The notes under the pieces are model-generated. The model searched no databases and was not told where the DNA came from. It worked only from the letters and a program-made list of their open reading frames with translations. The position numbers were made by a program, and so were the translations under genes. Shown piece after piece: positions 1 to 64,000 of a stretch of DNA of 64,000 bases. Positions within the stretch are counted from its first letter, which is position 1. Each line of letters begins with the position of its first letter. This DNA is from Thelephora terrestris. Taxonomy: Eukaryota; Basidiomycota; Agaricomycetes; Thelephorales; Thelephoraceae. The DNA lies in assembly GCA_015956445.1 (NCBI GenBank), contig WIUZ02000009.1, positions 186,001 through 250,000 of the forward strand. Reading direction: 5' to 3'.

Positions 1-1295
1 TTGGACGGAGCGGTCACCAGAAGGTTCCCACCAGCACCATGAGCCTACTTTCTCCCCATACCAATCAAATCAGAGATCTCGGATTTGCACACCATGGGTG
101 GGCAGATATTCAAGCATTCATGGATATCAATCCTGGACCTTTCCCGCTCCTGGACACCCTCACGTTCGATCTGGCTATCCAAGGCCGCCTCGGTATTTCC
201 GGGGTGATGGTCCCCCCATCTACACGCCTCTTCAGCACCGCCGTCAATTTGAAGAATTTCTGCTTCTATACAACGCCGGCCTGGGCACCACCCTTGAGCC
301 ATTTTGTCTTTCCCAACCTCGTCGTATTTGACTTTACAGTGCGGCCATGGGAGCCGTTCTGCGCTTTGCAACTGCTGGACTTCCTGGAAACCTCACCGAT
401 GCTTCAAAGGCTGAAGATGAACATCATGGCGAGTATATCGCTCCATGGCATCCCTCAGGAAAGGGTCGTTGTCCTCCCCAACGTCAAAGACATCGACGTA
501 ACCGTGACTTATATCGACCCCGGTTACGAGATCGCAACTTACATATCTTGCCCTTCCGTCGCGTCTATGGTGCTCACGCTCAAGGAAGGTTCCGACACCA
601 TGATTTCAGAGGGAATATTCCCCACACCTGATTTGTGGAACACGATCATCCGTCAATATACAAGAAGTCCGGTTGAGGAACTCACGCTCTCACTAAACAC
701 TATCGACTTTGTCACATGTACGCTAAACCTCCGGACTTCTGATGCGACCGTCATCGAATTGTGTCTCGTAGTCAAAACTTATGGCGAAGACAATAACGAG
801 GTGCACCACGAAGTCTTCACCGAGGCCACTAACACTATCCTGGATTACCACCAATTGGCCAACGTCAAGCGCGTCTCCATATGTCATAATTACGACTGTC
901 TTGACACCACCCCTACCACACATATTTCGAACGAAGCCGGGAGACTGTTCAAGTCTCTTGGCCCCTTGGACGAGTTAACCATCTATCGCTGCGATGCACA
1001 ACCATACTCCCGTTTCTTCCTCAGCACTCTAGAGGGCCACCCTGAAGAACCGGCTGTGTTCCCACCAATTAAGAAACTGACAATCTCACACCCAATGTGC
1101 CAATCCGATGAAGCATTTACGGCAACGGTCTTGGGGCTTGCACGGTCACGGAACGCGCTTGGAGTGCCTTTCGAATCTCTACTGGTCCGCGCGGGGGGAT
1201 TGCCTGCAGAGTTTGAAGCGGAGCTGAGGCCGTGGGTCGGCAATGTGGAGTATTGCTATGAGGAGCTCGATGAGGAGCTCGATGATGAATACTAG
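1..1295 (+). CDS. F-box/LRR-like protein, 5' end outside window
   Basis: The frame is open from base 3 to the TAG at 1293-1295. It lacks the F-box only because the window starts inside the gene. It is a close paralogue of the gene at 1917-3509: both share the stretch PTSTM-LLSPHTNQIRDL, the block LFKSLGPLDELTIYRCD and the ending LRPWVG-EYCYE. The protein is rich in regularly spaced Leu/Ile, as expected of the irregular leucine-rich region behind an F-box in Agaricomycete expansions. Proteins of this type usually act as substrate adaptors of SCF ubiquitin ligases; that role is inferred from the paralogue. The ATG at 39 is internal, because the upstream codons match the paralogue in frame. The C-terminus carries a short acidic repeat (EELDEELDDEY). 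Confidence 0.75.
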   Translation, partial: GRSGHQKVPTSTMSLLSPHTNQIRDLGFAHHGWADIQAFMDINPGPFPLLDTLTFDLAIQGRLGISGVMVPPSTRLFSTAVNLKNFCFYTTPAWAPPLSHFVFPNLVVFDFTVRPWEPFCALQLLDFLETSPMLQRLKMNIMASISLHGIPQERVVVLPNVKDIDVTVTYIDPGYEIATYISCPSVASMVLTLKEGSDTMISEGIFPTPDLWNTIIRQYTRSPVEELTLSLNTIDFVTCTLNLRTSDATVIELCLVVKTYGEDNNEVHHEVFTEATNTILDYHQLANVKRVSICHNYDCLDTTPTTHISNEAGRLFKSLGPLDELTIYRCDAQPYSRFFLSTLEGHPEEPAVFPPIKKLTISHPMCQSDEAFTATVLGLARSRNALGVPFESLLVRAGGLPAEFEAELRPWVGNVEYCYEELDEELDDEY

Positions 1296-1599
1296 AGTCT
1301 CAGCTATTGAATCCCTGTAAGCCCCTATGTGACTAGTTCCCGGAGTTCACTTCTGAGCGTATTTACAGACATCCGTGCTTTGTGACTGGATTACCATCGT
1401 TCTGAGAAGCTGTTTAGAGACAGTGCGAGAGGAAATCAAAATTCCTCGACGGTCCACTTTACAGAGTGACCCTACAGGCCAACGCCCCGAGACGCTGACC
1501 GCTAATTTACTGCAGCTTTAGCTCTGCTACGGGGTCGGCTTAAGGAGGGTGTTTTCCAGGGGGTGGGGGGGTTTCACGCTATAATTAAGGCTGCGAAAT
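1296..1599. other. Spacer duplicated with the F-box gene
   Basis: No gene is seen. The sequence is homologous to 3510-3826 behind the second F-box gene (shared: gagaagctgttt-gagacagtgcgagaggaaa, cgagacgctgaccg, taattaaggctg-gaaatcat). The duplicated unit therefore includes about 300 bp of 3' flank. Homology stops at about 1600 and about 3826. Confidence 0.7.
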
Positions 1600-1725
1600 C
1601 ATGTTGTATACGTCATAATTATGATTGACTTGTCTCCACGCATATCGCGAATGAAGCCGGCTGGATGAGTTTACCACCTACCACTGCGATATGCGACTGT
1701 ACTTCCGTCCCTTCCTCAGCTTGGT
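1600..1725 (+). pseudogene. Fragment of a third F-box/LRR-like gene
   Basis: This stretch resembles about 880-1025 of the first F-box gene: cataattatgattgact, then catatcgcgaatgaagccgg, then a form of the TIYRCD...RFFLS region, with internal deletions. It has no open frame of useful length and no F-box. It is best read as the remnant of a third tandem copy that lost most of its body. The sequence between here and 1916 is too diverged for me to assign. Confidence 0.55.
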
Positions 1726-1916
1726 CAGCAGATCGCATTTCCCAAAAAGGATAATTGCCCGCTTTCGATTGACCCTCTTCATCTCCTCGATGGAAGCACG
1801 AGCTTATCCCGGAAAGGGCCTGTCCCTTTTACAACTTGCCTTTGCTATGAACGAGGAGCTGAAGCGCACGGCGTTCTCTCCGCTGTACGTTGTAAAAGAC
1901 CTTTGGTGCCTTAGGA

Positions 1917-3509
1917 ATGATGCATATTGACTTACTCTATAGCGTCAACCTGGACGAGGTCTCCCAACTCGATAACGACATCTCGGTTGGATTGGCAACT
2001 ATTCGCGAATGGAGAAACACGTTCAACCGCACCAATCGTCTCCCGTTCGACATTCTTTCCCTTATCCCCATCCATCTCCCTCCTCATAAGGACCGGTTTC
2101 GTGCCAGCTTCGTATGCCGCCATTGGCGCAGAACCTTCCTTCGACGTGCCGAGTTATGGTCTGACCTGGACCTTACAAAGGGCGAGGACTATGTGAAAAC
2201 TCTCCTCGAACGCGCAAAGGGGTCCCAGTTGTTTGTGCTCTTTAGAGGTCACAAGATGGTTCCCACCAGCACCATGATGCTACTTTCTCCCCATACCAAT
2301 CAAATCAGGGATCTTGTGTTCGTGAGCCGTGGATGGGCGGACATCCTGAGGTTTATTGACACCAATCCTGGACCTTTCCCGCTCCTGGATTCCCTCGCAT
2401 TCAATACCACCAGTGAAGACTCTGACGTGATGGTCTGTCCTACACGCCTCTTCGGCACTGCCGTCAATCTGCGGGAGTTTTACTTCTACTCCACATCAGT
2501 ATCAACCTGGTCACCATCCTTAGGCCATTTTGTCTTCCCAAACCTCACCTTGTTTGACTTCGTTGTCCAGCAATCGGAGGACTTCCGCGCTTTGCGACTA
2601 TTTGACTTCCTGGAAGCTTCACCAATGCTGCAAACGGTGCGCATGAGCATCGTCGCGAACATATCGCTGGATGGCATCCCTCAGGAACGGGTCGTCACCC
2701 TACCCAACGTCAAAGACCTCGACATAATCGTGACCGATTGTGGGCCCGGTTACGAGATCATCACTTACATATCATGCCCTTCCATCGCATCCATGTCGTT
2801 TATGCTCCAGGGAGACCCAGAGACGATGGTTTTGGAGGAAATATTCCCCACTCCCGCTTTGTGGAACGCAATCATTCGTCGGTATGCGAGGAGTCCTGTC
2901 GAGGAAATCACCCTCTTGCTAAACATCCTCGCCCGTGTCACATGCACACTCACCCTCCGGTCCTCCGATGGAACTGCCATTGGATTGAGCCTCGGCGTCA
3001 AGGCGTACAACGGAGTAAGAGACGAGGTCCACCATCAAGTCTTCACCGAGGCCACTAGCTCTATCCTGTATCACCCCCAACTGGCCAACGTCAAACGCTT
3101 TCGCATCTGCCACAGTTATGAGTATATTTCCCCTGCCTTCACCCCACGCATCGCGAACGAGTCCGGGAGACTGTTCAAGTCTCTTGGCCCCTTGGACGAA
3201 TTGACCATCTACCGCTGCGATGTAAAACCATACTTCCTTTTCTTCCTCGGCATCCTGGAGGGCCGGATTGAAGCACCGGCTGTGTTCTCGCCAATTAAGC
3301 AGCTCACGATCTCACACCCAATGTGTCCATCTGTGGAGGAGTTTAGGGCAGCGGTTGTGGGACTTGCGCATTTACGGCACGCCCTTGGAGTACCTTTCGA
3401 ACGTGTAATAATCCGTGCGGGAGGGTTGCCTGCAGGGCTGGAAGAGGAGCTGAGGCCCTGGGTCGGCAGTGCAGAGTATTGCTATGAGGATCCACACGGG
3501 GATCACTAG
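1917..3509 (+). CDS. F-box protein with LRR-like C-terminal region
   Basis: A single 530-codon frame without visible introns. Residues about 38-85 form an F-box typical of Agaricomycetes (NRLPFDILSLIPIHLP, then FRASFVCRHWRR and ELWSDLDL). The rest is leucine-rich and lacks canonical LRR repeats. F-box proteins bind Skp1 through the F-box and present substrates to a cullin ligase; no substrate can be named. Two in-frame ATG codons lie at 1917 and 1920. The motif VSQLDNDI some 13 residues in is the usual N-terminal signature of this family, so the start is probably close to correct, though a short upstream exon cannot be excluded. It is a tandem paralogue of 1-1295. Confidence 0.8.
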   Translation: MMHIDLLYSVNLDEVSQLDNDISVGLATIREWRNTFNRTNRLPFDILSLIPIHLPPHKDRFRASFVCRHWRRTFLRRAELWSDLDLTKGEDYVKTLLERAKGSQLFVLFRGHKMVPTSTMMLLSPHTNQIRDLVFVSRGWADILRFIDTNPGPFPLLDSLAFNTTSEDSDVMVCPTRLFGTAVNLREFYFYSTSVSTWSPSLGHFVFPNLTLFDFVVQQSEDFRALRLFDFLEASPMLQTVRMSIVANISLDGIPQERVVTLPNVKDLDIIVTDCGPGYEIITYISCPSIASMSFMLQGDPETMVLEEIFPTPALWNAIIRRYARSPVEEITLLLNILARVTCTLTLRSSDGTAIGLSLGVKAYNGVRDEVHHQVFTEATSSILYHPQLANVKRFRICHSYEYISPAFTPRIANESGRLFKSLGPLDELTIYRCDVKPYFLFFLGILEGRIEAPAVFSPIKQLTISHPMCPSVEEFRAAVVGLAHLRHALGVPFERVIIRAGGLPAGLEEELRPWVGSAEYCYEDPHGDH

Positions 3510-3992
3510 AGTCTTAGCCATGGAACTGTTGTAAGCTCCTGTGTGACCGGTTCTTGGAGTCATTTTCTGAACGCATTTACAGGTGTTTTTGTTATGTGAC
3601 GGGATGGCCATTTTTCTGAGAAGCTGTTTGGAGACAGTGCGAGAGGAAAGCAGAGGGGAGAACAGTCTTCGGCGTCTACTTTACAGGGTGACCTTGCTAG
3701 TCAACGCACCGAGACGCTGACCGTTGATTTGCTGCAGCGGCGACCTTTAGCACTACTATGGAGTCTGCTTGAGGAGGCTTTATCTCGCTTCTGATAATTT
3801 CGGCGGGGATAATTAAGGCTGTGAAATCATTTTGGTGCCGTCGAGATCTGGGCGGTTAGCCATCGTGACTTCGGCTTTGTATGCGAGGGGTGTTTTGGAA
3901 AAGCGGGCGAGTACATCGATAAGACGAGGGTTGTTGAGTTGCCCCCTCGCGATACGAGCTGGAGCTACCGTTCAAAATAGTGCTCGGGCGAT
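3510..3992. other. 3' flank of F-box gene and pre-insertion target of the LINE
   Basis: 3510-3826 is the duplicated F-box spacer. 3827-3992 is unique sequence ending in the 13-bp LINE target GTGCTCGGGCGAT. I see no convincing gene in it. It was formerly contiguous with 37214. Confidence 0.6.
3980..3992 (+). repeat. LINE target-site duplication, left copy
   Basis: GTGCTCGGGCGAT occurs here and again at 37201-37213 directly after the A-tail of the LINE. A 13-bp direct repeat flanking a 5' start and a poly-A end is the signature of target-primed insertion. Confidence 0.9.
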
Positions 3993-4559
3993 CATCCCTT
4001 CTTACTTCCGTTCCGCCATCTACTCGCTAGGCGCCCGACTGGGAAATTTCTTTCAACTACTGGATCCCCCCATCGTGCTCGAGAGATGAGTGGATATTCC
4101 ACCTTGGCCCCTCATTATGTTCTCCCCAGCCTGTCCCGACCTCCTTTCCGGTCCAACGCGCACCGTCAGGAGCATGAGGCGATAATCTTTGACCCAGATC
4201 CCCCCCCTCGCTCCGACAGTGGACGCCGCGCGGCTTCCCTCCCCTTGGGAGACGGCCGGTGGCCTCGCAAAATCGCGGCACATCTCCATCTACCTCACCA
4301 TCCCTGGTCCACCGATCTCGCCTCCCCTTTGGAGGACCGAGTCACTTGGGCGCTCTCGCCGATTTCCTCAGCCACCCCTCCGACGGATCTTCCTGACGAG
4401 GCGTATATGATGGGGATCCCCGGACTCCCAGACCCTCCCGTCTTGTCAGCGCGCGCCACGCCGTGCGATCGCCCCGTCTATATCACTGCCCTTCCCGATT
4501 GGCTGATCACTGAGAAAGATTCCGAGCTTGGCCCGAAGCGACGGGCTGGGCGGAGATAA
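3993..4559 (+). CDS. LINE ORF1, C-terminal part
   Basis: The frame is open from the first base of the element; the first ATG is at 4086 (157 codons from there). It is Pro/Arg/Ser-rich and no CCHC knuckle is visible. Tad-type ORF1 proteins are normally longer and RNA-binding, so this is probably the C-terminal part of a 5'-truncated ORF1. Its stop overlaps the ORF2 start as TAATG at 4557-4561. In several LINEs such an overlap couples ORF2 translation to ORF1 termination; here that is inferred. Confidence 0.6.
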   Translation, partial: HPFLLPFRHLLARRPTGKFLSTTGSPHRAREMSGYSTLAPHYVLPSLSRPPFRSNAHRQEHEAIIFDPDPPPRSDSGRRAASLPLGDGRWPRKIAAHLHLPHHPWSTDLASPLEDRVTWALSPISSATPPTDLPDEAYMMGIPGLPDPPVLSARATPCDRPVYITALPDWLITEKDSELGPKRRAGRR

Positions 4560-7500
4560 TGTCCTCCACTGTCCCCTATTTATCCTCGGGCCCTCTCCCA
4601 GCTCCTCCTCCCTTTTTGGATGCCTTTCTCGATCGACCTACAACTGATGCCCTATGCCCTCGTATGCAAAATCCCTCTGTACTCCCTCTCTTCTCCCTTA
4701 ATTGTAACAAAGCAAACTACATTGGACACGCTGTCCTCAACTCTCTTGCGCAAACATATCACATCATTCTCTTCCAGGAACCTTGGACTGGCCGGATCGG
4801 TACAACCAGGTCAGACTCCGACCCTGCTGGGGTTGAAGTCACAGGCCTCGTGCATCAATCCAGCTGGAACCAATTTATCCCTGTTCCCCCATCTCACATC
4901 CCGCCCCCGAGAGTGGCAGCGTATACTGCTTGTCACACACTGGGGGCAAGGGGTCACTTACCCAGCAATTACATTGTGATTACATTGTGATTTTTTAGAC
5001 AATGTGTCCAGCCTGTAGCCATGAGGTACATGCTGAGTTCTTTTACAAAGTACCTATCAATGTGACCACAATGTGGCCAGTGGGTCCATCTTGATCACTT
5101 TTACAAAGTACCCATCAATTCGATCACAATGTGCCCTGTGGGTCCATGCAGGATACATTGTAAAAGTATCCATCAAAGTGGCCACTGGGCACTTTGTGAA
5201 AGAAACCCCTGGGTTCTTTCACAATTTTGCCTACAATGTGTCCAGCATACCCTTGAGCCACTCATTAAGAGTTCTTTCAAAAAGTACCCAGCAATGTGAC
5301 CACAATGTCCCCAGGGGGTTCTTTTCAATGTTTTCACAATGAACTCTCAATGTGGTTGGATTTCATAACAAACTCTCAAAGAAACCATTGAGTATCTGGT
5401 TGGATACTTTGTGGACATATTGCTGGATACTTTATGAAAGAACTCTCAATGAGTGGCTCGGGGGTATGCTGGACACATTGTAGGCAAAATTGTGAAAGAA
5501 CCCAGGGGTTTCTTTCACAAAGTGCCCAGTGGCCACTTTGATGGATACTTTTACAATGTATCCTGCATGGACCCACAGGGCACATTGTGATCGAATTGAT
5601 GGGTACTTTGTAAAAGTGATCAAGATGGACCCACTGGCCACATTGTGGTCACATTGATAGGTACTTTGTAAAAGAACTCAGCATGTACCTCATGGCTACA
5701 GGCTGGACACATTGTCTAAAAAATCACAATGTAATCACAATGTAATTGCTGGGTAAGTGACCCCTTGCCCCCAGTGACAACTCCAACTTTACGTACACCC
5801 TCCGATCGGACATCTTCAACCACCCAGACATGATGGCACTTGAGGTTGTCCCAAGGGGCCCACCCCTCAATCGCTTCCTGATCATCAACATCTACAATGA
5901 TTCAAACAACACCGCTCTTGACATCCTCCTCTCCACCCCCCTCCCCCCCATTCCAATCATTCTTGTAGGTGATTTCAACCTGCACCACCCTGCCTGGTCT
6001 GGGAGGGAGACACCTGCCTCCTGCCACTCAGCTAATGCCCTCATTGATTGGGCCTCGGAACTAGGTCTAGTCCTCCTCAATGAGCCAGGAGTCCGAACCT
6101 TCGAACGGGGCTCTCAGTCTTCCACCATCGACCTCTTTTGGTCTTCCACTTCTCTACTTCCCCTCATACGTGACTGGCAGGTTCATCAGAACTTGGACTT
6201 CGCCTCAGATCACCTTCCCATCACCGCCTCCCTCTCCCCATTTTCCCCTGATCCTAACCCATCCCCTCCCAAGTTCCTCTTTCACCCTGACAAAGAGACA
6301 GACTGGGGGTTATGCTTCCTGGAGACCCTTAAGGCTAACGCCCCAGCGATGCCAGAAGTTTGCTCCCTGGAACTCCTCCCACCTCTCATTGATCACCTAC
6401 TCAATGCTCTTACTACCGCCTCCTCCCTACACTGCAGCGCCAAACCCCCCACGCCTGGAGCCTCGCCTTGGTTCACCCGAGAAGTCGTTGTGGCGCTTCG
6501 GAAGGTCCGACAAGCTCGCACCATCCTTCGCCGCCTGAACAGGCAAGGTGTGACTGGCATCCCTCTTAACAACGCATTCACTACTCTTCGCACCCTCCGC
6601 AATAAGCTCAGACGCACCATCTCAAAAGCCAAGCGAGACTGGGCGCTGAACTTAGCCCATGAGATTGAACCAAACAAGATTTGGACCCTCACAAACTGGT
6701 ACAAGGGGATCCGGCGGTATGCCATGCCCGCCCTCGTCAGAAGTGACCGCTCTATGGCCATCACTGACGACGAGAAGGCAGACCTACTCCGTACCTCCTT
6801 CTTCCCTCCTCCTCCTGTCCTTATTTCCGACCCCCTCCCTTCTTACCCTAACCACAACACCCGTCCTTTTCACCCAGTCCTTGAGGAAGAGATTGATACC
6901 CACCTCAAGGCAACCTCTAATACTTCTGCTCCAGGATCGTCTGGTGTTTCCTACCGGGCCCTCAAGTGGGCCTGGAAGCTGGCTCCAGAATACATCACCT
7001 ACGTCTTGAATTGGTCACTGGCTCTTGGCTTCCACTACCCTCAGTGGAAACAAGCCATCACCGTGGTAATCCCTAAGCCCCACAAGGCTGACTACTCCAA
7101 CCCCCATTCATATCGCCCCATTCAGCTGCTTGAATGCCTCGGCAAACTCCTCGAGAAGGTTGTCGCTAAACGGCTCCTCTATGACTGTTCCAAGTTGGGC
7201 TTAATCCCTCCTGAGCAGTTTGGAGGCGTCTCCTCAGCCTCTTGCCCTGACGCAGGACTGGCTCTGGTGCACGACATTCATGAGGGGCTCAACCGCGGCC
7301 TTTCTCCCTCACTCCTCACCCTTGATGTCAAGGGCTTCTTCGACTCTATCAACCACAACAAGCTCCTCCTCACACTTTATGACATGGGCTTCCCCCTCCC
7401 TCTGGTAGGCTGGGTTGCCTCCTTCCTCTCTGATCGACACTCCGCTCTGAAGATTGGAGACATAGTTGGCCCTATGCTACCCCTTGTTGTTGGGGTACCC

Positions 7501-9135
7501 CAGGGATCCCCAGTCTCCCCAATCCTCTCCGTGATCTACACTGCCCCAATTCTGAGGGAATTGAACGACATCCTACCACACTCTGTTGCAGGAGTCCAGG
7601 TTCTGGTCAAATCGTACATTGACGACTTCTACTTACTTGCCATGTCCTCTTCAGCAGACGAAAACATATCCCTCCTCACTGTTGGCCTACATCAGGTCGT
7701 CTCACTTCTCCAGGGTGTGGGGATGAGGATTGACCCGGGAAAATCGGAACTTATCCACTTCTCCCGTAAATCTCCCCCCCCCCCCTCCCCTCCTCTCATC
7801 ACCAATGCTTACGGAGAACTCCTGGTCATACCCCCGGCCAAGGATTACCTCCGTTGGCTGGGAATCTTCTTTGACCCTAAACTCCACTTTCAACACCATG
7901 TTCGGATCATGTCCAACCGGGCGGCGTCGGTGGCTAATGGGATCAGGGTCCTCGCCAACACGGTGAGGGGCTTGTCCCAGCGGCACCTCCGCATCCTGGT
8001 GAAGACATGCGTCATCCCCATCCTCACCTACGCTTTCCCTCTCTGGTTCACGGCGCGGTTTCCCAACCAGTCTCTCAACCGCCTCCAAGTGATCCTCAAC
8101 CGCTGCACCATACATGTCTCAGGGGCATTCCGCACTGCTCCCACTCCTGCCACCCAAGCCCTCTCACACATTCCCCCAATATCCCTCACTCTCGCATGGC
8201 TACGCCAGAAGGCAGCGGCCCGCCTCCTCAAACTCCCTCTTTCTGCTCTCATTTCACAACGTCTCCCAGACACTTGGAGGGGCGGCGTCTCTGGTGCCTC
8301 CCCCTTCAAGACTCTGGAAACCCTACCACACAACCCAAAGACATTCAAACAACTTTCCCCTCTCACTCAACTCTCCAAACGTTCGAATCCTAAGGGTGAA
8401 CGCCTGTTCCCCTTTGCTTCAGAATGTGCTCCATTCATTCCCCAACTCACCAACACCTCACACTACCCTTCCTTTTTCTTAGACCCTGACCCTGTTGGGT
8501 CTTCTGGCTCTGAGGAACGGGAGGGATACGCCTCTCGCATCAACTCCCTCCTGAACCAGCGGGACAAGGACAAAGTCAACTACATCTTTTGCGATGGTTC
8601 ATACAAGTCGGACAGGGGGGGTGCTGCCATGGTTGCGTACCTAGGCACAAGCCCTGCCCTAACCACTCCAGACTTTCAAATCACTGTTGGCACTGGCCAA
8701 CGTTCTACAGCCTACGACGGTGAGATGCTAGCCCTAGTGCTGGCCAGCCGCCGTGCTCTCCTCATTAGTCGTGATCGGGGCCTCCCTAGGGAGATTGTGA
8801 TCTACTCTGACTCATCATCCGCACTTAGCAATATTACCTTGCCGGGACCCCACCCAGGCTAACTCTTCTCCCTTATCTTCATCAAAAACATCAAAGAGGC
8901 CCTATCAAACTCCACTTGCTCCATATCCCTTAGGTGGTCCCCAGGACACGCAAAGGTCCAAGGCAACGAGCTCGCTGACACCCTGGCCAAGGAAGCTAGC
9001 ATGCTCCCTCGCCCACATCAGGTTGGAGCTCCCACCCAAGCCTTCCTCTCTCTCAAATCCAAAGTTACAGTTTCAAAGGGCTGGGAAAAGCGGGTTAAGG
9101 CTCTCAAGCCAACGCCCGGTACTGGTTTCCTCCAG
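4559..9135 (+). pseudogene. LINE ORF2: endonuclease, reverse transcriptase, RNase H (interrupted)
   Basis: From 4559 the frame encodes an APE-type endonuclease (FSLNCNK, FQEPW; after the foldback insertion VGDFNLHHP, TIDLFW, SDHLPIT). Then comes reverse transcriptase: SYRPIQLLECLGKLLEK, the catalytic LDVKGFFDS, VPQGSPVSP and SYIDDF at about 7614-7630. RNase H follows at about 8580-9000 with catalytic Asp/Glu in FCDGS, YDGEML and IYSDSSSA, and the later WSPGHAKVQGNELAD. A TAA at 8860-8862 breaks the frame inside RNase H; the downstream part stays in the same frame and is well conserved, so the stop is recent. The frame is interrupted at 4937/5780 by the foldback and at 9135/36510 by U1. The protein would copy LINE RNA at a nicked target. 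Confidence 0.9.
4938..5776. mobile_element. CACTG-ended foldback (long-inverted-repeat) element, non-autonomous
   Basis: The 839-bp element runs from CACTGGGGGCAAGGGG to its reverse complement CCCCTTGCCCCCAGTG and is flanked by a 3-bp direct repeat ACA (4935-4937, 5777-5779). The arms are about 370 bp, near-perfect at the tips and weaker toward a short centre near 5310-5410. CACTR ends with 3-bp duplications are the mark of the CACTA/EnSpm superfamily, so this is probably a MITE-like relative mobilised in trans. No transposase is encoded; the ORFs in the arms are mirror images of each other. Removing the element and one ACA restores the LINE endonuclease frame exactly. Confidence 0.85.
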
Positions 9136-9155
9136 TGTCAGGGTTGTAGGCCTGC

Positions 9156-9779
9156 TTACTGTTTGTGGGGCGCTAGAGGATTAGCAGCTGGGTGCGGGGT
9201 GTCGGGTCTGGGTTTGAAGGGGGTTCCGGGCGTAGAGACGAGGAGAGGAGGAATGTCCAGAGAGAGAGGTGACTCTGTCTGATAAGGGTGGACGGGCGAG
9301 TGGTAGTCTTGGCAGAACTGATTGAGTTGCTGCACAAAGGGTTCGAAGTCTTGGTCGCTAAGACGTTCGAAGTTGACGAGATATTCTATGACTGAGTAAG
9401 GTAATTCAGTTGGGACTTCCCACCAGAGAATGATGATCGCAGGAGAGTGGGTATGGATGTTAGTAGTAAGATGAATACGTGGGGAGGGAAAGTAAAAGGC
9501 TGGGCTGATACTGAAGTAAACGGTCGCAATGACGCTCTCCGTAAGATCTGAATTCCAGAGGAATTGGTGATCTGCCCCTAGGAGAAAAGGAGGAGTGGTG
9601 ACTCCGGCGTCAAGAGCTGCAAAGGGGCGGTAGTAAGGGAAATGGGTGAGTAAACCAGTTGTTCGGTTTACTTGGAGACTTCTAATGAGTTTATACTCCC
9701 AGATAGATCTCCTGGCGTCAGGAACGTTCGGTCGTTGAACTGGACTGGTAGAGGGAAAAGGGTTTGGGGGACTGAACAT
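9156..9779 (-). CDS. U1 gene P1, unknown protein
   Basis: A 207-codon frame, closely matched by the copy in U2 at 34837-35598 (long identical runs such as ARRSIWEYKLIRSLQVN). No domain is recognised. The middle is hydrophobic/aromatic (FPYYRPFAALDAGV, IILWWEVPTELPYS); the tail is Pro/Ser/Thr-rich. A second, upstream coding stretch reaching 9919 exists in both copies, so the real start may be further up. Two copies staying this similar suggests either youth or selection. Confidence 0.5.
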   Translation of the reverse strand: MFSPPNPFPSTSPVQRPNVPDARRSIWEYKLIRSLQVNRTTGLLTHFPYYRPFAALDAGVTTPPFLLGADHQFLWNSDLTESVIATVYFSISPAFYFPSPRIHLTTNIHTHSPAIIILWWEVPTELPYSVIEYLVNFERLSDQDFEPFVQQLNQFCQDYHSPVHPYQTESPLSLDIPPLLVSTPGTPFKPRPDTPHPAANPLAPHKQ

Positions 9780-9919
9780 ACACTAGCAGGAGAATTCCTG
9801 CTTGAATGAGTCAGGTAAGGTAAGACGTGAGAATAATTTCTCAGCTTACTTTGTTTATTCAAGTTGTGGGTAGAGGGGTACAGAAGAGATTGAGAATGGG
9901 GAAAGAAAGAAGCGAACAC

Positions 9920-10436
9920 TCTTCCTTATATACCCAATCCTCTACAGGAGTCATTATTTTACAACGAGTCAAACAGGAATCAACATGGTCTGTGCGTAGT
10001 TTAGGGTAGGATGGACGAGTCAGGGGAGTGGGACTTTGGAATGACAATTGACGAAATGAAAATAGGAGAACAATAGTGAAGGAGTCATTAGGAGCATAAT
10101 GGGGATTTCTCATGATCGATGGTGGTAATAGAAGACTGGTGGGGATTTCTCACGATCGATGGGGACTTCTCTTGTTTCACAGTAGCAGTAGAAGACGGAT
10201 GGGGATTTCCCGTGATTGATGGGGATTTCTCTGAATTGATAGGATTGTGATTGGGGCTGAGGGTTCGTTTCTCCTAAATGGGGACGTTAATGAATAATAG
10301 GTTATTGTTTTCCCCTTTTGGTTTCTTTTGAGTCAGGATGTATTTAAGTCAGAGGGATTAATGGTCGTTCCCCCCCATCGTCTCTTTTCCACTCCCACCA
10401 ACCAACCACTACTCTCTCCCAAACATCATCACCACC
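9920..10436. promoter_or_regulatory. U1 divergent promoter region with iterated motif
   Basis: It lies between the 5' ends of P1 (minus) and P2 (plus). At about 10096-10243 a unit of the form GGGGATTTCTC-GATCGATG recurs four to five times in imperfect copies. A TATATAAG lies near 9924-9931 in the P1 direction, and TATTTAAG near 10330 in the P2 direction. The same layout is seen in U2 (34323-34836). Confidence 0.55.
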
Positions 10437-10561
10437 ATGTCTGCTTTCATTGCCAGCAACGCTGTACTTAATGCTGCTGCCACCCCCTTTACTCCATCTT
10501 TTGAGACAGATGCTCCCTACGATGTGGAGCAACACTTGTACGACACCCCCGCCAACATCGC
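10437..10561 (+). pseudogene. U1 gene P2, first part
   Basis: Begins at the ATG 10437 after ACCACC and runs to the point where U2 is inserted. The remainder of the gene lies at 35624 onward. The start matches the U2 copy on the other strand at 34322. No function is known. Confidence 0.55.
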
Positions 10562-11489
10562 TGTCACGAACGCGTGACATAGTAGCCAAGATCACACAAG
10601 TAATTCAAGACATTGGTCTTATTCGCAGTAGTAATAGTACAAGGGTGGCTAACAAGAACTACAACTTCAGACAAGAACAAACGGATCTACGTCACACGTA
10701 CAGTCCTGAGGAAACAGGCAACGGTGAGCAAAGTGGTGAGGGTTGTGTATACTCTCAGGGCAATACGAATACGCTCGCGTCACCGGATCCTGCCAACACT
10801 CCCGGCACCCCAATACATCATGAAACAAGCTATCATGCATCTCCCGCTTCACGTCCGTCAACGCCGCGCTCACTAATGCAAACCCATAGCGGTCCTGGAG
10901 ACCCGCTACCTCCACTTTCAGCTTCATTCGAACCTGACGTGATTTGTCGGAGGGACGACAGCGTTGACCAGTACGAGTCATCGGATTCTTGCGCTCTTTC
11001 TTCTTCTGGGTCCTCACCACCATCTGACGACTCGGAACAGGACTCCAAGGAGGGGACTGAGGAAGAGGGACTCCCTGGTCCTGGAGATGGCGGAGGGACG
11101 ACGGGGGAGTGAGGAGCTGCATCGGTGCAGTACGCTCCATGGCATCTATGACCGAAGTACCTGAGGAGAGATTCCTGGAAAGGTTTCCAGTGGTCCAAAG
11201 CAAAGTGAGAGAAGTCTTCATTAAGACTGTTGACCGCGACATACATGACATCCATCCTCTTCTCCAACTTCAAGATCCTGTCCTCCCTCTCTCGCTCCAT
11301 CGCATCCTGCAGGGGAGTAACCCCGGGAGCCCACTTTTGAGTCTTGTTAGGGTCTTCATACCCAGCTTGCTCCCAGAACTCGGCAGGAGCATTGTGAGCA
11401 GTCAGGAAGTCAATTGCGACCTCGTTGTCGCGAGCAATGTTGGCGGGGGAGTCGTAAAGATGTTGCTCCACGTTGAAAGGAGCATCCGT
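10562..11489 (-). pseudogene. U2 gene P2, larger part
   Basis: Minus-strand copy of the P2 body, abutting the left LTR of R at 11490. It shows the same features as 35624-36402: the coiled-coil-like EREREDRILKLEKRMD, FGHRCHGAYC, an acidic Ser-rich linker, and an overlapping second frame with CRECW and HNPHHFAHRC. Confidence 0.5.
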
Positions 11490-12967
11490 TGTCGGACATA
11501 AGAACAACCATGGTATTATTTATGATAATTCACCACCAAAAGATTAGATTAGATAAGATTACAGTCTTATCAGATAAAGATTAGATTAGATTAGGACAAG
11601 AAACTCATGGACTGTTACAGAATGTTCAGGAACACCCTGGAATGCGCCGGAACATCCTGGAACTTGCCGGAATGTTCTAGAAGGAGACAGAATGTCACAC
11701 CCCATGTGACACTGGTCACGCCTTTTTTGACATTTTAGTCACACTTGTGACACAAGTCACACGTAGAAATAGTTTAGTTTACCATAGAACAAGATGGAAG
11801 CAGATGGAATGTTCTAGAATAATCTTAGTTGTAAAAGTATATAAGAAGCTCAACCACAGTTCTAAGCAAAAAGGAACCTCCCCCCTCCCTTTCACCCCCC
11901 CAACCTTTGACCTCAGGAATTCCCTTTCAAGGAATTTCACCCTACCATTTTACCCCTATCCTTTCACCTCTACCCCTTTACACCCCTTATCCTTAGAACT
12001 GATTGGAAGAGTGATTTTCAGTAATCATACTCCAGTTCAGCCCATACCTTTGTGTGAAGTATATCTAAGCTTGATTGACCTTAGTACACTTGACGTTTGA
12101 GAGTATCCCGATCTCTGTAATTGCTGAAGGCAGTGCCCTTCAGGCAGAGAGTACTCCAACTCAGACTAGTGTTTGACTAAGCTACATCCAAATTAGTGAA
12201 GTACCACATAGGCCCCGACATACCACGTTTTCAGAAGTCCCCAGAAGTTTAACCCGTTTCAGATTAGCATTACGTTGCTCACCATACGTTTCATTTACCC
12301 GACAGATATCAGCAGTTATAGGACGTTCCCTAGGAGTTATTGAACATATCAGCACAACCATCCACGACATATCAGCATAGCCACAGGCGTAACTGCACAG
12401 CCGCAGCACAGCCTCCTTACACAGCCTGTTACATAGCCCATTTACACAGCCTCGTTACACAGCCTGTTACACAGCCCATTGCACAGCCCATTACACAGCC
12501 TTCTGCACAGCCCCAGAACACAGCTCAAAGACATATTTACAGTGCACAGCATTCTACACAGCCTTCTTCACAGCCTCATACACAGCCTCAATCATATCAG
12601 GTTCACACATCAATATCTTCATTCCCGATCATCAGCGTAGATCAGGAACTCCATTCTTATCACGATCAGCAACCCCCTTTACATTCCAAACAGGTGTTTG
12701 CCCAGTAGGAACGATAGTACAACAAGGTTAAGGATAGTTGAACCCCTCTGAACAATACTGAAGGACAAAAGACAATCCTTCAGCGAACTCATCAGGACAA
12801 GGAGCTGGAAAGTGCGAAACCCCGCCCACCCTGTGGAGTTGTTAGTCGGGAACACTGACTTCTCAATCAGCCTACTTAGTTGTTAACACTTAGCTTCTAA
12901 GTAAACCAACGAGGACTAGTAAGAGTTCTTATAGACCTCTACACTACAACCTCCAGCAAACTTGACA
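11490..12967 (+). repeat. R left LTR
   Basis: TGTCGGACAT...CTTGACA, 1478 bp. It matches 32730-34243 apart from about three substitutions and 36 bp of minisatellite. A TATA-like tatataag near 11840 (also in the right LTR) is a candidate promoter. Confidence 0.93.
12394..12590 (+). repeat. CACAGCC minisatellite in left LTR
   Basis: Imperfect 11-12-bp units built on ACACAGCC(Y) are repeated through this stretch (for example ttacacagcccattgcacagc). Confidence 0.8.
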
Positions 12968-12969
12968 AC

Positions 12970-12987
12970 TGGAGCCCACGGCGAGGG
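12970..12987 (+). promoter_or_regulatory. Primer-binding-like site of R
   Basis: TGGAGCCCACGGCGAGGG begins two bases after the left LTR. A TGG start at this place is what a tRNA primer-binding site would show. The tRNA was not identified. Confidence 0.45.
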
Positions 12988-13074
12988 GCTTCAATAAAAC
13001 ACACCTTTACCCTTACACACATCATTCCTACTACAACACCTCTATCAATCCCCAACATTACCCCCTCTACAGCC

Positions 13075-14094
13075 ATGACTAATCTCTCAGACACAGAGAA
13101 CGAACAAACCCCCTTAATTGGAATGGGAGAATTCCCCCCCCAATCCAATTCCTACCTTGAATTACCATCTCCGAACAAATCACGAGCACCACCAACCTTT
13201 ACAGGAGCCCCTAACACTTTGGAGCCCTTCCTGGAAAATTACAATCATCTCTGTAAACGATATGATGTGACATCGTCCAAGGAACAGTACCAAGGACTCA
13301 TCCGATATTGTGACCCAGGGATAGCCAATTTACTGCGAACCTGGCCATCACATGCTTATAGGGATTATGCAACTCTATTGGTAGAACTTGAGTATTTCTT
13401 TGGAGACCGGCAAGGATGCCTCAACATGGGAAAGATTGAAGCCTTTACCACCAAATGGAGAGCACGTAAAATGTGTACCTTGGACCAGTTCAAATGTTAT
13501 CAACTTAAATTCCATCAGTTGATTGGACGGGCCAGGGAAAAGAAGAAGATCTCAACCAGAGATGTCAATAGATATTTCTGGGAAGGTCTGCATGCATCCT
13601 TCAGGCACCAAGTAGAAGCTCACATGAGAATAGCAAATCCCCTTTTGGACGTAACAGTACCATTCAGCATAGCCGAGATAGTTGAAGGAGCAGGCACTGC
13701 ACTAAACCCCAACAGGTTCGATCAGCATCTTACTACCAAAGGTGGATATCGATCCTCAGAGTCAGACTCAGATGAAGGTGGACCCGGCAGTTCAGTGAAG
13801 ATCTTAGGATATGTCTCTGATGATGAATCAGAAAATGAGCCAAAATCTCTCATCCAACCTAAGCAGCTCCCCACGCCTCCCAAGACACCCCCTAGGACCA
13901 CATTAAAAACCAAGAAACATAAGGCAAAGAAAGATGAAGAATTTGACAGCCTGGTAGAGGACCTGAGTAAATTGAGTGTAAATGAACCAGCTTATTGGGT
14001 CAAGTATGTTCATTTTGTTCAGCTCTACCCACATCTCCAAGGCATAGTAGAGCCGCCACATAGTAGAGCCACCAATTCGACAGAATTCAGCTAG
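13075..14094 (+). CDS. R gag-like ORF
   Basis: A 339-codon frame starting shortly after the leader. Residues about 45-215 resemble the capsid part of fungal Gypsy-type gag (FLENYNHLCKRY, WPSHAYRDYATLLVELE, then a helical QFKCYQLKFHQLIGRA region). A Ser/Asp-rich, then Lys/Pro-rich tail follows. Element part; fossil. Confidence 0.65.
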   Translation: MTNLSDTENEQTPLIGMGEFPPQSNSYLELPSPNKSRAPPTFTGAPNTLEPFLENYNHLCKRYDVTSSKEQYQGLIRYCDPGIANLLRTWPSHAYRDYATLLVELEYFFGDRQGCLNMGKIEAFTTKWRARKMCTLDQFKCYQLKFHQLIGRAREKKKISTRDVNRYFWEGLHASFRHQVEAHMRIANPLLDVTVPFSIAEIVEGAGTALNPNRFDQHLTTKGGYRSSESDSDEGGPGSSVKILGYVSDDESENEPKSLIQPKQLPTPPKTPPRTTLKTKKHKAKKDEEFDSLVEDLSKLSVNEPAYWVKYVHFVQLYPHLQGIVEPPHSRATNSTEFS

Positions 14095-14179
14095 ACCTTA
14101 TCAGACAAGAGGAGGCTTCCAAAGGGATTCCCCACCCCGTCAGCCGTTCAACAATCCTTCACGACCACCATTCAATCCT

Positions 14180-14854
14180 ATGTCTCGACCCCCTTTCAAT
14201 CCTACCTCTCGACCCCCATTTAACCCTACTTTCCAACAAACTCCCAACAACCATCTCAGACCAAACTTTAACCCCCCATCACGTCAAACATTCACACCTC
14301 CCCAACAAACATTTTCAGCAGCAACAGGGTCCAATGCAATTCAGCCTGACATAACCTGTTTCGGATGCGGACAGAAAGGTCACCAAATAAGGGAATGCCC
14401 AGAGCTCAATCAGCTCATTCAAACTGGTCATATAATCAGAAGCCCTGGTGATGGAAGGATCCGATGGCCAGATGGCTCTAGGATTTTCCGAATTGATAAT
14501 GAAACTTGGGTGCAGACCATAATGCGTAACATACCAGCAGAAGTTAATTATGCTGAGGCTATACCACATGTACCTAATTTGGAGACTGCATGTAACTATG
14601 TAGGAGTGGACAGAGAGGATGATGATGCATGTACAGATGAACAGGAAGAAGAATTAGGATGGACCTCTGGGGAGGTAAGTAACTGTCAAGCTTTTGGAGT
14701 AGAAAGAACAGAGCCTGTCAGCAAAGCCCATAGGAAGAAGGTACAACTTGTCTCACCTAGCAGACCCCAGAACCCCCCATTCCGAATAATGCTCACATCA
14801 ACAGCAACAAGACGAGGCAGATCAGGCCTCCCACTAACCCCAACCAGGACATAG
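14180..14854 (+). CDS. R ORF with CCHC zinc knuckle
   Basis: A Pro/Asn/Phe-rich repeat region (RPPFNPT units) is followed by one retroviral-type zinc knuckle, CFGCGQKGHQIREC, at about residue 60. This is the nucleocapsid-like part of the element and lies between the gag-like ORF and the protease-bearing frame. Confidence 0.7.
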   Translation: MSRPPFNPTSRPPFNPTFQQTPNNHLRPNFNPPSRQTFTPPQQTFSAATGSNAIQPDITCFGCGQKGHQIRECPELNQLIQTGHIIRSPGDGRIRWPDGSRIFRIDNETWVQTIMRNIPAEVNYAEAIPHVPNLETACNYVGVDREDDDACTDEQEEELGWTSGEVSNCQAFGVERTEPVSKAHRKKVQLVSPSRPQNPPFRIMLTSTATRRGRSGLPLTPTRT

Positions 14855-14865
14855 TTGAAGGAAAA

Positions 14866-17800
14866 ATGAACAACCAAATCCTTCCAATGGCAGTTGACAA
14901 GGAGGACATTGCAAAGCCACCTAATCGTCTCAGGAAGAACACGACGCATTTGGAGAACCCCAATGTTCCTAAAGTCCCCAATATCAGGACTAAGAAGAAG
15001 CCAGACAGTTCAGCCATCACCAGCAAAATAATGAATGCCAACATTACCCTAACTGTACAGGAAGCCATTGATGGTGCGCCTTCCTTGCGACGAGACCTTG
15101 TTGGCGTGATGAAACAAGGGACTGAGGTTTCTTCCCAAGTTCAGGAGAAAATCAGCTTTCTTGGCGAAGTGATAGAGTACGAACAGGACCCATTAGAAGC
15201 TACAGATCAGGAAATATCAACCCAGGAACCAGAATCTGAGACAGATGAGGAAACTGACCCCACTGATGAGGCAGTACTAATGACAGAACCAAGAGATGGT
15301 TTGATTAAGATTCCAGTGAATGTGGAAGGTACTATGATGACAGGAGTATTCGACAGTGGATCCCAACTCAATATTATCAGCCAGAGGTTGGTAGAAAAAG
15401 CAGGAATACCTTGGTCAAGATCTAGACGTTACCAGATCCCGTTAATCTCAGTTGATGGTAATATTACCAAGCCTGCTGGGATGATACCTAGAGCACAGCT
15501 GATAATGGAAACTGATACTGGACAGGTCAGGACCATTTCAAATTTACATGTAAAACACGATGCAGGATTCCAGCTATTACTCGGACGAGAATGGGGAGTA
15601 AAGAACAAAGCCAATTGGATTGAAGATGAAGAAAGACCTCATATTACAATTCAAACCAATAAGGGAGTGCGGAAAATCAGGCCTCTCCCAACCCATATCT
15701 GGCCCGGACAGCGTGGAACAAACCATGGACAACATAAGAAGAAGACAAAGCAATTTAATGCTACAGTATTTGCAGCAGGAAGGAAAGAAGGAATTGAAGA
15801 AGGAGAAGTACCGGACAGCGAGAATGATCCCGCGATCGGGAGCAATAAGGCACACATTGATACAGCGGCTCTGGAGGAACGAGAAAACGACTTCGAGAAC
15901 TCACCGTTCTTGATCGGAGCCGAGGACCCACCAACCCCCGCGCAAAGAAGACAGGAAATAGAATTTGATGAAGAAGTTGATCGGATTGGAACAGGTGACG
16001 AGGAAGGACGGATCGGAGAGGAAGAGGAACTAGACGTAGCCGAAGAAGCGCGCGGGAAAGGAAAAGAAAGGACCTTAGGTTCGGACTCGGGTTTATATGA
16101 GCCGGAAAATAAATGTACCATTCGGTCGGAATTGCGCGAAACATTTATTAAAATGGTTCAAAACGGAGTATCGAACAACGAGTGGAATAAGCTACAAGAG
16201 TTGGAGCAACGAGAGATGGAATGTGACAATACACAATGGCAGAAAATGGAGCACGCGCACTCAGACGACGAGAAGACTAATTCCACAGGAGACTCAGACC
16301 CAGAAAACGCCCGGTTCCAAACCCCACCTGACCCCGCAAGCTCTCAACCCTCGAACACCCTACCAACCCCTCAACCCAACATATCCCGAAGTCCGCCGGC
16401 CTCAAGGAAGCAAAAGAGAACCCTGGAAAGCGGAGGTCAGTCACCAGTAACCAGGGTAACCCGATCACGACGAATACGACGGAGGACCGAACGCACAAAG
16501 GGCGAAGAATATCAACGAATTTTGAGAACTTACCAAAGGAAGGAACAGATGGAGCGGAAACGGATCCATGGAAGAGGAGCCGCATTGGCGGCAGAATTAC
16601 ACGCCTTCGCGGCGGAAATAGTTCCAGAAGAGGAAACACCCGAGGAAAGCGCTCGAGATACGAGACGCCACGAGGATGTTAAAGTCTACACCCAGTCAGA
16701 TAAGGAATCAGAAGGAAAAGATGGATATACCTTAGCACTTGCATTGGACATTTTAACCTCGGATGACGAAAGGAATGGTCCTAGCAGGCCCAGAAGAGAG
16801 AAAGTTTGCTCCTATCCAGTATACGTGAAGAACGAGAGCATCGAGCTGGAACCGACCAAAGAATGGGACCGGGATGTAATGGCAATCAAATACGAGGGAA
16901 CGGAACTTACCACAAAACCCAAAAGAATATTAGAAAGTGGTCTATATGGAAAAGACCACCCCGGAAACAATAGCGATAGGCCCAGGAACGAGCTACTTGA
17001 GGTTGAAAAGAATGTCGAAAGAAAGTCAGTACCCGATCGCTCGTGCACCAAGAATGAAGATGAGCACATAGAACCTACTTTGCAGTACGAAAGAATGGAT
17101 ATGAATGGATGTGTCGAAGAAAACCGCCCTGGAAATGAAAAACTGGAAGGCCGGAGAAGTGAGGTGAGCAAAGAGCAGAAGACACTAACCCACAAAGGTA
17201 GTACACAGCATCTCACACCGCCGACGGACATCACGTACCCCGTAACCGACAGCAGAGGTCCAGACGCCCCCAGAACAGATCGACTAGGCCAAGACCACCC
17301 TAGGCCTGGCCAGAACGACCCCAAAACCACAATCAACAAAAAGGAAGATAGGGAAGAATGGACCTCTGCAACGAACGAAAGCCCTAGATATGTTGAAGCC
17401 AGAACCGAACGTCAAATGGTACATGATCAAATGGAACCACAACTTAGCTCGGAAAGTGTCCAGACCGTGGACAAAGGCCAACGGATAGAGGCGAACGAAG
17501 ACGAGCCTGATCCGAAGGTTAGCACAAGTACCGTTAAAGGCAGAGTAGAGTTGGGCGTACGAAATGATTGCGCATCAATTTCATTAACAAACCCGAAAAA
17601 GGAAAGTGTGGGTCCCATGATGAGACGCGACATAGAAAGGAAGAGTGGAAAGCCTGAAAGAGGCAGCTATGGGACCAAAGGAGATGACCGCAATAATATT
17701 AGAAATATTGCACAACCTTCAATGACCATCGAGCAATGGCGGCAGTCTCAGAATAGCAAACCCGCTCTGAGAAAAACCGAGCCCAACCTCCGACACAAAT

Positions 17801-20800
17801 ATCCTGGCAAGTTTCAGAACGACCCATACGAAGGAATGGAAATGCTGGGAATAAAATACGTACCTCAACCACGGGCAGTCCCAACAGGATTACTGGCATC
17901 CAAGGAAGTAACTATCTTCGCGGATGACGACATCCGGCACCAACGGCATTTCTTTGCCCGAGATGTGACCCTGGCAACGGTTGACCCATTCGGAAACCCG
18001 GTCTTCTTTCACGGAAATGCGACGATCCAATTAGATGAACCTGGAGAAGGATCGACAATACATGTACCTAAACGACGCAAGGTGAATAAGGCTCGAAAGT
18101 ACATTTTTGGGAAGAAGAAAGGCGTACCATTGAAAGAGCAAGCAAAGGAGTTCGGGTCCGAACAGACCAGCGAGACGACCCATGGAAACGAGATAACATG
18201 GTATGTACTAAACCAAGAAGAGTTAGAGGCTGTTCTGGGTGAATTAGCGGACGATCCGATTACTCAAAATGAAGAGACGCGAACTTACACGATATGGAAA
18301 ACGGAGGACGGTACAATCAAAGCACAACTTGGCCTGAAGACGAAGGATGGAGGTAATGAACCCTCAACCCAGGCCCACAATGAAAGTCCCCTAGAAAACA
18401 CGGACAAAGAGGTTAGTGGAGGAATGAAAATAACGGCCGAAGAACAGGACCAGGCCCTTACCATAAAAGGAAGTAACCCACAGGCCCCCGATCACATGCC
18501 TAGGCCGATGAACACGAAAAATAATACTGGAGATGAAGGAACCTACGGGAAGGAAAGCGAAATACAGGAGAATGTTAAGCACCCTGGAAACAAAGAAACT
18601 AGGAGACAATTGGAGGGCAGTGAACATTGCGCAAGTATAAAAACGGCTGGACCAACTTACAGTGAAAAATCAACCCCCTCCCCTCTCACAACTCAGATAT
18701 CAGCCAATACGGATCCCAAAACAAATGGTAGGGGTGGTTTTAAGTCCTGCAAGTGTTCAGCACTGACAGCGACCCCACAGGCCCAAGAAAACCCTGCCCG
18801 GGAAGTCAGACACCAACGATACGGCTGCGAACCCGAGGTACCAGTACGGGTCAACGTGCCATCCGAAGGAGAGTACCTTCGCATAGACGTCCCACCCCCG
18901 GAAGACCAAAACCCAGGAATGATGGTAGCCGCCCACCTAGTCTGCGTCAAGGAGGATATCTTGGCCCCAGACGAGCACTCATTCTTCGCGTTCGGCGCGA
19001 CAATTGTCGTCGGCGAAGAAGGGTGCCAGCAACCATTCGTGCACCACGGACAGGCTTATGTCCACCTCTTCAACTCAAGTTCGGACGACCTCAGTAATCA
19101 GCCCCCTCCGAATCACGAGCAACACGGCGCGACAGCGACCACCCCTGATGAACCTCGCTATGTCAACCCGAAGGTGCTTGTCAACGAGGACATAGATTCC
19201 CCTCGTACTTCCCCATTCCCCGGACAATCAATTGCTGGAGTTGTGCCTCGCGTACGTCAAATGTTTTCTGAGTCTAGGAGAGTTGGTGTTAACGATGACA
19301 ACGGACAGCCGTTAGCTGTCGAAGTCGCCATCAAGCAACTCAGAGTGTTGATACCCGAAGAAGACCCGATGAAGAAGCCAGCAGAACGAGGAAATGCAAG
19401 AGATTGTGTGCCTGATGGAGTGGGTGAGTGCACCCCCAAAATAACCCGAAATTCGCCATATGAAGAATTTAACTTAGCTGTCGTAGGGCGGGAGCCGTCC
19501 ACACCGATTCATAACCCCCAGACCACCCAGAATCGGGTTCCAAGTGACCTGTTGGCTGTCCCGAGACATAACGTGGACATCAGTGTTTTTCCCTGTACGA
19601 TCCTTGAAGACAGTCAGACTAAAGTTTTCAAAGACATGGACAACGAACTTACCTTAAAGGGTCCCCCGATTGCGACGCTTGACCCAGAAGAAGATATGAT
19701 GCCTGACTCCCCTCCAGCACTAGACTACCCTGACAACATCATGGTTGACGAACTAGCCGAGGATGACGAGTTGATGCTTGACATTCCGGGTCTGCACAAA
19801 AGTACTGATGCCCCGCCAAGTGCGAAATCCCTTGATCCCACCAAGGATGAAGACGACCCCACCACCGATGAGGACCTCCGCCTTATAACTCGAATTCAGG
19901 AGAACTTACTGTACCTGTCGCCCTACATCGACCGCATACAGGAGAACGGCGAGAAGCATGAGGTCTTCGAGTGCTTGGCGAAGCTCGGCCTCCTGCAGAT
20001 TGTCTACGAGATGACGCTGGCGAAAGACCAAGGAGAAATGAGAGGAAAGCAGTACTGGGGCCGACGCATCGCCCAGATCTTGGACGAAAGGAAGACGGAA
20101 GTGGAAGAATTTATAGAGGAAAAGCGACGCGAGGGAAAGATAGCCAAGAAGCCACGTCCGGTCACAATAATCAAGATTGAAGACGAGGTCGAGGCACCCC
20201 CTTACTCACCAGTTGAATGGTTACCACAGGAATCTGATTACGTCCCCAAAAGCCCAGCAGCAGGCGTTGTCGAAGACCCCCGTTACGTCCCAAGAAGCCC
20301 GGAACCCGAAGCAACAGAAGCACCTGTCAAACTGTCAAAACCAGACGCCGATCCCCTGACCGACCTACAGCAGCAGGTCTTGGGGCTCGAAGAAAGGTTT
20401 GATGGGTCCATTGATGATCTCAAAACACGACTGAAGGAGCTCGAAACTCAAGTATTTTCGGATGGATGTCTCCTGACGGAGTTGAACTGGAAGTCAAATG
20501 AGTTGAAGAAGTGGGAAAATAAGGGATGGTCAAATAACAAAAAGGCTCACCGAAGAAATAACACGAAAGGTAACCCTCCTTATCAGACCAGATCTGTTAC
20601 CGCAGCGTCTGCAGAATCAGTGAAGGAGATGCGGAGGCAGTTGACGAAACTAGGTGATCGGATCAGGAAGGTTGAGGTTGACATACAGATCGCACAAGAG
20701 GAGATCAAGATCACCAACGATAAGATAAGGAAACTTTCGATGCTGGATTCACAGGTGAAGTTATCGGCCCAAAACCTGGATGACCTACGACGTTCCCAAG

Positions 20801-21045
20801 CCGGCATGAACAGTGTTCTCATGTCGGAAATCGCCTCCCTCAAGCTAGGACTTGGACCCCGTCTTGAACAGCAACTCAAGGATCACGCATTCGAGATCAA
20901 CACCCTCACCAGCCGGTTCCAGCAACTTTATCATGTTGTGGTCAACACCCTCTACCCTGATTACCCGAAGACCTCAGACCCCAGGAACGCCAACCAGACG
21001 TCCCCGAAGATTACCTCAAACCCCAAAACGGCCGCTGTTTTCTAA
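14866..21045 (+). CDS. R 2059-codon ORF: retropepsin-like domain plus unknown long region
   Basis: Residues about 145-265 look like a retropepsin: VFDSGSQLNIIS with the catalytic DSG near residue 161, and later LLLGREW. The following some 1700 residues are acidic, Lys/Glu/Pro-rich and mostly disordered-looking. Two blocks resemble each other, at about residues 1000-1062 (HFFARDVTL...VFFHGNATIQL) and about 1345-1405 (SFFAFGATIV...FVHHGQAYVHL). The last 230 residues have long heptad-like Leu/Lys/Glu stretches (coiled coil). No reverse transcriptase or integrase motif is visible. A frame this long staying open suggests recent function. Part of an LTR element; function of the long region unknown. 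Confidence 0.65.
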   Translation: MNNQILPMAVDKEDIAKPPNRLRKNTTHLENPNVPKVPNIRTKKKPDSSAITSKIMNANITLTVQEAIDGAPSLRRDLVGVMKQGTEVSSQVQEKISFLGEVIEYEQDPLEATDQEISTQEPESETDEETDPTDEAVLMTEPRDGLIKIPVNVEGTMMTGVFDSGSQLNIISQRLVEKAGIPWSRSRRYQIPLISVDGNITKPAGMIPRAQLIMETDTGQVRTISNLHVKHDAGFQLLLGREWGVKNKANWIEDEERPHITIQTNKGVRKIRPLPTHIWPGQRGTNHGQHKKKTKQFNATVFAAGRKEGIEEGEVPDSENDPAIGSNKAHIDTAALEERENDFENSPFLIGAEDPPTPAQRRQEIEFDEEVDRIGTGDEEGRIGEEEELDVAEEARGKGKERTLGSDSGLYEPENKCTIRSELRETFIKMVQNGVSNNEWNKLQELEQREMECDNTQWQKMEHAHSDDEKTNSTGDSDPENARFQTPPDPASSQPSNTLPTPQPNISRSPPASRKQKRTLESGGQSPVTRVTRSRRIRRRTERTKGEEYQRILRTYQRKEQMERKRIHGRGAALAAELHAFAAEIVPEEETPEESARDTRRHEDVKVYTQSDKESEGKDGYTLALALDILTSDDERNGPSRPRREKVCSYPVYVKNESIELEPTKEWDRDVMAIKYEGTELTTKPKRILESGLYGKDHPGNNSDRPRNELLEVEKNVERKSVPDRSCTKNEDEHIEPTLQYERMDMNGCVEENRPGNEKLEGRRSEVSKEQKTLTHKGSTQHLTPPTDITYPVTDSRGPDAPRTDRLGQDHPRPGQNDPKTTINKKEDREEWTSATNESPRYVEARTERQMVHDQMEPQLSSESVQTVDKGQRIEANEDEPDPKVSTSTVKGRVELGVRNDCASISLTNPKKESVGPMMRRDIERKSGKPERGSYGTKGDDRNNIRNIAQPSMTIEQWRQSQNSKPALRKTEPNLRHKYPGKFQNDPYEGMEMLGIKYVPQPRAVPTGLLASKEVTIFADDDIRHQRHFFARDVTLATVDPFGNPVFFHGNATIQLDEPGEGSTIHVPKRRKVNKARKYIFGKKKGVPLKEQAKEFGSEQTSETTHGNEITWYVLNQEELEAVLGELADDPITQNEETRTYTIWKTEDGTIKAQLGLKTKDGGNEPSTQAHNESPLENTDKEVSGGMKITAEEQDQALTIKGSNPQAPDHMPRPMNTKNNTGDEGTYGKESEIQENVKHPGNKETRRQLEGSEHCASIKTAGPTYSEKSTPSPLTTQISANTDPKTNGRGGFKSCKCSALTATPQAQENPAREVRHQRYGCEPEVPVRVNVPSEGEYLRIDVPPPEDQNPGMMVAAHLVCVKEDILAPDEHSFFAFGATIVVGEEGCQQPFVHHGQAYVHLFNSSSDDLSNQPPPNHEQHGATATTPDEPRYVNPKVLVNEDIDSPRTSPFPGQSIAGVVPRVRQMFSESRRVGVNDDNGQPLAVEVAIKQLRVLIPEEDPMKKPAERGNARDCVPDGVGECTPKITRNSPYEEFNLAVVGREPSTPIHNPQTTQNRVPSDLLAVPRHNVDISVFPCTILEDSQTKVFKDMDNELTLKGPPIATLDPEEDMMPDSPPALDYPDNIMVDELAEDDELMLDIPGLHKSTDAPPSAKSLDPTKDEDDPTTDEDLRLITRIQENLLYLSPYIDRIQENGEKHEVFECLAKLGLLQIVYEMTLAKDQGEMRGKQYWGRRIAQILDERKTEVEEFIEEKRREGKIAKKPRPVTIIKIEDEVEAPPYSPVEWLPQESDYVPKSPAAGVVEDPRYVPRSPEPEATEAPVKLSKPDADPLTDLQQQVLGLEERFDGSIDDLKTRLKELETQVFSDGCLLTELNWKSNELKKWENKGWSNNKKAHRRNNTKGNPPYQTRSVTAASAESVKEMRRQLTKLGDRIRKVEVDIQIAQEEIKITNDKIRKLSMLDSQVKLSAQNLDDLRRSQAGMNSVLMSEIASLKLGLGPRLEQQLKDHAFEINTLTSRFQQLYHVVVNTLYPDYPKTSDPRNANQTSPKITSNPKTAAVF

Positions 21046-23352
21046 GGTAAAGCCCTTCTTTGTATTCACCCCGCACCCATCTTGACGTTTTCATTAACGC
21101 CCTCATCCCATCAAACGCCCGTACCATAAACCCTTAGTCAAGTTGGATCGGACTCTATAACGCCGGAGATCCGATCTCCGGTGTCTGATTCCACAACGCT
21201 TTTCGTGAGTACTAAGTCCCTCGCTTCACCACCCTCCCTCACCACTGTTTTCGTTTTCCCCTCCCCCTTATCTCTTTTTCGTTCTCGCTTTCCGACAAAT
21301 CGACTGGAACCCTCCTACCACACGGCGCAACACCTTTGGTTTCGCCTCAAACTCGCTCATTTTTTGCCCTGCTCTCGTTTCGTGTCAACGGCACCTCTAC
21401 TTCAACACGCCCGACGACTCGACGCCCATACCCCGACAACATCTCTCTCCCTCCTCAAAACCTCTCTTTTACGACTCATCACCTATCCCCACATCATTAC
21501 TACCCGTTGTTCGTCCCCGCTGTCACCGACTTAATTGACGAATCCAGTAAATTTCTCTGCCTCATTTTCCTCTCTCTCCTACTCTCTTTTTCCCCAGATA
21601 TTTTCCTTCTCTCTCTCTCTCCTTTCTACCGAAACACCAAAAGACATCTACCGACTATGCCCGGCCATTCAAGACACCCGGCGTGGTCTCGAGCGGATCC
21701 AAGATCCCGCTGAGTTATCATCCTTTCTATCTGTTTTCCCTCCCCTTTTCATCATGCCTACTCTCTTTCTCTTGCTATTGGCCGCTTTATCCATAAAATT
21801 AATATCATTTACTCCGTCCTAGCCTAAGCCTGGACGACATACCACCCGTTTTTCCTGGCTCTCGCACCTCCTCCGCGACGCCACGACCCATCGCCCTTGC
21901 AAGACCCTCTTCCGTATCCACCACCTGTGTCCCGTGCGGCCTCGTTCTCATCCTGAACCGACCGTCGCCCCATGACCTCCCCGTTATCCCCTGCTCCGCA
22001 CCCCGTTCTCACCACCTCCCATACCTCAGCCGGATCCGTCGTACACCCATACCTGTCTCCCGCCACCTTTAGTTACCCTTCCCCCTTTTCCGATATGTCT
22101 ACCCCGCTTCCGTTGATCGAAGCCACCCGTGTTCCCATTTCCCGTATCTACGTTTGCCCTTCCCTCTCCATCGCGCGGTCCCACTAGTGTTTAGTTGCCA
22201 CAGTTTGCTAGACTAGTTTTACTTGTATCTGAATACCCGCTTTGAGATGCCGCATAGAGTTCCGACCCCTCATACCTCGTGTGACGCAAGATCTACCCGC
22301 TATTCCAGCAGGTAAGTTTTATCCCTGCCTACAACGCGGCGCACCTTGAAAAAGTTCCCCGCGGTGGCTCCTCTCTCCCATCCTCTTCCCGCACTCTCTG
22401 TTAACTTCTCGCGCGGCGCGGCGGACTCTAAAATGTTCCCCGCGATCCCCGTTCCTAGTTACCCCATTTATTTTATTTTTCCTCCACACTCCCTCTCGCT
22501 CCCCGCGATTGACGCCTTCTCTTTATGTCGCTGCCTTATTTAATTTTTCTATCTTTCCGATCGCATTTTTCCTTCCTCTGACATATCCCCCCTCTTACAT
22601 TTAAATTTCCCGCGACTGCTGCCCATCATTTCACCCTTTTATTTCTCCTTTGTTTGTTCTTTCCCGCAATCCTTTCAACTGCTTGTTGCCTCCCTCCCTC
22701 CCTCCCTCGTCGTTTTCTTTTCTGGGGTTTTCTTCTTCCCTTTACATCTTTTTTTTTATTTTTTTTATTTTCCTTATGGTGGGTACCTGTGGTACAGGTG
22801 AAATATAATTTTTTTTACCTTTCCTACCATGGCCCACGCATTCTCCTTTGTAGACAGTATTCAACGGTCACTCTAGTTACTCTCTGTTTTTCCTTTCACT
22901 GACACATCCAATTTCCTATTCCCCGTTTTGTTTTGTGCCCCGTCTATTTCCTCCGACATCTCATTTTGATCATCACCCTCTTCCAATTTAATAGAAACAT
23001 CAAACTCTATTTTTGGTATATCACAGTGTTTCAATTGACACCTCGGTGCCGCCCTCTTTTCGGCACCAGAATGTTACTTACGTATATAGCCTCCCTGTTC
23101 CCCACGTTTTAATATTCGTCAATTGCGTCACCTCACCAGCGCGTTTTTCCTTCTCACTTCTCCCCTTCCCTAACCTGCATCCTACCAACGCCCCTCCTCT
23201 TCTACTACGTCTTGTTATGGACACACAACATTGCTTCATCCTGGACTCTGAGACTCACAAGTGGAAAAGCATGTAGGATTTCTATACAGGTTACATATCC
23301 TTTATCAGGACTTTGACATCCATTCAGTCTCTCCTGGGAGACGCCCTGGAGG
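21046..23352. other. R pyrimidine-rich non-coding stretch
   Basis: About 2.3 kb, strongly C/T-rich on the plus strand, with homopolymer runs (for example T-rich 22748-22770). The open frames here are short and low in complexity. I see no gene. Confidence 0.6.
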
Positions 23353-23640
23353 GTGTACCACCATCCCTACCATTACGAAGAAGTCCTCATAGTCGACTAC
23401 ATGGGACTGAACTGGGCAACCCCCGAAGACGTCCTTGAATACCTCCAGCAAAACCGGAGCGCCAGACGCCTCCTTCAAAGGATATCCGAAGACGTCCTGC
23501 TCACAGGATGGGACACCACCTACATTGTCCACCCCCTTCTCAATTCTCCACTTCGTCTTGAAAGCTACCACAGCGATGCTGACTTTGTAGAATTAATTTG
23601 TAATAGATTAGAGGCAGAATGCAGGACCAGAGTTGGGTAG
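23353..23640 (+). CDS. R small ORF A1, unknown family
   Basis: About 95 codons, opening without a clear ATG (possibly an exon). Key pattern: IVDYMGLNW, EDVLEYL, SARRLL, YIVHPLL, ADFVELICNRLE. The ORF at 31849-32161 repeats it (LIDYMGQDW, EALEYL, SARELI, YLVHPL). The ORF at 25069 follows the same pattern more loosely. Function unknown; retention of the pattern in several copies supports coding. Confidence 0.5.
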   Translation: MYHHPYHYEEVLIVDYMGLNWATPEDVLEYLQQNRSARRLLQRISEDVLLTGWDTTYIVHPLLNSPLRLESYHSDADFVELICNRLEAECRTRVG

Positions 23641-25068
23641 AGCCAACGACACGGCACTCTGTATTCATGACATGATTGGCTGGACGGCATTATATATATA
23701 TCCTATACCACCCCTCCCCTCGCTCACACGCATAGAATTGTGTCAGACTTCAAGCAATTCAATCCCGGTGAACTGCTACTATCCGGGTGGAGTCGGGACA
23801 CGACCAGAATAGCAGAAGTGGGGGTAAGGGGTCGCCGGTTGTGCAGAGGTCGGGAAGGGGAGAGAAGCTAGACAGAGGAGAGGGAACCACGGTAGGTCGC
23901 GACGTTGTCGGGACGAGAGGGGAGAACTCCGTACTAGCAAACTCCTGCTAGACGATGACGATGGGCTAAGGGGCTAGTGGGCGATGGGCTAGTAGGCTAG
24001 GGGTCTATTGGAACTATGGGGCTAGTGGAATCGATGTCAGAGCGTTCAAGCAGAAGGGAGAAGAGGTGTGAAGAGGCCCAGGGGTTTCTTGGTCGTTCAA
24101 CTAGCTAGTACAGGGTATTTATAGGTAAAGACAGTGCGATCTACGCAAAAGAGATGGGAAAAGTAGCGAACAAATGGAGAAACGGTGGGAGAATAAGAAC
24201 AGGTAGATAGAAGGGGATAAACGAGAGTCCGAGGCAGGGTAGGGAGACAAACGGTTCATCGGGAGGCCGGAACGAGGCTGGGACAGGTCTTACCGAGAGG
24301 ATGGAGCGATCGTGAGAAACAGGACCGAAAGGGGAAGTCTACGGGTTCGAGATCAAAAGATCGTAACCGGGCGGGAGAGCGGGAGCAGTCGAAGATGATT
24401 GGCGAGCGAGAGGGAACGAGTCGACACGTGTATAGACTGAAGGGAACCGGACCGAGGGAGGGGACACATCATCTCGGCGAGATAAGGGATCGGGAGACAT
24501 CGGCCGATCGCAACATCACGTGCCGTTCGGGGAGGACGGCCGCGGAGGCAGAAATAGCGTGCGATGACACGCGTCGAAGGGATCGCGGGAACGGTTCGAT
24601 GATCGGGACGTCAAGTGGGCGTGACCCTCCTGTGACCGATCGAGGGGTCGTCGGCTCGCGTAGTCCATAGCTAGCGGGGTAGGGAGGTAGGGACTGGGGA
24701 CTAGCGCTAGATTCGAAGGTCGCGCGAATAGACAGCGGGTCACCGGTTGCATATGGAAATGGCCGCCCAATCACCAAACCATATCACACCACGGAGCGCC
24801 CAGCAATGACATAACCCTGCAGACGGCGACCTCAGCTCTCCTTCACATCCCAACCGCCTCCTCTTCTTTAACCATTCACCATCTCTCAGCAGCCTGCCAA
24901 CCTTACTCTAACACATTACGGTGCTATTTATTCTTCCCCGTATTCACCAAGGAAAGCCCTGCTGGTATGTATCCAACTTCGGCGTTACCCTCCTTTCAAT
25001 GAATTACATTTCAAGCAGATAACTTCACCACCAACCCTCCTTTCCTTCACTTCAAGCTTTTTTCCGCC
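23641..25068. other. R spacer, purine-rich on the plus strand
   Basis: A TATATATATAT at about 23691-23701 is followed by a G/A-rich stretch (about 23815-24720). This is a sharp reversal of the base skew seen at 21200-23350. No convincing gene is seen; open frames are short and lack family matches I know. The TATA run could be a promoter for the small ORF downstream. Confidence 0.5.
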
Positions 25069-25350
25069 ATGTCCACCAAGACCCTGCATTGCACTCGATC
25101 TACCCTCACCCTCCCTACAAAAACGGACTTCAAAACGGAAGCAGACCTCCTTGCTTACTATTTCTACAATATTGATGCCTGCCGCACACTGTTGCGAACA
25201 GTCCAAGAGCAGCAAGACAGGACAGGAGTCATTGTCTATTTCAGACACCACCTCCTCTATTCTCCCATTTCCATCCATCCCGGCGCAACCGAAGATTACG
25301 TGCAGGACCTGTTTGGATACGAGTTGTCTATAATCAACCCGTATCTATGA
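25069..25350 (+). CDS. R small ORF B1, unknown family
   Basis: 93 codons from a good ATG context (GCCATGTCC). Pattern: TEADLLAYYFYN, ACRTLL, TGVIVYFRHHLLYSPISI, TEDYVQDLFG. It can be aligned with B2 at 32337 and, more loosely, with A1/A2. Small acidic protein with no signal peptide or known domain. Confidence 0.5.
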   Translation: MSTKTLHCTRSTLTLPTKTDFKTEADLLAYYFYNIDACRTLLRTVQEQQDRTGVIVYFRHHLLYSPISIHPGATEDYVQDLFGYELSIINPYL

Positions 25351-25732
25351 TTGTAGTTGGCAGCCTCTAAACTTAGACAAACTTGTTCTCCCCATTGTGT
25401 AAATCCATGCGTATATTTTTGCCGTACAAACACCATCAAATGTTCAATCAAAATGAACAAATGATGAGTGGTGATCATAAAACTCAATATCACTGATAAA
25501 CAAGGATGCCACGTCACAACAAGAAAACCCTTCACAACCGCTCTCCTACCGTTTGGCAAAACCCTTCCAACCCCCAACCTTACCCAAACAACCATTCATA
25601 CAGACACATGGGTATCCCCTCCTCATATTTTGTCCAGAATCCCAACACGCTACAATGGGAACGAATGTGAGTTCCACGTCGCACACCATACCCCAACCCA
25701 TTGATCCCAACTCAGTCTCAGCGTTGATTCCA
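25351..25732. other. R sequence up to the Plavaka insertion
   Basis: 382 bp without a gene I can support. The last 40 bp (actcagtctcagcg...) weakly resemble the sequence before ORF A1, as expected if Plavaka landed just upstream of ORF A2. Confidence 0.4.
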
Positions 25733-25942
25733 CATCTGGAAAAACCTTGCCGACTAGACGACACTAGGCGGCACTATCTGAAGGTACGACAGCATAGCCG
25801 TGGTATTCATCAACTACACATCAGGGATCGCTGATCCGAACTCCCAATCTTGCCGCCTGTCAAGGAGAGCAGACAGCTCACTAGAGGGAAACCGACCTTC
25901 ATTAGGGTAAAGCCACCACTGGTACATTATCTTGCACGGAAA

Positions 25943-28900
25943 TTAGAGAACAAAATACATATTTTTGTCTGAAAATGGGTTGAGGTAAAATACACTACAC
26001 TTATCGAGCACGTTCTCCGAAGTCCAATCCCCCGGAATCACCTGGCCAAACTTGGGAAACAGGTGTGCGCTACGTCGAATCGAAGATACCGGAACGATAC
26101 TTGCTACACATCCGCCACTCTGTGCACTGCGTTTTAGTTTGTGCATTCCGTGATCACTCTCGGGGGCGGTGAATTTTGAGAACCAGTCGATGTAGGCAAG
26201 GCGCTCAGAAGGCCCTTGGGCCTCACCTCCTGGTAACGAAAACACCACCCGGACCTGCCCTATGCGGTAGCCTGTTGACTTGTTGAGCGTTGAGTTAGCA
26301 TTGATGTAGGTTTGATCACACCTTCCACGCCCGTTTCCCCACCTGACCCCATGTTCACTAAGGCAGTATCGAACCGTGCAGGAACAATCAAACCTTTCTT
26401 CGAGTGTCGCTCTGGCCGCACGTAAATCGCGTCCAAGGTCAGATTTTTGCCACGACCTGAATCGGCAGGTTTGGTAAACTTCAGTTTGTGGTAAACAGCG
26501 ACTGAAGTAAATGGGAGTTTCGTGTAAAGAATGGCGCATTCAACTTGGTTCGGGGTGAGTTGGGGTCCAGAGTGTTTCGAAATGACGAGGTAGCGACGCA
26601 ATGCTTGGTGGAAAAATGTGGCGCCATACTTGGCAACAATGTCATCTAAGTCAACCGCCGTTTGAGATGGGAATTTCGTGAGTGTCAGGACCCCATTGTA
26701 TTCCATAGGAGGTTGAGGGGTCGGCACGATCGTGGTGTTTTTTCCGAGACGCTGGCACTCTAAGTAGCTTCGATGACGTAGGATCTTCTCTTTTCGTTCG
26801 AGCCAAACAGTCATTTGTGCGTACTCATCCCGGTGGTTAGTTGCACGATAAGCATCCTTCGCAAGATCGATGTGGAGGCGCTCCGTGTATTCGGTGTTGT
26901 AATTGTCCGTCGTCCCAAACAACTCAATTGAGTCAACATAATGAGTGAGGGAGTGAAGCTTCGGCAAGTTGAAGTTCTCGCGAATTCCGAGCTCAACAAA
27001 TATGTCTTTGTTGGCATGAAAATTGCGAAGGGACTGACGAAGGAGTTGTAGGGTTTCGGAAGTGTGGATTGGGTATTGAGCAAGATAGAGAAAGTCAAGG
27101 AGGGCTCGAGTGGATCGGATGAGGCGAAGAGGGGATGCACCACCCGGAAGATCCATATCAACGATGAGTCCGAGGAGGATACGGCACATGTCAGCATGTT
27201 CTTTTCCAGTCAGCCGTGAAAGGGAGGTAATTCCCTTCGTGAACGATCGGATATTGAAGTTGGGGGGAAGGCACCGACACCGCGCATCGAGATCCCTCTT
27301 GTTGAAGGCGGTCGTAATCCAAGCAACGAGGTGTTTCATTACCCCTTGGTACAGTTGATGGAGAATATCGGGGGTGAGGGATAAATAGATATCAGAGTAT
27401 GGCAGGGTCTCCCAGAAAGGGTGAACAATCGGTTTGATACCAGCTTCAGAACAAGCGGCGGCGTACCCAGCCGGGTCGCTGTCAAATGTTGCGAGCACAT
27501 CCAAAACCTTTTGTAGGTCCCGATATGAGGACCCGGTGTCAAGTTTGCCAAGTTCCTTTCGGTCTACATTGCACTTAGGGCACTCTCCTGTCTTGCAGCC
27601 TGAGACGAGTACCTGTTCTGGATAGTCGCCGACAAAACAAGCGAAGAGAGGGAGAGTATGGCGAGTGATGCAATTTCCACTGGTCATCTCGACTCCAGTC
27701 TCCCCGACATGCTTTAGGGGATTGAGAATGCGGGAGAAGCAGTGGTGGAAAAGGTTGGCGATCATACAACGGCGCGAGGCAGTGCTCGGAACATGTGGCA
27801 ACTGTGTTGTCGGTAGGTAACCGACGAGAACATGGGTTCGCCGTGAGGGCTTCCGCCGGATATCCTTCAGGATGTTCCCAATCGTCATGTACACTGGGTA
27901 GGCGGCCTTCGTCCCAAATAGTATGACTCGTGTTTTATCTGACGAGAGCATGACCGGGATGATCGTGATCCCGGGGAATTTTCTTCTGAGCTCTTTCTGC
28001 AGAAAACTGTCAGATCAATCACGGAAATTGAAAGAACGCGAGATCTGACCTGACGGGTCCACCACCACTGCCCACTGTTCATCTCTGAGAAGATGCGGGA
28101 CTTTTTGTCTGGGCCGGTGTAGTGTTCCTCGGGACCATGAACCAAAACCTCCGCAACTTCCGGGTCACCATAGAGAACTCGAACACATTCGAGTATGTCA
28201 CGGTGATAGAATTCGTATTTCTGTCCCGCAACCTCAACTTCCTCTCGAATGAATTGAGGAAGTCCATTTGGGAGTTTCGTGTCGATGATGTTGTTAAGTT
28301 GTTCGGAATTTGAAAATGACAATCCGAGTGCTTCCGAAAGCTGAAAACATACAGCTCGTACCCAGCCGAATTGATGATAAAGAAAAGCTTACGCCGTTGA
28401 TCTGCAACAGTTCCGACAATGCCGTGGAACTTGGGCCTCTTAGCTTTGCCCAGCGAGCGACCTCCCATTCCAGCTGGGTCGAAAAGGGAGCCCATTCAGA
28501 CAGCCTGGTTTCCTCGGTGCCAAGGCCACTGGCATACGGCTGGTATCCAGACAGTGATGGCTGCGCCCTCAATGGTTTCCCAGCACCTGGGAACTTCACA
28601 ACGAACGGTGCAGGTGGATTACTTTGTACCTCTGATGACTGACTCTGGTGGGCTGGTAGGCTTTGGCATCAACAGCGGAAATCGTTCAAGTCTGATAAAA
28701 CTCACTCGTATGTGACACGTGGTCAGTACCGGCACCTGATGTAGTCCTGGGACTTGGCGGCAGTGGGCCTGTCTCTAAGTGTGATGCCTGATCCTGATCA
28801 CTATCATCATCGGAATCATCGGTGTCGGAGTCGAAAATAACCGAGACCTGGGTATTTTGCGGGCGTGCGGCAAGGCCAGGAGTGTCTTCCAGCACATGCT

Positions 28901-29177
28901 GGGGACGTCTATCATCAGCATTGTCCCCACAATCCGACATCTCGATATCGATGACAATAGGAGTTGTGTTGCTGGTACCGTCAAGGTCCGTCATTTCAAC
29001 ATCTGTTGCAAAGGAAGGGCCGGGATTTTCCTCGCTAATCGTCCTAGGGTAGGTCGGCTGGAGGCGGTCGCGGGCCAAAGCACAGCGGGGGTCACGAGAA
29101 AGCCGCAGGTGATTTACAAAACCTTTGGGGGCAAAATCTCGACCACATCCTGAACATTTGTCTGTTGCAGAGGTCAT
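25943..29177 (-). CDS. Plavaka transposase
   Basis: The minus-strand gene starts at 29177. Exon 1 begins with a C2HC-like finger (CSGCGRDF...GFVNHLRLS...C) and an acidic linker. Middle exons carry PFSTQLEWEVARWAKLRGPS and YEFYHRDILECVRVLYGDPE. A large exon (26322 to about 28000) holds the catalytic core: PVIMLSSDKTRV, AYPVYMTIGNILKDIRRKPS, FVGDYPEQVLVSGC, LTPDILHQLYQGVMKHL, and the hallmark FGTTDNYNTEYTERLHIDLA. A 43-bp intron (26279-26321) leads to the last exon with GYRIGQVRVVF, LAYIDWFSKF, HLFPKFG and DWTSENVL, ending at 25943. The protein cuts and pastes DNA at the inverted repeats. No disabling change was seen, although the internal introns near 28000-28060, 28310-28400 and 28600-28690 are my estimates. 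Confidence 0.85.
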
Positions 29178-29304
29178 TGTGGTCGAGAAATAAGCCTAGT
29201 AATTTTATAGGAATTTGCAAAAAAAATCCTTTTTCGGAGCCAGAAAGTGTGACATCGCATAAGAACTGGTGGAAACGAAGTTGACTTCTCTCTGACCCAC
29301 CACC
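29178..29304. promoter_or_regulatory. Plavaka divergent promoter
   Basis: 127 bp separate the transposase start (29177, minus) from the companion start (29305, plus). An AT-rich stretch (gcaaaaaaaatcc) lies inside. It must serve both genes unless upstream exons exist. Confidence 0.5.
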
Positions 29305-31297
29305 ATGGCGAAAGGAGGGAAGGCTGGCAAGAAGAACACAAAGGCTGCCCCACCCGCGACCACCCGTTCTACGCGGTCAACAACCGGCCAACAAAAGAGG
29401 AAAAGAGCCTTGATGAATCCATTGGAACAGGGTGGGGAGGTCGCGTCTAATAAGAGTAAGTGAATCTTTTCTCGCCGTCTACACCAGAGCTCAATGTTCC
29501 TGGGTTAGAAACACATCTCTCCAATTTGCCAGATGCTTCGAGCGACAAGGCTGAAGACAAAGAGGGTGAGCTTGGCACTCGGTTCCTCCCAAGCCAACAC
29601 TCACGTTCATCATATAAGCCGAGAGCGCTGTGGTCCAGCAACCTGTGAGGGCTGCACCAGTGCGCCCGAATCTTTCATCATCCCTAGAGAGCAGTGAAGA
29701 AAACGAGGGTGAGTGTTTTGGCAAATTGCCAGACTCTGCGGTGAGTGGCTAACTCATCACTCAAGCTCAAGAAAGCGATGGACTCGTCGCCAGTGATGAA
29801 GAGCCAGACGTGCTGACAGCTAAGCAAATAAATGCTGAGGTGAGGAAATCGATTTGAACGGTGACAGCGCAATTGAATTGTACAACAAAAGCAGCCGATT
29901 CCGGTCCTAAGCCGTGGCTCGGGAACAAAAACAAAAACTGCCAATGCGGGAAGGGCCGGGAAACGTGCGGCGCAAGCCATGAACGAAGTATGTTTTTTCT
30001 CTGTGTATAAATTAGTTGAGCTCATGTTTGCTGACACAACGCACTCAAATACCTGTGTGTTAAGGTCCCGTCTATAGTGGGATCGCAACAACCAATTGAG
30101 GAAGGCAATCAAGACTCTGCCCTTGACATGGCGCTGCTCAACGTTCTACCGATTGTCTCGGCTCCCATCCCTGAAACCATGCCTCCTGGCGCTCCGCCCA
30201 TCGTCTCAGTTCCTGTCCTTCACCCAACGTTGCCTGATGTTGCACCCGTCATACCGGCTCCCGTCCCCGCACCCGTTGTGATTCTACCCGCGGTTCTCCC
30301 TGCAGCACTCCCCCTTCCACAACCCAGGAACACCTGGTTGGCCGCAACAAACCTCATCATTGGGGATGATGGTCGACTCCAGCAGTCTGCTCAGAGTCCC
30401 GAGATCAGCAAATATATCTCCAAGACGGTTCGATTGGCGAGCTTGAAAGTCTTCTTCATCAACGCATTTCCGGACCCAGTAAAGCAAAATGACTGGCTCA
30501 CCCAATCCCTTGTCACTGTGCTCCAAGAACATGCAAAAACGGACCAAGTGGCCCATCAAGTCAACCTACGCGCCCAACAGGACCATCAGTACATGACCGC
30601 GCTGATGAGCATGGTATGTTGCTGGGCTGACGCACCTTTCTGTCGGTTGGATTTCTGACTCGTCTCAGACAACAGGTAGATGGTGTAATGCCCGCCAGCC
30701 TATAATTGACAACGCGAGGGCATTGATCAAGTCGAAGGAGTGTACCTATGGGTTGGATGGATTGGACCAAGCGGGTGTGGTTGCCAAGGTGGAAAAGTTG
30801 CTTGATCACGAAGCGTTCCATTTTGGGAAGGCAAACTCGGTCAGTCTCCCAGCGCGCTTTGGGACAATTCGCTCAACAATTAATTGGCTTTCAAGGGAGC
30901 ACCAAACAGGGGAGCTCCATACCAGCACCCCGAGATTTCGTCCTGCATTTCCCGCTTTTTCAAGGGTCGCAATAGTTATGGTGTCGAATATTCAACACAA
31001 TTCCACCACGGGAAGTACGGCGTCCAAATGCCACAGTCGATTGTCGCATTAGTTACGACAGGGGTGAACTATCTATCCCACCAAGCGATGGTCCCACGTA
31101 CTGACCCTCAACGACAGATTGAAGCGGCCCTCCGCGAATGGGCGACAGGTGTGCTAGTCAAGCGCCCGTTCACGGAAACCGACCATCGTACAACTTATCG
31201 AGAGCACCTCAAGGCCATGCAAATGGCAAGAAACTCGGAAAACGGTGAATCTAAATATGAGCGTATGTTATCAACAATCTACATTCAAACCATGTGA
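29305..31297 (+). CDS. Plavaka companion gene, DUF6532-like
   Basis: Starts at ATG 29305 (ACCATGGCG) with a basic Lys/Arg-rich N-terminus (KGGKAGKKNTKAA, nuclear-localisation-like). Several short exons follow, split by introns such as the one opening at GTAAGT 29457. A main exon near 30065-30613 is Pro/Val-rich and then helical (ISKYISKTVRLASLKVFF). The next exons carry QPIIDNARALIKSKE, YQHPEISSCISRFFKGR, ALVTTGVNYL and EAALREWATGV, ending at the TGA 31295-31297. From memory this order matches the DUF6532 proteins that accompany Plavaka elements. Its role is unknown; by analogy with second genes of CACTA elements it may bind the ends. The exon list is approximate. Confidence 0.7.
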
Positions 31298-31848
31298 GTG
31301 TACTCGCCGGCTTGTGACTGCGGCGAAACCGACTGAATCTTACATAAAGGAAATGCCTCGATGGCGGCAAACTGACTAGCACCCCAACCACCACCATGTC
31401 AAGGAAGAAATTAGTGATAGACATAGATGCAATGGAGGAGTAGAGGGTATCGCGTAGATATTTCCCGCAGTATTGCTCAAATTTTGAATGTCAAGTTTGT
31501 TCGGAATACCACCGAGAGAGAACGCCGTAATCGTGCTATTGAGTCATATACTAGGGGTATATACTGACTATTGGACTATCTACTGTTCAAATATGAGAGC
31601 GTTAGGCGAAGACTACGAGCAGTAGTATGAGGGATATACATTAGAACTATCCCTCAGCTACGCGACTGCATTATACGAAGGATAGCCGAAGAATGCGGCG
31701 GTACAGGAGGGGTATAGAGGAACTATTGGACGGCTATGCCCATAGGAGGAGTGCTAACCCCGTGGCTATGGCCTCTGAACAATACTTGATCGAGTAGCAA
31801 CGCATAGGCTCGCGTAGCTCCACCTAGTCGGCAAGGTTTTTCCAGATG
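31298..31848. other. Plavaka right subterminal region
   Basis: 551 bp after the companion gene, AT/GA-rich with loose repeats (ctattggact, ggggtatat) and ending in the inverted repeat. No gene is seen. Subterminal repeats are common transposase-binding regions. Confidence 0.5.
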
Positions 31849-32161
31849 CACCCCACCAAACCTAGACAAATACGACAGTTATGACACCATATGTCTCATC
31901 GATTACATGGGACAAGACTGGAAAACCGATGTTGAGGCCCTGGAATACCTGAAGACCAAGAAGAGTGCACGGGAATTGATTTCACGCCAAGCCTGGACTC
32001 TCACGTATCAAGGAGTGGGAGTAATGTATCTCGTCCATCCCCTGTTCGAAGTACCCCTAGTCCTTGGCCCCTTTGACACTGAAGCAAGTGTATTACGAGT
32101 AGTTACAAATCGGTTGGATACACTAGAGAAGATAGCAGCCAGAACTACCAGGTATGCTTAG
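31849..32161 (+). CDS. R small ORF A2
   Basis: Open from the Plavaka junction: TPPNLDKYDSYDTICLIDYM, then EALEYLKTKKSARELI, YLVHPLFEVPLVLG, RVVTNRLD. It is a paralogue of A1 (23353-23640). Plavaka landed just upstream of the conserved part, so its 5' side is separated. Element part; function unknown. Confidence 0.5.
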
Positions 32162-32336
32162 ACACTTCAATCTCCCCATTCAAAGCCTTCACAAGCAACC
32201 AACCAAAATCACAGGTTTAGGAAAAAGCCGGCTCCTCACGGGACCAAAATGATCGAGGTGATCGCAAACAAGTCTGCCAGCACATCACCCTCAACGGCAA
32301 GACCATCTCAAAACTACACCCTACCTCTCCTTCAGC

Positions 32337-32678
32337 ATGCGAGTCCTCAATTATCACGTCATTCCACAAGGACTGGATACTTATTGGTCAACCGCCCTCG
32401 AACTTTACTGCTATCTGTATAGCAATGAAAGCGAACGCACCCGCCTACAGACAATAGTCAATCAGTTAGGAGACCATAATGGCCAACAATTCATCATCTA
32501 CCACCGCTGCGACCCCTTTTCCATACGCCTCACAGTTGGGCAAACCGACGAGTCATTCGTACAGCACATTGGATGTCTCCTCCAAGGTGTAGGGTTCGGA
32601 ATCCCTCAAAACCCTTTCATTCAAGGTATTTTCAGCTACCTTAGGTGCATTATCATAAATAAGTCATTATTGTTCTAG
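32337..32678 (+). CDS. R small ORF B2
   Basis: 113 codons from ATG 32337, ending about 50 bp before the right LTR. Pattern: STALELYCYLYSNES, GQQFIIYHRCDPFSIRL, TDESFVQHIGCLL. This matches B1 in spacing (YYFYN..., VIVYFRH...SPISI, TEDYVQDLFG). The A-B order is thus present twice in R: A1-B1 and A2-B2. Confidence 0.5.
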   Translation: MRVLNYHVIPQGLDTYWSTALELYCYLYSNESERTRLQTIVNQLGDHNGQQFIIYHRCDPFSIRLTVGQTDESFVQHIGCLLQGVGFGIPQNPFIQGIFSYLRCIIINKSLLF

Positions 32679-32729
32679 ACTAGTTGGATGATTGCGATCA
32701 GGGACGATCGTTTAAAAGTTCCCCGCGGA

Positions 32730-34243
32730 TGTCGGACATAAGAACAACCATGGTATTATTTATGATAATTCACCACCAAAAGATTAGATTAGATAAGATT
32801 ACAGTCTTATCAGATAAAGATTAGATTAGATTAGGACAAGAAACTCATGGACTGTTACAGAATGTTCAGGAACACCCTGGAATGCGCCGGAACATCCTGG
32901 AACTTGCCGGAATGTTCTAGAAGGAGACAGAATGTCACACCCCATGTGACACTGGTCACGCCTTTTTTGACATTTTAGTCACACTTGTGACACAAGTCAC
33001 ACGTAGAAATAGTTTAGTTTACCATAGAACAAGATGGAAGCAGATGGAATGTTCTAGAATAATCTTAGTTGTAAAAGTATATAAGAAGCTCAACCACAGT
33101 TCTAAGCAAAAAGGAACCTCCCCCCTCCCTTTCACCCCCCCAACCTTTGACCTCAGGAATTCCCTTTCAAGGAATTTCACCCTACCATTTTACCCCTATC
33201 CTTTCACCTCTACCCCTTTACACCCCTTATCCTTAGAACTGATTGGAAGAGTGATTTTCAGTAATCATACTCCAGTTCAGCCCATACCTTTGTGTGAAGT
33301 ATATCTAAGCTTGATTGACCTTAGTACACTTGACGTTTGAGAGTATCCCGATCTCTGTAATTGCTGAAGGCAGTGCCCTTCAGGCAGAGAGTACTCCAAC
33401 TCAGACTAGTGTTTGACTAAGCTACATCCAAATTAGTGAAGTACCACATAGGCCCCGACATACCACGTTTTCAGAAGTCCCCAGAAGTTTAACCCGTTTC
33501 AGATTAGCATTACGTTGCTCACCATACGTTTCATTTACCCGACAGATATCAGCAGTTATAGGACGTTCCCTAGGAGTTATTGAACATATCAGCACAACCA
33601 TCCACGACATATCAGCATAGCCACAGGCGTAACTGCACAGCCGCAGCACAGCCTCCTTACACAGCCTGTTACATAGCCCATTTACACAGCCTCGTTACAC
33701 AGCCTGTTACACAGCCCATTGCACAGCCCATTACACAGCCCATTGCACAGCCCATTACACAGCCTTCTGCACAGCCCCAGAACACAGCTCAAAGACATAT
33801 TTACAGTGCACAGCATTCTACACAGCCTTCTTCACAGCCTCATACACAGCCTCATACACAGCCTCAATCATATCAGGTTCACACATCAATATCTTCATTC
33901 CCGATCATCAGCATAGATCAGGAACTCCATTCTTATCACGATCAGCAACCCCCTTTACATTCCAAACAGGTGTTTGCCCAGTAGGAACGATAGTACAACA
34001 AGGTTAAGGATAGTTGAACCCCTCTGAACAATACTGAAGGACAAAAGACAATCCTTCAGCGAACTCATCAGGACAAGGAGCTGGAAAGTGCGAAACCCCG
34101 CCCACCCTGTGGAGTTGTTAGTCGGGAACACTGACTTCTCAACCAGCCTACTTAGTTGTTAACACTTAGCTTCTAAGTAAACCAACGAGGACTAGTAAGA
34201 GTTCTTATAGACCTCTACACTACAACCTCCAGCAAACTCGACA
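32730..34243 (+). repeat. R right LTR
   Basis: TGTCGGACAT...CTCGACA, 1514 bp. It is longer than the left LTR by exactly 24 + 12 bp of CACAGCC-type repeat. No clear polypurine tract precedes it. Confidence 0.93.
33634..33866 (+). repeat. CACAGCC minisatellite in right LTR
   Basis: Same array as in the left LTR, with one extra 24-bp and one extra 12-bp unit, showing unit gain or loss since insertion. Confidence 0.8.
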
Positions 34244-34322
34244 CCATCTCAGAAGACGGGGAGAAATCGAAGGGAGTAGCCGCAGCGTTGAGCAAGGTGT
34301 TGTTGGCAGCGTAAGCAGACAT
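34244..34322 (-). pseudogene. U2 gene P2, first part
   Basis: The short 5' part of P2 on the minus strand starts at 34322 and reads into the right LTR of R at 34243. It matches the start of the U1 copy at 10437. Confidence 0.5.
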
Positions 34323-34836
34323 TTAGCAGAGGGTGATGAGAAGGAAGTGTAGTGGTTTGGTGGGAGTGGAAAAGAGACGATGAGGGAAACAATCATTAAT
34401 TCCCCTGACTTAAATACATCCTGACTCAAAGGAAACCAAAAGGAGGAGAACAATAACGCATTATTCATTGACGTCCCATTTAGGGTAAACGAACCCTCAA
34501 CCCCAATCGCGATCCCATCAATTCAGAGAAATCCCCATCGATCATGGGAAATCCCCACCCGTCTTCTACTGCTACCGTGAAACAAGAGAAGTCCCCATCG
34601 ATCACGAGAAATCCCCACCAGTCTTCTATCACCGCCATCGATCATGAGAAATCCCTATTGTGCTCCTAATGACTCCGTTACTATTGTTCCCCTATTTCAT
34701 TTCGTCATTTGTCGTTCCAAAGTCCCACTCTCCTGACGTGTCCAACCTACCCTAAACTACGCACAGACCATGTTGATTCTTGTTTGACTCGTTGTAAAAT
34801 AATGACTCCTGTAGAGGATTGGGTATATAAGGAAGA
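34323..34836. promoter_or_regulatory. U2 divergent promoter region with iterated motif
   Basis: Counterpart of 9920-10436. Imperfect repeats of ATCGATC-GAGAAATCCCC (reverse complement of the U1 unit) lie at about 34526-34655, and a TATATAAG at about 34823-34830 precedes the P1 start at 34837. Confidence 0.55.
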
Positions 34837-35598
34837 GTGTTTGCTCCTTTCCTTCCCCATTCTCAATCTCTTCTGTACTCCTCTACCCATAACCTGAATA
34901 CAAGTAAGCTGAGGAATCCTCCTCACGTCTTACCCCTTTCTGACTCATTTCAGCAGGAATTCTCCTGCCAGTGTATGTTCAGCGCCCCCAACCCCTTCTC
35001 CTCTACAAGTCCAGTTCAGCGACCAGTCGTCCCTGACGCTAGAAGATCTATCTGGGAGTATAAACTCATCAGAAGTCTTCAAGTAAACCGAACCACCGGT
35101 TTACTCACCCATTTCCCTTACTACCGCCCCTTTGCAGCTCTCGACGCCGGAGTCACTACTCCTCCTTTTCTCCTAGGAGCCGATCACCAATTCCTTTGGA
35201 ATTCAGATCTCACTGAGAGCGTCCTCGCGACTGTTTACTTCAGTATCAGTCCAGCCTTTTATTTCCCTTCCCCGCGTGTTCACCTCACCACTAACATCCA
35301 CACTCATTCTCCTGCTATTATCGTTCTTTGGTGGGAGATCCCTACTGAATTACCTTATTCGGTTATAGAATACCTCGTCAACTTCGAACGCCTTAGCGAC
35401 CAAGACTTCGAACCTTTCGTGCAGCAACTCAACCAGTTCTGCCAGGACTACCACTCGCCCGTGCACCCTTATCAGACAGAGTCACCTCTCTCTCTCGATA
35501 TCCCTCCTCCCCTCGTTTCCACACCCGGAACCCCCTTCAAAACTAGACCCGATACTCCTCACCCCTCCACTAATCCTCTAGCGCCCCACAAACAGTAA
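34837..35598 (+). CDS. U2 gene P1, unknown protein
   Basis: An open frame of 253 codons, the longer-looking form of the P1 gene of U1. It starts right behind the TATATAAG box and ends 20 bp before the U2 terminus. The core shared with U1 starts near residue 47. No known domain is recognised. The segment FPSPRVHLTTNIHTHSPAII followed by an acidic/aromatic part might be distantly related to the small R-encoded ORFs (tentative). The C-terminal 40 residues are Pro/Ser/Thr-rich. Confidence 0.5.
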   Translation: MFAPFLPHSQSLLYSSTHNLNTSKLRNPPHVLPLSDSFQQEFSCQCMFSAPNPFSSTSPVQRPVVPDARRSIWEYKLIRSLQVNRTTGLLTHFPYYRPFAALDAGVTTPPFLLGADHQFLWNSDLTESVLATVYFSISPAFYFPSPRVHLTTNIHTHSPAIIVLWWEIPTELPYSVIEYLVNFERLSDQDFEPFVQQLNQFCQDYHSPVHPYQTESPLSLDIPPPLVSTPGTPFKTRPDTPHPSTNPLAPHKQ

Positions 35599-35623
35599 GC
35601 AGGCCCACAACCCTGACAATCGC

Positions 35624-36402
35624 CCATGACAATCAGGTGGCGATAAATTTCCTGACCGCTCACAACGCTCCTGCCGAATTCTGGGAACAGGCCGGGTACG
35701 AAGATCCCCGACCTGCTAGGCCTCTGGTTGAGGCTAGACATCCCGGAGCCGTCCTTCTGTTGGACACCATGGAGAGAGAACGGGAGGATCGGATTGCGAA
35801 GTTGGAGAAGCGTGTGGACCTCATGTATGTCATCATGAATAGTTTGAATGATGACTTCTCTCACTTTGCTTTGGAACATTGGGGACCTTTCCAGGCATCT
35901 CTCTTCCGATATTTCGGACACCAGTGCCATGGGGCTTATTGCACCGACCCCCCTTGCAAGTCCCCAGTCGTCCCTTCGCCACCGCCAGGATCAGGGCGTT
36001 CCTCTCCCTCCATCCCCTCCCTGGAGTCCTGCCCCAGTTCGTCAGATGGTGGAGAGGTCCCAGAAGAAGAAGAACCGCAAGAGTCCGATGACTCGTTCTG
36101 GTCAACGCTGTCATCCCTCCGACAAGTCACGTCAAGTTCGGATGAAGTTGAAGGTGGAAGTGGCGGGTCTCCAGGACCGCTATGGGTTCGCCTTAGTGAG
36201 CGCCGCCTTGTCGGACGTGAAACGGGAGATGCATGATAGTTTGTATCATGATGTGTTGGGGTGCAGGGAGTGTTGGCAAGATCCGGTAACTCGGGCATAT
36301 TCATATTGTCCCCAGAGCGTTCACAACCCTCATCACTTTGCTCATCGTTGCCCGATGGCTCAGGATTGTGCTTGTGATGTAGACCCCTTTGTTCTTGTTT
36401 AG
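35624..36402 (+). pseudogene. U1 gene P2, second part
   Basis: This is the body of P2 behind the U2 insertion. A charged coiled-coil-like stretch (EREREDRIAKLEKRVD) is followed by a Cys/His-bearing segment (FGHQCHGAYC) and a Ser/Pro/Glu-rich linker. A second, overlapping frame downstream holds a Cys/His-rich segment (CRECW, HNPHHFAHRC). Both frames are also open in U2. Family unknown. Confidence 0.5.
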
Positions 36403-36509
36403 TTTTGTAGTGTTTTTTAACTGCCTTTGTATTACTACGACGAATAAGACCAATGTCTTGAATTATCTGTGTGATTTTGAATACTATGTCACGCGTTCGT
36501 GACATCCAG

Positions 36510-36974
36510 CCCACCCACTTCGATGAACTTGGCAATGCCACTCCCACACCTCACCTTGCCTACCCCTCTCGCAACAACCCCACAGAGGTCTTCAAAGAGA
36601 CCCCTCGAGAGGTCTTTGCGAGAGCCACCCAGGTTCTTACAGGCCATGGCTACATTGGCTCCTACTACTACCGCTTTAACATCCCTGACACTTCCCCTTG
36701 GTGTAAGTGCTCTGTGCCTGGAGCTCCAGTCCTCCACACCAGAGAACATGTCCTCCAGGAGTGCCCCCGCCACTCCTCACACCGTCACCTTATCGCCGAT
36801 GTAGACGACTTGCTTCATGACCCGACGTGGAGTGTGGACAGATTAGGTGAACCGAAGTCCCACTTGCCGGCTCTAGTTAGCTTCTTGTCTGCGTCTGGTG
36901 CTTTCACAAAACTCGATATCCCATTTGCCCTAAACCTCATCCTTCCTCCACCACGGCCAAAGAAGCCGCCCTGA
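36510..36974 (+). pseudogene. LINE ORF2, C-terminal zinc-finger region
   Basis: This is the 3' continuation of LINE ORF2 beyond U1, starting at PTHFDELGN and ending with TGA at 36972-36974. It has the tail typical of Tad-like LINEs: ATQVLTGHGYIGSYY, then WCKCS, then THTREHVLQECPRH-like spacing (CxC...H....C; here HTREHVLQECPRH). The domain is thought to bind nucleic acid. Its frame matches the part ending at 9135 once one TCCAG copy is removed. Confidence 0.88.
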
Positions 36975-37200
36975 TCCATCCCTCTTCTCCCCCCCTCTAC
37001 TTCTTTGTCTCGTCCACTTGGCCCCCCGTTCTTCCCACTCTCCCCTCTACTAACCCCCCCATGTGCGCAACGCTCCAATAGGTTCGCTATTAGATAACGG
37101 TTCGATATAAACCCCCCTTTCCGCAATGTTCTTAATTGGTAGAATACGCGATGTACGTAGGTCACTCCTAGAAACTTATGGTTTTAAAAAAAAAAAAAAA
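36975..37200 (+). other. LINE 3' UTR and A-tail
   Basis: 226 bp of non-coding sequence after the ORF2 stop, ending in A15 at 37186-37200 and followed by the right target duplication at 37201-37213. Confidence 0.85.
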
Positions 37201-37213
37201 GTGCTCGGGCGAT
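37201..37213 (+). repeat. LINE target-site duplication, right copy
   Basis: GTGCTCGGGCGAT immediately after A15; identical to 3980-3992. Confidence 0.9.
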
Positions 37214-37313
37214 GCCGATCCACCTGATTCCGCGACCAGTGATCTCTGTCAAGACCAAGAAACATCCATATTCACCCTTACTACAGCTACTCTTCATTAG
37301 CTCATTGGCCATC

Positions 37314-38635
37314 TCATAGAACATCCTTCTCTAAAACCACCTTGGTCTTCAACAGAACTTTCGTATGACGAGTTTTGCCTCCCCCAGATGTGCCCTTCCC
37401 AACTCCCACTTCCGTCGTCCCAACAATCCTATTGCAGCTTCTCAGGTTGGAGGAAATGTCGGAACCGAACTCGTTGACCATCCTTGCGTCGAGGAACACC
37501 GTACCTGGGGCTTCCGAAAGAAGGGACACGTCACTGGACGTGATTTCTGTCATGAAGGCGGACTCTAAGCCCTGGGAAAGCTGGATAATTTTCTCTATTT
37601 CTTGGAGGGCCACATCTTGAACGAGCTTGATTGATTGCTGGGCGGAGGAGAATGATCCCGTTTCGTCAAGGACGTTCGCTAGTCGGTTCACCACCGGTCC
37701 CGAGTGAAGCGGTGGCCGTGGGAGGTACTTATGGGCCAGCAGCCTCCATCTAGCGCAGATTGCTTGCCCCTCTACGATGTGTAAGTGACACATTACTTGG
37801 AAGCCTACGACGGATGCTTACCTGAGGCGGATAGGCGTTTGTAGATGGATTCCAGAACCGCCAACTCCCGATTGTGACCCCAGCTCGAACTTATCTCCAC
37901 CGCCTGGGAGCAGAGGCACGACTGAAGTAAGAAAGTCAAGCCCGCGGGGTCTCGACTGATGACCCTCTGAACCAGGGAGGGAGACCGGAGCCGGGAATGG
38001 GGATCCACATCCATTTGATTAGTGCCCTGGGACGACCTCAATTTCTCCCATTCATCAGTCAAGTTGACCGCGACTTGGTAGATGTTTTCGTTGAGATCGC
38101 GGACGATGTTCAGCACCTCCACTTCGGATAGGCGGTCTGTTGCGGATAAGAAAGGGCGTGCCCCCGAAAGCTCCGCGGACTTGATTGCCAACAGGTCTTT
38201 CGTTTGTTTCAAACGTTCTTCCGCCGCTCGAGTCTGTCGGGTTTGTTCTTCCAAGGCCTTCTGGTGCTCGCCACGCATCTTTGCAATGTCCTGCTCCAAT
38301 TTCATGATCTGATCCTCCTTGGTCTCACGCACACTCATTATCCGTTCCCTCACCTCTTCCCCTTCAGACTCTCCAGTCTCTTCACCCACCCACACCATGT
38401 GTTTCTGCTCGTTGCGTGGGCTCTCGCGCTCCGTTCTCGTCGGCCACGGTGCCTCCTCCGCACCCGGTGCCCATTCCAGTTCCTCGATACCTTCCTGAAT
38501 AACTTGCTGTGCTGGAGATAGTGACGGTCCCAGAAGAGGCTCGTGCACCTCCGTCATCGGTTCGTCCAAATTTCCACGCAGCAGGGCCCGACAGGCATCC
38601 GTTGCGCAGATTTTGGCGAAAGGGTTTTCGCTCAT
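37314..38635 (-). CDS. C1: coiled-coil protein paired with Hsp70-like H1
   Basis: Two exons, 38635-37822 and 37771-37314, around a 50-bp intron (gtaagc...cgtag). Together 1272 nt, 423 aa. Order: acidic N-terminus; coiled coil (KLEQDIAKMRGEHQKALEEQ); conserved block PFLSATDRLSEVEVLNIVRD; WEKL; LTFLLQSCLCSQAVEISSSW; KRLSASG at the splice site; then AICARWRLLAHKYL, GTTEVGVGK and VLLKTKVVLEKDV. No catalytic motif is recognised. It is the most divergent C member, with a longer N-terminus. It stands head to head with H1, 237 bp between the start codons. From memory, similar hypothetical proteins are common in Agaricomycetes and unnamed. A role as partner of the adjacent ATPase is inference. Confidence 0.8.
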
Positions 38636-38872
38636 AGTGTGGCTGGTGGTCGTGGCTTGACGCAGAACCTGCGAAGAGCAGACATAGGGATTAAGTATCC
38701 TTTTATCTCTGCTGATGGGATCAACATCAACGTGTGGCGGGGTGCATGTGTGGCTGGTGTATGTGAGGCGGAGGTCGCCTCACAAGGGAAAAACATAGCA
38801 GATTTCAAAGAGCCGAGAAGACATTTAAACCCCCGGAACGATTCGAGACCCTGTTGCCTTTCTTCGACTCCT
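38636..38872. promoter_or_regulatory. C1/H1 divergent promoter
   Basis: 237 bp between the starts. It lacks the GATARGAAAGTGTGGCGGG motif found before H2-H6; a weak TATA-like acatttaaac lies near 38821-38830. H1 is probably regulated differently from the other copies. Confidence 0.5.
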
Positions 38873-41340
38873 ATGACGGACCCAGCTCGCCCCCCTTACT
38901 CCGGTCATTCACAAAAGCTCGTCATCGCTCTCGATATTGGGACCACCTTCAGTGGTGCAGCATACGCATGGTTAGATCCTGGGGAAGTCCCTCAAATTCA
39001 ATTTGTCACAAGGTGAGTAATCGCTCAATCGCTGATCTCGTAGCGAACTGTGGCGAGTGAGAGATAGGTACCTCAACACTCCAAACATTGGGTCCGCGAA
39101 AGTTCCCTCGATATTGTATTACGATAACGACGGCAAGTTCTGTGGCGTTGAAAACGGCGTAGGTGTCCAGGGCGACCCCCAGGATGATGGTGACGATCCT
39201 CAAGATGACAATTTCCTGAAGATAAAATGGTGGGAGACTGCTGTGGGAAGTTTGCGAGTGCGAACTGCTGACGAATTGCTAGGTGGAAATTGATGATCTC
39301 GCCCACAGAGCCGTCTGCCGCGATGAAGGCTCAAATGAGCACAAATCTTCCAAAGGGGAAAACCATAATCGATGTCTTCGCCGACTTTATGGGTTATCTT
39401 TTCGAGTCGACGAAGGAGTTATTCAAAGCCTCTGAACCGAATGGGGGACTTCTATGGGATTCTGTCTCAAACAACATCGAATTGATCTTGACCCACCCCA
39501 ACGGATGGGGGGGCCCACAACAATCGCAATTACGAGCAGCGGCGACAAAGGCGGGAATTATCCCCGACACCCCCGATGGACATTCCAGTGTTCACTTTCT
39601 GAGCGAAGGCGAAGCCAGTTTTCACTTCTGCGCTACTCATACCCGAGCCTGTAAAGACCTAAAGGTCAGTCGCATTGGCCTCGTCAACCTGAGAGTTGGT
39701 TGCTTAATACACACCCACAGACCGGCGAGCAAGTTCTAATCATCGACGCTGGCGGCGGAACCATCGATATAAGCACCTATGTGGTCATCGATGATGCCCC
39801 ACTGCAAGTCGAAGAGCTGCATGAACCTGATTGTGAGTTGAATGCATCATGGTGCCGATTCGCCCGCTGATTTGCATCCATTTTAGGCTTGCTCCAAGGA
39901 GGAGAGTTTGTAACAGCAAGGGCAAGAGCGATGGTACAAGGTACGTCCTCACGTTCCACGCACAAGCCGAATATTCAATCCGCAATCAGAGAAATGGAAG
40001 GGTTCCAAATTTGACAGCCCCGATGACCTGGCAGCGTTCTCCCAGAAGTTTGACGAAGGGGTGAAGAGGGTGTTTTCTAATGAACGGGCAGCTCAGCACG
40101 TCAAATTTTGTTCAGCGAGGGATAACGACACCAAATGCGGGATCAAGGCTGGGAGGTTCACATTGACAGGGTGAAACCTCAGGCGCACTCCTTATAATTT
40201 GGATCCTAACGTCAAACGTCCGTTTATGCAGCACCCAGGTTTCTGAGTTCTTCGAACCCTCGATTCAAGCCACCGTGAATTCGATCAGGGAGAAGTTCAC
40301 ACAACAGATTGCCACAAATTCCGTTCGTACATTTGGAACATTTAAAACTTATAACCTAGTCGCTAACCCAAAATCAGTTTGCTTTTCTTGTCGGTGGCTT
40401 CGCTACAAGCCCATGGCTGTCCGAACAGCTCGAGAAACGATTGTCGGGCCTCGGGCTGAGGTTTTGCAAGCCAGACACACATACGTGAGGACCGGCCGTG
40501 ATGCTAGAGCCGATTATGACACCGATTGTTTACAGCAACAAAGCAGTTGCGGTTGGGGCAGTTTCGTTCTACTTGGACCATTTCGTGACGGGAAGAATCG
40601 CAAAATTCACATATGGGGCGAGTTGCAGTCGTTCCTACCAGCCTTTCAATCCGGAACACGTCAAACGTAACGCTAAGGCATATTTGGATCCCCTGGGTGA
40701 TAAGTGGGTCCCCGACTGCTTTGAGATCATGCTGCCACGGGTCCGTTGCAAATTCTCTTCGTCGATCCTCTCAGGCAATTTTTCTTGTGTTATAGGGCAC
40801 TAAGGTCCTGGAGGACCGTGAAGTTCGATTCCAACTGCAGTTTATGCCTGCAGAAACGCCACAACCACACGCATTCCAATCAGTAATCAAATACACCGGC
40901 ACGCATGATGTACCTCAGTGGACGGATCTGGAGAAAGGTAAAGTTTTCGGGTTATTCAACGACTTTGTAACTGGGTGACTGAGGTCAAGCAGACAAGTTT
41001 GAGACGTTGTGTAGTGTACAGGCCAATATCTCAACCGCTCCTTACCAGATAAGACGCGGGAAAACAGGAACTATATTCTACACACGAGAGTTTGAGCTGA
41101 TATTGCTCGTCGGCCTCACTGAACTCAAGGCACAGATCGGTTGGATCGATTCCATAACGGTGAGTTCTCAAAGAACTATTTCTTCCACCTCCCTTTCTAA
41201 CCTCTGTGACCTATTCCACTAGGGGGAAGAAAGAAGGTGCGAAACTTCTGGCAACCAGCGCCTTGTTTATGCGGCTGAATTTACTTTCCAGGAGCGGTGC
41301 TATGGTTGTGTACGACGACCCGTCTGATTGGTCCACCTAA
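38873..41340 (+). CDS. H1: Hsp70-like ATPase (actin-like fold)
   Basis: ATG 38873 to TAA 41338-41340, about 13 exons like H3. Exon 1 has the phosphate-1 loop ALDIGTTFSGAAYAWLDPGE. Later come ELILTHPNGWGGPQQSQL, LSEGEASFHFCATHT, the phosphate-2 motif IIDAGGGTIDIST, SARDNDTKCGIKAG and ELILLVGLTELKAQIGWIDS. The Hsp70 adenosine-type exon is the least like its paralogues. The protein belongs with the short HSPA12-like Hsp70s of Agaricomycetes, without a canonical substrate-binding domain. Every splice site checked is GT-AG and no disabling change was noticed. It is the most diverged H copy (for example the tail SDWST instead of SENSC...PPRYGDW), so it is probably the oldest or the founder. Confidence 0.8.
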
Positions 41341-41611
41341 AGAACTTCTGGCGCTGTCGTGCGGATTTTCCTTTCTTTCCATTATCCCTTTGTTCGGTAC
41401 ATGCGACCACCACGAAAGTGCTACAGTAGTATTGGCGGAGTGTAAATGCGAGAAGTTCGATAATCCGAGAGGGGATTGTTGTATGCAAAATTACCATTTG
41501 TTTAGCGCCGCGGGTCTCGCGGGTTGCCGCAAGTGACCAAATCCGTGATCGAGCCTCTTTCCGCCACAAGTCGAACGCATCTTCACGGAGACGACCGCAC
41601 GGTCGTCGAAC

Positions 41612-43775
41612 ATGTCGTATAACCTCAGAGACATATCAGCCTCACACCATCCACAAGACGGTCTCTTTAAACCCACATCCGAAGAGCGCAAAGGCCTCTT
41701 ATCGAACTTCGACGCCGAAGACCACGACAACGGGGAACCGCCTCGTTACGAAGATGAAGAGTACGCCGAGCCTCGAGGACGCACCCCGCTGCGGAAGAGG
41801 AGCGTTGCCTGGATTGCTGGCAGCTTCATCGCATTGATTCTCGGAGCATCGTTCCTTGTGCCAGTATCGAGGGGCTGGTGTTCAGGAATGGGTTCTGCAA
41901 GTCGAGTGACGGACCCTTCGAGATTGCTCAGCAACGGGACACACGATTTCAAGCGAACGGTTCTGATTGTGTCTATTGATGGTCTTCGGTGAGCCTTGCA
42001 GTGGTGATGCATACCATGTGGTGCTCATACGGTGCAACGTCGGGCAGGGCGGATTACCTTGACCGGGGGTTCACCCCGCATTTGTTGGATATCAGCAAAG
42101 AGGGCCTTCGAGCAAAGTTTATGAGACCGGTTTTTCCTGTACGCGCCCCATTGTATCTGTACGGCGAGGTACTGACCTCTCATCTTAGACATTAACATTC
42201 CCGTGAGTTCATCCAATCCCGGCGCAGTTCTATATCTGACTCGCTTCACGACGGTAGTAATCACTGGTCATTAATGTACGTGTCCACGACCCAATTGCTT
42301 GTACCACCGGTGTTGAGACTCTTTCGAAGGTCCGGCCTTTACGCAGAGTCGCATGGGATCGTCGCAAACGTGTGCTCTACAATACCCTCTTGTGGATGCG
42401 AATGTGACCCCTTTATAGAACTTCTGGGACCCTGTCAGCGAACAAGAGTTCCACTATAACACTAGGGCCGGCTCATGGGATGCTTCGTGGTGGTTCGGTG
42501 AACCCGTAAGCATTGATTGCGATCTGCTTGGGCCCGGAATTAAAGTTCGTGCAGATTTGGGAAACCGCTGGAAAAGCGAGAATGATTACTGCTAATCTCA
42601 TGTGGTATGGGAACACATTCTTTCTACCCTTTCGCTGTTTTCTCTAAATGGTCAACGTTCGAATAGGCCAGGCCCCCCTGTAACCCGCACAGGCGCTGAG
42701 CCCACCTATTTCATCCCATGGAGGGTGGGTGTCTTTAGCTGTAGTTACGGGCAAAGTCTCACAGTTCTTCAGGACAAAGTCCCCCTCGGTGAGAAATTGG
42801 ACCAGATTATGGCGTGGATAGACCTGCCACTGGAGAAGCGCCCCCAATTCATCTCAGGTTTTGCATTTGCGACAAATCATCGGACTTGAGGGACTGATGG
42901 ATTGTTCTAGCATATGAACCATCTCTGGACCAAGCCGGTCATGCCGCTGGGCCTTACTCTCAGCTCGTTAATGTACGACACGACTCTTATCCTCGGTTGA
43001 CCGGATTCTGAGGAGTATAACAGGATACGTTGAAGACCGTCGACGTCTTCGCCAAGGATCTCCACAAGGGCCTGAAAGCTCGCAACCTAACAGATATTGT
43101 CGATATCGTCTTTGTTAGCGACCACGGCATGGCGGATACCAGCCACCCAGAATGGGTTTACATCGACGACTACCTGGATAAACAAGCTCTCGACTCCATC
43201 GAACACGAAGATGGTTGGCCGTCGATGGGATTACGTTTCGCCCCGGAGGTCAACTCTTCTGCATATTTGAATATTTTGTTGGAGGCGGCGAAGAGCGACA
43301 AAGACAAATTTGACGTTTACACCCACGATACGATGCCGGAAAGTTATCACTTCTCGCATAACCCAAGGATCGCGCCGATCTACATCGTCCCGAAGTACGG
43401 ATATGCTCTGACGACGAGAGATCGGGGTGAGTCCGGCATGAGCAAAGGGGTAAGTCCTCGCTCGTCCCTACAAGCTATCACCCTCTCAACCTAGGCCTAT
43501 CCCCCCAGAATCACGGCTACGACAACCGGGATTTCCGTATGCACGCAATGTTTGTCGCCCACGGTCCTTTTTCGAACGTCGTGAAAGCCTTGCATCATCA
43601 ATCCTGGATGCCAAACAAGAACAAGGGTTGGCACTCCACCTCGGACGAGACTTACGTTATGGACGGGTTCCAGAACGTGGAAGTGTATAATCTGGTGATG
43701 AGGTTGCTTGGGGTTCCGAAGGGATTTTGGGCAAAGACGAACGGGACGATGGGATTCTGGGATAGATACTTCTGA
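41612..43775 (+). CDS. ENPP-type membrane phosphodiesterase/nucleotide pyrophosphatase
   Basis: Starts at ATG 41612. The N-terminus is cytosolic and acidic, followed by one membrane helix (VAWIAGSFIALILGASFLV, about residues 67-86), so it is a type II membrane protein. The catalytic domain is split over about a dozen small exons: VSIDGLR|ADYLDRGFTPHLL; TLTFP|NHWSLM with the nucleophile Thr; SGLYAESHGIVAN; NFWDPVSEQEFHYN; GPPVTRTGAEPTYFIPW; DKVPLGEKLDQIMAWIDLP; YEPSLDQAGHAAG (metal Asp/His); FVSDHGMAD (metal Asp/His); NHGYDN. It ends GFWDRYF with TGA 43773-43775. The family cleaves phosphodiester or pyrophosphate bonds of nucleotides or lipids outside the cytosol with two zinc ions. All metal ligands expected from the family seem present. 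It interrupts the C/H array and shows no relation to it. Confidence 0.88.
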
Positions 43776-44178
43776 GGTGACTGTTTAGACGGGGCGGGCG
43801 GTGGCCTCCGGAGGGATGTGTGCCCACTTCTGGGATAATAATATATGATTCAGCCCACTGACTGCCCAAATGGATGGAGAAGCCCACAACGGACTCAACC
43901 GACCGCCGTGGTCAAAACCAGAATTGGCCCAACGCGTTTGTTGGGCCTTTCAAATTTCAGGGGCCGAAGTAGGTTTACAGAGGTAACCACACATTCGGTC
44001 TCGTAAGGACCTACTACATGATCGTGGATGATGTCTATTGGACGGGTTGCACAACGGGTGTCCAGATGCCCTTACTACCTGCAAAAAACTCGTCGGGATA
44101 CACACGCCAGTAAAAAATACAATGGTTCGTTCATTTCGCCGCAATGCCTCCCTCCACCATAGCACCATTCTTCAGGAT
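43776..44178. other. Intergenic region behind the phosphodiesterase gene
   Basis: 403 bp between two convergent genes. It holds the 3' UTRs; aataatatatgattc near 43838 may be a polyadenylation region. No gene is seen. Confidence 0.5.
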
Positions 44179-45438
44179 TCAGCGGTCACTGGTAATCCTC
44201 TGCGACTCGACAAGGTCCTTCTCCAAAACCACTTTGGTTTTCAACAAGACCTGCGTGTGTGGATCTCTGCCACGCCCCAGACATACACTTTTCTCAACCC
44301 CCACCTCCGTCGTCCCCGCCACTTTACCCCGGCCCTTTGGTGTGGGAGTTTTATCAGATTCGACCTCCCTGATCATTATCGTGTCGTCAAACTCTGCGCA
44401 CGGGTGTTCGCATAAAAGGTACATGTCACAGGACATGATGTCTTCCATAAATACCGACTCCAAGCGCAGCGCGAGATTTGCAATGGTCGTTATCCCGTTG
44501 GTCGCCTTCCCTTTGACAAATTCTAATGTATGCCGAAAGTACGGGAATGACCCTGTGAGCCACAGGACGTTTGCGACCGACCGAGTGATCCAATCGAGAT
44601 CCAACGACGGTTTGGAGAGATGGCTGTGGGTCAAGGTCCTCCACCTGGCTGATATTGCCTGCCCCTCTGGTATGCGTGAGTTGCGTTCCACTGGTGGCGT
44701 GCGACTCTACTCACCCGAGGCGGATAAGCGTTCGTGAATAGAGCTCAACGTCTCAAACTCCTTCTTGTATCGCCAACTCGATGAGGCCTGCACTGCAAAG
44801 TCGCAGAGGCATGACTGAAGCAAGAAAGTCACGGCCGCGGAGTCCCGGTCGAGGACGTGATGGACGAGTGCGGGGCCGAACGACTGGGAAAAGGAGTCGA
44901 TATCCTTTTTTTGTATCTCGAACCTGCTGGACCGGTCTGGTCTGTGCTTCTCCCATTGTTCAGTCAAGTTGGCCGCAACTTGGAATATGTTCTCGTTTAG
45001 ATCGCGAACGATACCCAAGACATCTGCCTCAGACCTGCGGTCTGCCGTCGATAGGAAGGATTGGGCCCCGGAGAGCTCTTTCGACCTCGCATCCAGAAGT
45101 TCCTTGGTTCGTGTAAGCTCGTCTTCCAGCGCTTGGGTACGTTGGTCCCGCTTCGCCATAGCCCGCCTATAGGTCCTGGAATCTTCCTCAAGCCGGTGTT
45201 CCAATTCTGCGATCCGCTCCTTGGCTGCCCTGTGCTTCCTCAGGTACCTCTCCTTCAAATTGCTCAGCATGGATAGTTCAGCTTTCTGGGTGTCGATTAC
45301 GGTCCTCCGCCTCCCTACCATGCCCTCTGCCACTCTCTGCCGCCCCTTGATTTCACTGGATTCCAATTTTGACCCTTCCACCGACGTTGGGAGTTGTTCT
45401 TGCGACTGTATCTTTAGGTTTTCCATGGGGAGGTGCAT
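44179..45438 (-). CDS. C2: coiled-coil protein paired with Hsp70-like H2
   Basis: Exons 45438-44715 and 44666-44179 around a 48-bp intron; 1212 nt, 403 aa. I chose the start MHLPMENL at 45438 because it aligns with MPLPPLEM of C3; the open frame continues to 45666 but would overlap the promoter and almost reach H2. Content: coiled coil (RAAKERIAELEHRLEEDS), QSFLSTADRRSEADVLGIVR, NENIFQVAANLTEQWEK, GPALVHHVLDRDSAAVTFLL, QSCLCDFAVQASSSW, then exon 2 with GQAISARWRTLTHSHLSKPS, LRLESVFMEDIMSCDMYL, GTTEVGVEK and VLLKTKVVLEKDLV. Function unknown. Confidence 0.82.
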
Positions 45439-45683
45439 GGTGCTATTGCTGAATAGAGTGTTGAAGGGAGGAAGATGAACGTGGACGAAGGGAAAGCCGA
45501 ATGGCATATCACAAGCCCAAAGTGTGGCTGGCGTCCTTTGACGCCGAGAACCCACACAATTGTGAACGCCTAACAAACAGCACGTGTCGGGGTCTCTCCT
45601 TGATAAGGAAAGTGTGGCAGGGTTTGGGGAATACAAAGTGCCTTCCTCTTGTTGGCCGTTCTCCACGTCGCCGCCCTTTCGCT
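45439..45683. promoter_or_regulatory. C2/H2 divergent promoter
   Basis: 245 bp. It contains CACGTG at 45581, then TTGATAAGGAAAGTGTGGCA at 45600-45619 and ATACAAAG (TATA position) at 45631-45638, about 50 bp before the H2 start. The order CACGTG - GATA motif - TATA recurs at H3 and H6. Confidence 0.65.
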
Positions 45684-48162
45684 ATGAACCGTACTGCCTA
45701 CAACGGTCCCTCTCGGAAGCTTGCCCTCGCCTTCGACATCGGCACTACGTACAGTGGCGCCGCATACGCATTCCTGGACCCTGGAGAAATCCCCCAAATC
45801 AACTCGGTCACGAAGTGAGTTCCTCTCGGATCCTCCTGTGCTACGACTGTGACGAAATGGAGGCAGGTATCTCGACAACCCAAACGTTGGGACGGCGAAG
45901 GTCCCTTCAATCTTGTACTATGACCGTCGCGGTAACTTCAAGGGTGTTGAGAACGGAACGGGACTCCAAGACGACGAAAGCCTCATCCAGATGCGGTGGT
46001 TCGTAATCGTCTATAAACACACCTCTTCAACATTGCTCACTTTCACAGGTGGAAGCTTATGCTTTCACCCACAGGACCGCCTGCGGCGTTGAGGGACCAA
46101 ATGACCACGGACCTCCCGATTGGAAAAACAATTATCGACATCTTTGCGGATTTCTTGCGCTATCTCTTCGATTCGACGAAATCCCTCTTCATTTCCTCCG
46201 ACCAGAACGGAGAGCTCCGCTGGAACTCGGTCGCTGACAAAATTGAACTCATATTGACCCATCCCAACGGGTGGGGTGGTCCGCAACAAAGTCAACTCCG
46301 GACTGCTGCCATCAGAGCGGGTATCATCCCTGACACCCCAGAGGGACGTGCCAGGGTCCACTTTGTGACCGAAGGAGAGGCGAGCTTCAACTTCTGTGCT
46401 ACTCATACTCAGGCGGGTGAAAACTTGAAGGTTCGGCATCGCTGGTGTTGTCGTCTTGTTTATGTCTTCTGACGCGTCTGCAGCACGGGGACACAGTGCT
46501 CGTTGTTGATGCGGGTGGAGGGACGATCGACATAAGTTCCTACACGGTGACCGCCAATGGACCTCTTCAGGCCGAGGAATTATTCCAGCCAAAATGTGAG
46601 CCTACTTTACTTTAGTTGCCTGTCCGATCGTTGAGACACCCCTGTAAGGTGTGGTTCAGGGTGGAGAATTTGTTACGGCGAGGGCAAGGGAGATGATCTC
46701 AGGTAGGTTAAAAAGCTCTCGCTCGTCACACCTCCAGCTCATCTACGACCAGAAAAATGGAAGAAATCAAAGTTCAACACCCCTGAAGACATCGCCGCTT
46801 TCTCCCAGAAGTTCGACGAAGGTGTGAAACGAGTATTTTCCGAAGAAACGGGAACACAGTACGTCAAGTTCGGCTCTCCCAGGGACAACGACCCCAAAAC
46901 CGGCATTAAGGCGGGAAAGTTGGCGCTCACAGGGTAATCTACTGGCCACTCTCCCCCACCGATTCCGCTGAAATCACTCCCCGCGCACAGGACACAGGTC
47001 TCGGGGTTTTTCGAACCTTCCATTCAGCTCACCGTGGATTCTATCAGGGAGAACTTCACCGAAATTGTATCCATGAACTCGGTCAGTAGATTTGGAATCT
47101 CTTGACCTCCGCATCTGAGAACCTGCCCATAGTTCGCTTTCCTCGTTGGCGGGTTCGCCTCAAGCCCGTGGCTGTCAGCTCAACTCAACCGGCGGCTTTC
47201 CGATCTTGGGCTGAAGTTTTTCAAGCCAGACACGAATACGTGAGAGTGCCTGTCCCCCTTGTTGAAACCTGTTTGACGACTTCCGCATAGTGACAAGGCG
47301 GTTGCAGTCGGAGCTGTCTCGTTCCACATCGACCGCTTCGTCAGAGGCCGCATTTCAAAATTCACATATGGCGTCCCGTGCGCTATCATCTACAGACCGT
47401 CAAACCCAGAGCATGCCAAGCGCGAACATAAGACGATCTCAGACGTTTTAGGAGACAAGTACCTCCCTTGTGCCTTCGAAACGATGCTCTCCAAGGTTTG
47501 GCAATGAATCGTCTCTATTGAACCCACCTCGCTCATGGGTGAAATCTAGGGCACTAAAGTCCTCGAAGACCGAGAAATCCGAACAACGATGTACGTGATT
47601 CGTGAAGGGGCTCCAGCGAGGGATATATTGGCGCGAATCGTCAAGTATGATGGAAACCTCAAGGAACCGCGGTGGACAGATATCGAACAAAGTATGAACC
47701 TTGATTTCGCGGTATGGTTTCTGCGTCTGATGCTCACGATCCAAAAGACAGGTTTGAGACTCTGTGCCACGTAGCTGCTGACGTTTCTGCGGCACCGTCC
47801 AAGCTCAAATTTGGGGAGTCCGGGAAACTATGCTACTATCGGGAATACGATGTGGTGTTGCTCGTAGGTCTTACGGAACTCAAGGCGCAGATCCGCTGGA
47901 CCGACGCTACAACTGTAAGTATTCATAATCTGGGTCACCTGCCGTTTCTAACTGCCTCGTCACGGATCCAGGGGCTAGAGGAAAGGTGCTTCCTCGCATT
48001 CTACCTCTTTTGTCGTACCCTGAACTGACTCGTATTTACCCGTATCACAGCAGCGACGCAGCTATCGTTTACGGAGACGCGTCAGAGAATAATTGCGGTA
48101 GCAGTTGTATTGGCCCGGCGGTCGCAGCTCCTCCTCCCCGTTATGGCGATTGGGATCTCTGA
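45684..48162 (+). CDS. H2: Hsp70-like ATPase
   Basis: ATG 45684 to TGA 48160-48162, with the same exon plan as H3. Phosphate-1 loop LAFDIGTTYSGAAYAFLDPG in exon 1; the following exon has ILYYDRRGNFKGVENGTGL; the large exon runs from KTIIDIFADFLRYLFDSTKS to FVTEGEASFNFCATHTQ. Phosphate-2 is VLVVDAGGGTIDISSYTVT, the adenosine-type motif is AFLVGGFASSPWL, and the tail ends YGDWDL. No disabling change was noticed. It converges with C3 (116 bp between the stops). Likely a cytosolic ATP-dependent factor; clients unknown. Confidence 0.85.
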
Positions 48163-48277
48163 ACTCTGCTGTATCACGATAACAACCAATTGGATAACAT
48201 ATTTGAGGGGGCGCCTGCGCCACCCTTTGTCGACGGCGGGTATCCCCTTGTGTCCTTGATTTGGTGTGGGGTGATTA

Positions 48278-49538
48278 TCAGGAGTCTGCGAGGTCGTGTT
48301 CCAAAACCACTTTTGCTTTCAACAACACTTCTATGCGCAGATCATCGACCCCCCTCCCGCCCACACTTTTCCCAACGCCCACCTCCGTTGTCCCCGCCAC
48401 TTTTTCTTCCCTTTGAGGGGGAGACCGGGTGGATTCGAACTCCTTGGTCATTCTCATGTCGTCAAACGCGGTGCGTGGGGTTTGGAAAATGAGATACATG
48501 TCGCTGGATGCGACATCCATCATAAACACCGACTCCAAGCGCTGCGCGAGTCGGTCGATGGTTTCCATCCGATTGAATGCCTTCGCCTTGACGAAATCGA
48601 ATGAGTGTTGAGAAGATTGGAACGAGCCTGTGATCGAGAGGATGTTTGCAACTCTCTTCATGATCGACTCTGTGGAATTATGGGGTGACGGTTTGGTGAG
48701 GTAGTTGTGGGTCAAAGACCTCCATCTGGCTGAGATTGCTTGCGCCTCTGGGATGCGTGAATTGGATTTTGCCAACCTCGTTCGATGCGAGCTTACCGGA
48801 GGCGGATAGATTTTGGTAAATAGACCCTAGTATTGCCAATTCCTTTTTATGACTTCGACGACGCCAACTCAACGTGAACTGTGCTACAAGGGAGCAGAGG
48901 CACGACTGGACCAAGAAAGTCACGGCCACGGGGTATCGGTCAAGGACTCGACGGAGGAGGGCGGGTCCGTAATACTGCGAAAAAGAATCGACGGTTTTTT
49001 GGGATACGGCGAATCTTTTGGGTTGCGAGGATGCCAACTTCTCCCACTCTTCGGTCAAACTGGCCGCGACCTGGAACACGTTCTCGTTCAGGTCGCGGAC
49101 GATAGACAACACCTCTGCCTCGGATAGGCGGTCTGTGGTTGATAGAAAGGATTGGGCCCGGGAGAGTTCGTTCGTCCTCGCGGATAATAGTTGCTTGGTC
49201 TGTGCGAGCTTGTCTTCCATTGCTCGAATGTGCTGGTCCCGCTTCTGCAAAGTCTTCCGGTGGATCCTGGGTGCCTCCTCAATTTCGTGTTCCAACCTCG
49301 CGATCCGCTCCTTGGCCATATCGTACTTCCTCGCGCACCTCTCTATTGATCCCCTCAGCATGGTTATTTCAAATGCCTGAGCATCGATTTCGGCCTTCTG
49401 TCTTCCCGCAAGGTTTTCTGGTGCTCTCCGTCCCCGCTTGTCGTCTCCTGATTCAGGTATCCTCCCCTTCTCCGAGGCTTCAAGTTTGGACTGCTCTTCG
49501 GACCATATAGCAAACATTTCCAGGGGGGGCAAGGGCAT
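48278..49538 (-). CDS. C3: coiled-coil protein paired with Hsp70-like H3
   Basis: Exons 49538-48797 and 48747-48278, intron 49 bp; 1212 nt, 403 aa, the same length as C2. Start MPLPPLEMFAIWSEEQ. Coiled coil about residues 60-125; AQSFLSTTDRLSEAEVLSIV near 130; NENVFQVAASLTEEWEKL; YYGPALLRRVLDRYPVAVTF; QSCLCSLVAQFTLSWRRR; NLSASG at the splice. Exon 2: AISARWRSLTHNYLTKPSPH, RLESVFMMDVASSDMYL, GTTEVGVGK, VLLKAKVVLEHDLADS. The open frame extends upstream to 49973 only by running antisense through the H3 start, so it was not used. Confidence 0.82.
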
Positions 49539-49814
49539 TGTCACGTGCTGTCGTTGAACGAGTGTTGAAGCGGGGAAGATGGGGTGCGAGGAGAAAGCCG
49601 GGTCTATCGCCATCCCACAAGGTGTTGCGGATATCTCCTGGCACTTAAATGGGCCCATCCACGAGGACAGATATGGGCACCTTCGGCAGGACACCGACCC
49701 GACAACACGTGTAGGGCTTGTCCTTGATGGGAAAAGTGTGGCGGGTTCAGTTAAGATATAGCACCTTCGCCTTACACGCGGTTTTACTGAACCGTCGCCG
49801 TTCCACGTTCCCCC
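49539..49814. promoter_or_regulatory. C3/H3 divergent promoter
   Basis: 276 bp. CACGTG at 49706 is followed by TTGATGGGAAAAGTGTGGCG (49723-49742) and TTAAGATATAGC as the TATA-like box, ending about 50 bp before the H3 ATG. Confidence 0.65.
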
Positions 49815-52302
49815 ATGATCCGCACAGCCTATAACGGTCCCTCTCGAAAGCTCATTCTCGCTTTTGATATCGGTACCACGTATAGTGGAGCCGCGTACGC
49901 GTTTCTGGACCCTGGAGAAGTCCCCCAAATCAACTCGGTCACGAAGTGAGTCCCCCCCCCCCCACGATCCCACTACTACCCGACGACCGGGACTGATTGG
50001 AGTGCAGGTACCTCGACAACCCGAACGTTGGGTCGGCGAAAGTCCCTTCGATCTTGTACTATGATCAAAACGGTAACTTCCGGGGCGTCGAGAACGGAAC
50101 GGGGCTTCAGGATGACGAAAGTCTCATCGAGTTGCGATGGTTCGTACTGATCTAGGACTATTACCTCCTCTCCGTCACTAACTTTTTGCAGGTGGAAGCT
50201 TCTGCTCGGACCCACGGAGCCTAGTGCAGCGCTGAGGAAGCAGATGAGCACGGATCTCCCGAGGGGAAAAACAGTCGTCGACATTTTCTCCGATTTCATG
50301 CGTTACCTCTTCGATTCGACAAAGGCGCTCTTTATTTCCTCCGACCAGAACGGGGAGCACCGCTGGAATTCAGTGTCTCGCAACATCGAGCTCGTGTTGA
50401 CGCATCCTAATGAATGGTGTGGCCCGCAACAAAGCAAACTCCGGACTGCTGCCATCCGGGCGAACATCGTCCCAGACACACCAGAGGGGCACGCCAGAGT
50501 CCATTTTGTGACTGAAGGGGAGGCGAGTTTCAATTTTTGTGTCACGCACACTCAGGCGGGTGAAAACTTGAAGGTTTGGTATTGAGAGATTATTTTTACA
50601 TGCGGTGTCCCTCCTGACATGTTGATAGCGCGGTGACAACGTGCTGGTTGTTGATGCAGGTGGAGGGACGATCGACATAAGTTCCTATGCGGTGACCGAT
50701 ACCGGGCCCCTGCAAGTTGAAGAGTTATTCCAGCCACAATGTGAGATCATCTGCCCTCGGTTCCCTGTTCAAACATTGAGGTGCTCCTAAGGTTTACTCC
50801 AGGGCGGAGAATTCGTCACAGCGAGAGCAAAGGATATGGTCTCAGGTCGGTTCAACTACACCCTCTCGTTGCGCTTCCCATTCAACCAGAGCTAGAAAGA
50901 TTGAAGACGTCGATTTTTGATACTCCTGAAGATATGACCGCCTTTTCCCGGAAGTTTGACGAAGGCTTGAAAAGGGTGTTTTCCGATAGCACAGCGGTGC
51001 AGTACGTCAAATTCGGATCTCCGAGAGATAACGACCCCAAACACGGGATCAAGGCTGGGAGATTCATGCTTACGGGGTAAATGGCTTGTCACTCCCCCCC
51101 CCCCCTACACACACACACACCTTCGCTCACATTCGGCCTACGCGTAGGCACCAAGTATCAGGATTTTTCGAACCTTCGGTTCAGTCCACCGTGGATACCA
51201 TCAGGGAGTATTTTACGGAAATCCTTTCCATGAACTCGGTTGGTCTGTTGGGAGTCTCTTGGTTTGCCTATCTGAAAACCTACAACCTAGCTCGCTTTTC
51301 TCGTCGGGGGGTTTGCTTCAAGCCCATGGTTGTCTGATCAGCTCAACAGACGGCTTTCCGATCTTGGGTTGAACTTTTTCAAACCAGACACGAACACGTG
51401 AGAGTGGCTGTTCTATCTGTCGAAGCTTGAAGTGATGATTTCCGCGTAGCGGCAAAGCAGTTGCAGTTGGAGCGGTCTCGTTCTACATTGACCGTTTTGT
51501 CAGGGGACGAATTTCGAAATTCACGTATGGTGTCCCATGCGCCGTCGTCTACAATCCATTCGATCCAGAGCATGTGAAACGCGAGGACAAAACGTACATG
51601 GACCTCGAAGGAGACAAGTGTGTCCCTGGTGGTTTTACGACCTTGCTCTCCAAGGTTCTGCACCAAATCATCTTCGTCCAATTCACCCCGCTTACAATCG
51701 AACGCGATGGATGTCTAGGGCACCAGGGTTCTTGAAAGCAGAGAAATCAAAACGCAGAGGTGGGCGATCAGTGAAGGGGTTCCAACAGGGAAGGTGATGG
51801 CAGGGATCAGGAAGTACCATGGGAGTGAAAAGGAGCCGGAGTGGACGGACGTCGAACGAGGTACGACTTTCGGCTCAGCGGGTCGATCACCATGTCCAGC
51901 ACTCATAACCCAAAAGATAGATTTGAGACCCTATGCCATGTAGTTGCTGATATTTCAGAAGCGCCGTGGAGGTGCAAGACCGGGGCGTCCGGGAAATTGT
52001 GCTACATCCAGAAGTACGACGTGGTGCTGATGGTGGGTCTGACGGAGCTGAAGGCGCAAATCCGCTGGACCGACTCTACAACCGTGCGAGTTCACGACCA
52101 ATCTGCTGTAAACCACCTTCGCTGACATCGCCACTAACTAGGGAATGGAGAGAAGGTCGCTCTTCGTCTTTCGCACAATGCAGTATCCCTTGGACTGACC
52201 TGGATTTATTCGGTTCACAGCGGCGACGCGGTAGTCGTGTACAAAGACGCATCGGAGAATAGTTGCGCTGACCCAAAGGTTGCCTCCCTTCCCGCGTTAT
52301 GA
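49815..52302 (+). CDS. H3: Hsp70-like ATPase, 13 exons
   Basis: Exons by GT-AG and paralogue comparison: 49815-49945, 50008-50139, 50192-50573, 50629-50740, 50792-50845, 50890-51076, 51148-51238, 51291-51397, 51450-51654, 51719-51860, 51917-52083, 52142-52155, 52221-52302. They sum to 1806 nt, 601 aa, in one frame. Phosphate-1 LAFDIGTTYSGAAYAFLDPG is near residue 17, phosphate-2 VLVVDAGGGTIDISSY near 220, adenosine-type AFLVGGFASSPWLSDQL near 365. The fold is the actin/Hsp70 ATPase. A canonical substrate-binding half is absent; the last some 200 residues are specific to this family. Introns hold a C-run (49950) and a C/CA run (51093-51121). This is the best-preserved member I checked. Confidence 0.88.
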
Positions 52303-53220
52303 CGGTTGAAACTTATGAACTCTCTTGTTTTTACAACAGTCTTCAGCTGGGCAGCGTGTGCGAAGCGGTGCTGGTAATGTTGACGGGTCCCGCGCTAACG
52401 CTCGTCGACGGCGGGCTGCCAGTGGTCTGGCGTGAAGCGCTCAGGATTAGAAGTTTGAAGGGCCTAAGTGTGAGCCAGGGATCCGCACAACGTAGCACAT
52501 ATAGCGTGTAAGCGCTGGATGGCTCGTCGCCCAAAGGGGAGTTTTTTGCGCACTACTAGTATTTTACAAACTTCGCATCTCATGCCAATCGTGTTCAACC
52601 CTCCTGCTCATTAACCGTTTGCTCAGTCCAAAGCCCAGGAACCAGAAAAACCACTAATTCCTTCGTGCCTCCTACATCACCACTTCCGATTTCCTACGAG
52701 TTCCTCATGGCGTCCTTCTCTGACCCACTCAGTTTCTAACTGCCAACGAATATCCACGAGCTGTTTTCCCTGAAACCCCATAACATTCCCCCACCCATGG
52801 TCGGGTTACCCACGATGGTTCCTGTAGGGTTTCTAGCCGTGACACAGGCTCTATTTATAATTGTACCGTGACGTGTCCAGTAGCGCCGACTCCAGCACGC
52901 AGCTAGTCCTCAAACATCCTGAGACTTAGCCATGCCCGTGTGTATCAGCTTAAAACCGCTCTCTCAGCCTTACATGTCTTATAAGAGTTGGGCCCAGCAG
53001 GGCGCACCAGGTCTCACCGTGCATAGTGCGACTGGCAAATTCTAGCACCGAAATGAATCATCTTCACGTCAGAAGCCCATACTTTTCTGAACACCCGCAA
53101 GTCACCTCCACGGTGAAACCCGGAGCGGTCTCTCCAGTGTATCCAAAATCTCCCGATGGGCCCTGGAGGACTTCCCGATGAGATCTCGTGCTCCAATTGA
53201 ACCCCGTGATCAGCGTTCCT
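52303..53220. other. Intergenic region between H3 and the C remnant
   Basis: About 0.9 kb without a gene. A segment at about 53045-53080 (gcaccgaaatgaatcatcttcacgtcag) recurs before H5 at about 56586-56615, marking a shared upstream unit. Otherwise nothing is recognised. Confidence 0.5.
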
Positions 53221-53470
53221 TGGCTACTTAAAGACTTTGTACTTCCCCGCGCACCTCTCTACCAACCCTTCGAGCATGAGTATTTCAACTCTCTGAGCGT
53301 CGATTTGAACTTTCTTTCTTCCCACCAGGTTCACGTTCGTTCTCCAGCGCCCATTGTCGCCTTCTGATTCACGTATCCTCCCCTTCTACGAGATGCGGGG
53401 CGGTCCTCGGGCCATATGGCCTACATCTCGAGGGGAGCGGGGGCATCGTGCTGTTGCTGAGTGAAATGTA
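53221..53470 (-). pseudogene. Remnant of a C gene before H4
   Basis: Minus-strand similarity to the 5' part of C3 (49310-49560): ttcctcgcgcacctctctat / ttccccgcgcacctctctac, then gagcatcgattt / gagcgtcgattt, gtatcctccccttct, and the start region with cgggggcat. Only about 250 bp of the first exon remain; the rest of the gene is gone. So H4 once had a C partner in the usual place. Confidence 0.75.
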
Positions 53471-53599
53471 CAAATGAGGAGGCCCATTGCCATCCCCCCA
53501 AGCGTTGCGGATACCTCCTGGCACCTAAATGAATCCATTCACGAAGAGACCCCAGATATGCCTGGACACCCTCGGCAGATCACCTACCCAAGTATGCAT

Positions 53600-53697
53600 G
53601 CGGCGGCCTCTCCCCTGATAGGAAGGCATGCGGTGTCCCAGGGAGTATAAAGTGTCTCCCTCTTGCGAGCAGTAGTCTTCATCCTCAGCGCTTTCTC
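53600..53697 (+). promoter_or_regulatory. H4 promoter
   Basis: CCTCTCCCCTGATAGGAAGG at about 53607-53626 is followed by GAGTATAAAG (53643-53652), about 45 bp before the ATG. The CACGTG and part of the GTGTGGCGGG core seen in other copies are altered. Confidence 0.6.
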
Positions 53698-56132
53698 ATG
53701 ACTCGCACACCCTACCGCGGCCCCTCTCGAAAGCTTGTTCTCACCTTCGATATCGGTACTACATACAGTGGTGTAGCGTACGCATTCTTGGACCCCGGAG
53801 AAGTCCCTCAAATCCACTCGGTCACGAGGTGAGTGATTCTGGCTTGCTACCGCTCGATCGTTATGAAAAAATAGAGGCAGATATCTTGGCAACCCAAACG
53901 TTGGGTCAGCGAAAGTCCCTTCGGTCTTGTATTACGATCGAGATGGTAACTTCCAGGGCGTTGAGAACGGAACGGGGCCTCGGGACGACGAAAGTCTCAT
54001 CCGGATGCGATGGTTCGAGATCCGCTGGAAATATACCTCTTCACCGCTACTCACATTCCTAGGTGGAAGCTCATGCTTGGGCCAATGGGAACGCCTGCAG
54101 CACTGAGGGATCAAATGAGCACATCCCTCCCGAAGGGAAAGACGATCGTCGACGTCTTTGCCGATTTCATGCATTACCTCTTCGATTCAACAAAAGCGCT
54201 CCTCGTTTCTTCCGACCAGAACGGAGAGCACCGCTGGAACTCAGTGTCTGCCAACATCGAGCTCGTGCTGACCCATCCAAATGGATGGGGTGGCCCGCAA
54301 CAAAGCCAACTGCGCACAGCCGCTGTCCAGGCGAAGATCGTCCCCAACACCATAGAGGGACACGCCAGGGTCCATTTCGTGACAGAAGGGGAAGCGGGCT
54401 TCAACTTCTGTGCTACCCACACCCAGGCGGGTGAAGGCTTGAAGGTATGGCAATAATAATGAATCTTGTATTTGTAACGTCTTCCTTGACACGTTAGCAG
54501 TGCGGTGACAAGGTGCTGGTCGTCGATGCAGGTGGAGGAACGATCGATATAAGTTCCTATGCGGTGATCAACAACGGACCGCTGCAAGTCGAGGAGCTAT
54601 TCCAGCCAAAGTGTAAGTTCACCTACCCTCAGTCCCTTGTCCAATTATCGAGATATTCCTGCAAGGTTTACTCCAGGGCGGAGAATTCGTTACAGCGAGG
54701 GCAAGCGAGATGGTCTCAGGTGGGTTAAAATGCTACTGCCCGTTTCGCCCTCAATCCAGCCACGAGCAGAAAAATTGAAGAAATCAAGGTTCAACACCTC
54801 TGAAGACCTCGCCGCTTTCTCCCAGAAGTTCGACGAAGGGTTGAAGCGAGTATTTTTGGATGATACGGGAACGCAATACATCAAATTCGGTTCTCCGAGG
54901 GACAACGACCCCAAACACGGCATCAAGGCGGGGAAGTTGGCGCTCAAAGGGTGACCTACCAGTCACTCTCCCCTATCGATTCTGCTGACACCCTGCTTAC
55001 GCACAGGACAGAAGTGTCCGGGTTTTTTGAACCTTCCATTCGGTCCACGGTGGAGTCCATCAGGGAACACTTTGCGGAGATTCTTTCCATGAACTCGGTT
55101 GGACGATTGAGGCTCTCTCTGTTCGCGCATCTGAAGATCCACGCAAGTTGGCTTTTCTTGTTGGCGAGTTTGCCTCGAGTCCATGGCTGTCTGGCCAGCT
55201 CGATCGACGGCTTTCCGATCGTGCCAGACACGAACATGTGAGAGCGGCTGATGTCCCTATTGAAGCTTCAATTGATGATTTCCACGCAGCAACAAAGTAG
55301 CTGCAGTTGGGGCTGTCTCGTTCTACATTGACCGCTTTGTCAGGGGACGCATTTCGAAATTTACGTATGGGGTCCCGTGCTCTGTTATCTACAATCCCTT
55401 CGACCCACAGCATGCGAAGCGCGAGGGTGAAACTTACATAGACCTCGAAGGAGACAAATGTGTCCCTGGCGCTTTCAAGACTATGCTCTCCAAGGTTCAG
55501 CACCCAATCATCACACTGATGCAATGGGTACCAGGGCACAAGGGTTCTCGAATCCCGAGAAATCAGAATAAAGAGATGTGCGGTCCGTGAAGGGGTTGCT
55601 ACGAGGAAGGTACTGGCAAAAATCACGAAGTACGATGGGGGCCAAAAGGAACCGAAATGGATTGACGTCGAGCGAGGTATGACTTTTGGCCCCGCGGCAC
55701 GATCCACGCGTCGGCGCTCATAATCTAAAAGACAGGTTTGAGACCCTATGCCATGTAGTGGCTGATATATCTGCGTCGTCGTGCACGCGTAAGCTTGGGA
55801 CATCCGGGACGATGTGCTCCATTCAGGTGTACGATGTGGTGCTGATGGTGGGTCTGACGGAGCTAAAGGCGCAGATCCGCTGGTTCGATTCGACAACCGT
55901 GCGTGTTAACGAATGATTCGTTGCACATGATCGTCACTGACATCGCCACCACCTAGGGAAAGGAGAAATGGTGACCATTCGTCTTTTACACCTTGCGGTA
56001 TTCCTTGAACTGACCTAGGTTTGCTTGGATCGCAGCAGCGACGCAGTGATTGTGTACAAAGATGCATCAGAGACTGCTTGCGCTAGCCTATCGGCCACTT
56101 CCCCTCCACGCTATGGCAGTTGGTACCCATGA
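53698..56132 (+). pseudogene. H4: Hsp70-like gene, probably disabled
   Basis: ATG 53698 to the paralogue-equivalent TGA 56130-56132, with the same exon order as H3: LTFDIGTTYSGVAYAFLDPG, VHFVTEGEAGFNFCATHTQ, VLVVDAGGGTIDISSYAV, KFGSPRDNDPKHGIKAGK. In the eighth exon, at about 55217-55225, the sequence gatcGTGccagac replaces the 20-bp spacer seen in H3, a net loss of 17 bp. This removes DLGLKFFK-like residues right after the adenosine-type motif and shifts the frame, which then meets a stop in the next exon. Unless alternative splicing rescues it, the protein would be cut near residue 390. The rest is well conserved, so the loss is recent. Confidence 0.75.
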
Positions 56133-56639
56133 ACTTCCTTGTTGCACAATTGCATCCGGTTTGGCAATCTGTTCGAAGTGTGCGCCGTCCAAAATGAAAT
56201 CCTTGCGAGCTAGATTTGCTCACCGTCTTACTTCGTTTCTCCCTCGCACCAGCTTTTCGTTCACACCCTGCTGAAGTTATCGTGATCTACAGCTCTGGGT
56301 CTCCGCTGGATCGTGCCAACTTACAGCTATTTGTGGTTCGATAGACCTCTTTCAATCGCACTAGGCCCTAAATTTATGTTTTGGTGGTATTGGGGCTCGG
56401 CATCCCGGCGGGATGCACGGTACCGTAAAGATGTCTATCGAAACGCAAACACTTGGCTGCAGAACTGTTCTCTCAACATCCTTCAAAGGATTTGGGCTCG
56501 GTAGTGTCGGTAGTGCTTCCGGAAGCTACCGAATTACCGGATCTCGCCGGGCACAGCGCTGGTTGCACTTCTTTGCACTTCTGGCGCCGAAATGAACCAC
56601 GTTCACGTCAGGAGGCCATGCCACCTTTACGACAAAACG
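56133..56639. other. Intergenic region between H4 and H5
   Basis: 507 bp with no gene and no recognisable C remnant; it ends with the segment gcgccgaaatgaaccacgtt shared with the region before H4. Confidence 0.5.
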
Positions 56640-56728
56640 CCCAGCGGCCTCTCTAATAGGAAAGTGTGGCGGGGAATATAAAGCGCCTTCGCCCAGCAAA
56701 CGGTTTTGTACATTGTCGCCGTGTCGCC
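56640..56728 (+). promoter_or_regulatory. H5 promoter
   Basis: CTCTAATAGGAAAGTGTGGC at 56651-56670, then GGGGAATATAAAG (56671-56683), about 45 bp before ATG 56729. No CACGTG is seen. Confidence 0.65.
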
Positions 56729-59212
56729 ATGACCCGCACACCTTATAACGGCACTGCTCGAAAGCTCGTGCTCGCCTTCGATATTGGCACCACGTATAGT
56801 GGAGTCGCGTATGCGTTCCTGGACCCTGACCAAGTCCCCCAAGTCCACTCGGTCACCAAGTGAGCGCTTCTCATATTCCGCTCCCCAATAACTGTGAGGA
56901 ACTGGTGGCAGATATCTCGACAACCCAAACGCTGGGTCAGCGAAAGTTCCTTCGATCTTGTACTATGATCAAAACGGTAACTTCCGGGGTGTTGAGAACG
57001 GGACAGGACTCCGGGATGATAAAACTCTCCTTCGGATGCGGTGGTTTGTCGTCCCAAAGTGTTTCTCTTCCGAGACGTCGCTAAAAGTCACAGGTGGAAG
57101 CTTATGCTCGGGCCCACGGGGCCACCCGCGGCCCTGAAGAATCAAATGAGCATGAACCTTCCGAAGGGAAAGACCATCGTCGACGTCTTCTCAGATTTCA
57201 TGCGCTATCTGTTTGATTCAACGAAAACACTGTTTATTTCCTCCGACCAGAATGGAGAGAAACGTTGGGACTCGGTGGCTCACAATATCGAGCTAGTGCT
57301 GACCCATCCAAATGGGTGGGGTGGCCCGCAACAGAGTCAACTCCGGAGTGCCGCCGTCAAAGCGAACATCGTCCCAGATACGCAAGCAGGTCTTTCCAGA
57401 GTCCACTTCGTCACAGAAGGGGAGGCAAGCTTCCACTTTTGTGCCATGGATACTCAAGAAGGCAAAGCTCTGAAGGTTCGGCATTGCTGGTGTTGTTTTC
57501 TGTTTGTGTCGCCTTGTCTGACGCGCTAGTAGTACGGAGACAAGGTGCTTGTCGTTGATGCAGGCGGAGGAACGATCGATATAAGCTCTTATACGGTGAC
57601 TAACAATGATCCCTTACGAGTCGAGGAACTATTTCAGTCAAAATGTCAGTTGATTCTCCCTCTGCTATCCGTCCAATCGTTGAGACACCCCGCAAGGCCT
57701 ACTACAAGGCGGGGAGCTGGTTACTGCAAGAGCAAAGGACATGGTCTCAGGTAAATTTCAAACATTACTTATCTCTTGCACGCTCCACTCAACGACAGCT
57801 AGGGAAATTGAAAAAATCAAAGTTTAATACCGCTGAGGACATGGAAAACTTTGCTCAGAAGTTCGATGAAGGCTTGAAAAGAGTATTTTCTAATGACGCA
57901 GGAGCACAGTATGTTAAGTTTGGTTCTCCGAGGGACAACGACCCCAAACACGGCATCAGCGGAGGGAGGTTAAAACTCACAGGGTAATCGACCCCACTCC
58001 CTGCATATTATCGCTTACATCTCTGCCCCAACGTACAGGAAGGAGGTGTCAGGGTTCTTCGAACCTTCTATCCAGTCCACGGTCGACTCCATCAGGGAGT
58101 ACTTCACCGAAATCCTCTCCATGAACTCGGTTCGTAGATTGAGGATCTTTATTTTCGCGTATCTGAGGATCCATGCACAGCACGCCTTTCTTGTTGGCGG
58201 GTTTGCTTCAAGTCCGTGGCTGTCCGGTCAATTCGACCAGCGGCTTTCCGATCTTGGGTTGAAGTTTTTCAAGCCAGACACGAACACGTGAGAGCCTTGG
58301 TCACTCACCTCGTTGAAGCCCCGCCTGATAGTTTCCGCGCAGCAACAAAGCAGTTGCAATCGGGGCCGTCTCATACCACATTGACCACATTGTCAAGGGA
58401 CGTATATCAAAATTCACGTACGGGTTCTCACACGATGTCCTATACAACCGATTCGATCAGGAACACGTCAAGCGCGAGCATAAGACGTACATAGATGACC
58501 TGGGGGACAAGTGTGTCCCCGATGCCTTTGGGGCCATGCTTCCCAAGGTTTGTTACTGAACGCCCTCCGTCCGACTTACGTGGCTTACATATATGCGCCC
58601 CAAAAATACAGGGCACCAAGGTTCTTGAAAGCCGAGAAATTCGAAGAACGGTGCATGCGGTTCGTGCAGGGGCTCCAGTAAGGGAAACATTGGCGGAGAT
58701 CATCAAGTACGATGGGAACAAAAAGGACCCACGGTGGACGGACGTTCAGCCAAGTACGGCCTTCGATTCAACCGTGTCCTCTGTGCACACAACTCACGAC
58801 CCAATAGGCAAGTTTGAGACCTTGTGCCACGTAGTTGCCAATCTTTCAGGAGCACCGTGCACGCTCGAGCGCGGGAAGACTGGGAATATGTGCTACACTC
58901 GGGAGTACGATGTGGTGCTGTTGGTGGGCCTTACGGAACTGAAGGCGCAAATCTGCTGGATCGATTCCACAACCGTGCGTCTTCGTGGGTGGTTCTGGCG
59001 AAACCTCCACCGCTAACTTCCTCATCATAAACGTAGGGGCTGGAAAAAAGGTGCCTGTTCGCGTCAAACGCGTTGTGATATTGACTTGACTGACTTACGT
59101 TTACTCGGATCGCAGCAGCGACGCAGTTATCGTGTACGGAGACGCGTCGGAGAAGAGTTGCGCTGGCACAACCGTCGCGCCCCCTTCCCGTTTTGACCCT
59201 TGGAATTCGTAA
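56729..59212 (+). CDS. H5: Hsp70-like ATPase
   Basis: ATG 56729 to TAA 59210-59212. The exon order is as in H3, with GTCAGT as one donor (57643). Phosphate-1 LAFDIGTTYSGVAYAFLDPD (Asp for the usual Gly-Glu), VHFVTEGEASFHFCAMDTQ, phosphate-2 VLVVDAGGGTIDISSYTVTN, KFGSPRDNDPKHGISGGRL, AFLVGGFASSPWLSGQFDQR, VVLLVGLTELKAQICWIDST. It ends SCAGTTVAPPSRFDPWNS. No disabling change was noticed. No C gene is next to it, so if the pair acts together its partner must come from another copy. Confidence 0.82.
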
Positions 59213-59724
59213 ACCACGGTGTATTACAGTATCATTCAATTGACCCACATTTCCGAGAGGCGCGAATGGTTTCCTTGGTCGTCGCTCAGTGACAACGGTG
59301 CCCACAAGTTACTAGTCAAAGGTCGTTACACCGTCAGCAGGGTGCGGACCTCAAGATTTGCCAGCGAAGCACGCACAGAATTCGACTGGACGTGATGTTC
59401 GGAAGATGCCGTTAGGCCAACGGACCCTGATGGTCTTCCAAATGTTCGCGCTGGCATTTAACCCTTTCCTCACGATGAAATCGTTGGGATTGACTGTAGC
59501 CAGCGAGAAACAAGCCATCATTCTCCTCGTCAAGATGCCTCTCCACAAGTCCCCAACGAGCCCCTTGTCAAATTACTTTTACCTTCAACGGAACGTCCAT
59601 ACGCCAGCATTCGCACTGCCCTTCAAACACCTTACATTGTAGGTCAATCAATTCTTCCCTTGTGGCCAATATCTACGTTCGCGCGAGCCGAAGCACTGGT
59701 TTACCATTTAGTTCTTAGAGGCTC
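59213..59724. other. Intergenic region between H5 and the C remnant
   Basis: 512 bp; open frames are short and without family match. Nothing is recognised. Confidence 0.5.
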
Positions 59725-59870
59725 TAGTCCCGCTTCTCCAGAATCCACTTTTGGATTCCGGGGGCCTCACGTTTCAACTCCGTCTGTGCTACCCTGAACG
59801 CCTCTCCTCCGAACCCCCCAGCCTGAGTATATCAGCCGCCCGAGTGTTAATTCTGTCCCTCTGATCTCCC
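59725..59870 (-). pseudogene. Possible remnant of a C gene before H6
   Basis: Weak but ordered similarity to the coiled-coil part of C3/C4 on the minus strand: gtcccgcttctcca, then cctcacgtttcaactc (gtgttccaacctc in C3), cgcctctcctccgaaccccc and gcctgagtatatcag. There are deletions in between and no open frame. It lies where a C gene would sit relative to H6. Confidence 0.5.
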
Positions 59871-60124
59871 CGCCTTGTCGTTTGTCACCCTCTGCAGACG
59901 TGGAAGACGGAGGAAGGAAAAACTCTGAGATTTGATGGAACTAGATGAAAGAATCGAGACTGGGTTGCTGACCTTTGGACGGGCGAGTGCACAATACTCC
60001 TGCTAAGTGGAGCGCTGAAGCGGGGTGATGGAATCCGGGGGATCGCCGTGTATGAAATCATTTCAAGGTACTGAAGCCGTAATGGATCACGTCCGCTCGC
60101 GCCATACATTTATGGACGCCTATT

Positions 60125-60235
60125 CCGCCAACAACACGTGTAGGGGTCCCTCCCCGATAAGAAAGTGTGGCGGGTCCTGGGAAGATATACAACCTTCGCG
60201 CAACAGACGGATTTCTACACCGTCGTCGTTTCCTC
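60125..60235 (+). promoter_or_regulatory. H6 promoter
   Basis: CACGTG at 60135, CCCGATAAGAAAGTGTGGCG at 60153-60172, and AGATATAC at 60183-60190, about 45 bp before ATG 60236. Same order as at H2 and H3. Confidence 0.65.
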
Positions 60236-62700
60236 ATGACACGCACACCATATAACGGCACTTCTCGGAAGCTCGTCCTCGCTTTCGATATCGGTACTAC
60301 GTACAGTGGGGCCGCGTACGCATTCCTGGATCCTGGAGAAGTCCCACAAATCCACTCTGTCACTAAGTGAGCGCTTCTCTTGTTCTGTTGTCCCTAGCAA
60401 CGTTAACCATGAGGATCTGGACACAGATACCTCGGCAACCCAAAAGCTGGGTCGGCGAAAGTTCCTTCCATCTTGTACTACGACCGCAACGGTAACTTCC
60501 GAGGCGTTGAGGATGGGACAGGACTCCAGGATGATGAAAGTCTTCTCCAGATGCGATGGTTCGTAATCCAAAAGTACTGCTCTTCCTCGTTTCTCAAAGC
60601 CACAGGTGGAAGCTTCTGCTGGGACCCACGGAGCCGCCTGCAGTGCTGAAGGATGAGATGAGCACCGATCTCCCGGTGGGGAGAACAATAGTCGACATTT
60701 TCTCAGATTTCATGCGCTACTTGTTTGATTCGACGAAAGCGTTGTTCGTTTTCTCTGACCAGAATGGAGAGCACCGCTGGAATTCAATGTCACAAAACAT
60801 CGAACTCGTGCTGACCCATCCAAACGGATGGGGTGGTCCGCAACAAAGTCAACTCCGGGCAGCCGCCGTCAAAGCGAAGATCGTCCCCGATACCTCGGAG
60901 GGTCATGCCAGAGTCCACTTTGTGACAGAAGGGGAAGCGAGCTTCAATTTTTGTGCTACCCACACTCAGTCGGGTGAAAACCTGAAGGTTCGTGTCATCG
61001 GTACTATTTACACGTGACGTGTTTTTTGACGAATCGGTAGCACGGCGACAAGGTGCTCGTTGTCGACGCAGGTGGAGGAACGATTGATATAAGTTCCTAT
61101 GTAGTAACAAATGATGCACCCCTGCAGGTTGAGGAGCTTTTCCAGCCAAAATGTGAGCCGACTCGACTTGGACCGCTTGTACAACTATTGAGCCCATCCT
61201 CCCAGGCTTACTGCACGGTGGGGAGTTCGTTACAGCGAGGGCAAGGGATATGGTGTCAGGTGAGCTCTGATGTCCTCCCCCATTACAGTTGGTGTTCAAC
61301 CACAAGAAGGAATATTGAGGCAATCGAAGTTCAATACCATTGAGGATATCTCGGCTTTTGCCCAAAAGTTCGACGATGGCTTGAAGAGAGTATTCACTAA
61401 CGAAACTGGGGTCCAGTACATCAAATTTGGTTCTCCAAGAGACGACGACCCCCGGTATGGAATCAAGGCGGGAAAGTTGGCACTGACAGGGTAATCCACT
61501 AAACACTCCCAAACACACATTTTGGCTTACATCTCGCTCATTTGTAGGCAACAGGTGTCGAAATTTTTCGAACCATCGGTTCGGGCCACCGTGGATTCCA
61601 TCAAAGAGGACTTTGCGGAAATTCTTCCCATGAATTCGGTTCGTACGTTAGGAGTCTCTCGGTCTGCCTATCTGAAGATCTACAATCTAGTCTGCTTTTC
61701 TCGTCGGGGGGTTCGCTTCAAGCCCATGGCTGACTGATCAACTCAATCGACAGCTTTCCGATCTTGGATTGAAGTTTTTCAAGCCAGACACGAACACGTG
61801 AGAATGGTTGTTTTTCCGGTCGAAACCCCACCTAACGATTCCCACGCAGTGACAAAGCAGTTGCAGTCGGAGCTGTCTCGTTCTACTTTGACAGTTTTGT
61901 CACAGGGCGCATTTCAAGATTCACGTATGGTACCCCCTGCTCTGCTTTTTACTTGCCCGACGACCCAGAGCACGTCAAACGCACACATAAGATGTTCATG
62001 GACGAACTAGGAGACAAGTGGATCCCTGACGCTTTCACGACCATGCTTTCCAAGGTTTGGAAATAGGTCATCCTTCTTCAACTCTCCCTGCTTACAGACA
62101 GCTATCGTGGAAATTTAGGGCACAAAGGTTCGCGAAAGCCGGGAAATTCGAACGAAGATGCACTTGCTCCATGAGTGCTCTCCAGCGGGGACTGCATTTG
62201 CGGAAGTCATCAAGTACGATGGCGATCAAAAGGAACCACGGTGGATGGACGTTGAACAGAGTACGACGTTAGATTTGATGGCGCGATCCCCCGCTCACAT
62301 CCTCAAAGATAGGTTTGAGACCCTGTGCCATGTGCACGCTGATGTTTCCGCGGCACAGTACACGACCAAAGTCGGGAGTTCTAGGGCAGTGTGCTACTAC
62401 AGAGAGTACGAGGTGGTGCTGTTGGTAGGACTTACGGAACTGAAGGCACAGATCCGTTGGACCGATACAGAGGTGCGTATTCGTGAGTAGTCCTCGTTAA
62501 ACTACCACCACTGACCTGCTTGCCGCGAATATAGGGAGTAGAGAAGAGGTAATTCATCACGTTTCCTACACGCACATTATACCTTGAACTGATCGGTTTG
62601 GTCGGACCACAGCAGCGACGCAGTTATCGTATACAACGACGCGTCGGAGAGTAGTTACGCTGGCCCAACGGTCGCTCCTCCTCTCCGTTATGGCGACTAG
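60236..62700 (+). CDS. H6: Hsp70-like ATPase
   Basis: ATG 60236 to TAG 62698-62700, exon plan as in H3. LAFDIGTTYSGAAYAFLDPG; ILYYDRNGNFRGVEDGTGL; VHFVTEGEASFNFCATHTQS; VLVVDAGGGTIDISSYVVTN; KFGSPRDDDPRYGIKAGKL; AFLVGGFASSPWLTDQLNRQ; VVLLVGLTELKAQIRW. One codon is missing before the donor at about 62474 compared with H3, in frame. It ends YAGPTVAPPLRYGD. No disabling change was seen. It converges with C4. Confidence 0.82.
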
Positions 62701-62903
62701 GATTCCTGGGCTCTCCTATTTCACGGTAACAATTGATTTTAAAAGACGTCTGAAGGGGTGCGAATGACTTCATGAGGATATCGGACGGTCCGATGCTCTT
62801 ATTTTGCCAAAACAAGAGTACACAAGAAACACACGAGTTTCGCTCATTTCATCGCAATGCCTTCCGCTATACTCTCCGTTCCTTCAACCTCGTCGATCGA
62901 CCT

Positions 62904-64000
62904 TCATGAGTCTGTGAAATCCGCCTCCAACACTACCGTTGCTTTCAACAGAACTTCCATGCGCATACCTTCACCCCTCCACCCCCACACTCTTTTTACA
63001 ACACCCACCGCTGTTGTCCCCGCCACTTCATCCCGCCTCTGAGGAGAGGAAGGCCCGTCGGATTCGAACTCTTTGGACATTGTCGTATTGTCAAAGGCGG
63101 TCCCTGGCTCTTCGCAACGAAGGTACATATCAGTGGATGTGACGTCAACTATAAACACAGACTCCAAGCGCGATGCGACTTGGCAGATGGTTTCTATCCG
63201 ATTGGATGCCTTCGCCTTGACAAAATCCACTGAATGCTGAATGGATTGGAACGACCCTGTAATCATCAGAGTATTCGCAACGTAGTTCGTGATCGAAGTG
63301 GAATCATAAGGTGACGAAGGTTTAGAGAGGTGGTTGTGAGTTAGGGATCTCCACCTGGCTGAGATTGCTTGCGCCTCTGCTACACATGAGTTGCGTCGCA
63401 ATGGTCCCGGGTGTGATGTGTACTTACCGGAGGTGGATAGGTGTTCATAAACAGACCTCAGTATTCCCAACTCCCCACCATCATCATGTCCGCGTCGCCA
63501 GCCTGATGTAATTTGTGCCGCAAGGTAACAGAGGCAAGACTGAACCAAGTAATTTACGGCTGCGGGGTCCAAGTTGAAGGCCCGATGCGTGAGGGTACGC
63601 CCGTAGAATTGCGAAAACGCATTGAGGGTCTCTTCGGTCATCACGACTCTAGTGGATTGCATCGAGACCAGCTTCTCCCATTCTTCAGTCAAGTTGGCCG
63701 CAGCTTGAAATATGTTCTCGTTCAGGTCACGGACGATACCCAACACCTCTGCCCCGGATAGGCGATCTGTAGTCGACAGAAAAGATTGTGCGCCGGAGAG
63801 TTCTTTCGTTCGAGCGGACAATAATTCCTTGGCTCGTGCGAGCTCGTCTTCCGCCGCTTGAATACGCTTGTCCCGCTTCTCCAAAGTTGCCTGACGAACT
63901 CTAGAGGTCTTTTGTATCTCGCGCTCCAATCTCGCAATCTGCTCCTTGGTCACTTTGTGCTTTCTCGCATACTTCTCCTTCGAAGTTCTCAGCCTGCGGA
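62904..64000 (-). CDS. C4: coiled-coil protein, 5' end outside window
   Basis: Exon 2 is 63376-62904; exon 1 runs from 63428 past the window edge. The 51-bp intron (63377-63427) has splice sites at the same place as in C1-C3 and happens to be open in frame, so a single long frame is also possible. Content: coiled coil (KEQIARLEREIQKTS), AQSFLSTTDRLSGAEVLGIV, NENIFQAAANLTEEWEKL, LVQSCLCYLAAQITSGWRRG, HLSTSG; exon 2: AISARWRSLTHNHLSKPS, SVFIVDVTSTDMYL, GTTAVGVVK, VLLKATVVLEADFTDS. The codons at 63954-64000 stay open, so the true start lies outside. An H7 partner is expected beyond the edge. Confidence 0.82.
   Translation of the reverse strand, partial: RRLRTSKEKYARKHKVTKEQIARLEREIQKTSRVRQATLEKRDKRIQAAEDELARAKELLSARTKELSGAQSFLSTTDRLSGAEVLGIVRDLNENIFQAAANLTEEWEKLVSMQSTRVVMTEETLNAFSQFYGRTLTHRAFNLDPAAVNYLVQSCLCYLAAQITSGWRRGHDDGGELGILRSVYEHLSTSGKYTSHPGPLRRNSCVAEAQAISARWRSLTHNHLSKPSSPYDSTSITNYVANTLMITGSFQSIQHSVDFVKAKASNRIETICQVASRLESVFIVDVTSTDMYLRCEEPGTAFDNTTMSKEFESDGPSSPQRRDEVAGTTAVGVVKRVWGWRGEGMRMEVLLKATVVLEADFTDS

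What the first reader, a model, noticed from the sequence alone, without database searches (positions are those of the whole stretch)
9136..36504. U: an unclassified 2.3-kb element with two divergent genes
Two copies agree in ends (TGTCA...TGACA), size, 5-bp target duplications and gene content (P1, P2). Neither gene has a domain I know, and no transposase, RT or integrase motif is visible. Either it is a solo LTR that carries genes, or a non-autonomous transposon, or a new type with an unusual enzyme. One end has a GTCACG-N4-CGTGAC palindrome, the other does not, so the ends are functionally different.
Basis: partly seen in the sequence, partly recalled or inferred. Interest (0 to 1): 0.75.

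Follow-up and report, generated by a model that had tools for sequence, protein, structure and literature searches.

The report
Jumping gene pair without transposase
A fungus-like genome carries hundreds of copies of a small jumping DNA element whose two genes are strongly conserved yet resemble no known jumping enzyme, so how it moves is an open question.

Summary
The 27-kb interval is a nest: U1 (9136-10561 + 35624-36504, 2307 bp, TSD TCCAG) holds U2 in reverse (10562-11489 + 34244-35618, 2303 bp, TSD ATCGC), which holds an LTR element. U is a real mobile family: at least 231 copies in the 40.6-Mb genome. In 36 sampled copies 35 start TGTCA, 35 end TGACA and 29 have exact 5-bp TSDs. U is a single unit, not an LTR: no recurrent pair distance, no shared in-register flank. 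Both genes are under purifying selection (P1: median dN 0.065, dS 0.90; 38 of 44 full-length copies without a stop). P2 very probably makes two proteins: a 70-nt intron, kept in 36 of 36 copies, switches reading frame when removed, and selection is seen on both forms. No relative above cut-off in Pfam or NCBIfam, only chance-level matches in PHROGs and PDB. A second family with similar ends, V (at least 150 places), carries a different, intron-bearing gene. Best reading: a satellite-like DNA element that needs its own proteins, its ends joined by an integrase-type enzyme probably supplied in trans. That P1/P2 are a new enzyme is not excluded.

The parts
9131..9135 (.). TSD of U1, left copy (TCCAG)
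   Evidence: sequence
9136..10561 (+). U1, left part (end with P1, to the point in P2 where U2 inserted)
9156..9779 (-). P1 gene of U1, 207 aa; stop codon 20 bp from the element end
   Evidence: median dN/dS 0.066 across 44 copies
10437..10561 (+). P2 gene of U1, start (ATG at 10437), cut by U2
10557..10561 (.). TSD of U2, left copy (ATCGC)
10562..11489 (-). U2, part with the palindromic end and most of P2
10562..10579 (.). palindromic end of U2 (TGTCACGAACGCGTGACA)
   Evidence: sequence; 221 forward genome sites
10670..11174 (-). P2 of U2, exon 2 in frame b: basic stretch and Cys/His-rich C-terminus
11175..11244 (-). predicted P2 intron of U2, 70 nt; also coding when retained
11490..34243 (+). 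LTR element nested in U2 (LTRs 11490-12967 and 32730-34243; TGTCGG...YGACA); not part of U
34244..35618 (-). U2, part with the P2 start, the region between the genes and P1
34975..35598 (+). P1 gene of U2, 207 aa, 95% identical to P1 of U1
35619..35623 (.). TSD of U2, right copy (ATCGC)
35624..36504 (+). U1, right part (rest of P2 and palindromic end)
35825..35894 (+). predicted P2 intron of U1, 70 nt; its removal switches the reading frame
35896..36402 (+). P2 of U1, exon 2 frame b with stop
36487..36504 (.). palindromic end of U1 (TGTCACGCGTTCGTGACA)
   Evidence: sequence
36505..36509 (.). TSD of U1, right copy (TCCAG)

Best explanation
U is a single-unit DNA mobile element (about 2.3 kb) of a fungus-like genome. 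Shown: its ends (TGTCA...TGACA), precise insertion and 5-bp target duplications are of the kind made by retroviral-integrase-type strand transfer; it carries two divergent genes; both are under purifying selection; P2 keeps a 70-nt frame-switching intron, and selection is seen both on the intron read through and on the frame reached only by removing it, which implies two proteins (in copy L009, P2a 245 aa with the intron retained, P2ab 277 aa with it removed, with a basic stretch and a Cys/His-rich end). Inferred: P1 and the P2 isoforms bind and assemble the element's own ends and regulate its activity, while the joining enzyme is an integrase supplied in trans by resident LTR retrotransposons. 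U would thus be a gene-carrying satellite of an integrase rather than a plain defective copy.
For: Ends and TSDs; paralogous empty sites; 231 merged copies with same- and opposite-orientation pairs about equally common, 77 and 81 within 25 kb; flanks not shared in register; codon-position pattern, P1 dN/dS 0.066, P2 dN/dS 0.08-0.17 in the selected single-frame stretches; intron in 34 of 34 sampled plus 2 of 2 window copies; no transposase, RT or integrase match in P1/P2. The genome holds at least 144 integrase-core (rve) matches. A second family, V, starts TGTCAGG, ends ATCACA, shows a 5-bp TSD in one of two complete copies and carries a different, intron-bearing gene: two different gene sets behind similar ends suggest one shared enzyme in trans. 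The nested LTR element ends TGTCGG...TYGACA, so it shares TGTC...GACA with U. Gypsy LTRs and Ginger elements share the terminal pattern TGTNR (PMC2836005, passages seen).
Against: No integrase was shown to act on U ends. If the enzyme comes in trans, it is not obvious why nearly every copy keeps P1 and P2; a reason for cis dependence is missing. The ends of only one LTR family were read, from one element, and that element has no clear TSD and no rve match, so it is not itself a visible enzyme source. Two other fetched integrase-bearing loci gave no clear LTR ends. V's TSD rests on one copy (L023); the complete V in L010, inside a U remnant, shows none.
Confidence: 0.45

Rival explanations
1. 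U is autonomous: P1 and P2 themselves are a new two-protein transposition machine, P1 the catalytic and P2ab the DNA-binding partner, P2a a regulator, organised like two-gene Harbinger elements (recalled comparison) but unrelated in sequence.
For: P1 is the most constrained gene with many invariant acidic and His residues in 38 copies; P2ab has a basic stretch and an invariant Cys/His-rich end in 31 copies.
Against: No match to any enzyme family; AlphaFold models too poor to judge (pLDDT 36 and 46); V has similar ends and another gene.
Confidence: 0.28
2. U is a gene-carrying LTR, seen only as solo LTRs left by recombination.
For: TG...CA ends and 5-bp TSDs are those of Gypsy LTRs; long LTRs recombine readily (recalled). 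Three U copies lie about 2.2 kb (centre to rve) downstream of an rve match on the same strand, where a 3' LTR would be.
Against: No pair excess among 231 copies; of 36 elements only one in-register flank match, one locus counted twice; the three rve matches differ in score and ORF length, and the one of the three that could be read has its own 5-bp TSD, CCGCT; divergent genes under selection.
Confidence: 0.12
3. Individual U copies are kept by selection on the host or by a drive effect (for example a toxin-antidote pair), not by their own mobility.
For: Even close copies show low dN/dS (for example dN 0.008, dS 0.11), and copies diverge widely while frames stay open.
Against: At least 231 copies, no strong consensus in 29 TSDs, insertions in other repeats and in U itself; nothing here tests drive.
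Confidence: 0.08

Closest known systems
Gypsy LTR retrotransposon termini (solo LTR)
   Same: TGTNR...CA type ends, 5-bp TSD, single repeat unit
   Different: two conserved divergent genes, no paired copies found, no internal flank shared between sampled copies
Ginger1 / Ginger2 (TDD) DNA transposons
   Same: single unit, TGTNR ends; TDD-4/5 make 5-bp TSDs (PMC2836005, passages)
   Different: those encode a Gypsy-like integrase and have TIRs of tens to hundreds of bp; U has a 5-bp terminal match and no recognisable integrase
IS481EU and IS3EU
   Same: IS481EU has TGT...ACA ends (PMC10045372, passages)
   Different: they encode a DDD/E transposase; TSDs mostly 4 or 15-16 bp (IS481EU) or 6 bp with TA ends (IS3EU)
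PlavakaA
   Same: TGT..ACA termini, described from Agaricomycotina; a Plavaka ORF is in this window
   Different: 2-bp TSDs and a Plavaka transposase (PMC12730594, passages)
hAT5 and Transib
   Same: 5-bp TSD (hAT5: PMC12730594, passages; Transib recalled)
   Different: other termini and large transposases (recalled)
Harbinger-type two-gene transposons (recalled)
   Same: two genes, one perhaps a DNA-binding partner
   Different: 3-bp TSD, recognisable DDE transposase

Membership tests
LTR retrotransposon (solo LTR) | TG...CA ends with 4-6-bp TSD | tested here: met
   35 of 36 TGTCA, 35 of 36 TGACA, 29 of 36 exact 5-bp TSD
LTR retrotransposon (solo LTR) | some copies paired as direct repeats around an internal domain | tested here: not met
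   77 same- vs 81 opposite-orientation pairs within 25 kb; beyond 3 kb at most 3 same and 5 opposite pairs share a 200-bp distance bin; no shared in-register flank among 36. 231 copies are a lower bound
LTR retrotransposon (solo LTR) | RT/integrase genes at fixed distance | tested here: inconclusive
   144 rve hits against 231 U copies: scattered in distance and strand, but three same-strand cases near 2.2 kb; one of these has a TSD of its own, two could not be read
Ginger / IS481EU / IS3EU DNA transposons | encodes an rve-type DDE transposase | tested here: not met
   P1, P2a, P2b: no Pfam family over cut-off
Ginger DNA transposons | TIR of at least about 40 bp | tested here: not met
   end sequences share only TGTCA
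Ginger DNA transposons | TGTNR termini | tested here: met
   TGTCA at both ends; pattern from PMC2836005
Plavaka / KDZ / hAT / Harbinger transposons | family transposase in the element | tested here: not met
   a Plavaka ORF exists in the window but inside the nested LTR element
Non-autonomous element (MITE-like) | no functional coding capacity | tested here: not met
   purifying selection on P1 and P2
Non-autonomous element | shares ends with a longer autonomous element in the genome | tested here: inconclusive
RNA-mediated retroelement | spliced copies expected at some frequency | tested here: not met
   P2 intron in 36 of 36 copies; would not apply if the genomic RNA runs antisense to P2

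The most novel reading that the evidence does not exclude
P1 and P2 are a previously unknown transposition machine: a roughly 207-aa protein of unknown fold with an alternatively spliced partner that carries out integrase-like strand transfer (TG...CA ends, 5-bp stagger) without a recognisable DDE enzyme, and it has run for long enough for synonymous sites between copies in one genome to reach dS near 0.9.
Probability: 0.25. Interest if true: 0.92.

Novelty: new variant of a known kind. Interest (0 to 1): 0.72.

Why it matters
Mobile elements are classified by their enzyme. Here is an abundant element with no recognisable enzyme but with genes that selection preserves, and a second family (V) with similar ends and a different gene. 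Either integrases can be exploited by gene-carrying DNA satellites, or there is an unknown transposition enzyme. The strong constraint across many diverged copies in one genome also raises a testable question: what ties each DNA copy to its own proteins.

Tried and rejected
LTR model: held unlikely on pair distances, flanks and integrase positions. Three U copies about 2.2 kb downstream of an rve match on the same strand (C13, C23, C59) look like a 3' LTR position; of these, the C13 copy has a 5-bp TSD CCGCT on both sides, the other two could not be read. Chance ORFs: rejected by codon-position variability and dN/dS. Programmed frameshift in P2: considered, dropped when a 70-nt GTAYGT...YYCAG intron of length 1 mod 3 was found in all 34 copies. 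Structure: P1 from the two window copies gave pLDDT 36, the P2 C-terminus 46; no fold search was run because the models are too poor. Viral relatives of P1: no stretch found in viral contigs (finds close relatives only). PDB: only chance-level matches. The strongest rve hit in the genome reads, by eye, as a Copia-type element; another is Gypsy-type by Pfam; no LTR ends could be read there. Weak Pfam hits of P2b (RAB3GAP2_C, best E 0.0035, 15 of 31 members; DUF7500, best E 0.021, 22 of 31) were set aside as weak. Papers: nine counted searches listed no description of such an element; only listings were seen, and passages of three papers (PMC12730594, PMC10045372, PMC2836005). Repbase was not searchable, so an entry there is not excluded.
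Full report
WHAT IS THERE. The window is G000:C60:186001-250000 of a 40.6-Mb, 60-contig genome. A Plavaka transposase ORF in the window fits a basidiomycete (Plavaka families are described from Agaricomycotina, PMC12730594, passages), but the organism was not identified. The interval 9136-36504 is a three-layer nest. U1 (plus strand) lies 273 bp after the end of a LINE-type ORF (5830-8862), with TSD TCCAG. U2 (minus strand) is inserted in U1's P2 gene with TSD ATCGC. An LTR element with LTRs of about 1.5 kb is inserted in U2's P2 gene; its own flanks show no clear TSD. Without inserts U1 is 2307 and U2 2303 bp.

U IS A MOBILE FAMILY. each listed the best 150 P1 or P2 places (of 411 and 386 candidates). 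Merged by position and orientation these make 231 copies, 69 seen with both genes; this is a lower bound. The palindromic end occurs 221 times forward against 0 for the control. I fetched 20 loci of about 10 kb around the best matches to the first 200 bp of U1 and 20 of about 3.1 kb around P2 matches chosen to span the divergence. Of 36 start-end pairs found (9 unpaired starts left out), 35 start TGTCA, 35 end TGACA and 29 have an exact 5-bp TSD. Of the other seven, two are composites (a V insertion in a U remnant in L010, the outer copy of a nest in L026), one has a single mismatch (L032), two have a mutated end (L038, L041) and two are not explained (L011, L017). The 34 rows without the two composites are 2224-2362 bp long. 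Joined flanks of several insertions match uninterrupted paralogous sequence across the junction, for example L009 against L011 and L034 against L019 (the output was cut and many rows are internal repeats of one target, so no total is given).

NOT AN LTR, AS FAR AS TESTED. Within 25 kb there are 77 same-orientation and 81 opposite-orientation pairs; beyond 3 kb no 200-bp distance bin holds more than 3 same or 5 opposite pairs. Comparing 600-bp (or shorter) flanks of 36 elements gave 58 BLAST matches between elements, only one in register at the junction, and that is one locus counted twice. The 144 integrase (rve) hits are scattered relative to U in distance and strand, with one exception: three U copies lie about 2.2 kb downstream of an rve hit on the same strand, the place of a 3' LTR. 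The three rve hits differ in score and ORF length, and the one copy I could still read (C13) has its own 5-bp TSD, CCGCT, so it is an insertion.

THE GENES ARE SELECTED. In 34 aligned copies (median pairwise identity 81.5%) variability is concentrated at third codon positions in P1 and P2. P1: 44 full-length matches, 38 without a stop and 6 with one; 5 further BLAST matches were partial. Median dN 0.065, dS 0.90, dN/dS 0.066 over 946 pairs; the closest pair has dS 0.056 and dN 0.009. The sample is biased towards good copies, because loci were chosen by similarity. Among six copies with a full-length P1 that were not the one for which the locus was fetched (in L012, L013, L014, L020, L026, L029), four have no stop. 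P1's stop codon is 20 bp from the element end.

P2 HAS PROBABLY TWO PRODUCTS. A 70-nt GTAYGT...YYCAG intron is present in 34 of 34 sampled copies and both window copies. Removing it switches from frame a to frame b. In coordinates of copy L009: dN/dS is 0.127 in exon 1, 0.079 for the intron read through in frame a, 0.165 in frame a against 0.83 in frame b just after it (1663-1740), and 0.088 in the frame-b end (2003-2164). So the read-through form and the frame-b end are both selected. Between 1741 and 1860 both frames seem to share the constraint: dN/dS 0.60 (a) and 0.36 (b), with dS about 0.2 in both, against 0.42-1.03 in the stretches read in one frame. Between 1861 and 1998 frame b is selected (0.146) and frame a is not by itself (1.27), though dS of frame b is lower there (0.38) than after the frame-a stop (0.96). 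Frame a is open past 1740 in 33 of 34 copies, frame b to its end in 31 of 34. The spliced product would carry a basic stretch and an invariant Cys/His-rich end. Splicing is inferred from sequence; no RNA data were available.

NO KNOWN RELATIVE. Pfam gives nothing over cut-off for P1, P2a or P2b, also when 38, 31 and 31 natural variants were scanned one by one. PHROGs and PDB sequence searches give only chance-level matches and NCBIfam none; PHROGs and NCBIfam are built on prokaryotic and phage proteins. Viral contigs: nothing for P1. AlphaFold models from the two window copies are unusable. No other eukaryotic genomes were searchable.

A SECOND FAMILY. V (about 2.42 kb, TGTCAGGCCGACG...AATCATCACA) shows a TSD CACGG in L023:1099-3445; the other complete copy, in L010, shows none. 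V turned up in 10 of the 40 loci. Its third exon has at least 150 genome places; in 144 of the 150 rows the open frame is 167-169 codons, so the preceding intron seems kept. V's gene, a coiled-coil and acidic protein, looks unrelated to P1 or P2 by eye and has no Pfam match for the exon scanned.

HOW IT PROBABLY WORKS. The ends and the 5-bp stagger point to integrase-type strand transfer (TGTNR pattern of Gypsy and Ginger in PMC2836005, passages). U has no such enzyme that I can recognise, and V has similar ends with another gene. The simplest reading is that both use an integrase supplied in trans and bring their own proteins for end recognition, assembly or regulation. Shown: element, ends, TSDs, selection, intron conservation. 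Inferred: the role of the proteins and the source of the enzyme. The main weakness is the missing reason why copies depend on their own genes if everything works in trans; also, the LTR element in this window whose termini resemble U's has no rve match of its own. The rival that P1/P2 are a new enzyme is held at 0.28.

LIMITS. Letters from the genome were capped, so I read 36 start-end pairs of at least 231 copies and could not pair all ends. Only one LTR family's ends were read. 

Noticed in passing
L023:1099-3445; also L010, L013, L014, L018, L020, L024, L033, L040, L048: Family V: TGTCAGGCC...ATCACA, about 2.42 kb, at least 150 genome places, gene with introns. Among the copies compared its coiled-coil exon comes in two distinct types (39-44 nonsynonymous differences between types, 3-6 within), as if exchanged by recombination.
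   Followed up: partly
window 4938-5776: Inverted repeat of 376-bp arms, 97% complementary, 87 bp apart, just upstream of the LINE-type ORF.
   Followed up: no
window 37300-64000: Tandem array of a 3-4 kb (once nearly 7 kb) unit, up to six copies at 62-84% identity; no Pfam family over cut-off in the five ORFs scanned.
   Followed up: partly
window 14866-21045: 2059-codon ORF in the nested LTR element with weak aspartyl-protease matches near its start and a strong A-over-T skew; no RT or integrase matched in it.
   Followed up: partly
window 9-1548 and 2244-3777: Duplicated sequence, 74% identical; the overlapping 1917-3509 ORF has an F-box.
   Followed up: no
L050:4831-5460: Gypsy-type element with an additional ORF of unknown kind downstream of its RT-integrase ORF.
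   Followed up: no
L020, L023, L026, window: U copies are repeatedly inserted in other U copies, in both orientations.
   Followed up: partly
window 10060-10260 and other U copies: Imperfect tandem repeats (TGGGGATTTCTC..GATCGATGG, period about 60 bp) between the two divergent genes of U, possible regulator sites.
   Followed up: no
G000 C13:649041, C23 near 1079265, C59 near 693939: Three U copies about 2.2 kb (centre) downstream of rve genes of different score on the same strand; one has its own TSD, two unread.
   Followed up: partly
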